Shown here piece after piece: positions 1-64,000 of a DNA stretch of 64,000 nt. The notes under the pieces are model-generated. The model worked only from the letters and a program-made list of their open reading frames with translations. It was not told the origin of the DNA and did no database searches. The first letter of the stretch is position 1, and each line of letters opens with the position of its first letter. The position numbers and the translations under genes are program-made. Source of the DNA: Parabacteroides merdae ATCC 43184 (GTDB lineage Bacteria > Bacteroidota > Bacteroidia > Bacteroidales > Tannerellaceae); contig NZ_CP102286.1 in assembly GCF_025151215.1 (NCBI RefSeq), positions 3,224,001 to 3,288,000 of the forward strand. The letters run 5' to 3'.

Positions 1-3000
1 CCTCTTTCTTTTCGCTTTGGCAGCCGCCTCTTTGGCCTTTTGGGCTTCGCGGCGGGCTTTTTCTTTGGCCTTCAGCTTTTCTTTGTATTCGCGTTCCTTC
101 TGCTTACGTTCTTTTTCCTTTTGCTTCAGGCGTTCCTTATACTCACGTTCTTTCTGCTTACGCAGTTCTTCACGGGCTTTGAGTTTCGCCTTACGTTCGG
201 CTTCGACCTGTTTCAGCTTGGCCTTGCGGTCGCGTTCAAGCTGTTTTTCTCGTTCGGCTTTTGCTTTCAGCAACGCTTCTTCTTCAACCTTTTGCTTCTT
301 CAGAAGTTCCTCGTTTTCTTTTGCCTTCTTTTCCTGCAATTCTTTTTCGGCTTTCTGTTGAGCTTCAAAAGCTTTACGAGCTTCTTCCTTACGGGCTTCA
401 ACTTCATCGGCTTCGCGCTTGCGGAGTTCTTCGATCTCTTTCAACGTGAGTTCCTTCGGTTGTTCGACAGGAGTGACAACAGCGGAAACGGTGTCGGACG
501 ATGCCGGAACAACCGTATCTTTTACAACCGGCTGTACAGAAACAGTATCTACATCCGCCGGAAGGAGCGTTTCTGTTTCACGGACAGTCATTGTATCGAC
601 CGCCGGAAGTTCTACCGGAACCGTATCTTTTACGGCAGACGGTACAACAACTTCTTCTACAGCCTGCTGCTGGCGTTGTTCTTTCGGGCGGACGGTCTTC
701 TTGACAGGTTCCGGCTTTTCTTCCGGAATATTTTCAGAATCCTGTGCTTCGGCCTCTTCAGCTTTTGCCTCTTCCTCTTTGATCTGTTCGGCAGCCATAC
801 GGGCTTTCCAACGAGCGGCCAGTTCAGGAACGGCCTCACCGAAGTTTTCCTGGAAGAATTCGACATATTCCTCAAGCGTCTTTCCCCGCATCAAGGTTTC
901 ATAATTGTCGTCGGAGATCGGAAGAATAGCCACATTTTTGTCCAATGCAGTTGCATAGCCATCCGCTCCGTAGATCATCTTATAATAATGAAAGATCTCA
1001 TCCAAATTGAAGAAACCATGAATCGTCAACATGCTCATCGGACCGGCTTCTTCAAAACTCAAATCAAACTCCTTCACCATAAAATTGGCAAAGTTATAGG
1101 CGGCAACGGCAAAAAGCAACTGGTTACGATCGAGTGTTCCGGTCGGGAACATTAACAGCATCCGGTAAGACGTGTTAGATTCAGCCGTAAAGACACGTGC
1201 CGAGTCGGCTGCCGACAACGTACCATCATCCCCCACACCGAAACGCAAGTTCCAACTCATTCCCCTAATACCACCTTGAACCATCATACGCCCACGCAGA
1301 ACACCTTTCAGCATTTCACCCGCCAGTTCCGTCACATCAGCCGTCGGATATTTCTCAACCAATGCTTTCAAGGCGTTTTTGAAACCTTCAGCATCCCCAG
1401 CCTGCACATAGGTCAGCGCCTCGAGGAACATGAACTTAGGCAATAGATCCGCCAACGGATACTTGGCACTGACATCGCGATAATTACGACGAACGGTGAC
1501 CGTATCTTCCGCCAGGTAACTTGCATAGGTCGCCTGGTAGATCGAATCCTGCACCTTGTCCATCATCCGGATATTATATTCGTAATTCGGATCGGCAATC
1601 GCAACCGCATAATCCGATTCAGGGAAAGTCGTAACCAACTTATTCTTATAAGCAGCAGCGAGCGCTTGGTTTCCGGAACGAAGAGCCATCAGATAAACCT
1701 GGTAGTAGCTTTCCAAAAGGTGACTATGCTTCGGGAAACGGCGTTCCAGTTCCTCAAAGGCTTCGGTTGCCAACGGGATATCCTCGAGTTTGTCCTTATA
1801 AATCATAGCCATGTTATAGAGACCATCTTCTATGATAATATTGGAAGCCTGGATATCTTCGGGTGTCAACGGAAGCTGCTGAATGTAATACTCACGTGTT
1901 TTCGGGTCATCGGAAGCAGCAGGTTCCAGTCCGGCCTCGAGCGAATCGGTAGCCAGTTCGCCCACCTCTCCTTCGGAAGCATCCTCAGTTTCGTCTGCCA
2001 TATTCTCATTAAAAGTGGACATTTCTTTCTTACGTCGACGCCAGTCATCTTCCAGCGCACGCCGTCCCCATTTACGTTGGAAAGCTGCTTTTCCCTGTGA
2101 TACTGCCTGCGGGTTATAGAAATAGAAACCGGAACCTCCGGACGTCGTCGGTAATGTGATGCCGCCAGTCTCTGTTCCTGGACGGTCGATACCAGTCCCT
2201 TTTGCCTCCTGTTCCGCCAGATAAGCTTCTTTCTCGGCCAGGGCCTTGGCTTCCTCCTCCTCTTTCTTCACCTGCTCGATGATTTTGTCGATCACGGCAA
2301 GCCGTTCCGACTCCGGCATTTTGGCAAGAGTTTGCAAACTATCCTGCAAATGGACCGCCTCCACATGCACGACCAACTCGTCCAAGATAGCAGACAGCTT
2401 GGATACCCGTTCATAGTCTTTATATTCTTTCTGGATGCCGGACAATGCACCGCTGAAATTCGGTTGTGCCTTGACATAGTCGCGCTTCTGGAAATAAAGA
2501 TCACCCAGTTTGATCTGGCAGATCGCCTTGTCCAAACCGTTCTGTGTGCTTTTCTCCACACCCAGCTCGTAGTTTTTGATGGCATTGACTGTATCTTCAC
2601 GGCTCATATAGACATTGCCCAACGCATAATAGACCTGATCGAGCAGGTCCTTGTTCTTATCGCTTTTCGCCATCCGCTGCAACATCTTGATCACTTTCTG
2701 ATAATTGCCGCCAGTAAATACTTCGGTCTGGCGGATACGGGCGGCAAACTCCAGTTCATAAGGAGGATTAGCTTTGATCACCTGTCCGAACATCTGGTAG
2801 GCAAGCCCGTTCTGATCCTGTTCGGCATAAATCTGTCCCAACAAATACTTCATCCGGGTACGCTGGCGCCGGTTCTTCTCTGCCTTGATCGCTGTCTTGA
2901 AATAAGGGACCGCTTCTTCATATTGCTTATTCTTCACCAGGTAGTCGGCATATACCGCCGCATACTGGTTCAGGTTCTTGCGAGGGATACCGTTCGTATT

Positions 3001-3591
3001 CAGTTTTCCTAAGATATCTTCCGCTTCATAGAACCATTCCATCTCAGAATAGCAGCGGGCCTGCCAAAGACGGGCTTCGGCCACCACTTCTTCATCATGG
3101 GCATAATGACGGGCTATGTAAGAGAAAGTGGCAGATGCCTGCAAGAAATCAGCATTATAGAACTGCGCCTGCCCCATCATCAACCAGCACTTTTTGAGGA
3201 ACGGATTGTATTCTTCCTGTTCCTGCCAGGCACGTTGTTTGGGATCATTGCGCCATCCCGGTTTCTTAGGCGGCTTTGCTTTGATGGAGTGGAGCTTGAT
3301 CGCTTTATTGCTTTTCTCGATCGCCCGGTCGAAAGGACCTCCGGTTTCGGGCTTGTCTTTCGGTTGCGCACTGATCGGGTACATCAGTATCATGTCGGAA
3401 TAGCTTTCCTTATAGCCGTTCTGCATGGAAAGCAACGCTTCGTCAAACGATGTTTTTCCGTTGAAATAGATATTATAGCGGGAATTAAAAGCGTGATAGA
3501 AGCGGCTTGCCTTGGTATTCTTTTTCGTACTGCAAGACCAAAACAAAGAGACAATCAATAATGCGATTATATAGTAGAAACCTTTCTTCAT
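1..3591 (-). CDS. SprE/PorW-like TPR lipoprotein, C-terminus cut by window edge
   Basis: The minus-strand reading frame runs from an ATG at 3591 to the window edge with at least 1197 codons. It begins MKKGFYYIIALL and has a lipobox-like end at FWSC, so it is probably a lipoprotein. The text after the Cys (CSTKKNT, then RYNIYFNG) resembles the start of SprE/PorW, TPR lipoproteins required for type IX secretion and gliding in Bacteroidetes. TPR-like helical pairs fill roughly residues 120-900. Beyond about residue 1000 comes a Pro/Val-rich linker and then a very long Lys/Glu/Ala coiled coil (KEREYKERLKQKEKER type). That charged tail makes it longer than typical SprE. It starts 8 bp after the permease gene ends. 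Family assignment is by motif memory only; the last residues are outside the window. Confidence 0.8.
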   Translation of the reverse strand, partial: MKKGFYYIIALLIVSLFWSCSTKKNTKASRFYHAFNSRYNIYFNGKTSFDEALLSMQNGYKESYSDMILMYPISAQPKDKPETGGPFDRAIEKSNKAIKLHSIKAKPPKKPGWRNDPKQRAWQEQEEYNPFLKKCWLMMGQAQFYNADFLQASATFSYIARHYAHDEEVVAEARLWQARCYSEMEWFYEAEDILGKLNTNGIPRKNLNQYAAVYADYLVKNKQYEEAVPYFKTAIKAEKNRRQRTRMKYLLGQIYAEQDQNGLAYQMFGQVIKANPPYELEFAARIRQTEVFTGGNYQKVIKMLQRMAKSDKNKDLLDQVYYALGNVYMSREDTVNAIKNYELGVEKSTQNGLDKAICQIKLGDLYFQKRDYVKAQPNFSGALSGIQKEYKDYERVSKLSAILDELVVHVEAVHLQDSLQTLAKMPESERLAVIDKIIEQVKKEEEEAKALAEKEAYLAEQEAKGTGIDRPGTETGGITLPTTSGGSGFYFYNPQAVSQGKAAFQRKWGRRALEDDWRRRKKEMSTFNENMADETEDASEGEVGELATDSLEAGLEPAASDDPKTREYYIQQLPLTPEDIQASNIIIEDGLYNMAMIYKDKLEDIPLATEAFEELERRFPKHSHLLESYYQVYLMALRSGNQALAAAYKNKLVTTFPESDYAVAIADPNYEYNIRMMDKVQDSIYQATYASYLAEDTVTVRRNYRDVSAKYPLADLLPKFMFLEALTYVQAGDAEGFKNALKALVEKYPTADVTELAGEMLKGVLRGRMMVQGGIRGMSWNLRFGVGDDGTLSAADSARVFTAESNTSYRMLLMFPTGTLDRNQLLFAVAAYNFANFMVKEFDLSFEEAGPMSMLTIHGFFNLDEIFHYYKMIYGADGYATALDKNVAILPISDDNYETLMRGKTLEEYVEFFQENFGEAVPELAARWKARMAAEQIKEEEAKAEEAEAQDSENIPEEKPEPVKKTVRPKEQRQQQAVEEVVVPSAVKDTVPVELPAVDTMTVRETETLLPADVDTVSVQPVVKDTVVPASSDTVSAVVTPVEQPKELTLKEIEELRKREADEVEARKEEARKAFEAQQKAEKELQEKKAKENEELLKKQKVEEEALLKAKAEREKQLERDRKAKLKQVEAERKAKLKAREELRKQKEREYKERLKQKEKERKQKEREYKEKLKAKEKARREAQKAKEAAAKAKRKR

Positions 3592-3599
3592 TTCCCCTT

Positions 3600-4403
3600 T
3601 TAACGCTTTAAAACCGCTTTTATTGCTTTCACTATCAAAAAGAAAAGGACTAGGACAAGAATAATAAACGCCCCGGAAGGCACATTCAGAAGATAAGAAA
3701 GGACGAGCCCGAACACACATCCCAAGAAACCGATGGCAATACTTCCGAAAATGATCTTCTTGAAGTCTGATGTAAAAAGGTTTACGGTGATCTGAGGCAA
3801 CGTCAGCAAACTCATCAGAAGCATGATCCCGACCAGACGGATCGAAAGGACGATCGTCACAGCGATGCAGCACATCATTACATATTCTATGCACTTGACG
3901 GGCACTCCTTGCGTCAGTGCAAAATCCCTATCGAAGGCCACATAAACGATCTCCCGCAGGAAAAGCGAAAAAAGGATAACCAGCAACAACGCCAAAGCGG
4001 CTATCCAGATAATATCTCCCGTCGAAACAGTCAGAATATTTCCAAAAAGGTAGGCGGATAGATTCGGTGCATATCCGGGTGTCAGGAAAATAAAGATAAC
4101 GCCCAATGCCATTCCTAACGACCATATCCCGGCAATAGCAGAGTCTTCACGCACATTCTGTGTCTTGCTCGCCCACTCCACCCCGAATGCGGAGAGCACG
4201 GAAAACAACATTGCCATCAAGATCGGATTCATCCCGAGATAGAACCCCAACCCCAATCCACCGAAAGAAGCATGAGTGATACCTCCACTGATAAAGACAA
4301 GCCGCCGCGACACGATATATGTCCCGACGATACCACAAGCGATCGCGGTCAGCAGGCTACCCAAAAGGGCATGCTGGAAAAAACCATATTGAAGTAAATC
4401 CAT
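3600..4403 (-). CDS. Metal (zinc/manganese-type) ABC transporter permease, ABC-3 family
   Basis: This 267-residue protein is almost wholly hydrophobic with about eight membrane segments. It shows the ABC-3 permease pattern: an early GIVGTYIVSRRLVFISGGITHAS loop region, and a late region around residues 165-215 with SIRLVGIMLLMSLLTLPQ. Members of this family (ZnuB, MntB, TroC) form the inner-membrane channel for Zn2+ or Mn2+ import together with an ATPase and a binding protein, neither of which is next door. The metal cannot be told from sequence. The gene is followed 8 bp later by the SprE/PorW-like gene and preceded by the 22-bp hairpin array, which occupies most of its leader. Confidence 0.85.
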   Translation of the reverse strand: MDLLQYGFFQHALLGSLLTAIACGIVGTYIVSRRLVFISGGITHASFGGLGLGFYLGMNPILMAMLFSVLSAFGVEWASKTQNVREDSAIAGIWSLGMALGVIFIFLTPGYAPNLSAYLFGNILTVSTGDIIWIAALALLLVILFSLFLREIVYVAFDRDFALTQGVPVKCIEYVMMCCIAVTIVLSIRLVGIMLLMSLLTLPQITVNLFTSDFKKIIFGSIAIGFLGCVFGLVLSYLLNVPSGAFIILVLVLFFLIVKAIKAVLKR

Positions 4404-4443
4404 TTTCTATCCTCTTATATCCTTTTTTATGGTTTCCCGGCAG

Positions 4444-4536
4444 GAAACTTCTGTTTCATTATAGGGGAACTCCTGTTCCATGCCTATGAAACTGTTGTTC
4501 CATGCAAGGGGAACTTTTGTTTCATGGTTATGAAAC
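4444..4536. repeat. Tandem array of 22-bp hairpin units
   Basis: Units begin at 4444, 4466, 4488, 4510 and 4532, exactly 22 bp apart; the fifth is cut off after GAAAC. Each complete unit is a 5-bp stem with a 4-nt loop: GAAAC-ttct-GTTTC, GGAAC-tcct-GTTCC, GAAAC-tgtt-GTTCC and GGAAC-tttt-GTTTC, followed by an 8-bp linker. The second stem pair alternates A:T, G:C or wobble, as expected if pairing matters. Linkers alternate between endings agg and tat, suggesting a 44-bp higher-order unit. The array fills the gap between the small membrane-protein gene and the permease gene. Confidence 0.85.
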
Positions 4537-4959
4537 TTAATGTATGCGCCGCTCCCCGACAATCAGGAACGCTTCGTCCTTCAGCTCATCCGGTAAATTA
4601 ATAGCACGAAGTTGCAGACTACGCAACCAGCCAGCCACTTCGATCTCCTGCAAGGTATAAAGCACATCACGGAACTCGTTCACGGCATCTTCATCGTATG
4701 CATCGGCCTCGACTCCCCGAAAACGGTCCAGTTCTTCATCGTCATAATACTCGATTTTTTTGCTGACTGCCGCCAACAGACTGTCGCGTTCACAGGTTTC
4801 ATGCTGTCCGCAACATTCGTCAGTGACAAGTTCCTGTGCCTCGGGGATTTCAGAAATCTCCCCACGTTCCAGCATCTTCTGCCATTTCCGGTTCCGAAAA
4901 TAACCGGCAATGGCAGCAACAACACCCAATACGATAATACCTATAACAATATACCACAT
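4537..4959 (-). CDS. Small membrane-anchored protein with a CCGxHxxC motif, function unknown
   Basis: This 140-residue protein starts MWYIVIGIIVLGV. The ATG at 4959 is preferred over a TTG 12 bp upstream, which lies inside an inverted repeat. One N-terminal membrane helix (about residues 3-20) is followed by a basic stretch, then an acidic soluble domain. Around residues 48-56 is DECCGQHETC, a compact Cys/His cluster that looks able to bind a metal or form disulfides. The rest is acidic and helical (YYDDEELDRFRG, LYTLQEIEVAGWLRSL). I do not recognise the family by function. It lies between aroA and the metal permease, in the same direction, so an operon is possible. A metal-related role is inference from the motif and neighbour only. 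Confidence 0.75.
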   Translation of the reverse strand: MWYIVIGIIVLGVVAAIAGYFRNRKWQKMLERGEISEIPEAQELVTDECCGQHETCERDSLLAAVSKKIEYYDDEELDRFRGVEADAYDEDAVNEFRDVLYTLQEIEVAGWLRSLQLRAINLPDELKDEAFLIVGERRIH

Positions 4960-4960
4960 A

Positions 4961-5049
4961 ATAATTGACAATTAACAATGAGCAATTGACAATGGACTTC
5001 CAGACACCGACAACTAATTGTCAATTGCCTATTGTTCATTGTCAATTAT
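4961..5049. repeat. Large imperfect inverted repeat (33-bp arms, 30/33 matching)
   Basis: The left arm at 4961-4993 and the right arm at 5017-5049 are inverted copies with 3 mismatches, separated by 23 bp. Each arm is built of ATTGACAAT-type subrepeats. The right arm encodes the last residues and the TAG stop of AroA; the left arm ends one base from the ATG of the small membrane protein. The layout looks like a miniature palindromic intergenic element inserted between two co-directional genes. It could also act as a weak terminator or processing site. Confidence 0.85.
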
Positions 5050-6261
5050 AATAAAGCCTGCGGTTCTCAAGTCTCTCCAATAGTGCGGATAACTTTTGCT
5101 GACCACCTGCGGGTCAGCTATCTCGATCCCTTCCGGCAACACGAGGGCGGCAGGTGCAAATGCCATCGCCATACGGTGATCTTCGTAGGTCGTGATCACA
5201 GGATGCGCTTGCGGTTCACAACGTTCGCCGTTCCATTCCAAAATACTGTTGTTGCTGTCTGTCAGGAGATATCCTAATTTGCGAAGCTCCGTCTTAAGCG
5301 CTTCGATGCGGTCGGTTTCTTTTATCTTCAGACTTTGCAAACCGGTAAAACGGAAAGGGATATTCAATAACACACAGGTCACGACAAAGGTTTGAGCCAG
5401 GTCCGGCTCGTTTACGAAGTTATAATTCAGTTTTTTGGTCCTATTCCCGTTGTGCTTCAAAACAACGCCCCGATCCGTGTAAGTCGTACCCACACCAAGC
5501 TGTGCAAACAATTTGGCTCCGGCGGCATCTCCCTGCAAACTGTTCTTAAACAGCCCCAGCAATTCGATCTCAGCATTTTTAGACAACGCCATCATGGAAT
5601 ACCAGTAGGAAGCAGCACTCCAGTCGGATTCAACGGTAAAGGGTATCGGATGATAATCCTGCGGTCTTACCTTAATGGTCTGCCCGTTCCATTCCGCCTT
5701 TACCCCATATTGTTCCATCAGCTGTAACGTCAGGTTGATATAGGGTTTCGAAATGACAACCCCTTCAAGATGCAAGGTCAGCCCGTTCTCCATCAGGGGG
5801 GCAATCATCAGCAACGCCGAAATATACTGTGAACTGACCCCACCGGCAAGCGAAATCTCGCCTCCCTGCAACGCACTTCCGAAAATGCGGAGAGGAGGAT
5901 ATCCCTCCTTCTCCATATATTCCACCCGTGCTCCCAGCGCATTCAGCGCATCCACCAGTATCTTGATCGGCCGGTTCTTCATCCGCTCCGTTCCGGTAAT
6001 CGTCCACTCGCCCACCACTTTAGACAAAAAAGCCGTCAGGAACCGCATCGCAGTTCCCGCGGCTTTTATATCAAAGTCACGGTCATTCGAATTCAACGCC
6101 TTCACCATCACCTCCGTATCATCGCAATCCGACAAATTCCGAATCTCATACGGGCTATAGCTCAACGCATTAAGTATCAACGCACGATTACAGATACTCT
6201 TGGATGCGGGCAGCTTAACGGAAGCTTTCAGTGAATCAGGAGACTTTATTGTATAATTCAT
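5029..6261 (-). CDS. aroA: 3-phosphoshikimate 1-carboxyvinyltransferase (EPSP synthase)
   Basis: This 410-residue cytosolic enzyme of the shikimate pathway condenses shikimate-3-phosphate with phosphoenolpyruvate on the way to chorismate. Visible signatures are LPASKSICNRALIL near residue 17 (the usual LPGSKS loop has Ala for Gly here), GTAMRFLTAF near residue 90, KETDRIEALKTELRKLG near residue 315 and EDHRMAMAFA near residue 360. The length is slightly below the usual 420-430. The C-terminal tail IIIDNEQ and the stop codon are encoded by one arm of the 4961-5049 inverted repeat. In bacterial EPSP synthases, Gly-to-Ala at this loop position is known to affect glyphosate binding; whether that applies here is inference. 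Confidence 0.96.
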   Translation of the reverse strand: MNYTIKSPDSLKASVKLPASKSICNRALILNALSYSPYEIRNLSDCDDTEVMVKALNSNDRDFDIKAAGTAMRFLTAFLSKVVGEWTITGTERMKNRPIKILVDALNALGARVEYMEKEGYPPLRIFGSALQGGEISLAGGVSSQYISALLMIAPLMENGLTLHLEGVVISKPYINLTLQLMEQYGVKAEWNGQTIKVRPQDYHPIPFTVESDWSAASYWYSMMALSKNAEIELLGLFKNSLQGDAAGAKLFAQLGVGTTYTDRGVVLKHNGNRTKKLNYNFVNEPDLAQTFVVTCVLLNIPFRFTGLQSLKIKETDRIEALKTELRKLGYLLTDSNNSILEWNGERCEPQAHPVITTYEDHRMAMAFAPAALVLPEGIEIADPQVVSKSYPHYWRDLRTAGFIIIDNEQ

Positions 6262-6283
6262 ACTTTTGCATTAAAATGGAATA

Positions 6284-6291
6284 CAAAAGTA
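6284..6291 (-). promoter_or_regulatory. Predicted minus-7 promoter box for aroA
   Basis: On the minus strand the sequence reads TACTTTTG, an exact match to the Bacteroides TAnnTTTG minus-7 element. A start about 7 bp downstream would give a leader of roughly 15 nt before the aroA ATG at 6261. No convincing minus-33 element is seen. The same octamer occurs inverted on the plus strand at 6261-6268. Confidence 0.45.
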
Positions 6292-6360
6292 CGGAAATTA
6301 TTGGGAAGATATCACTAATATTGTCCAGATATCACTATTGTAATAATTTTCCGACAATCA

Positions 6361-7479
6361 TTATTTACACAACAATGCATAAGTACACCACAGCATCGGA
6401 GCCTGTCCATGATAGTCGCCAATAATCCGAGGACGGTCATAATAATACTGAAGATCATTCTTCTTTCCAGTACCGACACAAACTTCTTCCACATCTCCGT
6501 CCTTATTAATATAAGGGACTAAAGCAATCCATGCTTTTCTAGCTATAGGTCCATACTCTTCAGCTTCTAACCATCCCATCTTCACTCCCATAATCATTGC
6601 ATAGGTAAACATAGCAGAACCAGATGTTTCAGGCCAACAGTCAGCCTTATCAATCAACTGATTCCACATACCACTTTTATCCTGATAATCTTTTAAACTT
6701 TTCATCATCAAGCGGTATCCCTCTAAAATACGAGCATGATTCGGATTATCTTCCGGAGTAGACAATAATAATTCTGCCATGCCTACAGCCATCCACCCAT
6801 TCCCTCTTGCCCAGAAATACGGAACATCAGGAGCATGATAGAACAATCCGTTGGGACGCTGTAATTCATCCAAATAGACAACCATTTCTTTCACTGCACG
6901 ATCCATATATTCACGTTTCCCTGTTGTATGATATGCTTGGGCCTGAAGAATTGTAATCATAAACATATCATCAATCCAAAGACGAGTTTGCCAAGATAGT
7001 CCTTTATCCGCCCAGGCTTTTTCCTCTGGGGTTGCATTAGCCGGCAAAGTCCATTGTGTATCAGCATAGGATAAACCCATTTCCAAATATTTCTTATCCT
7101 TCGTTATCTTATACAATTCTAACGGGATACAACCAAACACATTCAAATCTACATGATCCATTATAGGCAAATGAGATTTTTCCATTGTAACAAGTAAGTC
7201 AAAACGATCCTTTAATTGTCCAGCTAATTGTTTATCACCGGTAATTTCCGCATATCTCAGCGCTCCATACCACGTACAAACTTCTGCATAATGGATCCAT
7301 TTCCCTTTTCCGTACCACATGTGTTTAGATGGAATAAAATTCCGGCTAAGGATAGCTCCAACTTTCTCAGGAGAACAATTTTCTGGTAAATCTTTAAAAT
7401 AGTTTTTTTGTGCACTTGCTAATTGTACTATAGACATAAACAGACAAACAGTCACAAAGAAATTCACAACACACCTCAT
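6361..7479 (-). CDS. GH105/GH88-type unsaturated uronyl hydrolase
   Basis: This 372-residue exported enzyme has a signal peptide (about residues 1-23, ending LASAQ). The domain is an (alpha/alpha)6 barrel of the GH88/GH105 kind. Supporting motifs are WYGALRYAEITGD, the active-site stretch LWIDDMFMI with Asp170/Asp171, WARGNGWMAVGMAELL and PETSGSAMFTYAM. GH105 enzymes remove the 4,5-unsaturated uronic acid left by polysaccharide lyases, typically from rhamnogalacturonan. No lyase is encoded in this locus, so the unsaturated substrate would have to come from elsewhere. It is the last gene of PUL A, 9 bp after the previous gene, and there is no clear terminator before aroA. Confidence 0.85.
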   Translation of the reverse strand: MRCVVNFFVTVCLFMSIVQLASAQKNYFKDLPENCSPEKVGAILSRNFIPSKHMWYGKGKWIHYAEVCTWYGALRYAEITGDKQLAGQLKDRFDLLVTMEKSHLPIMDHVDLNVFGCIPLELYKITKDKKYLEMGLSYADTQWTLPANATPEEKAWADKGLSWQTRLWIDDMFMITILQAQAYHTTGKREYMDRAVKEMVVYLDELQRPNGLFYHAPDVPYFWARGNGWMAVGMAELLLSTPEDNPNHARILEGYRLMMKSLKDYQDKSGMWNQLIDKADCWPETSGSAMFTYAMIMGVKMGWLEAEEYGPIARKAWIALVPYINKDGDVEEVCVGTGKKNDLQYYYDRPRIIGDYHGQAPMLWCTYALLCK

Positions 7480-7488
7480 TATTTAAAT

Positions 7489-9231
7489 CTATTGCGTAAA
7501 TTTGACATTATTATACTCTTTCCATCCCGTAAGAATCTTATTTTTATAAGATAATGCAGTTTCTGCATCCTTCAGCCAGTCCCATTGTCCTAAAGGATAT
7601 TCTCCTTGCATACCTTTCATTTCATCCGTAACGAGATCTATTCGATTCAAAGCAGACCTAATCTGCTCTTCAAGATTTTCATATCGATAAGATTTCCCTT
7701 TGGCATATATCCTAAATCCGAAATAGGCAGTGGATACAGCTTCGTAAAGCTGCGCAGTCAAAGCCGTTCTTTTAAAAAGCCGATATAAATCATCATAATC
7801 CGAAGGGGTTAAAAGGTCTTTAGCCCGTTCTATATCAGCTAATGCCTCATTAGCCAAACTTACACCATACCGTTTTTCCGTAATAATATAGCTGAGGTAA
7901 AGACTATCCATTAGCTCTACAGGCGTAACCCAATTCTGCTCAATCACATATCTTGCCTCTAATCCCAAGCGAGAATCTTTTGTTTTAAATCGTGCCGGAG
8001 CTATATGATTAATAATGTCTTTCCAATAATGAAATTCCTTATTGATTCCATGCTCCACAAATACAACAGGTGGTTCCAGCCATCGCCCTGAAACATGCCT
8101 ATCATAGCTACTACTATAAGGATCATAATCCATAGATGAATGTTTCGCCGCATTTGTCCCTAAAATATACATGGAAGACAAAACAATATCGTATGCCTTT
8201 TTAAAAGCATTCTTTACCGGTTCCAAAGCCTTTTTCCCATATCGGGTTGAAATATATTCATCATATATCCGATCAGGCAAAATCTCTGGATTCTCAGTTG
8301 AGCGCTTTAAAGCATATAACAATATCTCATTGGCAGAACCAACCAACTTTGTTGTTCCATACCGGTCTGTCCGGGCTACATATCCAATTACATTCGGTCG
8401 CTTAATAAAATCTGTCCAACGTTTTGTCACATATTCAGGCCACGTATTGGCTATAACTCCCTGACCATTATATTCATTTCCCGTATCAAATTCGACGATC
8501 GTTGGTTTATTTATTTTACCAATAAAAGGATCATTCGGATGAGTCAAAAAGAAATCATGAGGAGTTTCTTTCATCATTAAGATTACTTTGTCATTTTTAA
8601 TATGATTGATACAGCCAACAGTATTTGCATACTCTTCTTTCGAATAGGCAAAAGTTCTTATATATAACTTCTTTCCGCGCTCATTAATGACAACATCAGC
8701 AACAGCATCTACTACTGCAGCTAATTTTTCTTCATTTGTTTTTAACAAATTCGAGTATTGCTTTTCTGCATATGCACCTGTTTCAATGAAAGTCAGAACC
8801 AATCCATCTATTTCTGGGATCAAATCAAGCATTCCTCGGTAATCCTGCTTAAACCACTCCCAAAAAGCCGGATTATCCATATTAAGAGTTCCATGAGGAC
8901 CCGTCTTAAATTGCGCTGGATAATAATCCAGCGCATAAAAACTATGATCCCAAACAAGCACCTCTCCAATTCCCTCCTGATGAGCCAATCGGGTGAGGTT
9001 CCTTACCTGATTTCGTACTGATTCATTCTTTACTTCCATCAGATTATGAATAATCTGATGAGAAAGTTGAAGATGGTTAATTTTATAACCTTTCGCCGCT
9101 TTTATTGTCGTAATCGCATTATCCATATTATCGGATAATATGATCCATCCTTTTATCGGCACATCCTCCCCTTTACAGGGGATAGAAATCGCAAAGAAAA
9201 ACACCAATACGAGTCTAATAATATCTTTCAT
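7489..9231 (-). CDS. Exported protein of unassigned family, probable TIM-barrel glycosidase
   Basis: This is a 580-residue protein. The start is set at the ATG at 9231 (MKDIIRLVLVFFFAIS), which gives a clean signal peptide and leaves 8 bp after susD; a longer frame would overlap susD. After the signal it reads VPIKGWIILSDN, then a barrel-like pattern of strands and acidic loop ends: EVLVWDHSFYALDYYPAQF, IDGLVLTFIETGAYAE, KLYIRTFAYS, PTIVEFDTGNEYNGQG. Trp, Asp and Glu residues at strand ends resemble alpha-glucuronidase-like TIM barrels (GH67-like DGxVLTFxET), but I cannot place the family. The last ~250 residues are helical. Its position between susD and a GH105-type gene argues for a role in degrading a uronic-acid-containing glycan. 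Confidence 0.65.
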   Translation of the reverse strand: MKDIIRLVLVFFFAISIPCKGEDVPIKGWIILSDNMDNAITTIKAAKGYKINHLQLSHQIIHNLMEVKNESVRNQVRNLTRLAHQEGIGEVLVWDHSFYALDYYPAQFKTGPHGTLNMDNPAFWEWFKQDYRGMLDLIPEIDGLVLTFIETGAYAEKQYSNLLKTNEEKLAAVVDAVADVVINERGKKLYIRTFAYSKEEYANTVGCINHIKNDKVILMMKETPHDFFLTHPNDPFIGKINKPTIVEFDTGNEYNGQGVIANTWPEYVTKRWTDFIKRPNVIGYVARTDRYGTTKLVGSANEILLYALKRSTENPEILPDRIYDEYISTRYGKKALEPVKNAFKKAYDIVLSSMYILGTNAAKHSSMDYDPYSSSYDRHVSGRWLEPPVVFVEHGINKEFHYWKDIINHIAPARFKTKDSRLGLEARYVIEQNWVTPVELMDSLYLSYIITEKRYGVSLANEALADIERAKDLLTPSDYDDLYRLFKRTALTAQLYEAVSTAYFGFRIYAKGKSYRYENLEEQIRSALNRIDLVTDEMKGMQGEYPLGQWDWLKDAETALSYKNKILTGWKEYNNVKFTQ

Positions 9232-9239
9232 TTTATTTC

Positions 9240-10847
9240 TCACCATTGGGGATTTTGTGGATATACATTCGTACATCTATCAATCTGACTCTGAGGTATA
9301 GGGCGCAATTCATGGAATGATTTCATATTACCATGTGCTTTTTTATTATGCAAATCAGTCCTTTCGATCAGTTTGCCTAATCGTTTCAAATCATACCAGC
9401 GTTTCCCCTCTCCACAAAGCTCACGGGCACGTTCATCCAAAATAAAATCAACTGATAAGTCGGATGCTGAAATTTCCATTTCTTTTTCTTTTCCTTTGAT
9501 TGCACAATTTCTACGCAACATATTGATATATTTCAAAGCATTATCCACATCACCAGCTCTATAATAGGCTTCACCAGCCAAAAGATAAGCTTCGGCAACT
9601 CTAAAACAAACCCAATCCCTAGTGCCTTTTTCTTCATTCATGGTAGCTCGTTTTACATCATCAAATTTCTTTAAATGTAAAAACACACGATTACTTACCG
9701 TACTATAATCATTTCCTAAACTCTCACTAAATTCCGGATTAAAAACTTTATAGTTTTTCGAATCGATTTGAGCTTTGCTCCAAGCATCTTTCGGAAGATA
9801 AAAAGCTGTATCTCCCACAGATAGTTTATCAGTCGCAGTTGTAGCATACCATGTATCACGCCAATAAGCCTGATAGCGGGAATCAATAGAAGAGTCGTAT
9901 AAGTCCGACATGAACTGAGTCGGTTTAAAACGAGCATAAGGACGCCCATATTCCACAGTACGAGTCATTCCCGGAATATTAGCATCATATTTCGGAACAA
10001 AATATAAATGTGTCTGATTTCCATTTTCCCTTAACGATTCATCTTCCGAGAACTGTAAACTCCAGATAATTTCTTTATTCATATCATTATTCTGATTAAA
10101 GACCATATCTCTTGTTTCTTGCAACGTATATTGTGACTCATTAATAACGCTAGACGCTAATCGAGCAGCTTCTTCAAACTCGACTTTGCTGCTCCTTTCA
10201 TCAGATAACAAAACATAAGAGAGAAAAAATTTGGCACCATACACATCAATACGTCCATAATCAGTTTGTTGTGTAGGCAAATTCTCCACCGCATAACGCA
10301 GATCCGGATAAATAGCTTCATCCAATATTTGTGCAACCGCAGTTCGATTAGCTTCCGTCTGTACACCAACCGTCGGTTCAAGAGACAAGTGCACATCTCC
10401 AAACTGCATAATTAAATGATAATACATATAAGCCCTCAAAAAGCGAGCTTCCGCTTCACGTAACTTTTTATCTGAATCAGACATATCTGAGACAGAGTTA
10501 ATAAAATAGGTTACATTATTACATGCATTAATACCTATATAGCATTCTTCCCATATTTTTGTGATTTGGCCAGCCGTAAGAGAGATGTTATAAGTATCAA
10601 AATTCACATCTCCATCCACACCCGCTTCAAAAATATCTGTACCTTGTTCAGTCAGTTGTAACAAATTAGTTGTAGATGCCGAAAACGATCGCAATCTTGC
10701 ATAGCAAGCATTTACAAGCGTCTCAATACCTGTTTTTGTATTATAATATCCATCCGGTGGCAATACTGTCTTCGGCTCTTCTTCCAAAATATCACAACTG
10801 AAGAATAATGACAAAAACATAATCGATGTTAAGAATATCTTTTTCAT
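9240..10847 (-). CDS. SusD-like surface glycan-binding lipoprotein (PUL A)
   Basis: This 535-residue protein has a signal peptide and lipobox ending LFFSC, then the acidic DILEEEPKT segment typical of surface-exposed SusD lipoproteins. Helical TPR-type repeats follow, including AEARFLRAYMYYHLIMQFGDVHL around residue 135. The C-terminal RagB/SusD signature is present: DFILDERARELCGEGKRWYDLKRLGKL and then a proline-rich LRPIPQSQIDRCTN end. SusD proteins sit as lids on SusC and capture oligosaccharides at the cell surface. The gene starts 19 bp after susC ends and is followed closely by the two enzyme genes. Confidence 0.95.
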   Translation of the reverse strand: MKKIFLTSIMFLSLFFSCDILEEEPKTVLPPDGYYNTKTGIETLVNACYARLRSFSASTTNLLQLTEQGTDIFEAGVDGDVNFDTYNISLTAGQITKIWEECYIGINACNNVTYFINSVSDMSDSDKKLREAEARFLRAYMYYHLIMQFGDVHLSLEPTVGVQTEANRTAVAQILDEAIYPDLRYAVENLPTQQTDYGRIDVYGAKFFLSYVLLSDERSSKVEFEEAARLASSVINESQYTLQETRDMVFNQNNDMNKEIIWSLQFSEDESLRENGNQTHLYFVPKYDANIPGMTRTVEYGRPYARFKPTQFMSDLYDSSIDSRYQAYWRDTWYATTATDKLSVGDTAFYLPKDAWSKAQIDSKNYKVFNPEFSESLGNDYSTVSNRVFLHLKKFDDVKRATMNEEKGTRDWVCFRVAEAYLLAGEAYYRAGDVDNALKYINMLRRNCAIKGKEKEMEISASDLSVDFILDERARELCGEGKRWYDLKRLGKLIERTDLHNKKAHGNMKSFHELRPIPQSQIDRCTNVYPQNPQW

Positions 10848-10866
10848 TTCTATTTGTTTTTAGATT

Positions 10867-13800
10867 TTAAAAATTAAGATTAACACCTAATTGATAAGAG
10901 GTAACAGACGGATAAGATTTCTTATCTGTTCCTACCTGCGGATCCTGACCATCAAACGGTGTAAAGACAAAAGGATTATTGATATTGATGTAGACTTTTG
11001 CATTTTCCATTCTAAATTTCTGGATAAAATCTTTAGGCAAGGTATAGCCTAAGGAAATATTTGAGATACGGACAAAAGAAACATCTTTAACAAAATAATC
11101 ACTATTAGAAAAATCCGTATAAGTTCCTTTTATTGCAGGAGCGGGATAATCATTCGACCGGTTCTCCGGTGTCCAATAATTCACACGAAAACCTCTATAT
11201 CTCACAGGATCATCACTACTCTGTTTATGCGCATCCGATAAAGCTCTAACACCTTGGCGAGTATACATACTCATATAAAAGTCAAAACCTTTATAAGAAA
11301 CAGAAGTATTTAAACTTCCAATCCACTTCGGATCACGACTAATGATATATCGATCATCATTCAAATTGATATTTGGAGCATCTCCTTCTTTGTTATAAAT
11401 ATCTTTGTATTTAGGGTATCCTGGTTTAGCTCCATAAGCCGCAGCTTCTTCGGCCTCATCTTCTTGCCAAACACCAATAAAATCCAATAAATAATAAGAA
11501 CGAATAGAATGTCCAATAAAATAATTAGAACCAACATCATCCTTTTTATCTCCATAGAGGTCCAAAATTTCATTCTTGTTTTTCGCAAATGTGATTCCAA
11601 CATTCCATCTCCATTCAGTATTCCTGATAATATCACCATTTAAAGTCAGTTCGACACCTCTATTCCGTGTACTACCTATATTCTGATAAATCTCTGAGAA
11701 ACCGGATGTGACAGGCAGTTGTCTTTTTAGTATCAAATCTTTCGTCGTTCTTTGATACCAATCAATCGTTCCGTTTAAACGAGAATTAAACAAGCTAAAA
11801 TCTAAACCGACATTATACTCTTCTGTCTTCTCCCATTTCAAATCCGGATTCGGAATACCGGTGGGTATTGTTCCAATAGCTGCAGTTTCGTTCCAGGAAT
11901 AGTAAGTCTTAGACAGTTTTCCTAAGGTCTCATAAGGATCTACATTCGTATTACCGGTATTACCCCATGAAAAACGAAGTTTCAAATTATCCAAAAATCT
12001 AGATCTTGCTCCCTGTAAAAAAGCTTCTTCCGAAAGTCTCCAAGCAACAGACATAGAAGGGAATCCAGCCCATTTATTTTTATCGGAAAGTCTTGAAGAG
12101 CCATCATAGCGATAAGTAAGAGTCAACAGGTAACGATCTAACAATGTATAATTGAAACGCCCCATCAAAGACATAATCCCCCATTCCGACAAAGTCGTTT
12201 TCTTATCCAAAATCGTAGAGGCAGCTTCCAAATTATAATACAACCCATCATAATACATATCCGTTCCTTTCAGATAAACAGACTTTTCTTGGAACTGTTC
12301 CACATTAAATGCAGCCATTGCTCCTATTTTATGTATAGTATTGATCTCTTTATTATAAGACAAAATATTATCTATGATCGAAGACAAACGAGTACGACTA
12401 TCGAAACTGGCAGCATGTGCTCCGCCGCTTCTATCACGAGTGTCGCTTCCCTGATAAACTCCATTATTAGTATTACTATAATCCAGCCCGACTGAGAACT
12501 TATAAGACAATCCATCCCAAATATTCCAATCTAAAGCAGCTGAACCTATCACACCATATTCATCCGTTGAATTTTGATTGTTCTGAATTTCGCATAATGG
12601 ATTAGTAACCAATGATTCATTCGGAGTTGGATATAACTTTAACTTCCCGTTTTCATCTCTAACAGGAGCTAATGGAGATAACTGATAAATATGATAAATA
12701 CGATCCGGAAGAGCATCATTTTTAGAATAAGACCCTAAAACCGCTGTCGTAAATTTTAAACGATCCGAGAACTTAAATGTATTATTAAAATTCACATTAA
12801 ACCGTTTATATCCGGCATTATCAACTAATGAACCTTGATCCAAATAACCTAATGAAAGCATAGTCGCTGTCTTCTTGCTTGATGCACTGATCGTCACATT
12901 ATGATTTGTAGAGAAAGCCGTACCGCCCCATACCTCATCGAACCAATCCGTAAAAGTTCTATTTCTCCATGAGTTCAATTCAATATCATCGAACATTGCC
13001 TCATCGGAATTATCCTGACCGGCATTTGCTAATGCTATACGCTTAAAATCCACAAACTCATCAGCAGACATCAGATTCGGTTTTCCTGCAGCTTTGTCAA
13101 ATCCAACCCAACCATTATAACTTGCCTTTATTGAACTTTCTCCAGCTTCTGCCCGTTTGGTTGTTACAATGATTACACCATTGGATCCTCTTGCTCCATA
13201 AATAGCCGAAGCTGAAGCATCCTTCAAAACATCAATAGATTGAACATCATTGGGGTTCAGATTCACACTCGAACTTTGCATTGGGATTCCATCCACCACC
13301 CATAAAGGGTCATTCGAACCTGTTATAGAACTAATCCCACGGATTTCAATGGTTGGATTGTTCCCAGGTTTCCACACGCCACCAATATCAACTGGGATTT
13401 TTCCTTGCAGGGCTGTACCAATATTAGGGCTATTTGCCTGTGTTATTTCTTCAGCGCGTATTTGTGTAATTGCACCTGTCAAATCTTTTTTCTTTGCTGT
13501 TCCATAGCCAATTACAACAACCTCATCCAACGCTTCCATATCTTCTTTTAATTGGATTTCTATGTTACTTTGGTTACCAATAATCAGTTCACGCGAAGTA
13601 AATCCAATATAGCTAACCAAAAGTGTTCCTTTAGAATATACTTCTAAAGAAAACCTACCATCAACATCAGTAATTGTCCCGTTTGTCGTTCCCTTTTCTA
13701 CAACATTTGCTCCGATAATCGGTTCGCCATTTTGATCTCTAACGACGCCAGTAACTTTTTTCCTAGTTTGGGATTTATTTTGACCAGCAAATTTCAATTG

Positions 13801-14169
13801 TTCTGGCGAAGGGTTTATCAGAATAAGGTTATTTTCTGTAATTTCATAATCGACTCCTTCATTATTAAATAGTTGTCTTAACACAAACTCCACAGACTGT
13901 TCTCTCACTTGAACAGAAACCTTCTTATCTAAATTAATCTTTCCACTTTCATAAATAAATCGAAAATCAGTCTGATTTTCGATCAAATAAAGGATGTCCT
14001 TTATTGACTGATTCTGTACATTCAATGATAACTTTGTGGTCTGTGAATATACAGATGCAGAAATCTGCAAAGAAAATGCAATCAAAAAAACGACTGTCAA
14101 TTTCATAATAGATAATATCTTTTTAAGAGTCGAAGACTGGTCCAACTCTAACATATTAAAAAAATTCAT
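10867..14169 (-). CDS. SusC-like TonB-dependent transporter with STN domain (PUL A)
   Basis: This 1100-residue outer-membrane protein has a ~20-residue extension before a signal peptide beginning MKLTVVFLIAFSL. Domains in order are STN (about 45-115, KLSLNVQNQSIKDILYLI), carboxypeptidase-regulatory-like beta domain (about 138-215), the SusC TonB region DEVVVIGYGTAKKKDLTG, plug with VVDGIPMQ and IYGARGSNGVIIVTTK, and a beta-barrel ending in Phe (GVNLNF). The STN domain indicates a transducer that signals to the upstream FecR. The start at 14169 is the first ATG; an internal Met at residue 22 would also give a signal peptide. A predicted antisense RNA begins just upstream of the start codon. 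Confidence 0.95.
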   Translation of the reverse strand: MNFFNMLELDQSSTLKKILSIMKLTVVFLIAFSLQISASVYSQTTKLSLNVQNQSIKDILYLIENQTDFRFIYESGKINLDKKVSVQVREQSVEFVLRQLFNNEGVDYEITENNLILINPSPEQLKFAGQNKSQTRKKVTGVVRDQNGEPIIGANVVEKGTTNGTITDVDGRFSLEVYSKGTLLVSYIGFTSRELIIGNQSNIEIQLKEDMEALDEVVVIGYGTAKKKDLTGAITQIRAEEITQANSPNIGTALQGKIPVDIGGVWKPGNNPTIEIRGISSITGSNDPLWVVDGIPMQSSSVNLNPNDVQSIDVLKDASASAIYGARGSNGVIIVTTKRAEAGESSIKASYNGWVGFDKAAGKPNLMSADEFVDFKRIALANAGQDNSDEAMFDDIELNSWRNRTFTDWFDEVWGGTAFSTNHNVTISASSKKTATMLSLGYLDQGSLVDNAGYKRFNVNFNNTFKFSDRLKFTTAVLGSYSKNDALPDRIYHIYQLSPLAPVRDENGKLKLYPTPNESLVTNPLCEIQNNQNSTDEYGVIGSAALDWNIWDGLSYKFSVGLDYSNTNNGVYQGSDTRDRSGGAHAASFDSRTRLSSIIDNILSYNKEINTIHKIGAMAAFNVEQFQEKSVYLKGTDMYYDGLYYNLEAASTILDKKTTLSEWGIMSLMGRFNYTLLDRYLLTLTYRYDGSSRLSDKNKWAGFPSMSVAWRLSEEAFLQGARSRFLDNLKLRFSWGNTGNTNVDPYETLGKLSKTYYSWNETAAIGTIPTGIPNPDLKWEKTEEYNVGLDFSLFNSRLNGTIDWYQRTTKDLILKRQLPVTSGFSEIYQNIGSTRNRGVELTLNGDIIRNTEWRWNVGITFAKNKNEILDLYGDKKDDVGSNYFIGHSIRSYYLLDFIGVWQEDEAEEAAAYGAKPGYPKYKDIYNKEGDAPNINLNDDRYIISRDPKWIGSLNTSVSYKGFDFYMSMYTRQGVRALSDAHKQSSDDPVRYRGFRVNYWTPENRSNDYPAPAIKGTYTDFSNSDYFVKDVSFVRISNISLGYTLPKDFIQKFRMENAKVYININNPFVFTPFDGQDPQVGTDKKSYPSVTSYQLGVNLNF

Positions 14170-14182
14170 ATATTTGTATATT

Positions 14183-14266
14183 GATTGTTAGTTAATTATT
14201 AGTGCTTCCAACACTAATTTTATTATCAAACTCATAACGGGAGATGTGGCAGCATTTCCCGTTTTT
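14183..14266 (+). ncRNA. Predicted antisense small RNA opposite the susC leader (PUL A)
   Basis: On the plus strand TATATTTG at 14169-14176 matches the TAnnTTTG minus-7 box and shares its first T with the susC start codon. A transcript from about 14183 would contain a 7-bp stem-loop (ATTAGTG 14198-14204, CACTAAT 14212-14218). It would then contain a second hairpin (AACGGGA 14236-14242, TCCCGTT 14257-14263) running into a T-run to 14266, a plausible intrinsic terminator for plus-strand transcription. On the minus strand no T-run follows, so this is not a terminator for fecR. The size and place fit the DonS-type cis-antisense RNAs reported for Bacteroides PULs. No minus-33 box is evident. Confidence 0.45.
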
Positions 14267-14300
14267 GTGTATCCATGGCATTCTATTTCATAGGCAATTC

Positions 14301-15284
14301 TTATTTAGAGGTTATACTTATATGTTTTCCTTTTACATGATAACTTATATTACTTAGACGCGACAATGCATCCATAACGTCTGTTACAGTCTCTTCCTGT
14401 ATTACTCCGTTATAACGGATCTTTTCTCCCAATCCCGGTTGAAGCGTAATTTCCACATCATACCATCTTTCCAGATATTTACAAACAACCGACAGAGACA
14501 TATCTTCCATATATAACTTATTGTCCAACCATCCATAAGAATGGGACAAAACACCTTCTACCTGCTTAATCTTATCCGTCTTCTTATCGAAAACAGCTAT
14601 CTCTCCCGGCTTCATCCTCAACTTCTCGTTTCCTTTCTCCAGTTCGATACATCCCCCAACCAAAGAAGCCTGGATAACCGGATCATCAGCATACGCCTGC
14701 AAATTGAAAGAAGTCCCCCAAACTCTCACGTTTAAACCCCCGGCCACTTTAATGACGAAAGGATCTTTACTCTTGGACACATCAAAAAATCCTTCCCCCT
14801 GAAAATCAACTTCCCGCGTTTTTTTCTTCGGATCATAAGAATAAACGACTTCAGAACCGGCATTCAACTTGACCAAAGATCCATCCGGCAACATGATCTC
14901 CGAACGATTCCCATAATCGGCACTCATACTGACCAGAACCTCCGATCCTTTCTGAAAAGTTCCCATAAAAGACAAAGCTAACACTATCAACAAAGATGCG
15001 GCAACCCCGGAAGCCGTATATAACATGTTTTTCCAATATTTCCGAAGATATACTTTCTGTCGGTTTATCTTGTCAACCTTTTCCCAAGCAAGATCAGGAT
15101 CGAAAGCCTCAACTTCTGTATAACGATGAGATTCTTCCCAAATCTTTTTATACAAATTAAATTCTTTTCTATGGGACTCATCTTCGGCCAACCACTCAAC
15201 TAATACCGGATCAAGACGTTTTTCATCTTCACCGTCCAGTAAATAGTCCACGATATAGTCTTTTATAGTTTTTTGTTCTTCCAT
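14301..15284 (-). CDS. FecR-family anti-sigma factor (PUL A)
   Basis: This 327-residue inner-membrane regulator has an N-terminal cytoplasmic sigma-binding region (to about residue 85). A single membrane helix follows near residues 87-107 (NMLYTASGVAASLLIVLALSF). The periplasmic FecR domain includes ADYGNRSEIMLPDGSLVKLNAGSEV and the strand GEGFFDVSKSKDPFVIK. A C-terminal STN-like domain ends in ISYHVKGKHISITSK. By family knowledge it holds its ECF sigma factor inactive until the STN domain of the cognate SusC contacts it. It lies between sigma and susC, but a terminator-like hairpin separates it from the sigma gene. Confidence 0.93.
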   Translation of the reverse strand: MEEQKTIKDYIVDYLLDGEDEKRLDPVLVEWLAEDESHRKEFNLYKKIWEESHRYTEVEAFDPDLAWEKVDKINRQKVYLRKYWKNMLYTASGVAASLLIVLALSFMGTFQKGSEVLVSMSADYGNRSEIMLPDGSLVKLNAGSEVVYSYDPKKKTREVDFQGEGFFDVSKSKDPFVIKVAGGLNVRVWGTSFNLQAYADDPVIQASLVGGCIELEKGNEKLRMKPGEIAVFDKKTDKIKQVEGVLSHSYGWLDNKLYMEDMSLSVVCKYLERWYDVEITLQPGLGEKIRYNGVIQEETVTDVMDALSRLSNISYHVKGKHISITSK

Positions 15285-15316
15285 GAATCTTGCTTTTATT
15301 ATATGACACTATAAAT

Positions 15317-15339
15317 AAAAAAAGGTCCTATTCCGGACC
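15317..15339 (-). terminator. Intrinsic terminator between sigma and fecR (PUL A)
   Basis: In the minus-strand RNA, a 5-bp stem GGTCC/GGACC with a 6-nt loop (15324-15339) is followed at once by seven U (15317-15323). It lies in the 63-bp gap after the sigma gene and before fecR. It could stop or attenuate read-through, so that sigma and anti-sigma are not made in equal amounts. Confidence 0.6.
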
Positions 15340-15347
15340 CGAAAAAA

Positions 15348-15881
15348 TTATATTCCTTTTAATTCCAAACATCGCCTCAGCTTCTGAAGCGAGATCCAGA
15401 TCTGATTTTTAATCGTTTTTATCGAGACATCGAGTTTTTCCGAGATTTCTTTTTGTTTCAATCCTTTTATCCGGTGCAGCAATAACACTTCTTTACAACG
15501 ACCGGGAAGATGATCGATACAGCTATAAAGAGCGATCCGAAATTCTTCAGACTCGACCCGGTCGTCTTCATATGATAACTGATCCTGAGTTTCCGACAGA
15601 TTATTAAAATAGACTTTTGAACGAAGATGATTCAATGCCAAATGTTTAGCCATCTTATAAAGATATCCGCCAACATTTTCTTTGATTTCAATCCTTTCCC
15701 GATTCTTCCATATATTCAGAAAAAGCTCTTGCACAATATCCTCCGTATCACTTTTATCCATGAGCAGGCTATATACATATTGACAAAGGCGACCATAATA
15801 ACGCTCAAACAGTTTATTATAACTGACGTAATCATTTCTCCTGATCGCCTCTATCAATCTTTCATCTGTGGTATTAGACAT
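15348..15881 (-). CDS. ECF-type RNA polymerase sigma factor (PUL A)
   Basis: This 177-residue protein has region 2 around residues 25-95 (YYGRLCQYVYSLL, SDTEDIVQELFLNIWKNRE, GYLYKMAKHLALNHLR). It has region 4 around residues 120-170 with the helix-turn-helix RIKGLKQKEISEKLDVSIKTIKNQI. It is of the Bacteroidetes PUL class of ECF sigma factors, released by FecR to turn on the adjacent susCD operon. It is the first gene of PUL A and has a TAnnTTTG box upstream, so its own basal expression may be by the housekeeping sigma factor. Confidence 0.93.
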   Translation of the reverse strand: MSNTTDERLIEAIRRNDYVSYNKLFERYYGRLCQYVYSLLMDKSDTEDIVQELFLNIWKNRERIEIKENVGGYLYKMAKHLALNHLRSKVYFNNLSETQDQLSYEDDRVESEEFRIALYSCIDHLPGRCKEVLLLHRIKGLKQKEISEKLDVSIKTIKNQIWISLQKLRRCLELKGI

Positions 15882-15910
15882 ACTCTTATCCGGTTTATCT
15901 CCTTAGTGCC

Positions 15911-15918
15911 CAAATATA
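15911..15918 (-). promoter_or_regulatory. Predicted minus-7 promoter box for the PUL A sigma gene
   Basis: On the minus strand the octamer is TATATTTG, an exact TAnnTTTG match, 30 bp upstream of the sigma start codon. A start near 15904 would leave a leader of about 23 nt. Confidence 0.45.
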
Positions 15919-16015
15919 CAACAAATTTTGGATTGAAACCGGAAACCTGAACTTTTTCCAAGGCAACCATACCAAAGAAAAAACAGGAGCTTATCATATA
16001 AGTTCTTCCTATTTC

Positions 16016-16681
16016 CTCTGTCACTGTATCACTGATTCCTTTTTACCAATTGATATTCAACCTGTTTTATTTGTGATATATGTCCGTTTTCTCTATCACT
16101 ACTCTATCACTACCCTATCACTGGCAATTTGATAGGAAAACAGGCATCGCGTTTATATACAACTGTATATAAGTGCATTACAAATAGCACAAACGATACC
16201 CCCCTATTCCCATCCCTGTAAATCACTCGATTATTTTATGTAAAAACGGCTATAAAATAGGTGAAACCGGGTGGTTTTCATTGCTCGGCAAGGCACTTTA
16301 GTTGCCGGACACCCCCATGTTACCCCCTTTTACACCCGGATGTACCGGCTCCCTACACCCGGATGTAAAGGATGGCAACATGGGGGTGTTTACGGAATTA
16401 TCTGCCTGTTTCTGCTAAAAAAAGAGAAGGCTTTTGTGGAATGAAGAACCGTATTTTGCCAATTTAACACCTATTATATTCGTTTTTACATTTGTTTATT
16501 CGATTATTTTATATGCTTTTTCAAAAGTAACAGAAGACAATATGTTGGTTTCCAATCATATGATAAAAACGTCCTGTTTCAGGAGTGATAGAGGCAGTGA
16601 TAGAGGAAAACCTCCTGTATCACTGTCTCTAACGATTGAATATCAATAGCTACAACCTTCATGGTGATAGAGTGATAGAGG
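16016..16681. repeat. Gene-free segment bounded by diverged inverted copies of a ~110-130-bp element
   Basis: The 15882-16954 gap has no gene I can support. Its left part (16016-16144) and right part (16573-16681, inverted) share the same blocks in the same order: doubled CTCTATCACT-type repeats, ATTGATATTCAA, GTGATA, then more TATCACT repeats and a final AAACAGG. Between them lies a strong hairpin: ACACCCCCATGTT at 16309-16321 against AACATGGGGGTGT at 16378-16390. Its loop holds two identical copies of TACACCCGGATGTA (16331-16344 and 16354-16367). A short open frame at 16434-16649 has no coding features. The structure suggests a degenerate IR-bounded mobile or regulatory unit. Confidence 0.65.
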
Positions 16682-16886
16682 ATTTGCAGGAAACTTCGTA
16701 TGTAATGCTTTGAAAATTCAAAGGATGTAACTAATAGACAGTTAGAGTCCATTTGTATCCTTATTCAAAATAATATTGACATAGATATTTTATATTCATC
16801 TCAATGTAAACATCAAATTTATATGCAGTTACATCCATATATCAAGATTAAATGAAAGAGCCGTGGATGAATACCAACCATAATTT

Positions 16887-16935
16887 AAAACAAATGCCAT
16901 ATCAAGACTAAAAATTTACCTTGATACAGCATTTG
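16887..16935 (-). terminator. Intrinsic terminator of PUL B
   Basis: A long stem with a 2-bp internal mismatch is formed by 16920-16935 and 16891-16906 (CAAATGC and TATCAAG segments on both arms). It is followed on the minus-strand RNA by UUUUAAAUU. It lies 20 bp downstream of the oxidoreductase stop codon, so it closes the PUL B operon. Confidence 0.7.
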
Positions 16936-16954
16936 CTTTAAACTAATAAGAAAT

Positions 16955-18340
16955 CTACAATATCCGTTGATACAATTTCTTTTCCTGAGGTTGTATGGAA
17001 GTAAGATCAGCTATTTTCACCGGTTGGCCGGTCGCAATGCTGTTACGTGCCGCAATACCGACTAGACAAGCCAAAGCTCCATCGCGAACACTAGCACACT
17101 GCTTATACGGATCTTTTATCCCAGGTAAAAAAATCTGATCCTTTAGCAATGCATCCCCTCCGCCATGGCCAGACGTTCCGAATGGAATCTGGATATACTC
17201 ACGTTTTCCAAAATTCTTAAACAAAACAAGTTCATCAAAATTCACATCCGAAGTCGGACGGGATTCCTGTATCCAAGCCTCTAAACGCCCTTTCGTTCCG
17301 TTAAAGGCTATACGATAACCTTCATAAGGGCTGTAGGTTGTCAGGGAATAAGCGACCTGCACGCCATTTTTATAACGAATCGTTGCCGCCATTTTATCAA
17401 AGATATTGACATCATTCTTAAACACGCATCCATCACGAAGATAACCATCATATTTTTCGTTGGCTACATATAAATCCATATAATTCTGATTTCGCGTTAT
17501 ATCGTAATAGAATTTACATTTGGAAGTATGAGGACAAGTACGGCAATTCTCTGCCCGGAACGTTCCGTTCTTACCATAATGATCCAAACTGCCCAATGCA
17601 TACACACTTTCCGGATCACTGTCAATCCACCAATTCAGAAGGTCAAAGTGGTGACTGGCTTTATGCACCCACAAAGAACCGCTGCATTCTACCAAACGAT
17701 GCCAACGACGAAAATAATCGGCGCCATGAGAAGTGTCCAGATACCAATGAAAATCAACAGAAGTGATATCGCCAATCTCACCGGCACGGAGTAATTCCCA
17801 TATTTTCGCACGATGTGGAGAATAACGATAATTAAATGTCACACGGCAATTCTTTCCTGTCCGTTTTTCTGCATCCAAAATTGCCTGGATCTTCTTTTCA
17901 TCCGTTGTCATCGGCTTTTCCGTAATGATATCCGCGCCAAGTTCCATTCCACGGATAATAAAATGATGATGAGTACTATCCATAGTCGTTACAATCAGCA
18001 CATCAGGCCTGGTTCCCTTCATCATCTTTTCAAAATCCGTATAAGTAGGACAGGAAGCCCCGATAATCTTCTTACCGGTTTCCACACGACCTTCATTCTT
18101 ATCGCAAAGACCTACAAACTCAATGTAGTCAGGATAACTTTTCATTAAGTCATATCCCCACATGGAAGTACCTCTTCCGCCAGTACCAACAATAGCAAGG
18201 CGAAGTTTTTTCCCAGCAACATTCGGATTTTCAACAGCTTTTGCCGCTACTTCCGATAATGGATTCAATAAGGCTGCCCCAGTTATAGCGCCTGTCGCAG
18301 CTAAAAAGTGTCGTCGTGATATTTTATTCATAACCATCAT
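16955..18340 (-). CDS. Gfo/Idh/MocA-family oxidoreductase with twin-arginine signal
   Basis: This 461-residue NAD(P)-dependent enzyme has a signal of Tat type near the start (SRRHFLAATGAITGAALL). The Rossmann fold begins with LRLAIVGTGGRG near residue 46 and continues with the conserved EKPMT loop (ADIITEKPMTTDEKKI) near residue 140. The C-terminal substrate domain contains VHKASHHFDLLNWW near residue 225, where the paired His resemble the catalytic region of this family. A Cys cluster, CRTCPHTSKC, near residue 270 is unusual and could bind a metal. The family oxidises sugars or acts on glycosides by a redox mechanism, as in GH109. It is the only enzyme of PUL B, 11 bp after susD. Several start codons exist (MMVM); 18340 is the first. 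Confidence 0.88.
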   Translation of the reverse strand: MMVMNKISRRHFLAATGAITGAALLNPLSEVAAKAVENPNVAGKKLRLAIVGTGGRGTSMWGYDLMKSYPDYIEFVGLCDKNEGRVETGKKIIGASCPTYTDFEKMMKGTRPDVLIVTTMDSTHHHFIIRGMELGADIITEKPMTTDEKKIQAILDAEKRTGKNCRVTFNYRYSPHRAKIWELLRAGEIGDITSVDFHWYLDTSHGADYFRRWHRLVECSGSLWVHKASHHFDLLNWWIDSDPESVYALGSLDHYGKNGTFRAENCRTCPHTSKCKFYYDITRNQNYMDLYVANEKYDGYLRDGCVFKNDVNIFDKMAATIRYKNGVQVAYSLTTYSPYEGYRIAFNGTKGRLEAWIQESRPTSDVNFDELVLFKNFGKREYIQIPFGTSGHGGGDALLKDQIFLPGIKDPYKQCASVRDGALACLVGIAARNSIATGQPVKIADLTSIQPQEKKLYQRIL

Positions 18341-18351
18341 ATTTAATAGAA

Positions 18352-20067
18352 TTATTTATAACCTTTATTTTGAACGAACACATCCAAGTTCGTCACTTCA
18401 TACAATGCATCTTGAGGAAGAGGACGATAGATATGATAATCCTTGATCAACGTAATATCCGGATTATGCTCTTTCACCCATTCCACCATTTTGCCGGAAC
18501 GTTTCAACATATACCAGCGGTTCAATTCACACCCCAGTTCACGTGCACCTTCTTCCAAGATAAAATCCATATCCACATCAGCAGCTGTTACCTTCAAGGC
18601 ACTTTCATGTCCATCGATCAAAGCCCTTTTTCTCAGTTGAGTAATCACCTCTGCCGCTTTTTCCGGTTGGTTGGTTCTTACATACGCTTCAGCCAAAGTT
18701 ATATAGACTTCTCCAAGGCGCATCAGAATCAAGTCTTTAAAACCTTCTTCCCGCTTAGCCTCATCACGGCTCGGATCCAGATATTTTGTCATTGTATGAT
18801 GGCAGGATCTACCGTTGATAGTCGGAATTCCGGTGTTAATATCATAAAGATCCGTAATATTGTCGACAATGATTCCCCTGTCTTCATAGCTTTTTACATA
18901 TTCATCCGAAACAACATCCAGTGTCCGGATAAGTAACGTATCCGAATAGTCGGGCTCGTTATTCCAGTTATCCGGGATTCTGCACCACGCAGTCTGGAAA
19001 GTCTGTTCCCTACGTTTATCAAACTTATCGAAAAGACTGATATAATAATAGGTAGGCATCGTACAACGATATTCACGACCATACACGCGGGAATGGCTCC
19101 ATAATCCATCAATATTGATATTCGGGTTTTTAGCAGACTTGTTATACCAACCTACGAAATACCGATGCATACTATTCGCATCAATATCCGTAAGATCCAT
19201 TCCGTTATACACCAAATCGCTTGTATATTGTATTGACCAGATAATCTCGTCATTTATCTGGTTATTCACGTCAAACACAGATGCATAATTATCCAAGAGT
19301 TTATAATTATAGTCATTAATAACTGAATTACATAACCTCACCACTTCATCATAACACTGTTGTTTTGTATAACCGGCTCCTGTAATAATCGCATCATCAT
19401 AAGCAGCCAACGCCATCAATACACGCATTTTCAATGTTTTAGCAACTCCGATATTCATACGGCCCCATTGAGTATTCTGAGGTATATCCAAATATTGGAA
19501 AGCAATATCCAAATCTTCCAATATTTTCTTGTAAAAGACAGCAATACCCGGTTGGTATCCTTCTGTTATTACCGATTGGGACGGAGTATCCGCATAATGG
19601 GACGCAGGACCATATGTCTCAACAATCATAAACAAGTAAAAAGCACGCAAAGCATGAACCTCCGATATCAGTTGGTTCTTTTTTTCCTCATGTGCAATAG
19701 GAGTTTCCTGTATATATTGAACTCCCAGATTTGCAACATTCAATCCCTTATAAAGATATTTCCAATACTGGGAATTCCAACGATTAGAGATCATGAGAGG
19801 ATCGTTATAAATCATAGCCTCTTCATAAGGCCAACCGACACCATTGGTTGCATAAGTCGTCAAATCCGTTCCACAATCAGCAAACTTATACAAACGTTCT
19901 GTCAGATAACGATTCCGTTGATAGATACTCAAGATAAGTGATTCAACCCCTTCTTCTGTTTTCGCATACGTATCGCTGATCAACCCTTTTGGTTCTTCTT
20001 CCAGAAAATCACATGAAAAGGAACTTGCAGATAATACGATTAATAAAAAAATTGCTATGTTTTTCAT
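18352..20067 (-). CDS. SusD-like surface glycan-binding lipoprotein (PUL B)
   Basis: This 571-residue protein has a signal peptide ending at the lipobox SSFSC, then DFLEEEPKGLIS. Family features include VHALRAFYLFMIVETYGPASHY near residue 140 and the RagB/SusD signature DFILEEGARELGCELNRWYMLKRSGKMVEW near residue 515. The C-terminus is proline-bearing (YRPLPQDALYEVTN). It is 13 bp from susC and 11 bp from the oxidoreductase gene. It differs strongly from the other four SusD proteins here, so a different ligand is likely, but the ligand cannot be read from sequence. Confidence 0.95.
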   Translation of the reverse strand: MKNIAIFLLIVLSASSFSCDFLEEEPKGLISDTYAKTEEGVESLILSIYQRNRYLTERLYKFADCGTDLTTYATNGVGWPYEEAMIYNDPLMISNRWNSQYWKYLYKGLNVANLGVQYIQETPIAHEEKKNQLISEVHALRAFYLFMIVETYGPASHYADTPSQSVITEGYQPGIAVFYKKILEDLDIAFQYLDIPQNTQWGRMNIGVAKTLKMRVLMALAAYDDAIITGAGYTKQQCYDEVVRLCNSVINDYNYKLLDNYASVFDVNNQINDEIIWSIQYTSDLVYNGMDLTDIDANSMHRYFVGWYNKSAKNPNINIDGLWSHSRVYGREYRCTMPTYYYISLFDKFDKRREQTFQTAWCRIPDNWNNEPDYSDTLLIRTLDVVSDEYVKSYEDRGIIVDNITDLYDINTGIPTINGRSCHHTMTKYLDPSRDEAKREEGFKDLILMRLGEVYITLAEAYVRTNQPEKAAEVITQLRKRALIDGHESALKVTAADVDMDFILEEGARELGCELNRWYMLKRSGKMVEWVKEHNPDITLIKDYHIYRPLPQDALYEVTNLDVFVQNKGYK

Positions 20068-20080
20068 AATACATGACTTA

Positions 20081-23000
20081 TTAGAATGTTACATTAACTC
20101 CGAAATTATAACTACTGGGAACCGTATAATTAATATCAGGTTGTTCAGGTATAATATCAAACTCCGCTGCTCTATACAAATAACCTATATTTCTCATTTG
20201 CACATAGAAACGTAATTTCCTGATTGGGACCTTCTTTGACAGCAGATTCTCGAAACTATACCCTAATGTTATATCCTGAATTTTAATATGGTCGCCTTTC
20301 TGATAGCCATTAGAGGTACGATAGGTATCATAACCGCTCGCCTGATCCGCACGAGGATAACTATTTGTCGGATTATCCGGAGTCCAATAATCTACTGCCG
20401 GCAACCATCTCTGCCCGTCCATCGTGATATCATCATATGGAGCCGGCTTAACCAAATACCCCCATCTTGAGTTCAGATTGAAAGAAAAATCAAAATTCTT
20501 ATATTGAACATTCGCACCTAATGAAGCAATCCACTTCGGACGAACCTGCCCCAAGATTATGCGATCATCCGCAGCACTAATCGAACCATCTCCATTTTGA
20601 TCTTTAACCTTGATATCCCCTACCTTAGCATTATATTTAGCAGCAGCCTCTTCTTCACCCAACTGCCAGATACCAATTTTCTCATAATCATAGAACACAC
20701 CTAAAGGTTCTCCGATAAACCATTTATTATTAGGTAAATCTTCTCCACTGATCAAAGCTGTAATCTTTTCCCCGTTTCTGGATGCATTCAATGAAAAATC
20801 GACATTCAAATCTTTTGTCCTTACCGGATTATAATTTAGGTTAAACTCAACTCCTGAAGTTTCCGTCTCCCCGATATTCTGCCAAATATCATTGAAACCG
20901 GTAAATGAAGGAATCGTCCTCTTCATCAACAAATCACTCGTCTTTGTATTATAATACTCGACATAACCATTCAATTTATTATTGAATAATCCGAAATCAA
21001 CTCCTGCATTTACAGTTTTGGATATTTCCCAGCCAAGATCAAGATTCACAATCGAAGTTGGGCTATATACATAGAACTTATTAGATGAATCTTCTCCAAA
21101 CAGATAAGCATACTGTGACAAAGAAGCAAGTGTTTGATAGGGTGAAATGGCCGTATTACCAACAGTACCATAAGAGACACGAAGCTTAAGGCTATTAATC
21201 CAATTCACATTCTGCATAAAGCTTTCATCCTTCATGCTCCAACTGACTCCTCCTGAAGGGAAAACAGCCCATTGGTTTCCTTTTGCCAAACGAGACGAAC
21301 CATCTGTTCTGAATGCTATATTGAAATAATATTTATTCTTATAATTATAGCGCAAACGGCCTAAGACAGATGCCAGAGCCCAGTTTTCAAAACTACTTCC
21401 GATTTTTATATTTTCCGTGTTGGAACCTAAATTATGATAAGATGTATACTCTACCGGCTGGTTATCTCCGGATAAAGTACCTTTATCATATCTCCGGCTC
21501 TGCATTTCACCAACAAGGTCAACGACCAAATTATGATCTCCGAAACTATTATCATACGTAATAATATGGTTTAGTGTCCACTGATCATAATTATTATACT
21601 CTTTACCGGAGTTCGTCTTGACACCTTTGCCCTTGTATGAATCTTTACCATAAAAATACCCCCGCTTATAATCCGAGAAAATATAACCGAAGTTTGTATG
21701 CATACTCAGCCATTTATTTATCTTTATATGCGAAGTTAGATTAAGGTTCAATAAATTGCTTTGGGCATCATCTGCAAACTGTCCGGGTACATCATTTGCC
21801 AACGGGTTATAACCGGATGTGTTCAACGGATTCGGGAAATAATTAAGATCACCATTCTCCAAATACGGATCAGACAACGGTGTCATATACAATATTTCGT
21901 TATTGATTTTCTGGAATCCGGATATATTATTTCGTTTCAATCGAACAGTCGTACCCAATGTCCAGAAGTCTGCTAAATCATGATCAGCCGTCAATGTCAA
22001 ATTATAGTTCTCAGCATCATTCGTTTTATAGTAACCCTGTTCTTTATCATATTTAAATGATAACAGTAACCGAGTCTTCTCGCCACTATTGCTAATGCTC
22101 AGATGATAACTTTGTGTCAAAGCATTACGATACAATAAATCCTGCCAGTCGGTATAATTGCCATTTTTTATCATATCAAGTTCGGACTGAGTGAAAACAT
22201 CCTCATCTGTGAACGGGGTATCCCATCCGTGAGCATACCTGTATCCGTCACGCCTGAACTGTACATATTCTTCCCCAGACTGCAAAGGCATCATATGAGG
22301 AACGTTCAAACCGATATAAGAGTTAAAATTCACTTCACGATTCACTCCTTTCTTTCCTCTTTTAGTCGTTACCAAAATGACACCATTTGCGCCCATAGAA
22401 CCATAAATGGCGGAACTTGCTGCGTCTTTCAACACTTCAATTGATTCAATATCATAAGTATTTACACTCCCCAAGCTTCCGGGAATACCGTCCACTATGA
22501 TCAGCGGATTATTTCCTGCATTTAAAGATCTTGCTCCACGGATATAAATTTGCTGATCATCTCCTGCATATCGTGCCGACTGAATATCCAGACCGGCTAC
22601 TTTTCCCTGCAAGGCATCTTGGACATTGCTTGTTGAAGCAGCACTAATGGTCGATCCTTTGACTGTAGACATAGCACTTACAATATCTCTTTTTCTGGAT
22701 GTACCATAACCGATCACAACAATTTCATCCAAATTCTCCGTATTCTCAGCCAAAGAAATATTCAATATGTTCTTCCCGTCCACCCTTATCTCTTTGGTAT
22801 CATAACCGATATAGGAAACCAAGAGAACAGCCGAAGGAGAAATATCCAGACTATATTGACCATTCAAATCGGTAACAGTACCATTCGTCGTCCCCTTCTC
22901 CACAACATTCGCGCCGATGATCGGTTCTCCTTTTTCATCTTTGACAATGCCTGTGACTTTTTTTGTTTTGGAAGATGCCGGGGATTTTCTGGAAATAATG

Positions 23001-23317
23001 ATATGCCCGTTGCTGAATGTGACGGAACAGTTGGTGCCTTCCAGTAATTGTTCCAGGACGTTTTTGACGTTGTCGCCGGCCGGAACTTTCTTGATCACGC
23101 GTGAATCGTTGACATCTTGCGTGTTGTAATCTACGAAGAGTTTCGTTTGTTGTTCGATTTGCTTGAAAGCCGCCTTTAAGGTTAAATTACTGCCAGACAA
23201 ACGAACCTGTTGATTTTGAGCAAATACGAACGAGCTACCAAGAGACAGAGCTCCAATTATACATAGGCGGGAAAGCGTTTTTCCCGCTTTTATAGGTATT
23301 AGATTAGTTAATTTCAT
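20081..23317 (-). CDS. SusC-like TonB-dependent transporter with STN domain (PUL B)
   Basis: This 1078-residue outer-membrane protein has a signal peptide of about 33 residues ending VFAQ. The STN domain is at about 38-108 (NLTLKAAFKQIEQQTKLFVDY), the regulatory-like beta domain at about 118-195, then the TonB region DEIVVIGYGTSRKRDIVSA. The plug carries LIIVDGIPGSLGSV and IYGSMGANGVILVTTKRG, and the barrel ends NFGVNVTF. The STN domain makes it a signalling transporter for the upstream FecR. Codons about 10-17 lie in a strong hairpin (23267-23287). A predicted antisense RNA starts just upstream of the start codon. Confidence 0.95.
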   Translation of the reverse strand: MKLTNLIPIKAGKTLSRLCIIGALSLGSSFVFAQNQQVRLSGSNLTLKAAFKQIEQQTKLFVDYNTQDVNDSRVIKKVPAGDNVKNVLEQLLEGTNCSVTFSNGHIIISRKSPASSKTKKVTGIVKDEKGEPIIGANVVEKGTTNGTVTDLNGQYSLDISPSAVLLVSYIGYDTKEIRVDGKNILNISLAENTENLDEIVVIGYGTSRKRDIVSAMSTVKGSTISAASTSNVQDALQGKVAGLDIQSARYAGDDQQIYIRGARSLNAGNNPLIIVDGIPGSLGSVNTYDIESIEVLKDAASSAIYGSMGANGVILVTTKRGKKGVNREVNFNSYIGLNVPHMMPLQSGEEYVQFRRDGYRYAHGWDTPFTDEDVFTQSELDMIKNGNYTDWQDLLYRNALTQSYHLSISNSGEKTRLLLSFKYDKEQGYYKTNDAENYNLTLTADHDLADFWTLGTTVRLKRNNISGFQKINNEILYMTPLSDPYLENGDLNYFPNPLNTSGYNPLANDVPGQFADDAQSNLLNLNLTSHIKINKWLSMHTNFGYIFSDYKRGYFYGKDSYKGKGVKTNSGKEYNNYDQWTLNHIITYDNSFGDHNLVVDLVGEMQSRRYDKGTLSGDNQPVEYTSYHNLGSNTENIKIGSSFENWALASVLGRLRYNYKNKYYFNIAFRTDGSSRLAKGNQWAVFPSGGVSWSMKDESFMQNVNWINSLKLRVSYGTVGNTAISPYQTLASLSQYAYLFGEDSSNKFYVYSPTSIVNLDLGWEISKTVNAGVDFGLFNNKLNGYVEYYNTKTSDLLMKRTIPSFTGFNDIWQNIGETETSGVEFNLNYNPVRTKDLNVDFSLNASRNGEKITALISGEDLPNNKWFIGEPLGVFYDYEKIGIWQLGEEEAAAKYNAKVGDIKVKDQNGDGSISAADDRIILGQVRPKWIASLGANVQYKNFDFSFNLNSRWGYLVKPAPYDDITMDGQRWLPAVDYWTPDNPTNSYPRADQASGYDTYRTSNGYQKGDHIKIQDITLGYSFENLLSKKVPIRKLRFYVQMRNIGYLYRAAEFDIIPEQPDINYTVPSSYNFGVNVTF

Positions 23318-23330
23318 ATATTTGTATGTT

Positions 23331-23447
23331 TGAAAATTGAATATTAATTATTTTCAACGTTTTACGTTGAGTCCCAAAAAGTCACAATTCGGTTTCAAAC
23401 GCCGGAAAGAGGGATTTTCGCACTTTCGTTCTTTCCGGTTTTCTTTT
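23331..23447 (+). ncRNA. Predicted antisense small RNA opposite the susC leader (PUL B)
   Basis: TATATTTG at 23317-23324 on the plus strand is a minus-7 match that shares its first T with the susC start codon, as in PUL A. The predicted transcript has a first stem-loop (TCAACGT 23354-23360, ACGTTGA 23364-23370). It ends with a 9-bp stem (CCGGAAAGA 23402-23410, TCTTTCCGG 23430-23438) and a T-rich tail (TTTTCTTTT). It is the longest of the four candidates, at about 115 nt. No minus-33 box is visible and expression is not shown. Confidence 0.45.
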
Positions 23448-23473
23448 GTTCATCCTGTTCCTCTCCTCTCTTT

Positions 23474-24469
23474 TTAATTTATAAATACAACATTTCCCTT
23501 TATCTTGAAACGAATGCCGATCAACTGCTGCAAAACAGCCAGCACATCCTCCAGGGTTTCATGCGGGGCAAACTTGACGTTGTAATACTCGTCCGCATAT
23601 TTCTGGGAATTATAATGGATCGTCACGTTAAACTTCCGTTCCAGCGAAGCCATCAGATGGCTGAAAGAAACATTCTCGTAAATCAGGTAGCCGCTACGCT
23701 CCATCTTATAAAGCAAAGCATCGACCGGCCGGACCGTTACCGTATGCGCCGCATGCGAATAAACCAGACGTTCGTTCGGCTTCAAGATAGCCGGCTGGTG
23801 TTCGCCTGCCCTTACATCCACTTTGACACTCCCCTCTTCCAGGATCGTGCTCGTGCAAGAATCAGCTGGATAGGAAGCTACTGTAAATACCGTACCCAAA
23901 GCCTGCACGTCCAGATAAGTCGTCTTCACAATAAAAGGTTTTTCCGTGTTTTTCCGAACCGTGAACGACGCTTCGCCAGTCAGGTAAACCGTACGGGTTT
24001 CCGTATCCGTAAAGTCTTTCGGGTAAACGAGCAGTGAACCGGCATCGACCCATACCTGCGAACCATCCGGCAAAATGACCTGCCGGCTCTCGCCATAAGG
24101 AACAAACAACTCTGCCATCTCTACATGCCGGACAGGTTGTAGGCGGTCCGTAACAAAAAAGGTCGCTGCTCCCGTCAATAGCATCAATGCAATTACCGCT
24201 GCATATTTGATCCACCCGCGATACATCGGGACAGTATTCCGACGGACCGGTTCAACCTGTAAATGTCTTTGCAGGGCATCCCAGTCTTCGCGGGTCTCAG
24301 CAGTCGCCTCTGCAGGCAAATGTTCCCAAAAGGCCTGCAACATATCGCTCTTTTCAGAAGCTCCGCCCTCCGCCCGTAGCCAGCGGCCGAACAGGACACG
24401 TCCCGAACGGGAGAAATGCTTTCCGAAATAAAGCTGTATGATTCGTTTTATATTATTATCATTTGTCAT
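23474..24469 (-). CDS. FecR-family anti-sigma factor (PUL B)
   Basis: This is a 331-residue protein. The start is placed at the ATG at 24469 (MTNDNNIKRIIQLYF); a TTG start 72 bp upstream would add residues that fit the family poorly. It has a cytoplasmic helical domain and one membrane helix near residues 88-108 (WIKYAAVIALMLLTGAATFF). The FecR domain reads VPYGESRQVILPDGSQVWVDAGS and GEASFTVRKNTEKPFIVKT. The C-terminal STN-like domain includes HETLEDVLAVLQQLIGIRFKIKGNVVFIN. It acts with the adjacent sigma factor and the STN domain of the downstream SusC. The codon choice is somewhat more GC-rich than in PUL A. Confidence 0.93.
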   Translation of the reverse strand: MTNDNNIKRIIQLYFGKHFSRSGRVLFGRWLRAEGGASEKSDMLQAFWEHLPAEATAETREDWDALQRHLQVEPVRRNTVPMYRGWIKYAAVIALMLLTGAATFFVTDRLQPVRHVEMAELFVPYGESRQVILPDGSQVWVDAGSLLVYPKDFTDTETRTVYLTGEASFTVRKNTEKPFIVKTTYLDVQALGTVFTVASYPADSCTSTILEEGSVKVDVRAGEHQPAILKPNERLVYSHAAHTVTVRPVDALLYKMERSGYLIYENVSFSHLMASLERKFNVTIHYNSQKYADEYYNVKFAPHETLEDVLAVLQQLIGIRFKIKGNVVFIN

Positions 24470-24622
24470 AAAATCCCATGCTTTATAATGGAGTCGGTTT
24501 GCTGTGGGAGTACACACAATCGAATATGCCTTTTTTCTCAACTTTCTTTCATTCTGTTTGGCTGATTTGATTTAAGTGTAGTTTGTTTTCGACAATGTCG
24601 AGATCATATTTGACAATACGGT

Positions 24623-25177
24623 TCAAGTGTGCAAAAGAAAAAATAGATAAAGGACTTTTCGAAGAATGGCAAGGGCGGCGGTCAAGTGATTTTCCACTGT
24701 CCGTTTACTGATATCGAGACGCTTGGCGATTTCGTCATTAGACAAACCTTCCTCACGGCTCATCCGGTATATTTTGCTTCGCTGGGGAGACATGCGCTCG
24801 ACCGTACGGTTGATGATCGATTGCAGCTCGCGGACGAACAAGGTTTCTTCCTCTGATTCGGCTTGGCAGGCATCCTGCAGGTATTCGTTCGTATATTTTT
24901 CCGAGACAATGAGACGGTCGAAATAGTCGTACACGGTAAAACGCGCCATCTGGAATAGATAGGAGGAAAAAGAACGGACATTTTTAAGTTTTTCACGGTC
25001 TTTCCACAACGAGAGAAACAAATCCTGGGCCATATCACGACTGACTTCCTTATCGTGTGTCAGACCGATAAGGAAATTTACCAACCGAGGTTGGTACTGG
25101 AAAAATAGATGCTCGAAAGCTTCCACATTTCCGGCAGCGATCTCCTTCAACTTATTTTGCTCCTCTGGTAATTCCAT
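24623..25177 (-). CDS. ECF-type RNA polymerase sigma factor (PUL B)
   Basis: This 184-residue protein has region 2 (FEHLFFQYQPRLVNFLIGL, SRDMAQDLFLSLWKDREKL, SYLFQMARFTVYDYFDRL). It has region 4 with the helix-turn-helix REEGLSNDEIAKRLDISKRTVENHLTAAL near residue 145. It should direct transcription of the PUL B susCD operon once released by FecR. It is divergent from the Fur-family gene, sharing a 108-bp intergenic region that contains the palindrome at 25226-25240. A 13-bp palindrome (TCGACAATGTCGA, 24589-24601) lies downstream, before fecR. Confidence 0.93.
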   Translation of the reverse strand: MELPEEQNKLKEIAAGNVEAFEHLFFQYQPRLVNFLIGLTHDKEVSRDMAQDLFLSLWKDREKLKNVRSFSSYLFQMARFTVYDYFDRLIVSEKYTNEYLQDACQAESEEETLFVRELQSIINRTVERMSPQRSKIYRMSREEGLSNDEIAKRLDISKRTVENHLTAALAILRKVLYLFFLLHT

Positions 25178-25225
25178 AATAGATGCGAAGTAGCGAAAAA
25201 TATCAGAATAATCAAAATAAAAGTT

Positions 25226-25240
25226 TGCAACTCAGTTGCA
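25226..25240. promoter_or_regulatory. Perfect 15-bp palindromic operator upstream of the Fur-family gene
   Basis: TGCAACTCAGTTGCA has 7-bp arms around a central C. It lies directly upstream of the minus-7 box at 25242-25249 and 46 bp before the start codon, a position suited to autorepression. A related site (11 of 15 positions the same) occurs before the ATPase gene at 25717-25731. Recognition by the adjacent Fur-family protein is inference. Confidence 0.7.
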
Positions 25241-25241
25241 T

Positions 25242-25249
25242 TAATTTTG
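25242..25249 (+). promoter_or_regulatory. Predicted minus-7 promoter box of the Fur-family gene
   Basis: TAATTTTG matches TAnnTTTG exactly. A start near 25256 would give a 30-nt leader to the ATG at 25286. The operator palindrome ends 1 bp before this box, so a bound repressor would block RNA polymerase. Confidence 0.5.
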
Positions 25250-25285
25250 TTGTACTTTTACCGTATCGAGAAAAAGAGTAAAGTC

Positions 25286-25714
25286 ATGTCAACAAAACAA
25301 TGCGAAGAGAAACTCAAAGATAAAGGCGTACGCCCGACAGCCGCCCGAATTCTTATATTGCAGAAACTGTCGGAACAAACATATCCCATTTCCTTGCTCG
25401 AATTGGAGGCACAACTGGAAACATTGGACAAATCAACCATTTCACGCTCTTTAGCGATCTTGTTGGAGCATCACGCCATCCACGCTTTCGAGGACGGAAG
25501 CGGGTCGATGAAATATGAAATCTGCCGGAGCGACACCGAGACGTGTTTTATTGAAAACAGGCATATCCATTTCTACTGTGAGGTTTGTCACAAGACCTAT
25601 TGTATGGATCATATAAAAATCCCGGTCGTGCAGTTGCCCGAAGGCTTCATCATGGATACGATCAACTACACGGTCAAAGGAATCTGCCCGGCATGCAAGT
25701 CCCCAAATCTGTAA
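25286..25714 (+). CDS. Fur-family metal-responsive repressor, probably Zur-like
   Basis: This is a 142-residue protein. The start is the ATG at 25286 (MSTKQCEEKLKDKG); a TTG 39 bp upstream falls inside the promoter box and is unlikely. The N-terminal winged helix (RPTAARILILQKL, DKSTISRSLAILLEHHAIHAF) is followed by the dimer and metal domain with HIHFYCEVCHKTYCMDHIKIP. The structural zinc site has Cys98/Cys101 and Cys134/Cys137. Fur proteins repress genes when loaded with Fe, Zn, Mn or haem, or sense peroxide. The adjacent zinc-type exporter suggests zinc, but activation rather than repression of an exporter would be expected for a zinc sensor, so the exact logic is open. The ATPase gene follows 65 bp later in the same direction. 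Confidence 0.9.
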   Translation: MSTKQCEEKLKDKGVRPTAARILILQKLSEQTYPISLLELEAQLETLDKSTISRSLAILLEHHAIHAFEDGSGSMKYEICRSDTETCFIENRHIHFYCEVCHKTYCMDHIKIPVVQLPEGFIMDTINYTVKGICPACKSPNL

Positions 25715-25716
25715 AA

Positions 25717-25731
25717 CGCAATCGAGTTGCA
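25717..25731. promoter_or_regulatory. Second operator-like palindrome, upstream of the P-type ATPase
   Basis: CGCAATCGAGTTGCA matches the upstream operator (TGCAACTCAGTTGCA) at 11 of 15 positions and keeps the GCAA/TTGC ends. It lies between the regulator stop (25714) and the ATPase start (25780), implying separate control of the ATPase. No exact minus-7 box was found here; TTCTTTG near 25744 is a weak candidate. Confidence 0.5.
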
Positions 25732-25779
25732 AAAATATCTTCGGTTCTTTGCATCGGAATAATAAAAACAGATTGAATC

Positions 25780-27714
25780 ATGGAAGCTAAAACAACTTGC
25801 CACTCAGGATGCAGTTGCGGACATAATAAAGGAGAAGAACACCCGAACGTGGTATTGCCGATCCTGTCTTTCATCCTGCTCATTGTGGGGCTCATCTTAG
25901 ACCATACCGGACAAGGCTGGTTCTCGCCGACAGTAAAACTCGTCTGGTATCTGGCTGCTTTCCTCCCAGTAGGACTGCCTGTCATACGGGAAGCATATCA
26001 CGAGGCTTTGCGAAAAGACTTCTTCACCGAGTTTACATTGATGTCGGTCGCTTCGACCGGAGCTTTCAGCATCGGCGAATATCCGGAGGCTGTAGCTGTC
26101 ATGCTTTTTTATACGGTTGGAGAAATGCTGCAAAACAGGGCTGTCGAACGTGCTTCACAAAATATCAGCCGCCTGCTTGATGTCCGTCCCGAACGTACGG
26201 ACGTATTTCGTGAAGGTAATTATATCAATGTCTCCCCGAAAGAGGTACGGACAGGTGAACGAATCGAGGTAAAACCGGGCGGACGCATACCGCTCGACGG
26301 GATTTTACAGGAAACCGAAGCATCGTTCGACACCTCCGCCCTGACAGGCGAAAGCATGCCCCGCATACTTCGGAAAGGGGATGAAGTCCTGGCGGGAATG
26401 ATCGTACTGGGACAAACCGTCCGCATAGAAGTGAACCGTCCCTATGAACAAAGCGCATTAGCCCGCATTTTAGTGCTGGTGAAAGATGCAGCCGAGCGTA
26501 AAGCTCCTGCCGAACTGTTCATTCGTCGGTTCGCACGGTTCTATACGCCTGCCGTGATCGTGTTGGCTTTGCTGATCGTCACGGTTCCGGCATTTGCCGG
26601 ATTGATGATGCCGTCTTTCCAATACGTTTTTCATGACTGGTTGTACCGGGGATTGGTCTTTTTAGTTATCTCCTGTCCGTGTGCCTTGGTAATCAGCGTA
26701 CCGTTGGGATATTTCGGAGGTATCGGAGCGGCGTCACGTGCCGGTATCTTGTTCAAGGGTGGTAATTATCTGGATGCCATCACCCAGATAAATACCATTG
26801 CATTCGACAAAACAGGTACATTGACCACTGGCTGCTTTGACGTGACGGATATGCAGGCGCATAGAATTTCCGAGTCGGAACTATTGACCTTGCTTTTATC
26901 CGTCGAACAGAAAAGTACCCACCCGATCGCACAAGCGATCGTCCGCTACGCAAAGAAACAGAATATCTCTGCAGCAAGCGTATCGGAGATGCATGAACTG
27001 GCCGGACACGGCGTGGAGGCCGTCATCGGTGGACAGGAAGTGCTTGTCGGGAATATCCGCTTAATGAAAGAGCGCGGGATTTCCATCCCCGAAGAGTTGT
27101 CCGACCAAGTAGCGACCGTAGTTATCTGCGCCATCGATAAAAAATATGCCGGCCATCTGCTATTGTCCGATACGTTGAAAGACGATGCCGTAGAGGCGAT
27201 TGCCAAACTGAGGAAGTTAGGAGTGACGGATATCCGTCTACTGTCAGGTGACAAAAAAGAGATTGTCGCCTCTTTTGCCAGACGTTTAGGAATCGACCGG
27301 GCATACGGGAACCTGTTGCCGGAGGACAAGGCGGCACATATCCGGGAAATGGTTGAAGAGCCGGGCAAAACCGTGGCTTTTGTCGGAGACGGAATGAATG
27401 ATGCTCCGGTATTGGCACTAAGCCATGTAGGGATTGCGATGGGCGGACTCGGTTCGGATGCGGCAATCGAGAGTGCCGACGTCGTTATCCAGAACGACCA
27501 GCCGTCCAAAGTGGCGACCGCCATCACGATCGGGCGCAAGACACGTACGATTGTCCATCAGAATATCATAGGGGCACTTGTTGTAAAAGGGATTGTGCTG
27601 TCGGCAGGTGCATTGGGATACGCCACGTTGTGGGGGGCAGTCTTTGCTGATGTCGGTGTCGCTCTGCTGGCAGTCCTCAACTCGGTCCGCATACTGAACA
27701 GGAAGGTATGGTAA
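25780..27714 (+). CDS. Zinc/cadmium-type P1B ATPase
   Basis: This 644-residue inner-membrane heavy-metal pump has a short N-terminus with a Cys/His cluster (CHSGCSCGH) in place of a full HMA domain. It carries the actuator motif ALTGES and the membrane metal site Cys299-Pro-Cys301. The phosphorylated Asp343 lies in DKTGTLT, the HP motif is STHPIAQAIVRYAK, and the hinge is GDGMNDAPVLALSHVG. The last membrane pair carries Lys603 (VVKG) and Asp624 (ADVG), the residues that mark the Zn/Cd/Pb class (P1B-2). It should export Zn2+ or Cd2+ from the cytosol. It is paired with the Fur-family gene and has its own operator-like site. Two hairpin elements follow the stop codon. Confidence 0.95.
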   Translation: MEAKTTCHSGCSCGHNKGEEHPNVVLPILSFILLIVGLILDHTGQGWFSPTVKLVWYLAAFLPVGLPVIREAYHEALRKDFFTEFTLMSVASTGAFSIGEYPEAVAVMLFYTVGEMLQNRAVERASQNISRLLDVRPERTDVFREGNYINVSPKEVRTGERIEVKPGGRIPLDGILQETEASFDTSALTGESMPRILRKGDEVLAGMIVLGQTVRIEVNRPYEQSALARILVLVKDAAERKAPAELFIRRFARFYTPAVIVLALLIVTVPAFAGLMMPSFQYVFHDWLYRGLVFLVISCPCALVISVPLGYFGGIGAASRAGILFKGGNYLDAITQINTIAFDKTGTLTTGCFDVTDMQAHRISESELLTLLLSVEQKSTHPIAQAIVRYAKKQNISAASVSEMHELAGHGVEAVIGGQEVLVGNIRLMKERGISIPEELSDQVATVVICAIDKKYAGHLLLSDTLKDDAVEAIAKLRKLGVTDIRLLSGDKKEIVASFARRLGIDRAYGNLLPEDKAAHIREMVEEPGKTVAFVGDGMNDAPVLALSHVGIAMGGLGSDAAIESADVVIQNDQPSKVATAITIGRKTRTIVHQNIIGALVVKGIVLSAGALGYATLWGAVFADVGVALLAVLNSVRILNRKVW

Positions 27715-27738
27715 AACGGGGATGTGTCAACATCTCCT

Positions 27739-27834
27739 TGTCCCCGCACTTGATGCGGGGACACAAAAGGACAGACCTTATCAATCGGATTTTTATAAGG
27801 TCGGTTTTAATGCGATCCCGCGTCAAGCACGGGA
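27739..27834. repeat. REP-like hairpin pair between convergent genes, with an added hairpin
   Basis: The first hairpin has 10-bp perfect arms (TGTCCCCGCA 27739-27748, TGCGGGGACA 27754-27763). The second (27816-27834) has the same core in the opposite orientation, CCCGCRTCAAGYRCGGG when written on one strand. Between them is a third stem (GACCTTAT 27774-27781, ATAAGGTC 27795-27802). They sit between the ends of the ATPase gene and the GH43-like gene. They may serve as a bidirectional terminator or be a dispersed REP-type repeat. Confidence 0.65.
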
Positions 27835-27895
27835 ACAGGACAGTTTTGACATACCCTCATACATTTTGACACGCAGCCTCGTTTATGATCGTTTT

Positions 27896-28891
27896 TCACT
27901 TTCCTTTCAGAAAAGGTTTTCCATTTTTCCAAACCACCTCTTCCTGTGTGATATACCAGGTTTTTCCGTTATCGTTATTTCCCTGATAGAACAGATAAGT
28001 TCGACCGTCCAAATCGGTAAAAATATGAGGATGGCCGGATTCGCTGGAATTCCATTCGCCGGGTTTGCCGTTCTTAAGGAAAGGTTCTTCCGAAAGACGT
28101 TTCCAGACAATGCCGTCTTCGCTTTCCGCCACTCCGATCTGTTGAGGGGCATTATTGTAAGCTCCGGCATAAAACATATAAAGTTTGTCACCTTTCTTTG
28201 CGATCGAAGCCCCTTCGATACATTTTCCTTCCCACGGATACACGGGATACAGGATAGAGGAATCCGTTACCTGTATCCAGTCTTCCCGGTTGAAATTGGT
28301 ATTGCCCGGAGCAACAGCTACTCCCTGCATCTGGATGTCGTAGTTTTTATCGCGGGTTGCAAAATAGAGGAAATAGCGTCCTTTGAACTCACACACTTCC
28401 GCATCTATGGCACGCCCACAAGTCCAATCTCCGGCCGGATGGAAAATCGGATTCGTCGGATTCCTTCTGAAATGAATGCCGTCATCCGATATGGCATGGC
28501 AGATGGCATCTTTCTTCCCATTCCCGTATGTCTGATAAAACAAATGCACCTTTCCATCCTTCACCAACGCACCGGGTGCACAAAGTCCTTTCTTCTCATA
28601 ATCAGCTTCGGGAGCAGGCGTGATCTCGCCCACCTTCGTCCAGTTCATCAAATCCTTACTCTCGGCAATCCCAATATTCCATCCGGAATCAGGTTCCCCC
28701 TTCATCGGCGGAATGGAATGGTACATCAAATAGCGCCCCTTAAAATTAACCACATGCGGATCTTTCGAATAAGGAACCCCGACACGGGAGGTATCGCCGT
28801 ATAACATGAGGGGACGAGCAGAAGAGCCCTGTGATAAAATTAACTGAAAGTTTCCCCATAACAATAGAATAATCAAAACAAGTTGCTTCAT
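27896..28891 (-). CDS. GH43-like beta-propeller glycoside hydrolase, paralogue 2 (PUL C)
   Basis: This is a 331-residue exported enzyme. The ATG at 28891 gives a clean signal peptide (MKQLVLIILLLWGN, ending LSQG); an upstream TTG would not. The five-bladed propeller pattern carries the acidic triad expected of GH43-type enzymes: Asp in YSKDPHVVNF, Asp in AIDAEVCEF and Glu in CIEGASI. GH117 and related propellers are alternatives, so the family is not certain. It is a close paralogue of the next upstream gene, with near-identical stretches such as GAYNNAPQQIGVA and WNSSESGHPH. It is the last gene of PUL C and is separated from its paralogue by 148 bp. Its codon use is more GC-rich than its twin, so one copy may have come from elsewhere. 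Confidence 0.8.
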   Translation of the reverse strand: MKQLVLIILLLWGNFQLILSQGSSARPLMLYGDTSRVGVPYSKDPHVVNFKGRYLMYHSIPPMKGEPDSGWNIGIAESKDLMNWTKVGEITPAPEADYEKKGLCAPGALVKDGKVHLFYQTYGNGKKDAICHAISDDGIHFRRNPTNPIFHPAGDWTCGRAIDAEVCEFKGRYFLYFATRDKNYDIQMQGVAVAPGNTNFNREDWIQVTDSSILYPVYPWEGKCIEGASIAKKGDKLYMFYAGAYNNAPQQIGVAESEDGIVWKRLSEEPFLKNGKPGEWNSSESGHPHIFTDLDGRTYLFYQGNNDNGKTWYITQEEVVWKNGKPFLKGK

Positions 28892-29039
28892 AAATACTAT
28901 CTGATCTTTTTTAATTGACAAATGTAACTAATATTCTTCTAAATAAATTCGTAAATCGGATTTACAATAAATGATACAGCCTATCCTTCTATCCTTTTGC
29001 CATTAAACAGGGAAACAAAGGGCAAGCCATATACATTAT

Positions 29040-30014
29040 TTATTTCAAGTAAGGTTTACCATCCTTCCATAAAACTTCTTGCTGTGTAATATACCAAGTC
29101 TTACCATGATCATTATTACCTTGATAGAACAAATAAGTCCGTCCGTCAAGATCGGTAAAAAGGTGAGGATGACCAGATTCACTTGAATTCCATTCTCCCG
29201 GTTTTCCATTTCGTAAAAAAGGTTCTTCCGACAGACGTTTCCAGTTCAAACCATCTTCACTGACAGCAACCCCGATCTGCTGAGGAGCATTATTATAAGC
29301 TCCGGCATAAAACATATACAGTTTATTATCCTTCTTAACAATCGAGGCACCTTCAATACATTCTCCCTCCCAATCACACTCTGGATACAAGATCGATTTA
29401 TCACAAGCTTGTGTCCAGTCTTCCCTGTTAAAATCAGTATTCAAAGAAGCTGTTGCCACTCCTTGCATTTGTATTTTAAAATCCTTGTCACGAGTTGCAA
29501 AATAAAGAAAATACTTTCCATTGAATTCACAAACTTCAGCATCAATAGCCCGTCCACAGTTCCAATCACCCGTCGGATGAAAAACCGGATTACTCGGGTC
29601 GCGATCAAAGTGGATACCATCAGTTGACACAGCATGACAGATTGCATCATTTTTTCCATTTCCATAGGTTTGATAAAACAAATGAATTTTACCATCCCGA
29701 ACTAAAGCACCAGGTGCACAAAGCCCATTCTTTTCATAAACGGCATTCTTTTCCGGCGTTATTTCACCGACTTTCGACCAATTAACCAAATCTTTACTGG
29801 ATGCGATGCCAATGTTAGCACCAGAACCAGATACATCCAACCTCGGTGGAAGCGTATAATACATCAAATAACGTCCCTGAAAATTCACGACATGCGGATC
29901 TTTTGAAAAAGGAACTCCACGACGAGAAGTATCTTCATACATCATCCTCGGTTGCTGGGGTTTACCCAGCAACGAGAAAAACAAACAAGTCAATAATAAA
30001 ACATATACTCTCAT
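29040..30014 (-). CDS. GH43-like beta-propeller glycoside hydrolase, paralogue 1 (PUL C)
   Basis: This is a 324-residue exported enzyme. The ATG at 30014 (MRVYVLLLTCLFFSLLG) gives a signal peptide and leaves 19 bp after susD; a longer frame would overlap susD. It shows the same propeller blades and acidic residues as its neighbour: FSKDPHVVNF, AIDAEVCEF and CIEGASI, with FYAGAYNNAPQQIG and YLFYQGNNDHGKTWY. GH43-type enzymes remove arabinose, xylose or galactose residues; relatives such as GH117 act on other linkages. Two tandem copies behind one susCD pair suggest two related linkages or a recent duplication. The AT-rich codon use matches the rest of PUL C. Confidence 0.8.
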   Translation of the reverse strand: MRVYVLLLTCLFFSLLGKPQQPRMMYEDTSRRGVPFSKDPHVVNFQGRYLMYYTLPPRLDVSGSGANIGIASSKDLVNWSKVGEITPEKNAVYEKNGLCAPGALVRDGKIHLFYQTYGNGKNDAICHAVSTDGIHFDRDPSNPVFHPTGDWNCGRAIDAEVCEFNGKYFLYFATRDKDFKIQMQGVATASLNTDFNREDWTQACDKSILYPECDWEGECIEGASIVKKDNKLYMFYAGAYNNAPQQIGVAVSEDGLNWKRLSEEPFLRNGKPGEWNSSESGHPHLFTDLDGRTYLFYQGNNDHGKTWYITQQEVLWKDGKPYLK

Positions 30015-30033
30015 TTTTATTGATTCTAAATGA

Positions 30034-31764
30034 TTAATTGCCATAACCAGGATTCTGGGTAAATTCCTCCGGATTCGAAACATTTGTCAACTGATCACGC
30101 GGTATCGGGCGTAATACATGATAATCTTTAAATTTCCCTGCAGTCATAGGACTGATTTCAGGATCATTCATACGCTCCATCAATTTGTCCGTCCGTTTCA
30201 AATCATACCAACGATGCATTTCTCCCATCAATTCACGAGCTCTTTCATCCAAAATAAAGTCAATCGTCACATCGGAAGACTTAATCTCCATCTCCGCTTC
30301 ATGCCCAGGTACAGCGGCACGGCGACGAACTACATTAATATATTCAGCTGCTTTCTGAGCATTTCCAGACAGGAATGCAGCTTCAGCAGCCAACAAATAT
30401 GTATCAGCCAAACGATAAACAAAAACATTACGCGATCCGGCTGTCCAGTTAACTTCTGGACGCAGGGGATCCAAATGTTTCACCAAATAAGCATACATTT
30501 TATAAGAAGTAAAACGAGTATTCGACGGCCATTCCGCATTCGGATTCTGCTCAGACTGGACATCCATCAGAGGATCGATTTGTTCACGCATATATTCCGG
30601 AAGAAATACCAAAACAGGCCAAACTTCTTTAATCTGTTCCGGTGTCCAAGGTTCTCTTGGATCAATCATGGCCAACTCTCCTTTTGTCCAAACCTTTTCT
30701 TCCACTTTTTTGGTAAACGGGCTGAAAACATTCTCCGTCACAGAATTTTCCGTTACATTCCACCGAGAAATAAAACAATCATCCCAACGTTGATCTTTCG
30801 TTTTGTCAAACAAACTTATTGCAAAATCAGAAGAACGCTCACGGCTCCAAGGTCTGCCATACTCAATAACTCTCTTTACAGCAGGATGTTCTTCCGAATA
30901 GGCTGAACAAAAGTACATATGGGCTGTATTACCATCTCCATTTAATTCCGCATTTTGCGTATACAAAACAGAGAAAAGGACTTCCGAATTATTTTTATTA
31001 TTGATATCCCATAATTCTGCGTGCGATTTAACCAACGAATATTTACCAGAATTGATCACCTGCTCGGCATAATTCAAAGCTTTTTTCAAATCGTCATCAC
31101 TCCGTTTCAAAGTAAGATACACTCTCGACAGATGGTGCATAGCTGCATATTTTGTTATATGCCCGAATTCAGATGCCTGGTAAGTTTCCGGCAAGTTTTC
31201 TACAGCAAATTCCAAGTCTGTAACAATTTGATTCCAAACTTCATCTACTTTTGTTTTATGTGCAGTAGTCTCTACTGAATTTGTCGGCTTCAACGGCATA
31301 GGAATATCACCAAACTGCTGTACCAGATGATAAAAATAGTGTGCTCTGATAAATAACGATTCTGCAAGAAAACGTGTTTTTAGATCTTCATCCAATCCAG
31401 GAATATCATTATTTTCCAGACTCTCAATAACTGCATTACACTGATTCACGGATTTATAACAACTATACCAGAAACTCCTGACATCAGCATTTGTCGCATC
31501 AATCGTCCAATTATACCATTGCTCATGTCCTTGATGACCGATCCATATATCCGAAGGACCTTCACACATATAAATCAAGTATTCCTGTATATACATTCCC
31601 CTTAAGGTTGAATACAATCCATTGACACCATTGGTTATACCATCTTTCGTCGTATAAAAATTACCAACAGTCACTTTATTATAAGCCGTCTCATCCAAGA
31701 AGTCGCAAGACGACAAACATAGCAGAGACAACGAACCTATCAATATTTTATTTAGTATTTTCAT
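30034..31764 (-). CDS. SusD-like surface glycan-binding lipoprotein (PUL C)
   Basis: This 576-residue protein has signal peptide and lipobox ending CLSSC, then DFLDETAYNKV. Family features are AESLFIRAHYFYHLVQQFGDIPM near residue 135, the signature DFILDERARELMGEMHRWYDLKRTDKLMERM near residue 510, and the end LRPIPRDQLTNVSNPEEFTQNPGY. It follows susC by 25 bp and precedes the first GH43-like gene by 19 bp. No terminator is seen in that gap, unlike in PULs D and E, so susD and the enzymes are probably made together. Confidence 0.95.
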   Translation of the reverse strand: MKILNKILIGSLSLLCLSSCDFLDETAYNKVTVGNFYTTKDGITNGVNGLYSTLRGMYIQEYLIYMCEGPSDIWIGHQGHEQWYNWTIDATNADVRSFWYSCYKSVNQCNAVIESLENNDIPGLDEDLKTRFLAESLFIRAHYFYHLVQQFGDIPMPLKPTNSVETTAHKTKVDEVWNQIVTDLEFAVENLPETYQASEFGHITKYAAMHHLSRVYLTLKRSDDDLKKALNYAEQVINSGKYSLVKSHAELWDINNKNNSEVLFSVLYTQNAELNGDGNTAHMYFCSAYSEEHPAVKRVIEYGRPWSRERSSDFAISLFDKTKDQRWDDCFISRWNVTENSVTENVFSPFTKKVEEKVWTKGELAMIDPREPWTPEQIKEVWPVLVFLPEYMREQIDPLMDVQSEQNPNAEWPSNTRFTSYKMYAYLVKHLDPLRPEVNWTAGSRNVFVYRLADTYLLAAEAAFLSGNAQKAAEYINVVRRRAAVPGHEAEMEIKSSDVTIDFILDERARELMGEMHRWYDLKRTDKLMERMNDPEISPMTAGKFKDYHVLRPIPRDQLTNVSNPEEFTQNPGYGN

Positions 31765-31789
31765 ATTCTACTTTCAATTAATCAGATTA

Positions 31790-34700
31790 TTAGAAACTTG
31801 CATTTACTCCAAATATAAATGAGGTTAACGGACGGTGGTCTGTATAGCTATTACAGTTTTCCGGATCCAGTCCTACATAATCACTCTTTGTCCATGTATA
31901 TGGATTTTCAACCATAAAATATACCCTGAATTTTTCACTATAAAACTTTTTCGAAATCTCTTTCGGTAAAGTATATCCCAAATTAATATTTTTCAGACGT
32001 ATAAATGACAGATCCCGATAAGCATAATCACTTGACACCAATAACTCCTGTGGATTAGTTATCGCAGGTTTCGGACAAGCATTAGAAGGATTATCCGGTG
32101 TCCAAAAATCAACATCCAGATGATTATAACGAGTTGATCCAGCCTCGTCAGTCAATACTCCTAATAGCTGTCCATACTTCTGACGTGTATAGAAATAAAC
32201 ATTCAAATCGAAATTCTTATAATAGAATCCTGTAGAAAGTCCTGCTGTCCATTTGGGTATTTTATTGAATGTATGCAAATCGCCTTCATCATAAACCCCA
32301 TTATTATTTACATCTTCTATTTTAGGATTACCAGGTTCACGTCCATACTTTGCCGCTTCCTCTTCTTCTCCATATTGCCAAACTCCTATATATTTATACA
32401 GACGTTCAACGTAGAGAGGTTGCCCAATGAACCATTTATTTCCCGGACTATCTTCCTTTCCATTGAACAACTCGACAATTTCATTCTTGTTATAGCCAAA
32501 AGTCAAATCTACTGTCCATCTGAAATCTTTTGTCACAACAGGTACAGTGTTCAAGGCTATTTCAATACCCGAATTACGTGTCTTACCTACATTTTGCCAA
32601 GTAAATTCATACCCTGTATTGATCGGCAAATTGCGTTTCATCAATAGATCACGTGTATTACGAATATATCCGTCAATAGAACCACTGATCCTGTTATTCA
32701 AGAAGCCAAAATCCACGCCGACATTATATTCTTCTGTACTTTCCCACCCCAATTGATTATTAGCCAACTCGGTAGGCAGATATCCCATTGCCGACTGCTC
32801 AGTTGTCCCGAAATAATACACATATTTACCTAAAGCTCCTTGTGTTGCATACTCAGAAATTGCTGTATTACCGGAATTACCCCAGCTCAAACGTAATTTC
32901 AGATTAGAAAGCCAATCAACTTCCCGAAGGAAAGACTCATCATTCATACGCCAAGCCAATGCAACAGACGGAAAGAAGTCCCATTTATTACCTTTTGCCA
33001 AACGAGAAGAGCCATCGTAACGTCCAGTCAATGTCAACAAATACCGATCCTTAAATGTATAATTAACTCTTCCCATAAATGACAACAAAGCCCATTTACG
33101 TACAGAAGAAAGACGTGTAAATACATCTGGTGCTTCATTCACATTAAACCACGAACCGTAATAAGGCATATCCTGTCCAGTCAAACCGACCAATTCTGCT
33201 TTATCTGTCTGCATATCATGCACCAACGATACATCCAAACTATGATCATTCAATACCTTCTTATAATTCAGAACATTCGTAAAAGTAATCTGTTGCTCGT
33301 TCGTTTTTTTGTATTCAGCAGACGGAGAAGCCAACTGGCGAGCTTGAGAAGTAGAACTCTTATAAACTCCATTTTCGATTGACGACAAGCCATATGTCAA
33401 ACTTGTTCGGAATTTCAAGCCTTTGATTATTTCCCAATCTGCAAATAAGTTCAAAAGGATACGGGTACGTTTTTCTTTATTGTCTACATTATTCTTATCA
33501 GTATCAAACAAAGGATTCGAATGCAATACCGTCTGATACCAACCGCTATTGTAAAAGCGCATATCTCCATTCTCGTCATAAACCTCCGTTAGTGGATCAA
33601 TAACTGTTCCATATTTCCAAACACTATTATCTCCATTATTACGAGTTGTCAATGCTAAAAGAGAAGAATAGCCTACCGTCAAGTTCTTTGCTAATTCCAT
33701 ATCCCCGTTAATACGGGCTGAGAAACGTTCATATCCCATATTATCAATAATACTTTGGTCTTTATTATAGCCTAACACTAACATATTACGATTACGACCA
33801 TTCGATTGATTGATACTGACATTATGATCCGTTTTATAGCCCGTACCGCTAAACATCAAATCTTGCCAATCTACAAACTGTCCGGAGTTCAAGGCTTTTA
33901 ATTGAATATCATCAAATATTTCCTTATCTGTCTTTCCATAATTAGCCATTCTTTTCCAGTCTGCATATTTTTCACCGCTCATCATATCATAATTTTTGAA
34001 TGACTTGGACACACCGACATATCCGTCATAACTAACAGACAGTTTAGCTTCCTTACGGGCACGTTTTGTCGTAATGATAACAACACCATTTGCTCCTCGA
34101 GAACCATAAATAGCAGTGGATGAAGCATCTTTCAAAACATCAATCGACTCGATTTCTGCCGGATTGATCTCATCGATCTTTCCTCCGAACGGAGCATCAT
34201 CCACCACTATCAACGGATCATTGCCCGCATTGATCGAATTATATCCACGGATCACAATGGTAGAAGATGCTCCGGGAGAGTTTCCCATCGTAATATCCGC
34301 ACCTGCAATTTTACCTTGCAATGCTTGCATAGGATCTTTCATCACAGCCTGATTCTGAATCGATGAAGAAGAAATCTGTGAAACAGATCCTGTTAGGTCA
34401 CGTTTTTTGACAGAACCATAACCTACCACAACCACTTCATCCAAAGCTTGCGTATCTTCCTTCAATTGGATGTTCAATGTTGTCTTACCTTTACTAACCG
34501 CAACATCCTTGTCCAAATATCCGATGTACGTTATACTTAATTTGGAACCTTCGGATATCGACAAAGAGAAATTCCCATCCATATCCGTAATCGTACCATT
34601 AGACGTTCCCTTTTCAACAACATTCGCCCCAACAACTGGTTCGCCATTTTCATCTTTCACGATACCTTTCACAATGATCTGCTTTTGCTGAGTGATAGAT

Positions 34701-35011
34701 GATCCTGCGGCTTCCTTCTTGGAAATCACAATCATCTTGCCCTGGACGGAATAAGACAATCCGTTATCCAATACGGCAGATAGAACTTCTTCCAAAGAAG
34801 CATCTTTAAAATCTCGCGTAATCTGCTTCCGTTCATTTACCTCGTCTTTCTTGTAAATGATGGAATACTGTAGTTCTTTCTCGACTTCCGCTAATACCGT
34901 TTTTAAAGGAACATTTTTAAATTGCCGGGTAATCCGCTGTGCATTCATGGAGGTAGCCCCAGAAAGCATCAAGGCAAGGATTAACGCCCTTCCTACATGT
35001 TTTCTATACAT
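31790..35011 (-). CDS. SusC-like TonB-dependent transporter with STN domain (PUL C)
   Basis: This 1073-residue outer-membrane protein has a signal peptide of about 25 residues (ending SMNAQ). The STN domain is at about 28-97 (NVPLKTVLAEVEKELQYSI), and the beta domain after a QQKQI linker at about 110-190. The TonB region is DEVVVVGYGSVKKRDLTGS, and the plug has VVDDAPFGG and IYGSRGANGVVIITTK. The barrel ends FIFGVNASF. The fecR-susC gap is only 48 bp, and the plus-strand promoter-plus-terminator arrangement seen at the other susC genes is absent. Confidence 0.95.
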   Translation of the reverse strand: MYRKHVGRALILALMLSGATSMNAQRITRQFKNVPLKTVLAEVEKELQYSIIYKKDEVNERKQITRDFKDASLEEVLSAVLDNGLSYSVQGKMIVISKKEAAGSSITQQKQIIVKGIVKDENGEPVVGANVVEKGTSNGTITDMDGNFSLSISEGSKLSITYIGYLDKDVAVSKGKTTLNIQLKEDTQALDEVVVVGYGSVKKRDLTGSVSQISSSSIQNQAVMKDPMQALQGKIAGADITMGNSPGASSTIVIRGYNSINAGNDPLIVVDDAPFGGKIDEINPAEIESIDVLKDASSTAIYGSRGANGVVIITTKRARKEAKLSVSYDGYVGVSKSFKNYDMMSGEKYADWKRMANYGKTDKEIFDDIQLKALNSGQFVDWQDLMFSGTGYKTDHNVSINQSNGRNRNMLVLGYNKDQSIIDNMGYERFSARINGDMELAKNLTVGYSSLLALTTRNNGDNSVWKYGTVIDPLTEVYDENGDMRFYNSGWYQTVLHSNPLFDTDKNNVDNKEKRTRILLNLFADWEIIKGLKFRTSLTYGLSSIENGVYKSSTSQARQLASPSAEYKKTNEQQITFTNVLNYKKVLNDHSLDVSLVHDMQTDKAELVGLTGQDMPYYGSWFNVNEAPDVFTRLSSVRKWALLSFMGRVNYTFKDRYLLTLTGRYDGSSRLAKGNKWDFFPSVALAWRMNDESFLREVDWLSNLKLRLSWGNSGNTAISEYATQGALGKYVYYFGTTEQSAMGYLPTELANNQLGWESTEEYNVGVDFGFLNNRISGSIDGYIRNTRDLLMKRNLPINTGYEFTWQNVGKTRNSGIEIALNTVPVVTKDFRWTVDLTFGYNKNEIVELFNGKEDSPGNKWFIGQPLYVERLYKYIGVWQYGEEEEAAKYGREPGNPKIEDVNNNGVYDEGDLHTFNKIPKWTAGLSTGFYYKNFDLNVYFYTRQKYGQLLGVLTDEAGSTRYNHLDVDFWTPDNPSNACPKPAITNPQELLVSSDYAYRDLSFIRLKNINLGYTLPKEISKKFYSEKFRVYFMVENPYTWTKSDYVGLDPENCNSYTDHRPLTSFIFGVNASF

Positions 35012-35059
35012 AAACCAATAAATTAAAGAATTAGATTTAATAATATATTAACAATTGCG

Positions 35060-36058
35060 CTATTGTTTTCTAATATAAATATCCCGGTCCCGCCGTTCAT
35101 AACGGATCGGAATAATCTCGGATAGAGCGTGAAAGACATCTCCGACCGTCTCTTCATTGCGAAGTGATACGCGGAAAGCTATATCTTTTTCCAAGTCGTC
35201 TCCCAAATGAATCTGAACGTCATATTTACGGGATAGGCGGACTGCCAACTCATTGAGCGTGATTTTATCATATTCAACTCTCCCTTCTGTCCAGGATTTA
35301 TATTGAGAAGCCTGAACCTTCTGACGGGAAAAACTTCCGTTTTGTTTGTCAAGACTCAGCAATTCTCCCGGTGCAACCGGAATATGCCTCCCTTTATATA
35401 AAATATCGATAGAGCCTTCCAATAATGTCGTTTTAGCAGAAATATCTTCAGGGTAAGAAGATACATTAAACTTTGTTCCTTTCACCAATACACTATACTG
35501 ATCCGTTTTAACCACAAAAGGAGTTCCATCTGACTGTTTAGTCACTTCGAAATAAGCTTCACCAGTTAAAAAGACTTCCCTGTTTTTAGAATTGAAGTTA
35601 CCGGCATACTGTAAGGAAGAACCGGCATTCAACCATACAACTGTTCCATCCGCCAGTATCAGCTTGCTTTTTTCTCCATAGGCAGTTTCTAAAGCAAACC
35701 GGTTATCGGTGGTTTCCGTATTCCGATAAAGATAGAAACTATATGTTCCACTCAATAATAGAACACATGCAATTGCAGCAACAGCGATAAACCGCTGCAA
35801 TTGCATGTGTTTAGTACTAAACACACCATTCAGCGATTGACGCACCTGCATCCGGCGTTGCAACTGTTTCCATTCATTCGAAACTTCAGGAATCAGTTTA
35901 TAGGAAAGCATCCACTCCTCCTCCCATTGGCGGAACATTCTTTCATTAGAAGGTGCATCATTCACAAACCGGAAAAGAATCTCTTCTTCGGAGGGAGTAA
36001 TGCGTCCTTCAAAATAACGTATTGCCAACTGGTGATTATAGATCTCCTGCTCTTTCAT
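35060..36058 (-). CDS. FecR-family anti-sigma factor (PUL C)
   Basis: This 332-residue protein has an N-terminal sigma-binding region with FEGRITPSEEEILFRFV. A membrane helix follows near residues 87-107 (RFIAVAAIACVLLLSGTYSF). The FecR domain includes TAYGEKSKLILADGTVVWLNAGSSL and GEAYFEVTKQSDGTPFVVKT. The C-terminal STN-like domain ends in IPIRYERRDRDIYIRKQ. It partners the sigma factor 96 bp upstream and the STN domain of the SusC just downstream. Confidence 0.93.
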   Translation of the reverse strand: MKEQEIYNHQLAIRYFEGRITPSEEEILFRFVNDAPSNERMFRQWEEEWMLSYKLIPEVSNEWKQLQRRMQVRQSLNGVFSTKHMQLQRFIAVAAIACVLLLSGTYSFYLYRNTETTDNRFALETAYGEKSKLILADGTVVWLNAGSSLQYAGNFNSKNREVFLTGEAYFEVTKQSDGTPFVVKTDQYSVLVKGTKFNVSSYPEDISAKTTLLEGSIDILYKGRHIPVAPGELLSLDKQNGSFSRQKVQASQYKSWTEGRVEYDKITLNELAVRLSRKYDVQIHLGDDLEKDIAFRVSLRNEETVGDVFHALSEIIPIRYERRDRDIYIRKQ

Positions 36059-36154
36059 AATTTTTGCTTTCTATATGATGTAACAACCCAAATGAATTTT
36101 ACCCAACCCCCTTCCTGAAAAAAATTCCCCAAAACAAAAGAAACAGGACTTCGT

Positions 36155-36769
36155 TCATTCGGAAAGCAGCCAAGCTAATATCGCGATATAGACATCCAAC
36201 GGATATTTATCTTTAAAATGTGCGGAAAAGCGTGCTAAGGCTTTGGCTATATGTTTTTCCACTGCAGTAGTCGATATTTGGAGAGCATCTGCGATCTCCC
36301 GGTTTTTCATTTTCTTAAAACGGCTCATCTCAAATACTTCACGGCAACGGGAAGGCAAATCACTCATAACAAGACTGATCTGTTGTTGCAATTCCTTATA
36401 CAGAAGCGTATATTCCGGACTTAGGTTAAAGTCCCAATAATAAAGTTCTTCCTGCCCGGCCACCCTATCCAAATGTTCCAGATTATGCTGCTCGACCAGT
36501 TGCAGATGCTTCAAATAATTCAGACAGGCATTCCTCACCATTGCGAAAAGAAGAGATGAAATGGAAACAGCTTCTATCAGATCACGTTTTTCCCAAAATC
36601 TCAAAAAACTCTCCTGTATGATATCTCTGACTGCTTCCTCATCCGTCACAAAACGAGCAGCATATCCCCGCAACCGAGGATAATAGCTATTGAACAGAAA
36701 TTCGAATGCTTCGCCGTTTCCGTTCTTTATCTCCCGAAGAAGAGTCTTCTCGTCTGTGAAGTTTTTCAT
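36155..36769 (-). CDS. ECF-type RNA polymerase sigma factor (PUL C)
   Basis: This 204-residue protein has region 2 (FEFLFNSYYPRLRGYAARF, AVRDIIQESFLRFWEKRDLI, SSLLFAMVRNACLNYLKHL). It has region 4 near residues 145-190 (PSRCREVFEMSRFKKMKNREIADALQIS). It is about 20 residues longer than the other sigma factors in the window, through a C-terminal extension. The metallophosphoesterase gene ends 5 bp upstream, so the sigma gene is probably transcribed from the promoter of that gene. No separate promoter box is visible. Confidence 0.93.
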   Translation of the reverse strand: MKNFTDEKTLLREIKNGNGEAFEFLFNSYYPRLRGYAARFVTDEEAVRDIIQESFLRFWEKRDLIEAVSISSLLFAMVRNACLNYLKHLQLVEQHNLEHLDRVAGQEELYYWDFNLSPEYTLLYKELQQQISLVMSDLPSRCREVFEMSRFKKMKNREIADALQISTTAVEKHIAKALARFSAHFKDKYPLDVYIAILAWLLSE

Positions 36770-36774
36770 AATGA

Positions 36775-37632
36775 TTATCTATTATGTTTCATCTCCTTAT
36801 TCTTGCAATTATAGAAACCCTCTATATAGATATTCAAATCTTTGTCTATCTCAATGACGGCAAAACTATTATTTTCGGGAAGGCTTCCTTCTATCATTCC
36901 TTTCATTGTAAAATAGTGGATTCCATGCCGAAAACTATAGTTCCCGGCATGATGGTGCCCTTGGATAACGGCTACTACCTTGCCGCTTTGCTCAAGTATC
37001 GAAACGATCTCTTCCGCATTGCCGATACAAAGTTCCTTGTCAATCCCGGAGAAAGTATCCAACAATTCGTGGATAAAGATCACGACCGGCAAATCGTCTT
37101 TCTTCAGTTCCTGCCAGAGCCATTCCTTCTGCCCGGCCGGGACAAACGCTTTCGTCCAATCGAAATCACCGGAATCATAATCGGAACCATCCTCGTTGCA
37201 ATTACCGTCGAGCACGATAAACTTGATCTGGTTCCGTACGAAGGAATAATAAGGTTTTCCTTTCGCACTCCCGTAATTGCTCGTATGTGCGAGAAATTCA
37301 GATTTTGAGATACTATCCATATCATGATTGCCCAACACATGATAAACAGGGCCGTCGAAGGTCTGAAACTTTGCTTCTATCTCATCTAAAAACGACAAAG
37401 TCTGCCCTCTTTCAGGAATATCCCCCATATCCTTCAAGTCTCCAAGTTCAATCATGAAATCTAATTTCCGCCTATTAAAAACGTCTATTGCTTCCGATAA
37501 CTTTGTGATGGATTGTTCATAATAGCGAGTTCCGTGTACATTCCGATGAGCAAAATGTATATCCGTTACCAAGCCAAAGCGCTGTCTCTTTTCATTTTCC
37601 CGCGCCAACAAGCCCGGACAGGATAAAAGCAA
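36775..37632 (-). CDS. Calcineurin-like metallophosphoesterase, signal peptide interrupted by a stop codon
   Basis: The fold motifs of a binuclear metal phosphoesterase are complete: VTDIHFA, ELGDLKD, VLGNHDMD, VIFIHE and QGHHHAG. The problem is the 5-prime end. An ATG at 37674, about 15 nt after a predicted promoter start, opens MNRRLFF and then meets TAG at 37651-37653. After it the same frame reads RSCAGALLLSCPGLLA and continues into the domain. This looks like a normal signal peptide broken by one nonsense codon (CAG or AAG to TAG would do it). The only in-frame start after the stop is a TTG at 37632, which would give a protein without the basic signal-peptide end. It may be a pseudogene, or made inefficiently in the cytosol. 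The sigma gene follows by 5 bp. Confidence 0.7.
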   Translation of the reverse strand: MLLSCPGLLARENEKRQRFGLVTDIHFAHRNVHGTRYYEQSITKLSEAIDVFNRRKLDFMIELGDLKDMGDIPERGQTLSFLDEIEAKFQTFDGPVYHVLGNHDMDSISKSEFLAHTSNYGSAKGKPYYSFVRNQIKFIVLDGNCNEDGSDYDSGDFDWTKAFVPAGQKEWLWQELKKDDLPVVIFIHELLDTFSGIDKELCIGNAEEIVSILEQSGKVVAVIQGHHHAGNYSFRHGIHYFTMKGMIEGSLPENNSFAVIEIDKDLNIYIEGFYNCKNKEMKHNR

Positions 37633-37695
37633 TGCCCCAGCGCATGATCTCTAAAAAAATAATCGTCTATTCATGGTTTATCAGATTGATCAGGG

Positions 37696-37703
37696 CAAAT
37701 GTA
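37696..37703 (-). promoter_or_regulatory. Predicted minus-7 promoter box for the metallophosphoesterase-sigma operon
   Basis: On the minus strand the octamer is TACATTTG, an exact TAnnTTTG match. Transcription from about 37689 would place the ATG at 37674 some 15 nt into the message, supporting that ATG as the original start. The promoter is divergent from the one at 37737-37744. Confidence 0.45.
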
Positions 37704-37736
37704 AACAATATTCCCGGAGAATTGGATAAAACTGTT

Positions 37737-37744
37737 TACCTTTG
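37737..37744 (+). promoter_or_regulatory. Predicted minus-7 promoter box for the phosphodiesterase-like gene
   Basis: TACCTTTG matches TAnnTTTG exactly. A start near 37751 would give an 18-nt leader to the ATG at 37769. Confidence 0.5.
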
Positions 37745-37768
37745 CCTTATCAAATACGAATCTGCTAT

Positions 37769-38554
37769 ATGAAACTAAAAGTAATTATCCTGCTTATCAG
37801 TCTGTTATCCGGCTCTATCGAAGCCCAGACAATTCATTACAATGCTTTCTCACACAACGATTATGAACGTCCCCGTCCGCTATTCGATGCCCTTTCATTC
37901 CAATTCAATTGTGTGGAAGCGGATTTATGGCTAATCGACGGCGAACTGTATGTGTCCCACGATTCGGTCGCCCCCAACCCGGATATCACATTCGAGAAAC
38001 TGTATCTCTTGCCATTAGTCGAACGGATCAAAAAGAACGGAGGCAAAGTATATCCGGACAGCGACCGCCCGTTTTACCTGATGGTCGATTGCAAGACAGA
38101 CGGCGAAGCAATGTACCCCGTCTTGAAAAAGAAACTGAAACCATACGAATCTCTTTTCTGTCATGAAAAGGACGGGAAACTGCAAGAAAGTGCCGTGTTG
38201 TTCTACCTGTCAGGAAAAAGTCCCCGCAAAGCTATTGCCGCCGAAACCAACCGTTTTATCTTTCTGGACGGTACGATAGAAGATTTAGGGAAGGGCATTC
38301 CGGCCGTCCTAATGCCTGTCATTAGCGATAATTATTCCAAATATATCGGCTGGAAAGGCCAGGGAGAGATTCCCGCTGAAAAGCTCGAAAAGGTGCGAGA
38401 ATATATCCGGCAAACCCATGCGGAAGGCAAACTGTTCCGCTGGTGGGGCGCACCGGACACACCACTGTTCAAGAAACTTTTTATTAAAGAAGGGGTGGAT
38501 TTGATCGGGGCCGACGACTTAAAAGCGTTGAGTTTGATTTTACAGAATCCCTAA
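37769..38554 (+). CDS. Exported glycerophosphodiester phosphodiesterase-like protein
   Basis: This is a 261-residue protein. The ATG at 37769 gives a signal peptide (MKLKVIILLISLLSG, cleavage after IEAQ); an upstream TTG lies inside the promoter box. The PI-PLC/GDPD-type TIM barrel opens with HYNAFSHNDYERPRPLFDAL, where HND stands in for the usual first catalytic His region. It continues VEADLWLIDGELYVSHD, with the metal-binding Glu/Asp and second His. Later strands include PFYLMVDCKTDGE and FRWWGAPDTP. Members hydrolyse glycerophosphodiesters or related phosphodiesters; this shortened subgroup is poorly characterised. It is divergent from the metallophosphoesterase gene and convergent with PUL D, with a long hairpin after its stop. 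Confidence 0.78.
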   Translation: MKLKVIILLISLLSGSIEAQTIHYNAFSHNDYERPRPLFDALSFQFNCVEADLWLIDGELYVSHDSVAPNPDITFEKLYLLPLVERIKKNGGKVYPDSDRPFYLMVDCKTDGEAMYPVLKKKLKPYESLFCHEKDGKLQESAVLFYLSGKSPRKAIAAETNRFIFLDGTIEDLGKGIPAVLMPVISDNYSKYIGWKGQGEIPAEKLEKVREYIRQTHAEGKLFRWWGAPDTPLFKKLFIKEGVDLIGADDLKALSLILQNP

Positions 38555-38593
38555 AAAATCTTTTTTCATCCCGAATAATTCTTTTTTAAATGT

Positions 38594-38635
38594 CTACTAA
38601 TTCTGTAATCACTGACGCCGATTACAGATTAGTAG
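38594..38635. terminator. Long stem-loop between convergent genes
   Basis: The arms at 38594-38610 and 38620-38635 pair over 16 bp with one bulged T (CTACTAAT, CTGTAATC on one side) around a 9-nt loop. It lies between the phosphodiesterase-like gene and the end of PUL D. Neither side has a T-run, so it may be a processing or stabilising hairpin rather than an intrinsic terminator. Confidence 0.5.
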
Positions 38636-38679
38636 GCACTCCGATGTTTTCTTATGCTATGTAGATAAGTAAACTAGGA

Positions 38680-41562
38680 CTACTTATAAGACGAAATATT
38701 GAATAACTTCTTCATCTCACCCGTTTTCACCTTAGCCGTAAACAGGTCTTGCAAATCCTTAGCAGATAAGGAGTAAGAGGGAGCGAAAGCAGAGGATTCC
38801 ATGTATTCCAAAATGCTACGGTAGAACTGCCGGGCTTCCGGTTTGTCCTGTACTGCTTTCAGATCAGACATGCAAACTAAGAGTTTACCGTTCCCAACCT
38901 TGAATTCAAACAACAGACCCAACTTATGGTTGCGTTCGACATTGTCGATTACCTGTACGATCGGCCGGTAATCATCGGACAGACGATCCAGAATCATAGG
39001 GTAGCTCTGCTTGATGATTGGGAACCATTGCCAGTTGGTGTGGAACTCGGTCGGGAAATCAGCCAATGCAGGGTGGCCGGGATCAGTCAAGATTCCCAAT
39101 GTACCGGGAGAAACTGGGCGGTCCAAGTTTTCGCAGATAGTCCGGAACATACGGTAATTCCAATAATCCGTCTGGAAAAGTCCGCCTACCGTTTGATCCT
39201 TATGTTTGTCTTTCGAAGGGAACCAAAGGACTTTGCCCCCCTCTGTCAGGTATTTCAGATGGGCATCCAAATCATCCGTCACACAAATGTCTTCAGATGG
39301 TGCAACCTCTTTATCAGCCGCCGGATAAATCCAAAGGGAATAATCATTCCGGTAAGGAGTGCCGTCTATCGACAAGGCGAGCGTGACTTTTTCAGCCTTC
39401 CGGACAGAAGCGATAGCCGGTTTCAATGTGCCTACCTTTGCCAGCTCTCCTTGTTTAACCTGCAAAGGTAAAACTCCCTTATCTAAAACTTGTTGTTTGC
39501 TGTCGGTCAATGTCCAAGACAATTGTTTACTATTCAAATCGCTTTCAGAATAATTGGCTATCTCAACCTCTCCGGTGAGCGCCTCATCGTTTGTCCAACA
39601 GAACTTCTCCGTGCAGAACAGAGGAACCACTTCCGAACAGAAATGCCGCCATTCTTCCGGCGCGATCAACCCTTTACTTTCCATAAAAGCATCCAAGATT
39701 CCGACATAAGCTGAGCCCTGTCCCGGATAATCCTGCAAATCAAGCAACTGGAAACCGCCCCATTCCGGCGTACGCAGGTTCATCTCGATATCCGCCCGGT
39801 ACAGCAGGGCCGACCATTTGCCGGAAGCCATCATAAAGTCATACGCCAGGTTAATCATACCGGCCTCTTCCAAGCGTTTCTTGAAGATTTCGAAATTGCG
39901 TGGCTTCAATACACCCGTATATTTCTTGATCTCTTCATAATTCGGATATACCTGGAACTGCCCTGTCTCGTGGCTGATAATCGGAACATCGCATAATACA
40001 TTGGCAGACGAGAAATCCATCTCCGAGTTTGGGTACGTGTGATTCAGATACCCACCGTCATAAGCGTCGGCAAAGGAAAAAGAGGCACGGGCATGCGTGT
40101 TGAACTGCTTGTCGCCTTCACGCCCGACACGACAAGTCGTGAAATAATCTTCATTCGCTTGCTTTCCTTTAAAGCCCAGATAATTATTTGAACCGGAAGA
40201 ATAGATATGACGGTTATCCTCCTTTTTGAAGGTCTGGATCAACATGGCAAGCCCTTCCTCGCCGGACATCTCATTTCCTAATCCGAACATCACAAAAGAG
40301 GCATGATTACTATAGGCCCGATGCAGGTTTCGCCCTTCTTTTAACAGATAATCGCATAATTCGGTATCATCGATATCGATATTTCCCCAAATAGGAAGTT
40401 CCGGTTGCAGGTAAATGCCTTCGATGTCGGCTGCCTCAAAACAAGCTTCGGGAGGACACCAGGAGTGGAAACGATAATGGTTGATGCCGTACTGTTTCGC
40501 TACCTGGAAATAGTGTCGCCAAGTCTCCACATCCATTGCGGTATGGGCAATCAGAGGGAAGACACAGGCGTCATGTTTTCCGCGCAGGAACGTAGTCTTG
40601 CCATTCATGGTGAACTGCCGTCCTTTTGTTTTGAAATCGCGCAAACCGAAAGTCGCCTGCTCCGTATCGACCGATTGATCTGTTTTTAGTGAGACAGAGA
40701 AACGATATAGAGACGGTGTAAATTCACTCCAAAGCAAAGCCTTATCCCCCAGCGCAAGTTCGAGCTCCTGTTCCGGCTTCGTCCAGTCCACTTCAACTGT
40801 CTGTACCGGTGTTTTATGTTGTTTATCCGTATTCCAGGCTTCGGCATAAAAGGACAATATACCTTTTCCCGCCCCTTTGTCCGGGTTACGAAGGGTTACT
40901 CTGGCAGTCACGACTTTTTTCGCGACATCCGGATACAGCTGGATGTCATCGATCCCGCAAAGAGGTACGCTTTCCAGATAAAAATCACCGATAATTCCAT
41001 TCCAGTTTGTCTGTGTGGAAGCAGAATAAGCATGTGAAGAGCCGTAGACCTTTTCTGGCACGGCCTGCTTGCCGTTATCGACTAAAATAGCAACGGTATG
41101 GGTTCCGGGAAACAGATAAGAGGACAGATCATATTGTTGAGCCGTAGAGATATCGTTATTTGCCCCAACTTCTTTTCCATCGATCCAGATCGTCGTGGGC
41201 TTCGTGCGTTCCATTACCAGGCGGACGGATGTTCCATCCCATTCTTCCGGTATATCGACCTGCTTTGTGTACAGCGCTTTCCCTTCAAACACATATTCTC
41301 TGGAAAGGGATGTAGTCAGTGTCATATCCGTATTGTAAGTTCCTTTTTTCCCCATATCGGTAGTACCGGGCAGAAAAAGAGAATCCGTACAAGACTTTGT
41401 CAACCAATCAGGAGCAATCCCCGCACCGGCAGTATCCAGTTGCAATCCCCAATTACCCTCCAAGGGAATGCGACTCTGGGTATCAGGAGGTAGTTGTCGG
41501 GTACAAGCGGAATAAAATCCAGCGGTTAACAACAAGGTAACAAGTTTAATCGAATTTTTCAT
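38680..41562 (-). CDS. GH2-family glycoside hydrolase lipoprotein (PUL D)
   Basis: This is a 960-residue protein. The start is the ATG at 41562 (MKNSIKLVTLLLTAGFYSAC), giving a lipoprotein signal; longer frames would lie deep in the upstream gene. It overlaps that gene by 17 bp, suggesting coupled translation. GH2 layout: sugar-binding jelly roll (about 30-220), immunoglobulin-like domain, TIM barrel with the acid/base Glu431 in GLGNEMSGEE and the nucleophile Glu532 in IISHETGQF, about 100 residues apart as usual. A C-terminal region of about 250 residues follows. GH2 covers beta-galactosidase, beta-mannosidase, beta-glucuronidase and others; the specificity is not clear. It is the last gene of PUL D. 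Confidence 0.88.
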   Translation of the reverse strand: MKNSIKLVTLLLTAGFYSACTRQLPPDTQSRIPLEGNWGLQLDTAGAGIAPDWLTKSCTDSLFLPGTTDMGKKGTYNTDMTLTTSLSREYVFEGKALYTKQVDIPEEWDGTSVRLVMERTKPTTIWIDGKEVGANNDISTAQQYDLSSYLFPGTHTVAILVDNGKQAVPEKVYGSSHAYSASTQTNWNGIIGDFYLESVPLCGIDDIQLYPDVAKKVVTARVTLRNPDKGAGKGILSFYAEAWNTDKQHKTPVQTVEVDWTKPEQELELALGDKALLWSEFTPSLYRFSVSLKTDQSVDTEQATFGLRDFKTKGRQFTMNGKTTFLRGKHDACVFPLIAHTAMDVETWRHYFQVAKQYGINHYRFHSWCPPEACFEAADIEGIYLQPELPIWGNIDIDDTELCDYLLKEGRNLHRAYSNHASFVMFGLGNEMSGEEGLAMLIQTFKKEDNRHIYSSGSNNYLGFKGKQANEDYFTTCRVGREGDKQFNTHARASFSFADAYDGGYLNHTYPNSEMDFSSANVLCDVPIISHETGQFQVYPNYEEIKKYTGVLKPRNFEIFKKRLEEAGMINLAYDFMMASGKWSALLYRADIEMNLRTPEWGGFQLLDLQDYPGQGSAYVGILDAFMESKGLIAPEEWRHFCSEVVPLFCTEKFCWTNDEALTGEVEIANYSESDLNSKQLSWTLTDSKQQVLDKGVLPLQVKQGELAKVGTLKPAIASVRKAEKVTLALSIDGTPYRNDYSLWIYPAADKEVAPSEDICVTDDLDAHLKYLTEGGKVLWFPSKDKHKDQTVGGLFQTDYWNYRMFRTICENLDRPVSPGTLGILTDPGHPALADFPTEFHTNWQWFPIIKQSYPMILDRLSDDYRPIVQVIDNVERNHKLGLLFEFKVGNGKLLVCMSDLKAVQDKPEARQFYRSILEYMESSAFAPSYSLSAKDLQDLFTAKVKTGEMKKLFNISSYK

Positions 41563-43030
41563 CTTCTTCAAGTTTATATTTACATGCTTCAGCAGTTTTC
41601 GTTTCACCCGGTTTACAAACAATATCGAGATAACTGAACGAATTACCCAGTTCATCGTTCGTATGTTTGGCATCCATCCCGCTAATCATGGCTACATTAC
41701 CCGGAAACATGGCTCTCCAAATCAATTCTTTCCCGGACTTGTTCGCGAAGGTACTACTTCCGGCAGATTGATGCAAGATAGATATTTTTCCTGAGAATAC
41801 AGGAATATTTTCTATCGAAATCCAACGGGTAGCATCCGTAAAGCGCGGAAGGGTGGTAATACGGTTTGCCGTGACATCGGCATCTACGCCGGCAAGTCCA
41901 CACACAATTCCTTCGATCACACCGCTGGCTACTTCGGGATAATCCCGACGTTCATTCGCATAAAGCTCCTTTAGATAATGATAGCCCATATCCTGCCTGC
42001 CGTATTTATAAAAGATCTTCGGATAGTAAGACATGCTTTCCACGTTTGTCTCTTTCTCCGACAGGATCGCCAATAAACGATTGATACGTTCCGGCTTGTC
42101 TACGATACCGAACCAAAGAGGAAAAACATTACATCCGCCTTCTTTCAGGTTTTCATTCTCCAACTTATAGGCATAATAGTTTTGAGTCTCTTCATTCCAC
42201 CAACCGGTATTATATAGGCGGGCATACTCTTCCGCCTTCGACTCATAGTGGAGGGCGGCCTCTTCATTTCCTCCCAGCCGTTGAATCTGTGCATACGATT
42301 TCAATCCTCGGTAGATCGTAGCGATCAAATCGCCGGTTACCGTCAGCCCACGAACCGATTCCTCATAAGAAGGGAGCCCACGGAAGGTTTTGAACTTCGG
42401 ATCGACACGTGCATCGTCTTCGTGCATCACCCCCGGACGTTCCATGATCTTATCCGCCTGCAACTGCCATCTGTCGATATATTCATTGGCCGATAAACGG
42501 AAGAACTCTTCAAAACGAGGATCATTGATGTAGACTTCATTTCCTGTCCAGAGGTACAAACGGTAACAAGCGTTCATCACATCGAAGTTCGCATTCAGGT
42601 TATACCAGAAATCCTGATCCGAGACATAATCAGCCGAAGCCGGCAGGTTATTCCTGTCTATCTCCCAATAGCTGCAATAGTCCTTCGACTCGGAAATATT
42701 CTCGACAAACTTACCCATCATATTCGCATTTTGCCTGCCATACCCGTTCAGCTCCTCGCCTATACATTGATGAGAGACATCCCGCATGCAGAAAGCCTGG
42801 CGATTCGGCAAAGCCGCTTCGTACCAAGGTCCGACCGGATCGGAATCCTCCCCGACATACCGATTCGAATTACTTACGGCCCAATCGAAGATCTTCACCA
42901 GGGCCGTATCATCGGATGCCACACAAAATGAGGTACGCGCAGCATCCGCTATATCAGGATACATCTCCTGCCCTGGCTGGCCGCAAGCACAACTTAAAAC
43001 AAGGATAAGAGATAAATATGATAATTTCAT
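41546..43030 (-). CDS. Six-hairpin glycosidase-like lipoprotein (PUL D)
   Basis: This 494-residue protein has a lipoprotein signal ending LSCAC. It is all-helical with paired aromatic and acidic motifs of an (alpha/alpha)6 barrel: PVGPWYEAALPNRQAFCMRDVSHQ near residue 65, YWEIDRNNLPASADYVSDQDFWYNLNANFDVMNACYRLYLWTG near residue 120, and MHEDDARVDPKFKTFRGLPSYEES near residue 200. The acidic pair in CMRDVSHQ or MHEDD could be catalytic. I cannot name a GH family. The gene lies between susD, from which it is separated by an intrinsic terminator, and the GH2 gene, which it overlaps by 17 bp. Confidence 0.7.
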   Translation of the reverse strand: MKLSYLSLILVLSCACGQPGQEMYPDIADAARTSFCVASDDTALVKIFDWAVSNSNRYVGEDSDPVGPWYEAALPNRQAFCMRDVSHQCIGEELNGYGRQNANMMGKFVENISESKDYCSYWEIDRNNLPASADYVSDQDFWYNLNANFDVMNACYRLYLWTGNEVYINDPRFEEFFRLSANEYIDRWQLQADKIMERPGVMHEDDARVDPKFKTFRGLPSYEESVRGLTVTGDLIATIYRGLKSYAQIQRLGGNEEAALHYESKAEEYARLYNTGWWNEETQNYYAYKLENENLKEGGCNVFPLWFGIVDKPERINRLLAILSEKETNVESMSYYPKIFYKYGRQDMGYHYLKELYANERRDYPEVASGVIEGIVCGLAGVDADVTANRITTLPRFTDATRWISIENIPVFSGKISILHQSAGSSTFANKSGKELIWRAMFPGNVAMISGMDAKHTNDELGNSFSYLDIVCKPGETKTAEACKYKLEEDEKFD

Positions 43031-43055
43031 TTTTATACGATCATTATGTTATTAC

Positions 43056-43100
43056 AAAAAAAGCGCATCAGAATATCCTCGGATAGTCCTGACACGCTTT
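43056..43100 (-). terminator. Intrinsic terminator inside PUL D, after susD
   Basis: In the minus-strand RNA, 43100-43063 folds into a stem (AAAGCG and TCAG blocks with two mismatches, then a perfect TATCC/GGATA inner stem). It is followed by seven U (43056-43062). It lies 24 bp after the susD stop and before the downstream enzyme genes, so susCD should be expressed more than the enzymes. Confidence 0.75.
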
Positions 43101-43124
43101 CTCCCTATAATTCAGAACTGGTTA

Positions 43125-44792
43125 TTATTTCCAACCTTCGTTTTGGGTGATACGACCTGGGTTCAAGTCGATCTCTGCTTGCGGAATCGGCCACCAGAAA
43201 TCTTTTGCCGTATAAGCATCTCGCTCCGCTGGAATCAAAACGGTATGTTTAGGCGTCCCGCTCGAAAAGTCGCGATATTCGATACCTTCGATCGGCTTGT
43301 TCATCACATCCAACAAAATGTTCCAGCGACGGATATCGGCAAAACGAAGGCCTTCCTGCGCAAGTTCCACACGTCTTTCGTTGCGAACCAGATCCCGGAG
43401 ACTACCGTTATAACGTTCGGCTACCATCTTGTCAATATCGTTCGTATTACCAGCACGGTCACGAATCACTTTTATCAGGGACTTGGCTTCGTCCGTACTT
43501 CCTCCGGTTTCCACCAACGCTTCCGCCCTCAACAGATAAGCTTCCGCATAACGGAAAATTATAAACGAGTTGTAAGTTGTCCATGTTTCTTCTTCCTGAC
43601 AATATTTTTTCCAAGACAGGCCGGTAGGCGTCTTGTTCCATTCGCCACCGCCGCCTTCTGCCAAGACATCACCTACGCTGATTTCCTTGTCTTGCAAAGC
43701 CCCGTAATCCTTGTTAGGATCAAAATAAGTTTTGCCATCTTTTTCAACCACATTGTTCGGAATCGTATTAAAATACTTGCCACGCATTTCCATACCTGGA
43801 GCATAGATAGTCTGGTAAAAACGGGGATCTTTATTCAGATATGGCATAGTTTCATTTCTCTCGCCCACATATTCAAACGCATCAGCTAATGCCTTCACCG
43901 GAGTTGTCACGCAATAACCACCGATAGACTGATTATACCAATTACCCCAACTGTTCGTCGCATCCAATGAATAGCGTCTTACCAGGATCACTTCATCCAG
44001 GTCTTCACAACCAGTTACAAACAACTTGTCAAAATCGGCCAGCTGCGGAGCGGATGCAACCAATTGGGCCGTTTCATCCAACGTAATCTGGAAATAAGAT
44101 TTATCATTCAGATAACCGGCCGCATAAGCAGCAGCACGTGCACGAAGCAAGCGGGCAGCCGGTTTTCCGATCTTCGATTTATTGCTTGGCTTATCCGGTA
44201 ATCCGGCAATTGCCTTGTCCAGGTCATCCAGGATAAAATCGAACACTTCCTTCGGGTCCTGTACTTGCTTAACGTTTTCACTTTCCGCTACTGTAGCCGG
44301 ATTCTCGGTATAAAACATGATATGTCCGAAGATAGAAACCAAATCCAGATAAAAATAGGCACGCAATGTACGAGCTTCACCCAAAACCTGGTTCCGGTTA
44401 GCATCGCTTTCCCCGCCCGGCCATTGGTACTTATCAATATTGTTGATTACGTTATTCGCACGCTGGACGGAAATATATCCCTTATCCCATTTGTCAGCCG
44501 GGAAAGAAGAGGCTGTACTCCCGATGCCTCGCCCCAAGTCATATCCTCTATTCCAACTATGCGTAACCAAACCATTATCTGTCACGCCATCCATCCACAA
44601 ATCATAACTTTCGACGTTCAGTCTCTCATACAAGGCGGTCAACGCCTTTTCATAGTCTTCTGCCGACTTGAAATAACCGTCCGCCGTAATAATACCTTCC
44701 GGTTCCAGATCAATATTACTGTTACAACCGCCTGCCATACAAAGGGTAAAAGCCAACGCCCCATACAGCAACGATTTCTTATATATTTTCAT
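43125..44792 (-). CDS. SusD-like surface glycan-binding lipoprotein (PUL D)
   Basis: This 555-residue protein has a lipobox ending CMAGGC, then NSNIDLEPEGIITADGYFKSAEDYEKAL. Family features are LGEARTLRAYFYLDLVSIFGHI near residue 130, YAEAYLLRAEALVETGG near residue 415, and RNERRVELAQEGLRFADIRRWNIL near residue 475. The C-terminus reads WWPIPQAEIDLNPGRITQNEGW. It starts 23 bp after susC and is followed by a terminator. Confidence 0.95.
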   Translation of the reverse strand: MKIYKKSLLYGALAFTLCMAGGCNSNIDLEPEGIITADGYFKSAEDYEKALTALYERLNVESYDLWMDGVTDNGLVTHSWNRGYDLGRGIGSTASSFPADKWDKGYISVQRANNVINNIDKYQWPGGESDANRNQVLGEARTLRAYFYLDLVSIFGHIMFYTENPATVAESENVKQVQDPKEVFDFILDDLDKAIAGLPDKPSNKSKIGKPAARLLRARAAAYAAGYLNDKSYFQITLDETAQLVASAPQLADFDKLFVTGCEDLDEVILVRRYSLDATNSWGNWYNQSIGGYCVTTPVKALADAFEYVGERNETMPYLNKDPRFYQTIYAPGMEMRGKYFNTIPNNVVEKDGKTYFDPNKDYGALQDKEISVGDVLAEGGGGEWNKTPTGLSWKKYCQEEETWTTYNSFIIFRYAEAYLLRAEALVETGGSTDEAKSLIKVIRDRAGNTNDIDKMVAERYNGSLRDLVRNERRVELAQEGLRFADIRRWNILLDVMNKPIEGIEYRDFSSGTPKHTVLIPAERDAYTAKDFWWPIPQAEIDLNPGRITQNEGWK

Positions 44793-44815
44793 AATGCTCT
44801 ATTTATTAGTTTAGA

Positions 44816-47800
44816 TTAAAAGATAATGTTTACACCGAAGTTTACGATTTTCAACGGAGGAAAATCATTGATTCTATCACTTTTTCCTTCTGGGTCCAGA
44901 CCTTGATACAAACTACTGAATGTAAGCAGGTTCGAGCCAGAAACATACAATCTCAGCTTTGTGATTCTCAGCTTGTCCCTGATATCCTTTGAGAAGGTAT
45001 AGCCCAACTGGGCGTTTTTCAGACGTAGATAATTTGTCTTTTTCAGGAAGAACGAGTTGTAGGTAGATGCATTCCGGTTATTGGCTGCTTCCAAACGAGG
45101 CATTTCGGCATTTCCATTCTGGTTCTCTTCCGTCCATCTGTCGCGGAAATGTACACCGGTGAAGGCCTCATAGCTTGGTCCTTCGATCCATTCCCCATAC
45201 ATCATACGATTCGCGCCGCTTGATCCCTGGAACAGCAAACTCAAATCGAAACCTTTATATTCGCCGCTGATATTCCATCCATATGTGAACTTAGGGATAT
45301 TGGAGGCAAAGATCTGACGGTCGTCCGGGTCGATCGTTCCATCGTTATTCGTATCGACCAGTTTCACATCGCCGGCATGAAGATCAGACATACCACGCGG
45401 GTCCGATTTATATTTGGCACGGTATTCTTCCAATTCCTGTTCGTTCGCGATCAAACCGTCTGCCTGATAGATGTAGAAAGCATTCAAAGGCGAACCGATC
45501 GTTTGAATATTATAACCGCTGATATTCTTGTCATCACCACCGCGGTCGATCCATTCGTTCTTGTTATAAGCCAAGTTGAAAGAAGTGTTGAATGTAAACT
45601 CTCCGAATGTTTTACGGAAACCGACCATAGCTTCTACACCTGAGTTACGAACCACTCCGGCATTTTGTTCAGGAGCATCCAGACCAATGAAATGAGGGAT
45701 ACCCAGTGCTAACAAAATATCTTTCGTATCTTTTGAGTACCAGTCCAATTCACCATAGATCGTGTTATTTAGGAAACCAAAGTCCAAACCGATATTAGTC
45801 TGTTCCACTGTTTCCCAAGTCACATCCGGATTCGCCATCTTCTTCTGGTAAACAGCAGAAACAAGGCTACCGTTCATGACCACATTCGAGGTGTTATACT
45901 GAGGCAGATACATGAAGGCATCGATACGCTCGTTACCGGTCTGCCCCCAGGAGGCTCTCAGTTTCAGATTATCCACAAATCCCAGATTTTTCATAAACCC
46001 TTCTTCCGAAATACGCCATGCAGCAGAGAAAGACGGGAAAACACCCCACTTATGGCCTTTAGCAAAACGGGAAGAACCATCGGTACGGATATTCGCTTCA
46101 AATAAATACTTATCCTTAAATCCGTAGTTTACACGTCCGAAGAAAGAGTTGATACCCCACTTGGTCGGATATCCTTCCGCAAACTGACTACCGGCCGAAC
46201 CTAAAGAAACGTCCGGTAAAGCATCAGAGATCAAATCTTTACGCTGAGCCATTGAATAATAGTTGCGGTAAGAGATTTGCTCCATACCGTAGAGCAACGC
46301 CAAATCATGGTCGTCGCCGAAACGCTTTTTGTAATTGGCCAGGAAACGAAGTGTCATCTGGTAACTGTTGTTACGTGAATCTTTTACACTATTCGGATTA
46401 TTACGTTGTGTAACCAGTTCACCAGTTTCGTTGTAATATTTATAATTCTTATAATGGATCTTTCTTCTGTCCCATGAACCGTTCAAAGAAGCCATACCCG
46501 TAAACACCAAATCCTTGATCGGTTCGAAATCGGCTTTTACCTGTCCATAAACCACATCCATATTATAACGGTCTTCCCCTACGACATCCAAATCCATAAG
46601 AGAGATGGCATTTCTATTCTGTTTATCCAAACGGTAATCGCCATTTTCATATCTGACCGGCGATGTGGGCTGCATGCTCCATACATCATACTGCACGCTA
46701 CCTAAAGATTCCGGCCATAGGCGGTCAACGTGACGATATGTTACGTCACTACTCACCTTCAACATTTTGCCAATGTTCAAATCTGTATTTACACGATAAC
46801 TATAACGCTGATATTCCGTATTTTTAACCAAACCAGGCTGATCTAGATAGTCAAACGAAACCAAATAACGTCCGACTTCACTACCACCCGTCAGGTTTAA
46901 TGTATGCTGTGTGATATAAGTAGGTTTATACACCTCATTCGCCCAGTTCAGATAAGAATGGTTATACGGATCATCGCCTCTTTCCGTTGCCAGAATATCA
47001 TCTTCCGAATATTTGATCGAACCACCGGAATTGACTAATGCTTCATTAACCATCGTCATATATTCGCGTGCGGAAACCTGCTCGGCTCTCACCGCCCGGT
47101 CCTGGAAACCGATTGTACCATCGTACGATAATTTCACTTTACCTTCCTTACCACGTTTGGTCGTTACTAGAATTACACCGTGAGCAGCACGTGAACCGTA
47201 GATAGAAGCAGATGCGGCATCTTTCAAAACAGAAATATTCTCGATTTCGGAAGAAGGAATCTGACTTAAAGACATTTCGATACCGTCCACCAATACCAGC
47301 GGTTTGGCATTGCCAGTCGTACCGACACCACGCAAGTAGATTTCAGGATCGTCACTACCTGGAGCACCACCACGGTCAACTACTGTGATACCGGGACTCA
47401 AACCCTGCAAAGCTTTTGTAGCATTTACCACTGTCATTTTATTGATTTCATCACCTTCCAGCTTTGTAACGGCACCAGTAGTCGTCACTTTACGCTGAAC
47501 ACCGTAACCGACAACAACAACTTCGCTCAATGCTTGGGTATCTTCAACCAACTGGATAGCCAATGTCGACTGGTTACCTACCTTTACTTCCTGCGTATTA
47601 TAACCGATATAGGATACCTGTACAACCGCACCCGGAGCGACTTCCAGTGTAAACTTGCCATCGATATCGGTGATAATACCGTTTGTAGTTCCTTTTTCAA
47701 TCACATTGGCGCCAATAATAGGTTCACCCAGATCGTCCGTAACGACACCCGTAATCGTTTTCTTCTGCTGAGCAATAACCGGAGCAGATGTTTCCTTTGC

Positions 47801-48163
47801 CTTATAACTCGACAGGACAATATAAGAACCTTTTTGGGAATAATTCAGTCCTAACTGGGTAGAGAGGTTATCCAAAACTTCCTTGATGGACTTACCGACC
47901 ATATTAACGGATATCCTTTTATTTACATTTACACCGGCATCATAAATGAAAAGATAATCCGTCTGCTTTTCAATAGTATTCAAATAATCTTTCACTGAAA
48001 GATTATCACCCTGCAGGGTGATCTTTTGCGATATCGCATTCTCTGCATGCAAGCAGAAAATGGCTGCAAATAATAACATATAGGTTATTCTCATAATCCT
48101 AAATAAATGTTTATGTCGTGATTTTAATAAGAGACAAAACCCCGACAAAGGTATTTTATTCAT
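44816..48163 (-). CDS. SusC-like TonB-dependent transporter with STN domain (PUL D)
   Basis: This is a 1115-residue outer-membrane protein. The ATG at 48163 (MNKIPLSGFCLLLKS) is chosen because further upstream there is only a non-ATG extension that would cover the leader. About 23 residues precede the actual signal peptide (MRITYMLLFAAIFCLHA), as in PULs A and E. Domains are STN (about 48-115), regulatory-like beta domain (about 135-212), TonB region SEVVVVGYGVQRKVTTTGA, plug with LVDGIEMSL and IYGSRAAHGVILVTTKRG, and a barrel ending NFGVNIIF. A predicted antisense RNA begins opposite the start codon. Confidence 0.94.
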   Translation of the reverse strand: MNKIPLSGFCLLLKSRHKHLFRIMRITYMLLFAAIFCLHAENAISQKITLQGDNLSVKDYLNTIEKQTDYLFIYDAGVNVNKRISVNMVGKSIKEVLDNLSTQLGLNYSQKGSYIVLSSYKAKETSAPVIAQQKKTITGVVTDDLGEPIIGANVIEKGTTNGIITDIDGKFTLEVAPGAVVQVSYIGYNTQEVKVGNQSTLAIQLVEDTQALSEVVVVGYGVQRKVTTTGAVTKLEGDEINKMTVVNATKALQGLSPGITVVDRGGAPGSDDPEIYLRGVGTTGNAKPLVLVDGIEMSLSQIPSSEIENISVLKDAASASIYGSRAAHGVILVTTKRGKEGKVKLSYDGTIGFQDRAVRAEQVSAREYMTMVNEALVNSGGSIKYSEDDILATERGDDPYNHSYLNWANEVYKPTYITQHTLNLTGGSEVGRYLVSFDYLDQPGLVKNTEYQRYSYRVNTDLNIGKMLKVSSDVTYRHVDRLWPESLGSVQYDVWSMQPTSPVRYENGDYRLDKQNRNAISLMDLDVVGEDRYNMDVVYGQVKADFEPIKDLVFTGMASLNGSWDRRKIHYKNYKYYNETGELVTQRNNPNSVKDSRNNSYQMTLRFLANYKKRFGDDHDLALLYGMEQISYRNYYSMAQRKDLISDALPDVSLGSAGSQFAEGYPTKWGINSFFGRVNYGFKDKYLFEANIRTDGSSRFAKGHKWGVFPSFSAAWRISEEGFMKNLGFVDNLKLRASWGQTGNERIDAFMYLPQYNTSNVVMNGSLVSAVYQKKMANPDVTWETVEQTNIGLDFGFLNNTIYGELDWYSKDTKDILLALGIPHFIGLDAPEQNAGVVRNSGVEAMVGFRKTFGEFTFNTSFNLAYNKNEWIDRGGDDKNISGYNIQTIGSPLNAFYIYQADGLIANEQELEEYRAKYKSDPRGMSDLHAGDVKLVDTNNDGTIDPDDRQIFASNIPKFTYGWNISGEYKGFDLSLLFQGSSGANRMMYGEWIEGPSYEAFTGVHFRDRWTEENQNGNAEMPRLEAANNRNASTYNSFFLKKTNYLRLKNAQLGYTFSKDIRDKLRITKLRLYVSGSNLLTFSSLYQGLDPEGKSDRINDFPPLKIVNFGVNIIF

Positions 48164-48176
48164 AACTTTGTGATAT

Positions 48177-48248
48177 TTAAAGATTAATACTTGTGTTAGA
48201 CATGTGTTAGTTGTAAGGCGGTGAATCTCGCACATTCATCGCCTTTTT
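48177..48248 (+). ncRNA. Predicted antisense small RNA opposite the susC leader (PUL D)
   Basis: TAACTTTG at 48163-48170 is a plus-strand minus-7 match sharing its T with the susC start codon. The predicted RNA of about 72 nt ends in a 12-bp stem with one G-U pair (AAGGCGGTGAAT 48215-48226, ATTCATCGCCTT 48234-48245), a 7-nt loop and a T-run to 48248. That is a convincing intrinsic terminator on the plus strand only. The first stem-loop seen in the other candidates is not clear here. Confidence 0.5.
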
Positions 48249-48312
48249 ACATTGTTTTTCGTGTTCCACTTCATTCCATAGGCATTTTCGTTTTTAATTT
48301 AAGGTTACACAT

Positions 48313-49263
48313 TTACTTTATATAGATAATCGTATTATCGTCGCTGCGGGAAAAAGTAAAACGCGTACTGCGTTGCAACACCTGCAAAATGAAATCCACC
48401 CCGTCCGAAACACGACATTTACCACTACATTTATAGTCATGCAGACTTTTGTTTTGGATTACAATACGGATATCATACGTCTTCTCAAAGCGTTTCATCA
48501 AATCGGCAAAACGGATATCCTCAAAGCAAATCAATCCCTCTTTCCAACGATAATCATCCAAGTTACGGATCGATTCCACCACCATTTTACCTCCCGTCCA
48601 TTCCGCTTTCTGCATCGGAGCAAGCCGGATGGAAGGACCAGGCTCCATTTTATTTGTTAACTCAATGGAACCTTCCAGCAGGGCAGCTGAAAATTCGCAA
48701 TCCGACTCCGCCTCATTCACCCGAACATTAAACTCCGTCCCCAAAACTTTTATATCACATTTCTTTGTCTGTACGACAAATGGATGTTCCACATCTTTAG
48801 ATACATCAAAATAGGCTTCACCTTTCAACGACACACGGCGGATATCCTCACTAAAAGAGGCCGGATAAGTCATTTCACTACAAGCATTCAGCCAGACATT
48901 CGTCCCGTCGGACAGGGTGAGGTTCGCCCGCTGCCCCGGAGGAACGACGATCTTGTTCATCTCCAATACAGGAGCCGGTTTTCCCACATTATTAGATATG
49001 TATAGGACAGACACTAGCAATACGGAAATTGCAGCAGCGATCTTCAGCGATTCTCTGATAACAAAAGGCAGGCTGAAACGGTGACCGGATTGCACCATGC
49101 TGCTATTTTTCGTCTTATGCAACAACAGCACATCAAAATATTTCCGCTCCCTTATCAGCTCTTCCCGATTCTTATTAGAAGCATCCACCCAATCGCAAAC
49201 AGCCTCTTCCTCTTCAAAAGAGGCTGTTCCTGCAAAAAATCGATGTAATACATTTCTGTCCAT
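48313..49263 (-). CDS. FecR-family anti-sigma factor (PUL D)
   Basis: This 316-residue protein has a short N-terminal domain with FFAGTASFEEEEAVCDWVDAS, then a membrane helix near residues 70-90 (SLKIAAAISVLLVSVLYIS). The FecR domain reads VPPGQRANLTLSDGTNVWLNACSEM and GEAYFDVSKDVEHPFVVQT. The C-terminal STN-like part has FADLMKRFEKTYDIRIVIQ and ends SRSDDNTIIYIK. Unlike the other loci, the gene before it is a glycosidase and not the sigma factor. Confidence 0.93.
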   Translation of the reverse strand: MDRNVLHRFFAGTASFEEEEAVCDWVDASNKNREELIRERKYFDVLLLHKTKNSSMVQSGHRFSLPFVIRESLKIAAAISVLLVSVLYISNNVGKPAPVLEMNKIVVPPGQRANLTLSDGTNVWLNACSEMTYPASFSEDIRRVSLKGEAYFDVSKDVEHPFVVQTKKCDIKVLGTEFNVRVNEAESDCEFSAALLEGSIELTNKMEPGPSIRLAPMQKAEWTGGKMVVESIRNLDDYRWKEGLICFEDIRFADLMKRFEKTYDIRIVIQNKSLHDYKCSGKCRVSDGVDFILQVLQRSTRFTFSRSDDNTIIYIK

Positions 49264-49270
49264 ACGTTAT

Positions 49271-49301
49271 ATAAGCACCTCTCGAAAGCAACCCCCTAAA
49301 A
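49271..49301. repeat. Direct repeat copy 1, in the linker before fecR (PUL D)
   Basis: This 31-bp stretch matches 51325-51355 at 24 of 31 positions, beginning with the shared ATAAGCACCTC and ending with CCCCTAAAA. On the minus strand it reads a G-run followed by GAGGTGCTTAT and lies just upstream of the fecR start. The two copies flank the inserted glycosidase gene. Confidence 0.7.
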
Positions 49302-51284
49302 TTTTATCCGAATATTTTCACCTTCCTTTATTTTCCGGTTGCTGATCGTTTTTCCGTCTGCGATAACGGCAACTTGCAGTTGATCGCCAAGACGCTTCAC
49401 TTCAATATCGAATACTTGATTGAACGCGCAAATCTTACGCAGGTTCATATGATCCCACTCTTGCGGCAGGCGGGGAGTAAAGACAAACGAATTCAGGCCG
49501 GTCGGACGAATGCCGAACATCCCTTCCGTAATGATACGGCAATACAAACCGCTTTCGGCAGACAGATGGCGCTGGTTGCCTTCCGGCCATGCCTCGATTG
49601 CATAAGGGACATGTTCACCCAACAGACGCTGGGAAGAATAGAATCTCAAATAATCGGTAGCCTTCTCCGTCTCACCGCAAGCATACACGCCACGCAACGC
49701 ATACAAGGTGGAGCGATCCCAGAATGTTTCACTTCCGGCCTGCGTCAGCAAACCGTTCTCCGTCCACAGGCGCGGAGAGAACAACGCCTGGATGGTCGCA
49801 TCTTTCCGATCCTGTATCCCGACCGTGAGCGGAATGCAGATCCAAGAACGCAGGACATCATTTCCTTCATAATATTTATAGGTATCAAATCCTTCGACGG
49901 TCCCGCCGAAATAGCGGTCGATATTTTTCTTCAGGGCTGTAGCCTGGCGAGCATAGGCTGCAACCGGCTTACCTAAATCCTTCCCTAAATAACCTGCTGA
50001 GATCAAAGCATCATAATATAAGGAAGAAGTACAAAGATTTGCTTTCCCTGCTGGGAAACGGTTTTCCAGTTCATCCGCATCGGAAGCCACAACACCACTC
50101 TTGTTCAAATTGCGCCGACAATATTCCAAGCACCATTCGATCAATGGCCACAACTTTTCGGCTTCTGCCTTATCTCCTTTGGACAAAGCATAACGGGAAG
50201 CACCATAAGCGACCATCGCCGCATCGCCACGATCACCGGCTCCTGCCCAAACATCAATGCCTTCCGCTATGATCGAGCTAGGCAACGGCTTGTATTCCGG
50301 ATTCATGAAGCGGGCAAAATGTTCATACGAGCACAGTGCGGAACGGTTTCCGACCTCATATCCCAAATAAGGGAAGAAAGGGTTGATATATTCCGCCTGG
50401 TCGTTTGCCCAGATAGCAGCATAGTAGGATTCGCCTCCGGGGCCATGCATAAGGCCTCCTTTCGTATCGTAAATACTTTCCGCTCCACGGATTTTTGCAA
50501 AGGCGAACATTGTATTGATGACAGGATCGGGCGTATCCAGAACCAGGTTATCCCAGAATCCGGCAATCAAATCCTGCCGGGCCTGTAATTCCCGGTCAAT
50601 ATCTAACGATAGCTCGCGCTCATCCTTTTTGTATCCGGCAAAAGTCGCACTGAACGTCAACTCCTCACCAGGTTGCAACTGACGAGCCACCTGTCCGTTG
50701 ATAGTCGAAACTAATTTATAGCTGCCATCCACCCCTTTCGCGGCATCTGTCTCGACAACAGAGCGTGAAGAAGGGATTTCCACCGATATCGCAGATTCAC
50801 CTATATTCCGTAAAATATATTTTTCACAAAAAGCCGGATTCGAAACGGAAGGAAACAAGATACGTGTCAAGCCGAGTTTTCCCTTACGGGGAAGTGTGTA
50901 TTCGCTCTGGACGACCATCGTGCCGTTCAACGTAACCTCCTTTACTTTCTCATTCAGCAAAGACTGCCCGTTTACCTCGACCATATCCGTCACGTTCCAG
51001 GCAAAACGACGCATCAAGCTGGCATGAGTATTATTCGGAATCGTGCGTAGCATCGGCCATACCATACTTCTGTTCAGCATAAAGGCGCCGTTTGCATCGA
51101 CTCCGTAGCGAAGCACGGTCGAAACTCTCAACCCACTCATTTCAATATGATCCTCATGCGGAACCCGCTCATCCACCTGCCAGGTAATACCACCGGCAGA
51201 ATTAATAGCCCAGCGATCGGCTGCCGATACGGAGAGGCAGCTAATCCATAAAAAAGATAAAAGGCAGTAAATCTGTTTTCTCAT
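49296..51284 (-). CDS. Six-hairpin glycosidase lodged between sigma and fecR (PUL D)
   Basis: This 662-residue exported protein has a signal peptide of about 21 residues (ending VSA). The N-terminal half to about residue 230 is a beta-sandwich of the kind preceding (alpha/alpha)6 barrels (MVVQSEYTLPRKGKLGL, GEELTFSATFAGYKKD). The C-terminal half is helical with catalytic-region-like stretches GPGGESYYAAIWANDQAEYINPF, DADELENRFPAGKANLCTSSLYYDAL and EAWPEGNQRHLSAESGLYCRIITEG. It resembles GH78/GH95/GH63-type six-hairpin enzymes, but I cannot assign a family. It interrupts the usual sigma-fecR pair and has a copy of the same linker sequence on each side. Confidence 0.72.
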   Translation of the reverse strand: MRKQIYCLLSFLWISCLSVSAADRWAINSAGGITWQVDERVPHEDHIEMSGLRVSTVLRYGVDANGAFMLNRSMVWPMLRTIPNNTHASLMRRFAWNVTDMVEVNGQSLLNEKVKEVTLNGTMVVQSEYTLPRKGKLGLTRILFPSVSNPAFCEKYILRNIGESAISVEIPSSRSVVETDAAKGVDGSYKLVSTINGQVARQLQPGEELTFSATFAGYKKDERELSLDIDRELQARQDLIAGFWDNLVLDTPDPVINTMFAFAKIRGAESIYDTKGGLMHGPGGESYYAAIWANDQAEYINPFFPYLGYEVGNRSALCSYEHFARFMNPEYKPLPSSIIAEGIDVWAGAGDRGDAAMVAYGASRYALSKGDKAEAEKLWPLIEWCLEYCRRNLNKSGVVASDADELENRFPAGKANLCTSSLYYDALISAGYLGKDLGKPVAAYARQATALKKNIDRYFGGTVEGFDTYKYYEGNDVLRSWICIPLTVGIQDRKDATIQALFSPRLWTENGLLTQAGSETFWDRSTLYALRGVYACGETEKATDYLRFYSSQRLLGEHVPYAIEAWPEGNQRHLSAESGLYCRIITEGMFGIRPTGLNSFVFTPRLPQEWDHMNLRKICAFNQVFDIEVKRLGDQLQVAVIADGKTISNRKIKEGENIRIKF

Positions 51285-51324
51285 GTTACTTAATCAATAA
51301 TGTGTTTTTCAAATTTCTTTTATA

Positions 51325-51355
51325 ATAAGCACCTCAAAAGAGATATCCCCTAAAA
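51325..51355. repeat. Direct repeat copy 2, in the linker after sigma (PUL D)
   Basis: Counterpart of 49271-49301 (24/31 matches). It lies in the 101-bp gap between the sigma stop and the glycosidase start, the position where the sigma-fecR linker would be expected if the glycosidase were absent. Confidence 0.7.
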
Positions 51356-51385
51356 AAATATCATTTTTTCTGAAATACTTTTGTT

Positions 51386-51940
51386 TCACATGAACAAAAC
51401 AATCGTCATATAATCCTTCAACTTCACTTTCAATATCTTCAATGCTTTGGATATGTGGAACTCCACACTCTTGACGGAAAGCGAGAAATAGGCAGCGATT
51501 TCCGGGTATGTTTTATTTTCATAGCGGCTCATGATAAAGATCCGGCGGGTTTTGTCGGACATCATTGCCAATGCCTCATCCACGAGCCGTCCGGCCTCCG
51601 AACTGAAAATTTCCTGAGGATCGCAGGCTTCAAGGGTGGCAATCCTCAGACTATTCACCCGTTGCTGATGCTCCTGGATACGTTGTTCCACATCTTCGCG
51701 GACACGAAGATGACGAAGGTAATTCAGACATTTATGTTTGATCGCTTCCAGGATATAGGCAGGAATATTCGAATCGGAAGAAAGAGAATGGCGATTTTCC
51801 CAATAATACATGATTCCCTCAACAGCAATATCTTCCGCTGCCGCTTCATCTTGCAGGTACGTATTGGCGAAACGCACAAACAATCCGTGGTAATCGGCAA
51901 ACAATTTATTAAAAGCTTTTATCTCCGAGGCTGTTTCCAT
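51386..51940 (-). CDS. ECF-type RNA polymerase sigma factor (PUL D)
   Basis: This 184-residue protein has region 2 (FNKLFADYHGLFVRFANTYL, AAEDIAVEGIMYYWENRHSL, YILEAIKHKCLNYLRHLRV) and region 4 (KTRRIFIMSRYENKTYPEIAAYFSLSVKSVEFHISKAL). It is the first gene of PUL D. In the other loci fecR follows directly; here the next gene is the six-hairpin glycosidase. The PUL E terminator lies 28 bp upstream, so it must use its own promoter, but no clear TAnnTTTG box was found. Confidence 0.93.
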   Translation of the reverse strand: METASEIKAFNKLFADYHGLFVRFANTYLQDEAAAEDIAVEGIMYYWENRHSLSSDSNIPAYILEAIKHKCLNYLRHLRVREDVEQRIQEHQQRVNSLRIATLEACDPQEIFSSEAGRLVDEALAMMSDKTRRIFIMSRYENKTYPEIAAYFSLSVKSVEFHISKALKILKVKLKDYMTIVLFM

Positions 51941-51968
51941 AATGTCTCTTTTCGCCGATAAAGATAGT

Positions 51969-52024
51969 ACAAAAAACGCTGTTTCCAGACTGTTATTTTA
52001 GAAAAACAATCTGAAAACAACGTT
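51969..52024 (-). terminator. Intrinsic terminator of PUL E
   Basis: Two 20-bp arms (51975-51994 and 52005-52024) differ from perfect complementarity at three positions. On the minus-strand RNA all three are G-U pairs; on the plus strand they would be C-A mismatches. So the stem is suited to minus-strand transcription. It is followed by a U-run (51971-51976). It lies 51 bp after the GH31 stop codon. Confidence 0.8.
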
Positions 52025-52074
52025 TATATCTCCTCTCTCGTTTATGCGAATCAGAAACCCATGTTTTCAACCGC

Positions 52075-53670
52075 TTATTTTACTTTTTCGAACCAAGGCA
52101 GGCGTTCCAGAGGAGCTGTCACTTCAATCGTTTTCGGTCCCTTGAACTTCTTACCCGTATCGTCTACCCATACACCTTCTGGCAGCATCACTTTGCGCGT
52201 GTGTTCCTTGGTCAGTACCGGGGCAACCAGATATCTGTCACCCAACATGAACTGATCCTTGCAATCAACGAACCCCTGGTGCGGAAACGCATATTCCATA
52301 TGCCGGATGATCGGCTCACCGGTCTTTGCGGCATGATACGCCTGTTCCAGAATATATGCTCCCATCTTCTCATGCAGACGGGCATAATCACGGCAAATCG
52401 CCAGATGCTTTTCATCGAGGATGCGCCAAGGAGCCACCGAGAATTGCATCATCGGCATCAAGGCATGTACCTGGCAGGAACGCACGATCAACTCTTGATC
52501 GAGCTTCGTCTGGTCTACTCCCAGGAAAGAGGCGAACTGGCCTCCGCCGATCATATCCGGACAGGCATAGGCATATCCCAGCAAACCGGCAGCAATCATA
52601 TCAGGGATCAGCAGGCCGACCGCATTCCAAGAGTAATCTTTATCACCCAGACGCTGAACCAGCGCTTCACCTCCCATCTTCCATCCGGCACGATATTCGT
52701 TAAACGGGAAATCCAACCCGATCTTCGCCCAATACCGGCACATATCCACTGAAGTAGCCGACTTATCGTAAAACTCCAGTTCCGGATCGTTATAATGACC
52801 GATATCACCGGCATCAAACTTGAAACCATCCGCCCCATATTTCTCCTGCATGCCGCGCAATTGTTGTTTCAGATGTTCGGCAGCGGCCGGATTGCTAAGG
52901 TCATAGCAGGCACTATAACCGTTCCACCACGGAATGATGGCCGCTTCATTCGTCCCCCTTTTTTTGATCAGGAATCCTTTCTGCTGAAGCTCACGAAACT
53001 CCGGGCTATCCGGACTGACGAACGGGCAAATCCAGAACATGATCTTGAATCCCTGTCTGTGCAGACGATCAATCATTCCTTTCGGATCAGGAAAACGTTC
53101 GGGTTTAAAGTCGAAATTGCCATAATATTTCTGCCAGTTGTCATCCACCATGAACACGCCGACCGGAAAATCATTCTCCAATACATGACCCGCATATTTC
53201 AGGATATCCTCCTGATTCTGGTTATACATCAGTTCGATCCAGGTATTATACTGCGGCATGGAAAAGAACAACGGATCCGGCAAATCACCGGAAGGTGGGA
53301 AATGTTTGGCAGAAGCAGCCATATAAGCATCCTTCAACGTACGGCCCGCCAATACCGGCTCCATCTTCTCATAATCGGAATACAAACGCAACTCTCCATT
53401 CTCGACCTGAAAAGAAAACGGCTTGTCACTCCAAATATACCGTCCCTCCGAAGAAAGCAGAAGCGGCACGTTCTGATTGTTCAGGTTCTCGGCAGAGAGG
53501 TCGAACAAACGCAAGTCACCTTCAAAAGGCATCTTCGATCCCAAGCCGACTGCACCGCCCCACCATTTCTCTCCTTCGAGAGACGTTATTTTCGATTCGT
53601 ACTTGCTCGCAGCAAAGCAGGGCAATGCCAAGAGAACCAAGAAAAGGAGACAGATTGATTTACGTGTCAT
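52075..53670 (-). CDS. GH31-family alpha-glycosidase (PUL E)
   Basis: This 531-residue exported enzyme has a signal peptide of about 21 residues (LLFLVLLALPCFAAS). It is shorter than typical GH31 (700 or more), with a reduced N-terminal beta domain. The TIM barrel reads PVGVFMVDDNWQKYYGNFDF near residue 170, GFKIMFWICPFVSPDSPEF near residue 210, and the nucleophile Asp286 in GFKFDAGD. A later SWNAVGLLIPDMIAAGLLGYAYACPDMIGGG stretch holds the acid/base region. GH31 includes alpha-glucosidases, alpha-xylosidases, alpha-galactosidases and, in gut Bacteroidetes, alpha-N-acetylgalactosaminidases. The GH89 and GH16 neighbours favour a host-glycan substrate. It is the last gene of PUL E. Confidence 0.9.
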   Translation of the reverse strand: MTRKSICLLFLVLLALPCFAASKYESKITSLEGEKWWGGAVGLGSKMPFEGDLRLFDLSAENLNNQNVPLLLSSEGRYIWSDKPFSFQVENGELRLYSDYEKMEPVLAGRTLKDAYMAASAKHFPPSGDLPDPLFFSMPQYNTWIELMYNQNQEDILKYAGHVLENDFPVGVFMVDDNWQKYYGNFDFKPERFPDPKGMIDRLHRQGFKIMFWICPFVSPDSPEFRELQQKGFLIKKRGTNEAAIIPWWNGYSACYDLSNPAAAEHLKQQLRGMQEKYGADGFKFDAGDIGHYNDPELEFYDKSATSVDMCRYWAKIGLDFPFNEYRAGWKMGGEALVQRLGDKDYSWNAVGLLIPDMIAAGLLGYAYACPDMIGGGQFASFLGVDQTKLDQELIVRSCQVHALMPMMQFSVAPWRILDEKHLAICRDYARLHEKMGAYILEQAYHAAKTGEPIIRHMEYAFPHQGFVDCKDQFMLGDRYLVAPVLTKEHTRKVMLPEGVWVDDTGKKFKGPKTIEVTAPLERLPWFEKVK

Positions 53671-53691
53671 AATATATTCAATGTTGTTATG

Positions 53692-55848
53692 TTATTTGCC
53701 GAATATTTCCACAAATATACGTTTTACTGTCGAAATACAATCTCCTTCCGGTTCGCTCGAATAAACATTTGTTGCTTTCGTCCAGCGTTCCTCGATTGCA
53801 TAAAAGTCGATAGCCGCCGTTTTTCTGCCATCCAAAAGCCGAGTCTGATAATCGAACCAGGTTTTCCAGCGCATATAATAGAAATCTTTCAGGATACCAT
53901 TCCATTCGCGATGGGCATAATCGCGCAAGCCGCCTTCGTCGGCCGCCAATCGGTTACCCCAAGTCGTAATCTGTACACGGGCATTCCACTCGTACAATTC
54001 CTTTTCTTCAGGAGTACCTCCGAGGCTGCGGGCACGAGCGATCCAGGTTCCAACCTTAAATTCAGGACGCGTTGCCAGCAATTCGTCCTGCAACAGGATC
54101 AAACGCAGGAAACGGTCGGAAGCATCCTTATACAACTTTTTGTCGCCAGCGGCAAAAGCGGCCTCAACAACCTTCTCCGTAAGACGTCCTTTCTCGGCGA
54201 TCGCCTGGCGGACGATATCGACCAAATCATACTCGAAATTATTGTTTCCCTTGAACTCATCGGCTACAGACACCATCATAGCGGCAGCACGAATCACATC
54301 GTTCGGATCATAATAGTCTTTCATCTCCGACCAGCTTGAAACCTGATACGGATGTTCGGTAGGACGGGCACAGAATACAGATTCATGAGTTCCCTGCTGC
54401 GTATTTGCATCCGGACAGTTATAGATGGAATTGCTCAACAGTATCCAAGCGTCCTGCACCGTGGGATTGCTCTTTCCGTAACGGGCAACCGTATACTCCC
54501 TCAACCACTGATCCTTGTCGAAACGCTGCGGACACCAAGGCAGTTCCGTCAACAGTTCGAACATGACCGGGTTGTTTTCGCTCCCCTCCATCGTCATGCC
54601 GACTCCTTTCAGCGTTTTACCGAACGGACTTTCCTTCGCCTTATAGAACTCGTCGATCACGTGCTTCAGCTTCCCGTGTAATCCAACGTTCCCACCATAG
54701 TTCAGCAACATACAATAAATCCAGTCATGCTGTCCGAACCCGTCCTTCCGGTACCAAGTAGATGCAGGATCTCCCCACTGCGGACGGCTTTCCGCGAACA
54801 GATCCAACACGATCAGATCTCCCGCCTCCAAATTTCCGATCATCTGCGGACGCGGGTTCGCCTGCCATGCCTGAGCCACCCAGACAGCTTTCGGATTATT
54901 TTTCTTCATTGCCTGCATAATGGCCTTTCCAGCTGCATCCAGATCCACGCCGGCCACACTTCCGCCTTCATGGAACGGGTCCATACTGTAATAGTCCGCT
55001 TTGCCGTACAGCTTGTTCATCTCCTTATAATATAAGGAAGCGATCTCCTCGAAACGCGGATCTGTCGGTTGCAAAAATGCCGGACGGCGATATCCGTTCC
55101 ATAATCCCGGATCAGAGACATTCAAACCTAACTTCTCTTTTGCATTATGAGGAACCATACCGGAGTATCCGGGGAATACCGGTTCGATACCATATTCACG
55201 CATCCGCTTCACGATCCGTTTCTGCAAAGCGATCTGCTGCTTATACCAACTATCCGGATTCGGGCCGCCCCAACCTTCCAAGTTGTTCATCAACCACCAA
55301 GCCTGGAAACCGGGACCGGCTACAAAATCGTTGATTTCTTCCTTCGTATAGCCTAACTTGCTCAGCACATTGTACCAAACGCCATCCGTCCCGACCATCG
55401 CCAATGGCAAGTTAATGCCATGCAACGCCATCCAGTCGATCTCTTTCTCCCAACGCGTCCAATCCCAAAAGGCCATCGTATAAGAGAAGGTACAATAGTT
55501 GAAGTCATAGCGGTATTTCATATCCGTCTCATGACGTTCTTTCTGCTTCACTGCCGGCAATACCTCCGGCAATTCGGCCTGCATGCCATTCCAGGAAAGA
55601 TGAATTCCGACATGATATTTCAGATACCAGTTCAGCCCGGTCGCGATACTCACATAATTATTACCCCGGATCACGACCTTGTCACCTTTCTGGTCGAGTT
55701 CGAAAAAATCGACAGGAGATTTCACCTGTTCAATCATAAATTTACGCGACGCACCTTTGTCGATACGTTCCAGCAACCCTTCGATAGGGGAAGCCGCTTT
55801 TACGACAAGCGCAACCAGCAACATGCCGAGGATATGGATGATTTTCAT
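53692..55848 (-). CDS. GH89-family alpha-N-acetylglucosaminidase (PUL E)
   Basis: This 718-residue exported enzyme is the bacterial counterpart of human NAGLU. Domain order is a small N-terminal alpha/beta domain (to about 115), the TIM barrel (about 120-450) and a C-terminal helical domain. Recognisable motifs are CTFSYTMAFWDWTRWEKEIDWMALHGINLPLA, MVGTDGVWYNVLSKLGY, SGMVPHNAKEKL and DPFHEGGS with Glu294, a likely catalytic acid. GH89 enzymes remove terminal alpha-linked GlcNAc, as in gastric-type mucin caps and heparan sulfate. The gene overlaps the previous gene by 4 bp (ATGA), so the two are translationally coupled. Confidence 0.95.
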   Translation of the reverse strand: MKIIHILGMLLVALVVKAASPIEGLLERIDKGASRKFMIEQVKSPVDFFELDQKGDKVVIRGNNYVSIATGLNWYLKYHVGIHLSWNGMQAELPEVLPAVKQKERHETDMKYRYDFNYCTFSYTMAFWDWTRWEKEIDWMALHGINLPLAMVGTDGVWYNVLSKLGYTKEEINDFVAGPGFQAWWLMNNLEGWGGPNPDSWYKQQIALQKRIVKRMREYGIEPVFPGYSGMVPHNAKEKLGLNVSDPGLWNGYRRPAFLQPTDPRFEEIASLYYKEMNKLYGKADYYSMDPFHEGGSVAGVDLDAAGKAIMQAMKKNNPKAVWVAQAWQANPRPQMIGNLEAGDLIVLDLFAESRPQWGDPASTWYRKDGFGQHDWIYCMLLNYGGNVGLHGKLKHVIDEFYKAKESPFGKTLKGVGMTMEGSENNPVMFELLTELPWCPQRFDKDQWLREYTVARYGKSNPTVQDAWILLSNSIYNCPDANTQQGTHESVFCARPTEHPYQVSSWSEMKDYYDPNDVIRAAAMMVSVADEFKGNNNFEYDLVDIVRQAIAEKGRLTEKVVEAAFAAGDKKLYKDASDRFLRLILLQDELLATRPEFKVGTWIARARSLGGTPEEKELYEWNARVQITTWGNRLAADEGGLRDYAHREWNGILKDFYYMRWKTWFDYQTRLLDGRKTAAIDFYAIEERWTKATNVYSSEPEGDCISTVKRIFVEIFGK

Positions 55849-57416
55849 TTGACAGAGATTTTATTCATTAAGATATTGACGCCATACTTTCCGTCAGGAG
55901 ACACCCACCACTGCGTATCGCCGTTTGCACAACGGATCGCAAAACGATTGTCATACTGCAAACGGGCGGAGCCGTCGGGAATCCATAGGCCGAGGCTGTA
56001 CATTCCCTTTGCCAGACCAAGCGGAATCTGCAAGTCGGTAGAAATCGTATGCAGGAGCGGAGTGCAGGAGCTGTCGCCCGTTTCATACGGTTGCCAGTCA
56101 TTCACATTCGCATCCGTCAAGGCGACATGGCAAACCTTACCGGACTCGTCAATCAAGACCAGATAGACAGGATGTTCATTAAACAAAGTCGAGAAACCGC
56201 GGTTTATCAAAGATATTTCGACAGGATTAGCCTGTCCGGCAAGCAAAACCGCCGGAGCCGTCATCTCCTGCAACTCGATACGGTAACCGAGATGGTCCCG
56301 GATATAATCGAATACATTCCGTTCCGCTACAGAGCCATCTTTCCTGATGAAATACCCATCCGACACCGGCATCTTGTTCTCCCGCAGGAATTCTGTGGAA
56401 ACAGGAGTTTCCTTCCAGTACATCATCGAATACTTATCTTTCGTATTCTTTTCCTTATAGTTATGAATCACGCTAAGAGAAGTGAAATGTTGCAGGAACA
56501 GGCGGCGTGCCGTTTGCAATCCATCAATGATCCACCCGGCTTCAGGATTATCGGGGTCCTCATTCATGCTCCAGGTTCCCCAAGGTAATTCTCCGTCGAC
56601 CGGAAAACAAGGAGACTCACGCACAATCTGCTCATAAGCAGGCGTACCTTCTGACATTCCGCCATCCCACTGATGCTTTTTGATCACAATAAAGTCGTCA
56701 TGGAAAGAAATCCGTTTATAATCATTAGAAGCCGTATCCAGCAGGTTCTTATATTCGGGAACCCGTATCTGGACAGCCCGTCCTTCCGGTGTCATCCGGC
56801 AGATATGTTGCAAAATAGTCCGTTTCGTATCGTCCGACTTTTCGAGACCATGAAAAGAACTGTGCCATTCTCCCCAAGCACCGATCATGCCAGCCTGTAC
56901 AACCTGAATCACATCCTTATTCTCTTCAAGGAAAGGCTTGAGCTGTTCCGTATGGCGAATGATGTCTTCCAATGTAGGACCAGTAGCCGCCCGCCCCAAA
57001 AACTGGGTTTCATAAGCAAAACGGAGGACCGCTTTCTTGCCTAAGGACCTTAATTTGTCAAAGAAAATACCCATTGTCCGAAAATCCTCTCCTGTCAACT
57101 CTTTTCCGACTGCTCCCGTCAAATAGAAGTAGGTCTGAACCAGTGATACGCTATCGGAAGCATAGAGTTCGGACTGTTCTTCCAGATAAGAAGTGATATC
57201 AGGATATTCTTCGGGAGCCCAGACATAGTTCTTTTCCGTTACATCCAGTGCCACTTCAAGTCGGAATCCTCTTTCGGGGTTATACAGCCCTTCCATTCCA
57301 GCCGGATCATCCGCATAAATACCCCGGAAAGTACGATGCTGCACCCCGGAATCGCAAGAGGTGAAAAATCCAAGCATCAATGCGGAAACCAGCATAAAGG
57401 TCGCAATGTTTTTCAT
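55845..57416 (-). CDS. DUF4874/DUF4832-type lipoprotein, probable TIM-barrel enzyme (PUL E)
   Basis: This 523-residue protein has a lipobox ending FFTSC. The N-terminal part has GLYNPERGFRLE near residue 45 and a barrel-like pattern: SLVQTYFYL, KAVLRFAYETQF, VQAGMIGAWGEWHSSFHGLE, AVQIRVPEYKNLL. These stretches are those I associate with the paired DUF4874 and DUF4832 domains. Glu residues in FAYET and GEWHSS are at positions where a glycosidase could keep its catalytic acids. The C-terminal ~120 residues form a beta domain (PVEISLINRGFSTLFNEHPVYLVL). It is 1 bp from the GH16 gene and overlaps the GH89 gene. A role in processing the same glycan is inference. Confidence 0.8.
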   Translation of the reverse strand: MKNIATFMLVSALMLGFFTSCDSGVQHRTFRGIYADDPAGMEGLYNPERGFRLEVALDVTEKNYVWAPEEYPDITSYLEEQSELYASDSVSLVQTYFYLTGAVGKELTGEDFRTMGIFFDKLRSLGKKAVLRFAYETQFLGRAATGPTLEDIIRHTEQLKPFLEENKDVIQVVQAGMIGAWGEWHSSFHGLEKSDDTKRTILQHICRMTPEGRAVQIRVPEYKNLLDTASNDYKRISFHDDFIVIKKHQWDGGMSEGTPAYEQIVRESPCFPVDGELPWGTWSMNEDPDNPEAGWIIDGLQTARRLFLQHFTSLSVIHNYKEKNTKDKYSMMYWKETPVSTEFLRENKMPVSDGYFIRKDGSVAERNVFDYIRDHLGYRIELQEMTAPAVLLAGQANPVEISLINRGFSTLFNEHPVYLVLIDESGKVCHVALTDANVNDWQPYETGDSSCTPLLHTISTDLQIPLGLAKGMYSLGLWIPDGSARLQYDNRFAIRCANGDTQWWVSPDGKYGVNILMNKISVK

Positions 57417-57417
57417 A

Positions 57418-58605
57418 TCAATCGTTTTTAGTTGTTGTTATAATCAATGTAGCCTCCTGCCCTTTCAGCAAGCCATCCGGCAGACCGGTAATCTTCCCAT
57501 TCACGATAACTGTTCCGGCATCCTGAACCAAGCGCAAAGCTTTATCATCCAACGGTTCCCATTCCACAAACTGCTGTGTTACCGTCCCGTCGTTATAATG
57601 CACATTTACAAACGAAGGCGTGTATAACAACTCGCGTGTCACATGTCCGTCAATATCGCGCAAGGTAGCTTTTCCTTCGGATACCTGCAAGCGTGCCGGC
57701 TCGATAGAAGTGATGCGTAACTCATTTTCCGGTACTGCCTGACAGCCTTCGGGTATCTTCTTGTACATGCGGATATAGTCGATATCGAAACTCTTCGGAT
57801 ACGGGACGGAAGGATCGTAAGTCCCTGTCCAGCCGTTCTTCGCTTTCCGATTGTCATAGAAAGAGATAATCTGAACCAGCGGATAAGTGATCGTCGCCTT
57901 ATGCGTCATCACCTGTATGCCATCCACATACACAGTCACACCTTCCGGTGTCCAGTCGAAGCCATATACATGAAACTCTTCCGCCAATTTCTTATTAGCG
58001 AACCAAGGATGTTCCGTGTGATACTGGATCGTCGAGTCTTTCCAGCTGTGTACGGTAGACCAGATACGATTGACATCAGTCCCCAATATTTCAAAGATAT
58101 CGATCTCGCAACTTTGGTTCGGATCATCTTCAAACCCGATCAACCACCAGGCACAATGCACCCCGCCCCCAGCTTGCATCTTGGCACGCATTTCATAATA
58201 GCCATACTGGTTTATTTGTGTAGCTTCCGTCTTGATCGAATGAAGGGCTTTCCTTTTCGGATCATAGTGATGCATACCGGTGCGGCTGGCACTCATAAAA
58301 CCTGATATATACATTCCCTTATCAAACTCATTTTTTGAATCCCGGTCGATCGTCAACCGGACCACCCCGTCTTTCATCTCATACGTCGGTGTACAGACAG
58401 TCCGGTCTTTCGGCCAAGAAGGCAGATACTCAGGAATCCATTTCGTCCGGTCGATCTCTTTCCCTTCAAACTCATCGTGAAAAATCAAACGGTAACCCTC
58501 TTTCTCCAACGGGCTGGCGGGATAATCCTGCGCCTGTATGTTCTGTAAGCCGACCTGCAAAAGGAAACAGGCAAGAAGTGTACTGAATAGATATTTATTG
58601 CTCAT
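57418..58605 (-). CDS. GH16-family endo-beta-glycosidase (PUL E)
   Basis: This 395-residue exported protein has a signal peptide of about 25 residues (ending NIQAQ). The GH16 jelly roll (about 30-285) opens with LIFHDEFEGKEIDRTKWI. It has the active-site signature Glu167-x-Asp169-x-x-Glu172 (CEIDIFEILG) and the late strand FYVHG-like FHVYGFDWTPEGVTVYVDG. A C-terminal ~105-residue beta domain follows. GH16 enzymes cut beta-1,3 or beta-1,4 linkages in laminarin, agar and, in gut bacteria, poly-LacNAc of mucin O-glycans. It is the first enzyme gene after susD, beyond an intrinsic terminator. Confidence 0.92.
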   Translation of the reverse strand: MSNKYLFSTLLACFLLQVGLQNIQAQDYPASPLEKEGYRLIFHDEFEGKEIDRTKWIPEYLPSWPKDRTVCTPTYEMKDGVVRLTIDRDSKNEFDKGMYISGFMSASRTGMHHYDPKRKALHSIKTEATQINQYGYYEMRAKMQAGGGVHCAWWLIGFEDDPNQSCEIDIFEILGTDVNRIWSTVHSWKDSTIQYHTEHPWFANKKLAEEFHVYGFDWTPEGVTVYVDGIQVMTHKATITYPLVQIISFYDNRKAKNGWTGTYDPSVPYPKSFDIDYIRMYKKIPEGCQAVPENELRITSIEPARLQVSEGKATLRDIDGHVTRELLYTPSFVNVHYNDGTVTQQFVEWEPLDDKALRLVQDAGTVIVNGKITGLPDGLLKGQEATLIITTTKND

Positions 58606-58628
58606 GATATTTATTTGTTAACGGAGAG

Positions 58629-58653
58629 AAAAAAGGCCGCAAATGAAGCGGCC
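58629..58653 (-). terminator. Intrinsic terminator inside PUL E, after susD
   Basis: In the minus-strand RNA a perfect GGCCGC/GCGGCC stem (58653-58648 with 58640-58635, 7-nt loop) is followed by six U (58629-58634). It lies between the susD stop and the GH16 start, the same position as the terminator in PUL D. Confidence 0.82.
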
Positions 58654-58690
58654 CTTTCTCAATTTAAATATAGACTCTAAAAGAATCGGA

Positions 58691-60163
58691 TCAATAACCT
58701 GGATTCTGAACGATTTTGCCCTTACCTTCGTTGATTACAGCTTGAGGCAGCGGGAATAAAACAAACTCATCTTTAGTCGTCGTACAACCACGGTCTCTTG
58801 CATTCTGGATAAACTGTCCGTGACGGATCAGGTCGGAACGGCGGACACCTTCGAACCAAAGCTCATGCCCTCTTTCATCCAATACTTTCTGCAAGAAATC
58901 GTCTACTCCTTTTACATCACCCATTGTATATGGATTCAGCTTGGCACGTACACGAACTTGATTCAACAGATCCAGTGCTTCGGAAGTTACGGCATTTCCC
59001 TTACGAACAATTGCTTCAGAAAGCAAAGTCAGGACGTCTGCGTAACGGTAAACAACCAAGTCGATCTGGCTGCCGTCTCCTGTAGATTCGGGGTCTTCAC
59101 CATATTTTACAGGTACAGCTCCAGAATAAAGGTTACCATGTTTGGCGATATCAGACTCTTCATTAAACAATACACCATCAGTACCTACATATTCGCCAAC
59201 CAAAACAGACAGACGGTCATCACCTTCCTCAAAAGTACGGTAGAAAGGCCAAGGGACTTTATAACCATCCCATTTCTGGATAGAAGCATTCTTAGTCGGG
59301 TAGTTTCCCGGTAAAGCATGGTCATGCCACAACTGAAGATTTGTACCTCTTTCTTCCGTACAAGCAAAGATAATTTCCTTGTTCCCTTCATTTTCAAGCG
59401 TAAAGATATCTGCATATCTGTCCATCAATCCATAACCGTATTCGGCTTTCAACAATTCACGGCCGCATTCTTCCGCTTTCGCCCAATTCTTCTCATGCAT
59501 GTAATACTTCATTAGAATCGTATACGCCAAACCTTTATCAAAGCGTCCGAACTGTGTCGTACGGGTAGGCAAGCCTTTCAATGATTCAGTCAATTCCGTT
59601 TCAATGAAATTTGTCATCTCTTCTTGAGTCGCACGCGGCTCAATTACTTCATCCAACGGATTCTTCAAATCTTCCAGTGTCGGAATTGGAATAGGCCCAT
59701 AGAAATCATACAATAAAAATGCCAGCCAACCACGGCCTAAATGAGTTTCAGCCATCAGTAAAGCCTTCTTCTCGTCACTCATTTCTACATTTGAGATACG
59801 ATCCAATGTCAATGTCATTGTACCCAAATATTTGGCATAATCCGTATAATTGAGAGTCGTATAAGAATGATTCGGAGTCCAGTTATGAGTTGTCAGCGGA
59901 ATCCAGCTATCATTCACCCAACAACAAACAGCAATATCGGTTGACATATCACCAATAACCTGGAAACTGTGAGCCGTACTGAATACACCGCTATATTCCG
60001 CACTACGGAAAGGAGCATAAACACCTCCCACAACAAGCGCCTCCGCATCCTTTTCATTCGTCGGGAAAAAATCCGGATTGATCACATCATATCTTTCCGA
60101 ATCCAAATTAGTACATGAGGCCAATGCGCAACAGCACATTACTGTATATAATAATTTCTTCAT
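58691..60163 (-). CDS. SusD-like surface glycan-binding lipoprotein (PUL E)
   Basis: This 490-residue protein has a lipobox ending CALASC, then TNLDSERYDVINPDFFPT. Family features are AETHLGRGWLAFLLYDFYGPIPI near residue 150, KVLDERGHELWFEGVRRSDLIRHG near residue 430, and a terminal LFPLPQAVINEGKGKIVQNPGY. It follows susC by 32 bp. It is the shortest SusD here. Confidence 0.95.
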   Translation of the reverse strand: MKKLLYTVMCCCALASCTNLDSERYDVINPDFFPTNEKDAEALVVGGVYAPFRSAEYSGVFSTAHSFQVIGDMSTDIAVCCWVNDSWIPLTTHNWTPNHSYTTLNYTDYAKYLGTMTLTLDRISNVEMSDEKKALLMAETHLGRGWLAFLLYDFYGPIPIPTLEDLKNPLDEVIEPRATQEEMTNFIETELTESLKGLPTRTTQFGRFDKGLAYTILMKYYMHEKNWAKAEECGRELLKAEYGYGLMDRYADIFTLENEGNKEIIFACTEERGTNLQLWHDHALPGNYPTKNASIQKWDGYKVPWPFYRTFEEGDDRLSVLVGEYVGTDGVLFNEESDIAKHGNLYSGAVPVKYGEDPESTGDGSQIDLVVYRYADVLTLLSEAIVRKGNAVTSEALDLLNQVRVRAKLNPYTMGDVKGVDDFLQKVLDERGHELWFEGVRRSDLIRHGQFIQNARDRGCTTTKDEFVLFPLPQAVINEGKGKIVQNPGY

Positions 60164-60195
60164 GACTTTATCTTTATTTTTAACTGTTTATACTA

Positions 60196-63100
60196 TTAGA
60201 ATGTAATATCCAAACCGAAGCTGTAAGTACGAACATTCGGGTAAGCCCATTGCAACTGAGATGGAGCACTTTCTGAACTTGAAATGTCAGTTTCCGGGTC
60301 AAGACCTGTATACGGAGTGATTGTAAACGGATTGTTCACGTCGAAATACACACGTACGTTAGACAGAATATGTTTGCTGGTCTTAATAGGAATATTATAA
60401 CCTAAAGTAATGTTACGACAACGGATGAACCAAGTCTTTTCATAATAATAGTCACCGACCCCATAGGCACTTTCAGTCTGGAAATATCCGGGTAACGTAC
60501 CGTTCGGATTGCTGGAGGACCAAAGATCCGATATTGAAGTAGGCTGATTATAACCACGGCGCAAGTCATTAACGTTATTACTCAACCATTGTTTCTTATA
60601 ACTTCCGGCAGAAAGCTTATCAAACTGTCCATAGAAATAAACATTGAGATCAAAGTTTTTCCAACGCAAAGTATTATTAAACCCAAATAAATATCCAGGG
60701 TCAGCAGATCCGTAAATCACTTTATCTGCATCATCCAACTTACCATCAGGCTTTCCGGTCTTCATCGGAATGCCATGCTTATCAACTTTAATGGAACCAT
60801 CGGATTCATAAACATATCCGTCAATATCTTTGATCTTCACCTGTCCGGGTAATGCACCGGGCATATGGTCGATCGTTTCACCTACTTGAACCAAACCATC
60901 TGACAAATAACCGGAATAGTAACGCATCCATCCGTTATACTCATCATAAGCATTCGGTTTCCATTTCGGATCACGTTCTTTCCACTTGTCACGATAGAGA
61001 GAGAATGTCAAGTCTGATGTCCATTCAAAATCCTTATTACGGATATTAGTCGTATTGATCGTCAATTCAAAACCCTGACTCTGAGTCTTACCCACGTTCG
61101 CAATGATTTTATTCACCTCGTTATAAGACAGCAAAGTCTGTTCATTCAACAAATCGGAAACGACTTTATGATAATATTCAGCAGTTACATTGACACGTCC
61201 ATCCAAGAAACCTAAATCCAAACCAACGTTCCATTCACGGGCTGTTTCCCAAGTCAAAACATTGTTTCCGAGTTGACTCAAATAGACACCATTGATCATG
61301 GAATTGCCAAAGATATTATTGTTACCTACTTTATAATAGCTATAAGCTTTATCTCCTACGTTGGAGTTACCTGTTTCACCATAGCTCAAACGTAATTTAC
61401 CATTAGACAATACATTTCTCAAAGGAGCCAAGAACTCTTCTTCCGTAAACCGCCATCCGGCAGCAACTGAAGGGAAGAATCCCCAACGTTCACCCGAAGC
61501 AAAATTTGAAGAACCATCGGCACGCAATGTCGCTGTCAGCAGATAACGGTCTTTAAACGTATAGTTCAAACGACCGAAGAAAGAAGCCATACGAGATTTG
61601 GTTGCACTCGATCCTACAGTCGGACGTTTTGCATTACCCGCGCCCAAGTTGTTATACAAGAAACCGTCTGTAATGAAGTCATTGCTTTTTCCTGAAAACA
61701 TTTCATATGTAAACAACTGATAAGAATGACCAACCAAAGCGTTGAAGTTATGGTCGCCTACCTGTTTCGTATAATTAGCAGTCAATTCCATCAAGTAGTC
61801 GGAATTATCACCCTGCGCAATAGAGGCCGCACCATTCTCACGTTGTCCATAAAGCGTTGTCGTTGGCAAATATTGTTTCAGTTTTTGATAGTTACGGTCG
61901 ATACCGAAATTTGCCTTCAACAATAAGCCATCTATCGGGCGAACTTCAAAAAATGCATTTGCCAATAAACGCTCTTGAGTCGTCTTATCTGTAATGTCCA
62001 GCAATGAAACAGGATTCGGCAAGAAAGAAGCATCGGAGTTCATCGAATAATTGCCATTCTCATCCCGAATGGGCAAAGCCGGATTAAACTGAGCCGCAGA
62101 AACCAAAATTCCGGCATTCTCATTCTGGCCACTACCTAAAGGCACGTTGTCATATTCATTACGTGTCGCCGTCAAATTAATCCCCATCTTTACATATTTG
62201 CTCAACTTCTGGTCCAAATTGGCACGAAGAGAGTATCTTGTCATTCCATTATTTTTAATCACACCATCCTGATTAAAATAGTTTCCAGAAACCAAGTACT
62301 TCGTATTATCGTTACCTCCTGTTATAGATAAGTTATGAGAAGTCTGAAAACCTAAACGGGATATTTCATCAAACCAATTCGTATTATTAGCCGGATTGGC
62401 AATCTGAGCATCTGTATAAGGCAATGTCAAAGCCGGCAGGGAAGGGTCTGTCGCCTCTTTTCCTCCATAAATGCCAACACCGTTCGTACGCATCCATTGT
62501 TCACGAGTATAATCGTTTGTTGCCCGCATAAAACCGGAAGCGTCCAACATCTCGTAAGATTTGGCTATCTGCTGTACAGAAGCCGATCCGGAATACTGTA
62601 CCTTAGCCGCCCCGCTCTTACCTCGTTTTGTCGTCACGATGATCACACCGTTACCGGCACGAGCACCATAAATAGCTGTCGAACTTGCATCTTTCAGCAC
62701 TTCAATAGATTCAATATCGTTTGGATTGATAGAAGCCAGGATATTATCTTTATTACCTCCTGAATATTGATTACCACTATCCAATGAACCCGGAGAATTC
62801 ACAGGAAAACCATCAATAATGATCAACGGGTCATTCCCCGCCTTATCAGAAGAAGCGGCACCGCGAATACGGAAAGTTGATTGTCCACCCGGCTGGGCAC
62901 TAATCGTGCTGACCTGCAAACCGGCAGCCTTACCAGCCAAAGCATGACTAACTGTAGACACTGTTGCCACAGGAGTATCATCCATCTTGACAGATGCAAC
63001 TGCACCTGTCATATCCTTCTTCTTCATCGTACCGTAACCGACAACAATCACTTCTTCCAAAGCCTGTGTATCTTCTTTCAACAGAACGTTGATCACATTC

Positions 63101-63675
63101 TGGTTCTTCACAACAATGTCCTGAGGGATGTATCCGATAAAGGAAATCTGCAAAGTCGCGTTAGCCGGAACTTCGATGGAAAAGTTTCCATCCATGTCGG
63201 TAGTAGTACCGTTAGTCGTACCTTTCTGGATAACGTTTGCACCGGCGACAGGGCCAAATGCATCGCTTACAGTACCGGTCACCTTACGATTCTGCTGCGT
63301 GGTGGCGGTAGAAGCCGGAGCTGCCTCGGAAGTCAGGACAATGTGACGATCCTTGATAGTGTATTTCAAACCTGTTTTAGCTGCAATAGCATCCAACACA
63401 GTCTGAATATTAGCATTCTTTTCATTGATAGAGATCTTTTCGTTCTTGTTGATCTCTTCCAGATTATAGAAAAACAGGAACTCGGACTGCTTTTCGATCT
63501 GTTTCAACACTTTTTCTAAAGTTTCATTCTTAGCTGAAACATTTAGAGTAGCAGTTTGCGCATAGGTGGAAGCAACCACGCTTGACAGACAAACAGCCAA
63601 CATTAACACGGTTAATTTCATGATTTTTATAGTTCTTTTCAGGTTAAGAGAAACAACTATACGTTGATTATTCAT
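60196..63675 (-). CDS. SusC-like TonB-dependent transporter with STN domain (PUL E)
   Basis: This is a 1159-residue outer-membrane protein. The ATG at 63675 (MNNQRIVVSLNLKRTIKI) is preferred to a GTG 36 bp upstream. About 18 basic residues precede the signal peptide MKLTVLMLAVCLSSVVAS. Domains are STN (about 42-112, KNETLEKVLKQIEKQSEFL), regulatory-like beta domain (about 130-207), TonB region EEVIVVGYGTMKKKDMTGA, plug with IIDGFPVNS and IYGARAGNGVIIVTTKRG, and a barrel ending FGLDITF. It is the largest SusC here. A predicted antisense RNA starts opposite the start codon. Confidence 0.94.
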   Translation of the reverse strand: MNNQRIVVSLNLKRTIKIMKLTVLMLAVCLSSVVASTYAQTATLNVSAKNETLEKVLKQIEKQSEFLFFYNLEEINKNEKISINEKNANIQTVLDAIAAKTGLKYTIKDRHIVLTSEAAPASTATTQQNRKVTGTVSDAFGPVAGANVIQKGTTNGTTTDMDGNFSIEVPANATLQISFIGYIPQDIVVKNQNVINVLLKEDTQALEEVIVVGYGTMKKKDMTGAVASVKMDDTPVATVSTVSHALAGKAAGLQVSTISAQPGGQSTFRIRGAASSDKAGNDPLIIIDGFPVNSPGSLDSGNQYSGGNKDNILASINPNDIESIEVLKDASSTAIYGARAGNGVIIVTTKRGKSGAAKVQYSGSASVQQIAKSYEMLDASGFMRATNDYTREQWMRTNGVGIYGGKEATDPSLPALTLPYTDAQIANPANNTNWFDEISRLGFQTSHNLSITGGNDNTKYLVSGNYFNQDGVIKNNGMTRYSLRANLDQKLSKYVKMGINLTATRNEYDNVPLGSGQNENAGILVSAAQFNPALPIRDENGNYSMNSDASFLPNPVSLLDITDKTTQERLLANAFFEVRPIDGLLLKANFGIDRNYQKLKQYLPTTTLYGQRENGAASIAQGDNSDYLMELTANYTKQVGDHNFNALVGHSYQLFTYEMFSGKSNDFITDGFLYNNLGAGNAKRPTVGSSATKSRMASFFGRLNYTFKDRYLLTATLRADGSSNFASGERWGFFPSVAAGWRFTEEEFLAPLRNVLSNGKLRLSYGETGNSNVGDKAYSYYKVGNNNIFGNSMINGVYLSQLGNNVLTWETAREWNVGLDLGFLDGRVNVTAEYYHKVVSDLLNEQTLLSYNEVNKIIANVGKTQSQGFELTINTTNIRNKDFEWTSDLTFSLYRDKWKERDPKWKPNAYDEYNGWMRYYSGYLSDGLVQVGETIDHMPGALPGQVKIKDIDGYVYESDGSIKVDKHGIPMKTGKPDGKLDDADKVIYGSADPGYLFGFNNTLRWKNFDLNVYFYGQFDKLSAGSYKKQWLSNNVNDLRRGYNQPTSISDLWSSSNPNGTLPGYFQTESAYGVGDYYYEKTWFIRCRNITLGYNIPIKTSKHILSNVRVYFDVNNPFTITPYTGLDPETDISSSESAPSQLQWAYPNVRTYSFGLDITF

Positions 63676-63688
63676 ACTTTTGAATGTT

Positions 63689-63777
63689 TTTAAGATTAAA
63701 CATGATCCCACGGCAATGGGAGTTTAATTGTTCACACTTTCAGAAGAGAAGATCCGGCAAGATTTTCTCTTCTTTTT
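63689..63777 (+). ncRNA. Predicted antisense small RNA opposite the susC leader (PUL E)
   Basis: TACTTTTG at 63675-63682 on the plus strand is a minus-7 match sharing its T with the susC start codon. The predicted ~89-nt RNA has a first stem-loop TCCCA/TGGGA (63706-63721). It ends with a 13-bp stem with one G-U pair (63742-63754 with 63761-63773), followed by TTTTT to 63777. Both loops have the sequence CGGCAA. This is the strongest of the four candidates structurally. Confidence 0.5.
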
Positions 63778-63833
63778 GGTTTAAGACTAACTGGTGTTCA
63801 TATTTCCTACTAAGATTAGCAATTTGTTTTTAT

Positions 63834-64000
63834 TTAGATTTCTGATATTGTCACGTGATGATCGTCGATCTTATACCGGACCGGGATTGACAGATGGATA
63901 ATCTCCATGATATCCTTGATACTCTGCCCCCGATAGAAAGTCCCGGTAAATGTCCGGCGCTTCAGTGCTTCCGACTTAACAGTGAACTGCACGCCGTAAA
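63834..64000 (-). CDS. FecR-family anti-sigma factor, C-terminal part only (PUL E)
   Basis: The frame enters at the right window edge and ends at TAA 63834-63836. The 54 or so visible residues include VKSEALKRRTFTG, TFYRGQSIKDIMEIIHL and SIPVRYKIDDHHVTISEI. This is the STN-like C-terminal domain of PUL-type FecR proteins, as in the four complete copies here. The N-terminal part and the expected sigma gene are beyond the window. The gap to susC (158 bp) is like those of PULs A, B and D and holds the predicted antisense RNA. Confidence 0.85.
   Translation of the reverse strand, partial: YGVQFTVKSEALKRRTFTGTFYRGQSIKDIMEIIHLSIPVRYKIDDHHVTISEI

Follow-up and report, generated by a model that had tools for sequence, protein, structure and literature searches.

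DonS, the closest described counterpart of the RNAs considered here, is said to go back to work by Cao in 2016. For gut Bacteroidales, sigma/anti-sigma PULs are a main means of detecting glycans from the host and the diet, and Bacteroidota hardly use Shine-Dalgarno sequences. DonS and other PUL-associated cis-antisense RNAs are described from Bacteroides fragilis and B. thetaiotaomicron; the class opposite susC homologs that an earlier, sequence-only reading of this DNA had invoked is established in print (PMC7366714, PMC10994844). Its members are cis-antisense RNAs of 78–128 nt opposite susC homologs (PMC7366714). For B. thetaiotaomicron, 32 PUL-associated antisense RNAs are reported (PMC10994844); ten antisense RNAs of DonS-like orientation were seen, with Northern blot validation for five, and a sigma-ABfr promoter lies on 52% of its cis-antisense RNAs (PMC7366714). 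Repression is not universal, since antisense RNA and susC show patterns of correlation as well as of anti-correlation in this species (PMC10994844). The FopS sRNAs, together with RbpB, bind near the start codon and thereby reduce SusC translation (PMC11697453).

The window, a 64,000-nt stretch of Parabacteroides DNA, contains five PULs, A to E. In A, B, D, and E, a plus-strand TAnnTTTG box begins with a T that is the complement of the A in the susC start codon, just as the sequence-only reading had described (Table 1). In PUL B, a second box, TATGTTTG, at 23325 overlaps the first. The strong plus-strand hairpins and T-rich tails described after each box are likewise present, with the intrinsic terminators starting 52–85 nt past the box start and all four hairpins finishing before the fecR stop. 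Their distance had been given as 70–120 bp; measured from box start to stem end it is 82–121 nt. PUL C, named as the exception, has a 48-nt gap ahead of the susC ATG at 35011, in which neither box nor terminator was found. We place the PUL D susC start at 48163 rather than at the longer ORF start, 48235; the N terminus from 48163 is kept in orthologs. PUL D also holds a 662-aa ORF without a Pfam match between fecR and the ECF sigma gene, and the PUL E fecR (FecR_C match) ends at ∼63834 and runs off the window.

Table 1. Features of the susC leaders in the window; RNA starts are inferred from the box and RNA ends from the terminator
PUL	Feature	Position	Strand	Remarks
A	Antisense −7 box TATATTTG	14169..14176	+	First T is complement of A in susC ATG
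A	Predicted cis-antisense RNA, ∼86 nt	14183..14268	+	z −4.6 on + strand
A	Intrinsic terminator stem-loop	14236..14263	+	Followed by T-rich tail
A	Minimal upstream ORF ATG AAA TAG (MK*)	14283..14291	-	GCCTATG context to 14295
A	susC-type TonB-dependent receptor with STN domain	10867..14169	-	
A	FecR anti-sigma factor	14301..15284	-	ECF sigma factor at 15348–15881
B	Antisense −7 box TATATTTG at susC ATG	23317..23324	+	Second overlapping box at 23325
B	Predicted cis-antisense RNA, ∼104–112 nt depending on box used	23331..23442	+	z −3.7
B	Intrinsic terminator stem-loop	23402..23438	+	Long internal loop; followed by TTTTC
B	23-codon upstream ORF	23382..23453	-	AGGAG-like stretch ahead; overlaps hairpin
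B	susC-type receptor	20081..23317	-	STN match under Pfam cut-off; fecR 23474–24541, ECF sigma 24623–25177
C	susC	31790..35011	-	Negative case; fecR 35060–36058, ECF 36155–36769
D	Antisense −7 box TAACTTTG at susC ATG	48163..48170	+	
D	Predicted cis-antisense RNA, ∼73 nt	48177..48249	+	z −5.1
D	Intrinsic terminator stem-loop	48215..48245	+	Compensatory changes in relatives
D	Minimal upstream ORF ATG GAA TGA (ME*)	48271..48279	-	GCCTATG context to 48283
D	susC-type receptor with STN	44816..48163	-	fecR 48313–49263, ECF sigma 51386–51940
E	Antisense −7 box TACTTTTG at susC ATG	63675..63682	+	
E	Predicted cis-antisense RNA, ∼89 nt	63689..63777	+	z −4.4
E	Intrinsic terminator stem-loop	63742..63773	+	Followed by TTTTGGTTT
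E	Minimal upstream ORF ATGAACACCAGTTAG (MNTS*)	63787..63801	-	
E	susC-type receptor with STN	60196..63675	-	

This geometry recurs well above chance, as had been argued from the four loci. Within the same genome, the box stands at offset 0 in 13 of 29 FecR loci, with four matches over 300 other offsets (of 30 FecR_C loci, we excluded L030, which is a susC STN region). Pooled fecR-susC leaders numbered 187, of which 167 had a gap of 60–300 nt and 133 remained after removal of near-duplicates; L019, L020, and L026 were excluded for a tiny gap or the lack of a downstream susC. The box is at offset 0 in 84 of these 133 leaders, which include diverged orthologs and so are not fully independent, and occurs 21 times over 240 other offsets. 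Box and terminator are linked: an antisense-strand terminator is present in 82/84 boxed versus 23/49 unboxed leaders (Fisher, 4.6e-12), and sense-strand terminators in 6/84 and 6/49. Some, not all, of the 23 unboxed leaders with an antisense terminator have near-boxes by eye. As a control we used 60 susC of other families from six genomes (16 with long and 44 with short N termini, near-complete at the N terminus and among the top matches listed; contig ends truncate L283 and L301). In this sample, six of 12 unboxed long-N-terminus leaders carry a terminator, and the strict octamer therefore falls short of a complete rule; a strong antisense terminator is also found at L047, a non-FecR susC without a strict box. 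The −7 box itself is conserved. A search upstream of it in the 84 boxed leaders found no conserved −33 TTTG/TTG, and therefore only the −7 element of a putative housekeeping-type promoter is supported.

Box and terminator are conserved in related genomes, the terminators as the sequence-only reading had required. Related loci are boxed in 38/45 and 28/36 cases, the window's own included (the 36 being 39 minus three without a usable downstream ORF), and a search with the PUL A fecR gave 13 boxed loci out of 15, again counting the window's own. In the PUL E set, terminators at the seven boxed loci range from −15.3 to −15.8 kcal/mol; two of the four unboxed loci have none, and the others reach −3.2 and −9.0 kcal/mol. 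One lineage of this set has box and terminator weakened or lost together. Compensatory changes in the PUL D relatives involve seven pairs in 23 cells, a level reached in 0/500 shuffles. Among PUL A orthologs alone, a single pair changed on both sides and 170/500 shuffles reach the same; covariation there does not exceed that of shuffles, since the stem is nearly invariant. The start-codon-anchored box is also seen in records from Flavobacterium, Pedobacter, Mucilaginibacter, Chitinophaga, and Cytophagales, which suggests that the device is old. By eye, the stretch from box to terminator varies freely between paralogs.

Taken together, box-terminator linkage, conservation, joint loss, compensatory changes, and the pattern of plus-strand RNA variation (below) support the earlier reading of an antisense RNA opposite the four susC leaders. 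We put at roughly 0.8 the probability that each of these leaders encodes a short, terminated plus-strand cis-antisense RNA of the DonS kind, with the threshold switch of susC proposed here. Judged from sequence, the four predicted RNAs are very probably real antisense RNAs; by analogy, it is likely that they repress their own susC, and we infer on the same basis the label “antisense brake” for PULs A, B, D, and E. In this model, a housekeeping (sigma-ABfr type) promoter has its −7 element, the box, superimposed on the susC start codon, and the RNA would therefore start ∼14 nt upstream of the ATG. From there, it would extend back across the susC 5′ leader and end at the terminator before fecR, short of the minimal upstream ORF in PULs A, D, and E; in PUL B, the ORF overlaps the hairpin. 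Transcribed while the sigma/anti-sigma pair is off, the RNA would pair with leaky or read-through susC leader RNA and cover the region ahead of the start on which ribosomes land, blocking translation or triggering duplex cleavage. Strong ECF-driven sense transcription would titrate the antisense RNA and overrun its promoter, producing a threshold switch. The start-codon-anchored box is a simple sequence rule that finds many susC antisense partners without RNA-seq.

Antisense transcription might be real and yet act at the level of the DNA, through convergent polymerases or a terminator that shields the sense promoter and fecR, with the RNA a by-product. This would fit terminators that stop ahead of fecR, the apparent freedom of the box-terminator stretch to vary between paralogs, and the description of the DonS mechanism as unknown (PMC11697453). 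However, the PUL A and PUL D sets retain a second stem-loop ahead of the terminator, suggesting that the RNA has a role besides halting polymerase, and we consider a DNA-level role unlikely. Action in trans across PULs via similar terminator loops is quite improbable: loops do recur in the de-duplicated boxed leaders, the only ones counted (for example, GTGGGGAC seven times and GTTGCAGC five times), but this similarity may merely reflect stable terminator loops or descent.

We also weighed whether the hairpin belongs to the sense susC leader, as a riboregulator or stability hairpin whose plus-strand T-run is incidental. The sense strand does fold well in PUL A (z −3.8) and PUL E (z −4.3). In a strand-symmetric hairpin test on 81 leaders (three of the 84 boxed ones did not reach the hairpin score and were left out), however, G-U wobble pairs numbered 83 on the antisense versus 12 on the sense strand (p 3e-14), a bias that persists without near relatives (40 versus 7; 45 leaders), and we keep the hairpin as part of an antisense RNA for this reason. 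A T-run follows the hairpin on the antisense strand in 70/81 leaders and on the sense strand in 0/81, and the antisense promoter box co-occurs with the hairpin, making a sense-leader structure very improbable. The caution raised at the outset, that the octamer may partly reflect start-codon context, is answered by controls, and a reading of it as nothing but AT-rich susC start-codon context with T at −1, and no promoter, is hardly credible: unboxed leaders also favor T at −1 together with AAA at −4 to −6, and the aroA ATG has the octamer too, but the box is found at 1/27 non-FecR susC of the same genome (30 loci, three without an ATG found) and at 0/44 short-N-terminus susC of other families. 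When the window and 195 kb of sampled genome are combined, 6/163 ORFs of ≥150 aa have it, and these are aroA and five susC. Mere context predicts no terminator, yet 82 of the 84 boxed leaders carry one.

A minimal upstream ORF is also found in many of these fecR-susC leaders, often as GCCTATG with 0–7 further codons and including bare AUG-stop; we found no report of it in the literature searched. An early in-frame stop occurs in 53/58 GCCTATG leaders, versus 19/58 and 20/58 for the other frames (58 leaders are counted from 30 nt before the fecR stop, 56 from the stop itself). As judged from these frame-specific stops, conservation of the short ORF is well supported. Frame preference is not clear for one-mismatch GCCTATG variants (9/11, 6/11, 6/11) and is absent from the genome's own non-FecR susC leaders aligned by first ATG (13/25, 9/25, 14/25). 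Two-codon ORFs are not enriched genome-wide, because GCCTATGNNNTRR has 37 matches versus 54 for the reversed control. Among the 60 other-family susC, a GCC[TA]ATG ORF of ≤9 aa precedes 3/16 with long and 1/44 with short N termini, fewer than in the own genus. We rejected GCCTATG as the −10 element of an ECF promoter: the stops are frame-specific, the spacing to an upstream TAAYC motif is variable, and the motif is also present in five non-FecR susC leaders besides L053.

We regard it as speculative that the susC message includes the minimal ORF and that the ORF works together with the antisense RNA. The ORF would serve as a ribosome-idling or 5′-protecting element, with the antisense footprint usually ending just short of it. 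We would give even odds to a broader model in which many Bacteroidota SusC-transducer mRNAs have a two-part leader, a translated minimal ORF ∼70–165 nt before the susC AUG and an adjoining antisense footprint, that gates glycan import at the level of translation. Should the minimal upstream ORF be translated, it would be an unrecognized control layer in Bacteroidota.

No Rfam family reached gathering level in the window, and a search of 64 kb from 14 of the 80 named loci gave no match with E ≤0.05; the named loci are the best 80 of 595 candidates listed and not a random sample. The sole match up to E 5 in 14000–14400 is BTnc060 (RF04184), which covers 14096–14266 on the plus strand, to the terminator end; at 23.3 bits versus a gathering score of 228.9 (E 0.15), we rejected membership. 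FopS comprises 14 paralogous RNAs with a shared seed, whereas each candidate here, by its position, complements its own leader; this separation follows the published description (PMC11697453).

The closest likeness is to the DonS class, compared by place and size, not by sequence: both are short antisense RNAs opposite the 5′ region of a PUL susC homolog, here on the plus strand opposite four susC-type leaders, with 78–128 nt printed (PMC7366714) versus 73–112 nt predicted. With both ends inferred, three of the predicted lengths (86, 104–112, and 89 nt) lie within the printed range and that of PUL D (73 nt) slightly below it. At all four loci, the predicted RNA has a defined 3′ end at an intrinsic terminator, a requirement that we set ourselves. 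The DonS class is from Bacteroides, and the candidates here are from Parabacteroides. The start-codon-anchored −7 box, the preference for long-N-terminus/FecR-type susC, and the wider range of taxa come from the sequences analyzed here and are not stated in the parts of PMC7366714 and PMC10994844 drawn on. By this analogy, the predicted RNAs of the four leaders match the DonS class in place and size and would be fresh members of an established class, most likely constitutive and silencing leaky susC mRNA.

Re-inspection of the sequence places four plus-strand TAnnTTTG octamers (boxes), each with its hairpin, where the sequence-only reading had put them, and in 4/4 loci the first T of the box lies opposite the A of the susC start codon (offset 0). 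The four predicted antisense RNAs have folding z scores of -3.7 to -5.1, against -1.4 to -4.3 for the opposite strand. Pfam finds SusC-type receptors in 5/5 sets (A to E); their STN domain scores above cut-off in all but B, where the match falls below it; FecR and ECF sigma genes were identified in A to D, and the PUL E FecR is a FecR_C match whose gene extends past the window edge. PUL C is, as proposed, the exception among the five susC leaders, with no box and no terminator found in its 48-nt fecR-susC gap.

Predicted terminator stems and upstream reading frames in the boxed leaders (window coordinates)
Feature	PUL	Coordinates	Strand	Detail
Terminator stem	A	14236-14263	+	T-rich tail on plus strand
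Terminator stem	B	23402-23438	+	T-rich tail on plus strand
Terminator stem	D	48215-48245	+	T-rich tail on plus strand
Terminator stem	E	63742-63773	+	T-rich tail on plus strand
Minimal upstream ORF	A	14283-14291	-	MK*
Upstream frame	B	23382-23453	-	23 codons
Minimal upstream ORF	D	48271-48279	-	ME*
Minimal upstream ORF	E	63787-63801	-	MNTS*

The window covers 64 kb of a genome that forms a single 4.38-Mb contig. The box lies exactly at the susC ATG in 13/29 FecR loci of this genome, against 4 boxes over 300 other offsets combined, a recurrence above chance as originally claimed. By comparison, it occurs in 1/27 susC genes with an identified ATG and no FecR_C hit, and at the ATG of 6/163 ORFs of at least 150 aa from the window and ten sampled genome stretches, namely five susC and aroA. 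By these controls start-codon context does not account for the box, which answers an earlier caution that the octamer might partly reflect it. The single non-FecR case, L053 (G000:C1:3033500-3035900), has an extended N-terminus like that of FecR-linked susC and no fecR directly upstream; its leader combines box, antisense terminator and GCCTATG mini-ORF. The aroA octamer, which the earlier reading gave as lacking a terminator, belongs to a near-palindrome, with TACTTTTG on both strands around the aroA start (window 6261-6300), possibly the gene's own promoter opposed by an antisense copy. At locus L020 the FecR gene is followed by a long ORF unlike susC and integrase-like by eye, and in the search output two susC genes of the genome (G000:C1:2368321-2371299 and 215097-218057) each contain a single internal stop.

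Box and terminator occur together. After near-duplicate removal, the pooled set comprised 133 leaders (25 from the genome itself, 60 named ones from the best 80 of 595, and 48 from relatives), which include diverged orthologues and are incompletely independent. The box stands at offset 0 in 84 of the 133, with 21 boxes over 240 other offsets. Antisense terminators at least as stable as -8 kcal/mol accompany 82/84 boxed versus 23/49 unboxed leaders (Fisher 4.6e-12 for these not fully independent sequences); the corresponding fractions are 13/13 versus 2/12 for the genome's own leaders and 33/33 versus 16/27 for the named subset, again from the best 80 of 595. An initial, stricter scan of the own leaders gave 11/13 boxed versus 2/16 unboxed. 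Sense-strand terminators are scarce (6/84 boxed, 6/49 unboxed), and own non-FecR susC leaders pass the -8 threshold in 7/27 cases on the antisense and 4/27 on the sense strand. The non-FecR susC L047 combines a strong antisense terminator (-19.8) with only a truncated form of the box at its ATG, CATCTTTG on the opposite strand. The terminator loops GTTGCAGC and GTGGGGAC recur in boxed leaders of unrelated PULs, and could be a shared contact or merely stable loops.

Base-pairing patterns mark the hairpin as a structure of antisense-strand RNA. The best inverted repeat of each boxed leader was chosen by a strand-blind score and its non-Watson-Crick pairs then classified; across 81 boxed leaders, G-U pairs number 83 on the antisense versus 12 on the sense strand (p 3e-14), and 40 versus 7 without near relatives (own and named, 45/46 boxed leaders). 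A T-run follows the hairpin in 70/81 boxed leaders on the antisense strand and in 0/81 on the sense strand. Among 11 PUL D relatives, 7 terminator pairs have changed on both sides, in 23 such cells, a level reached by 0/500 shuffles. In 13 PUL A orthologues the stem varies too little for covariation to rise above shuffles, with pairing in 96.4% of cells and 1 pair altered on both sides; what variation it has exchanges A-U for G-U in the antisense-strand RNA.

The box is present in 13/15 loci from the PUL A fecR search, 25/30 from the PUL D search and 28/36 analysed loci from the PUL E and B searches, counts that include the window's own loci and paralogues. In G020, a relative placed in the same genus, a PUL D leader (L088) matches the one in a P. 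massiliensis record (L155) at every position over 218 nt. Terminator conservation in relatives, on which the earlier proposal had been staked, is seen in the PUL E set: 7/7 boxed loci keep terminators of -15.3 to -15.8 kcal/mol. Of the four loci without a strict box, L123 and L127 have no terminator, L126 one of -3.2 and L124 one of -9.0, which fits joint decay of the two elements. Further afield, 37 of the 80 named FecR loci (the best 80 of 595 candidates) are boxed, among them Parabacteroides, Bacteroides, Mediterranea, Tannerella, Prolixibacteraceae, Flavobacterium, Flagellimonas, Arenibacter, Mucilaginibacter, Pedobacter, Chitinophaga and Cytophagales records. We also sampled 60 susC among the matches listed from other Bacteroidales families, chosen by SusC model alone, and took an N-terminus of 95 aa or more ahead of the model start to stand for the STN type. 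Such long-N-terminus genes have a strict box in 4/16 and an antisense terminator (-10 or better) in 10/16, versus 0/44 and 3/44 of the shorter ones, which indicates that the arrangement tracks transducer-type SusC. Near-boxes such as TAnnTTTA are visible by eye in several of the 16 long-N-terminus leaders, so the strict octamer undercounts.

A putative short upstream ORF is a more surprising element of these leaders than the antisense RNA. GCCTATG is by a wide margin the top 7-mer in the 133 leaders (56 leaders versus 0.42 expected), and its ATG meets a stop within 7 codons in 53/58 leaders, whereas the two alternative frames give 19 and 20 (29/30 versus 9 and 10 in own and named leaders alone). 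With the 21 leaders that stop at codon 0-1 set aside, excluding a fixed nucleotide motif, stop density over codons 2-7 is 0.194 in frame versus 0.027 and 0.036 out of frame. GCCTATG elsewhere in 195 kb has no frame preference (3, 5, 3 of 14). Where another ATG lies 65-165 nt before susC in leaders lacking GCCTATG, an early in-frame stop follows in 44/62 versus 22 and 25; 49 ordinary genes show no frame preference (16, 22, 11). Counting against generality, the first-ATG test in 25 own non-FecR susC gives no frame preference (13, 9, 14), one-mismatch GCCTATG variants little (9, 6, 6 of 11), and a short GCC[TA]ATG ORF occurs, among the other-family matches listed, in 3/16 long-N-terminus leaders and 1/44 others. 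GCCTATG is found in 6/27 own non-FecR susC leaders, each with a 2-5-codon ORF. Genome-wide, two-codon GCCTATG ORFs are not enriched (37 pattern matches versus 54 in the reversed control); a true stop is present in 22 of the 37, 6/22 being in susC leaders and 12/16 of the remainder inside open frames of at least 150 codons. Since GCCTATG occurs both with and without the box (41/58 leaders with the motif are boxed, 43/75 without), the two are separate features. A literature search, most subscription papers lying beyond its coverage, found no report of a minimal upstream ORF. PUL B-type leaders (L149, L153, L141-L143, L147, L148, L133; window 23382-23453) contain a stretch resembling AGGAGG close to the end of fecR, GAAAGGAGGTGAT in L149, followed in several by an ORF of ~20 codons spanning the hairpin. 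Shine-Dalgarno-like sequences are uncommon in Bacteroidota.

With its 5' end ~14 nt upstream of the susC start codon, the antisense RNA would span the leader as far as the terminator, leaving the start codon unpaired and occupying the ribosome landing region. Made by the housekeeping polymerase, it would silence leaky or fecR read-through mRNA; on ECF-factor induction, sense transcription would outweigh it and pass over its promoter. We infer these steps; the experiments that come closest, in the available text of the sources, are the reported repression by DonS in B. fragilis and the Northern-blot detection of antisense transcripts in B. thetaiotaomicron (PMC7366714, PMC10994844). The DonS mechanism is termed unknown (PMC11697453), and published antisense/susC pairs show correlation as well as anti-correlation (PMC10994844). 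The accessible part of the Flavobacterium psychrophilum transcriptome paper gives 287 antisense regions overall and cites the B. fragilis case, with no description there of susC antisense RNAs (PMC9723704). Box-terminator linkage, antisense-strand G-U bias and conservation in relatives uphold the antisense-RNA reading, and the predicted RNAs would join an already known kind of antisense regulator. Relative to the DonS-type RNAs in print, as far as the available texts describe them, the anatomical rule here is sharper and its spread wider.
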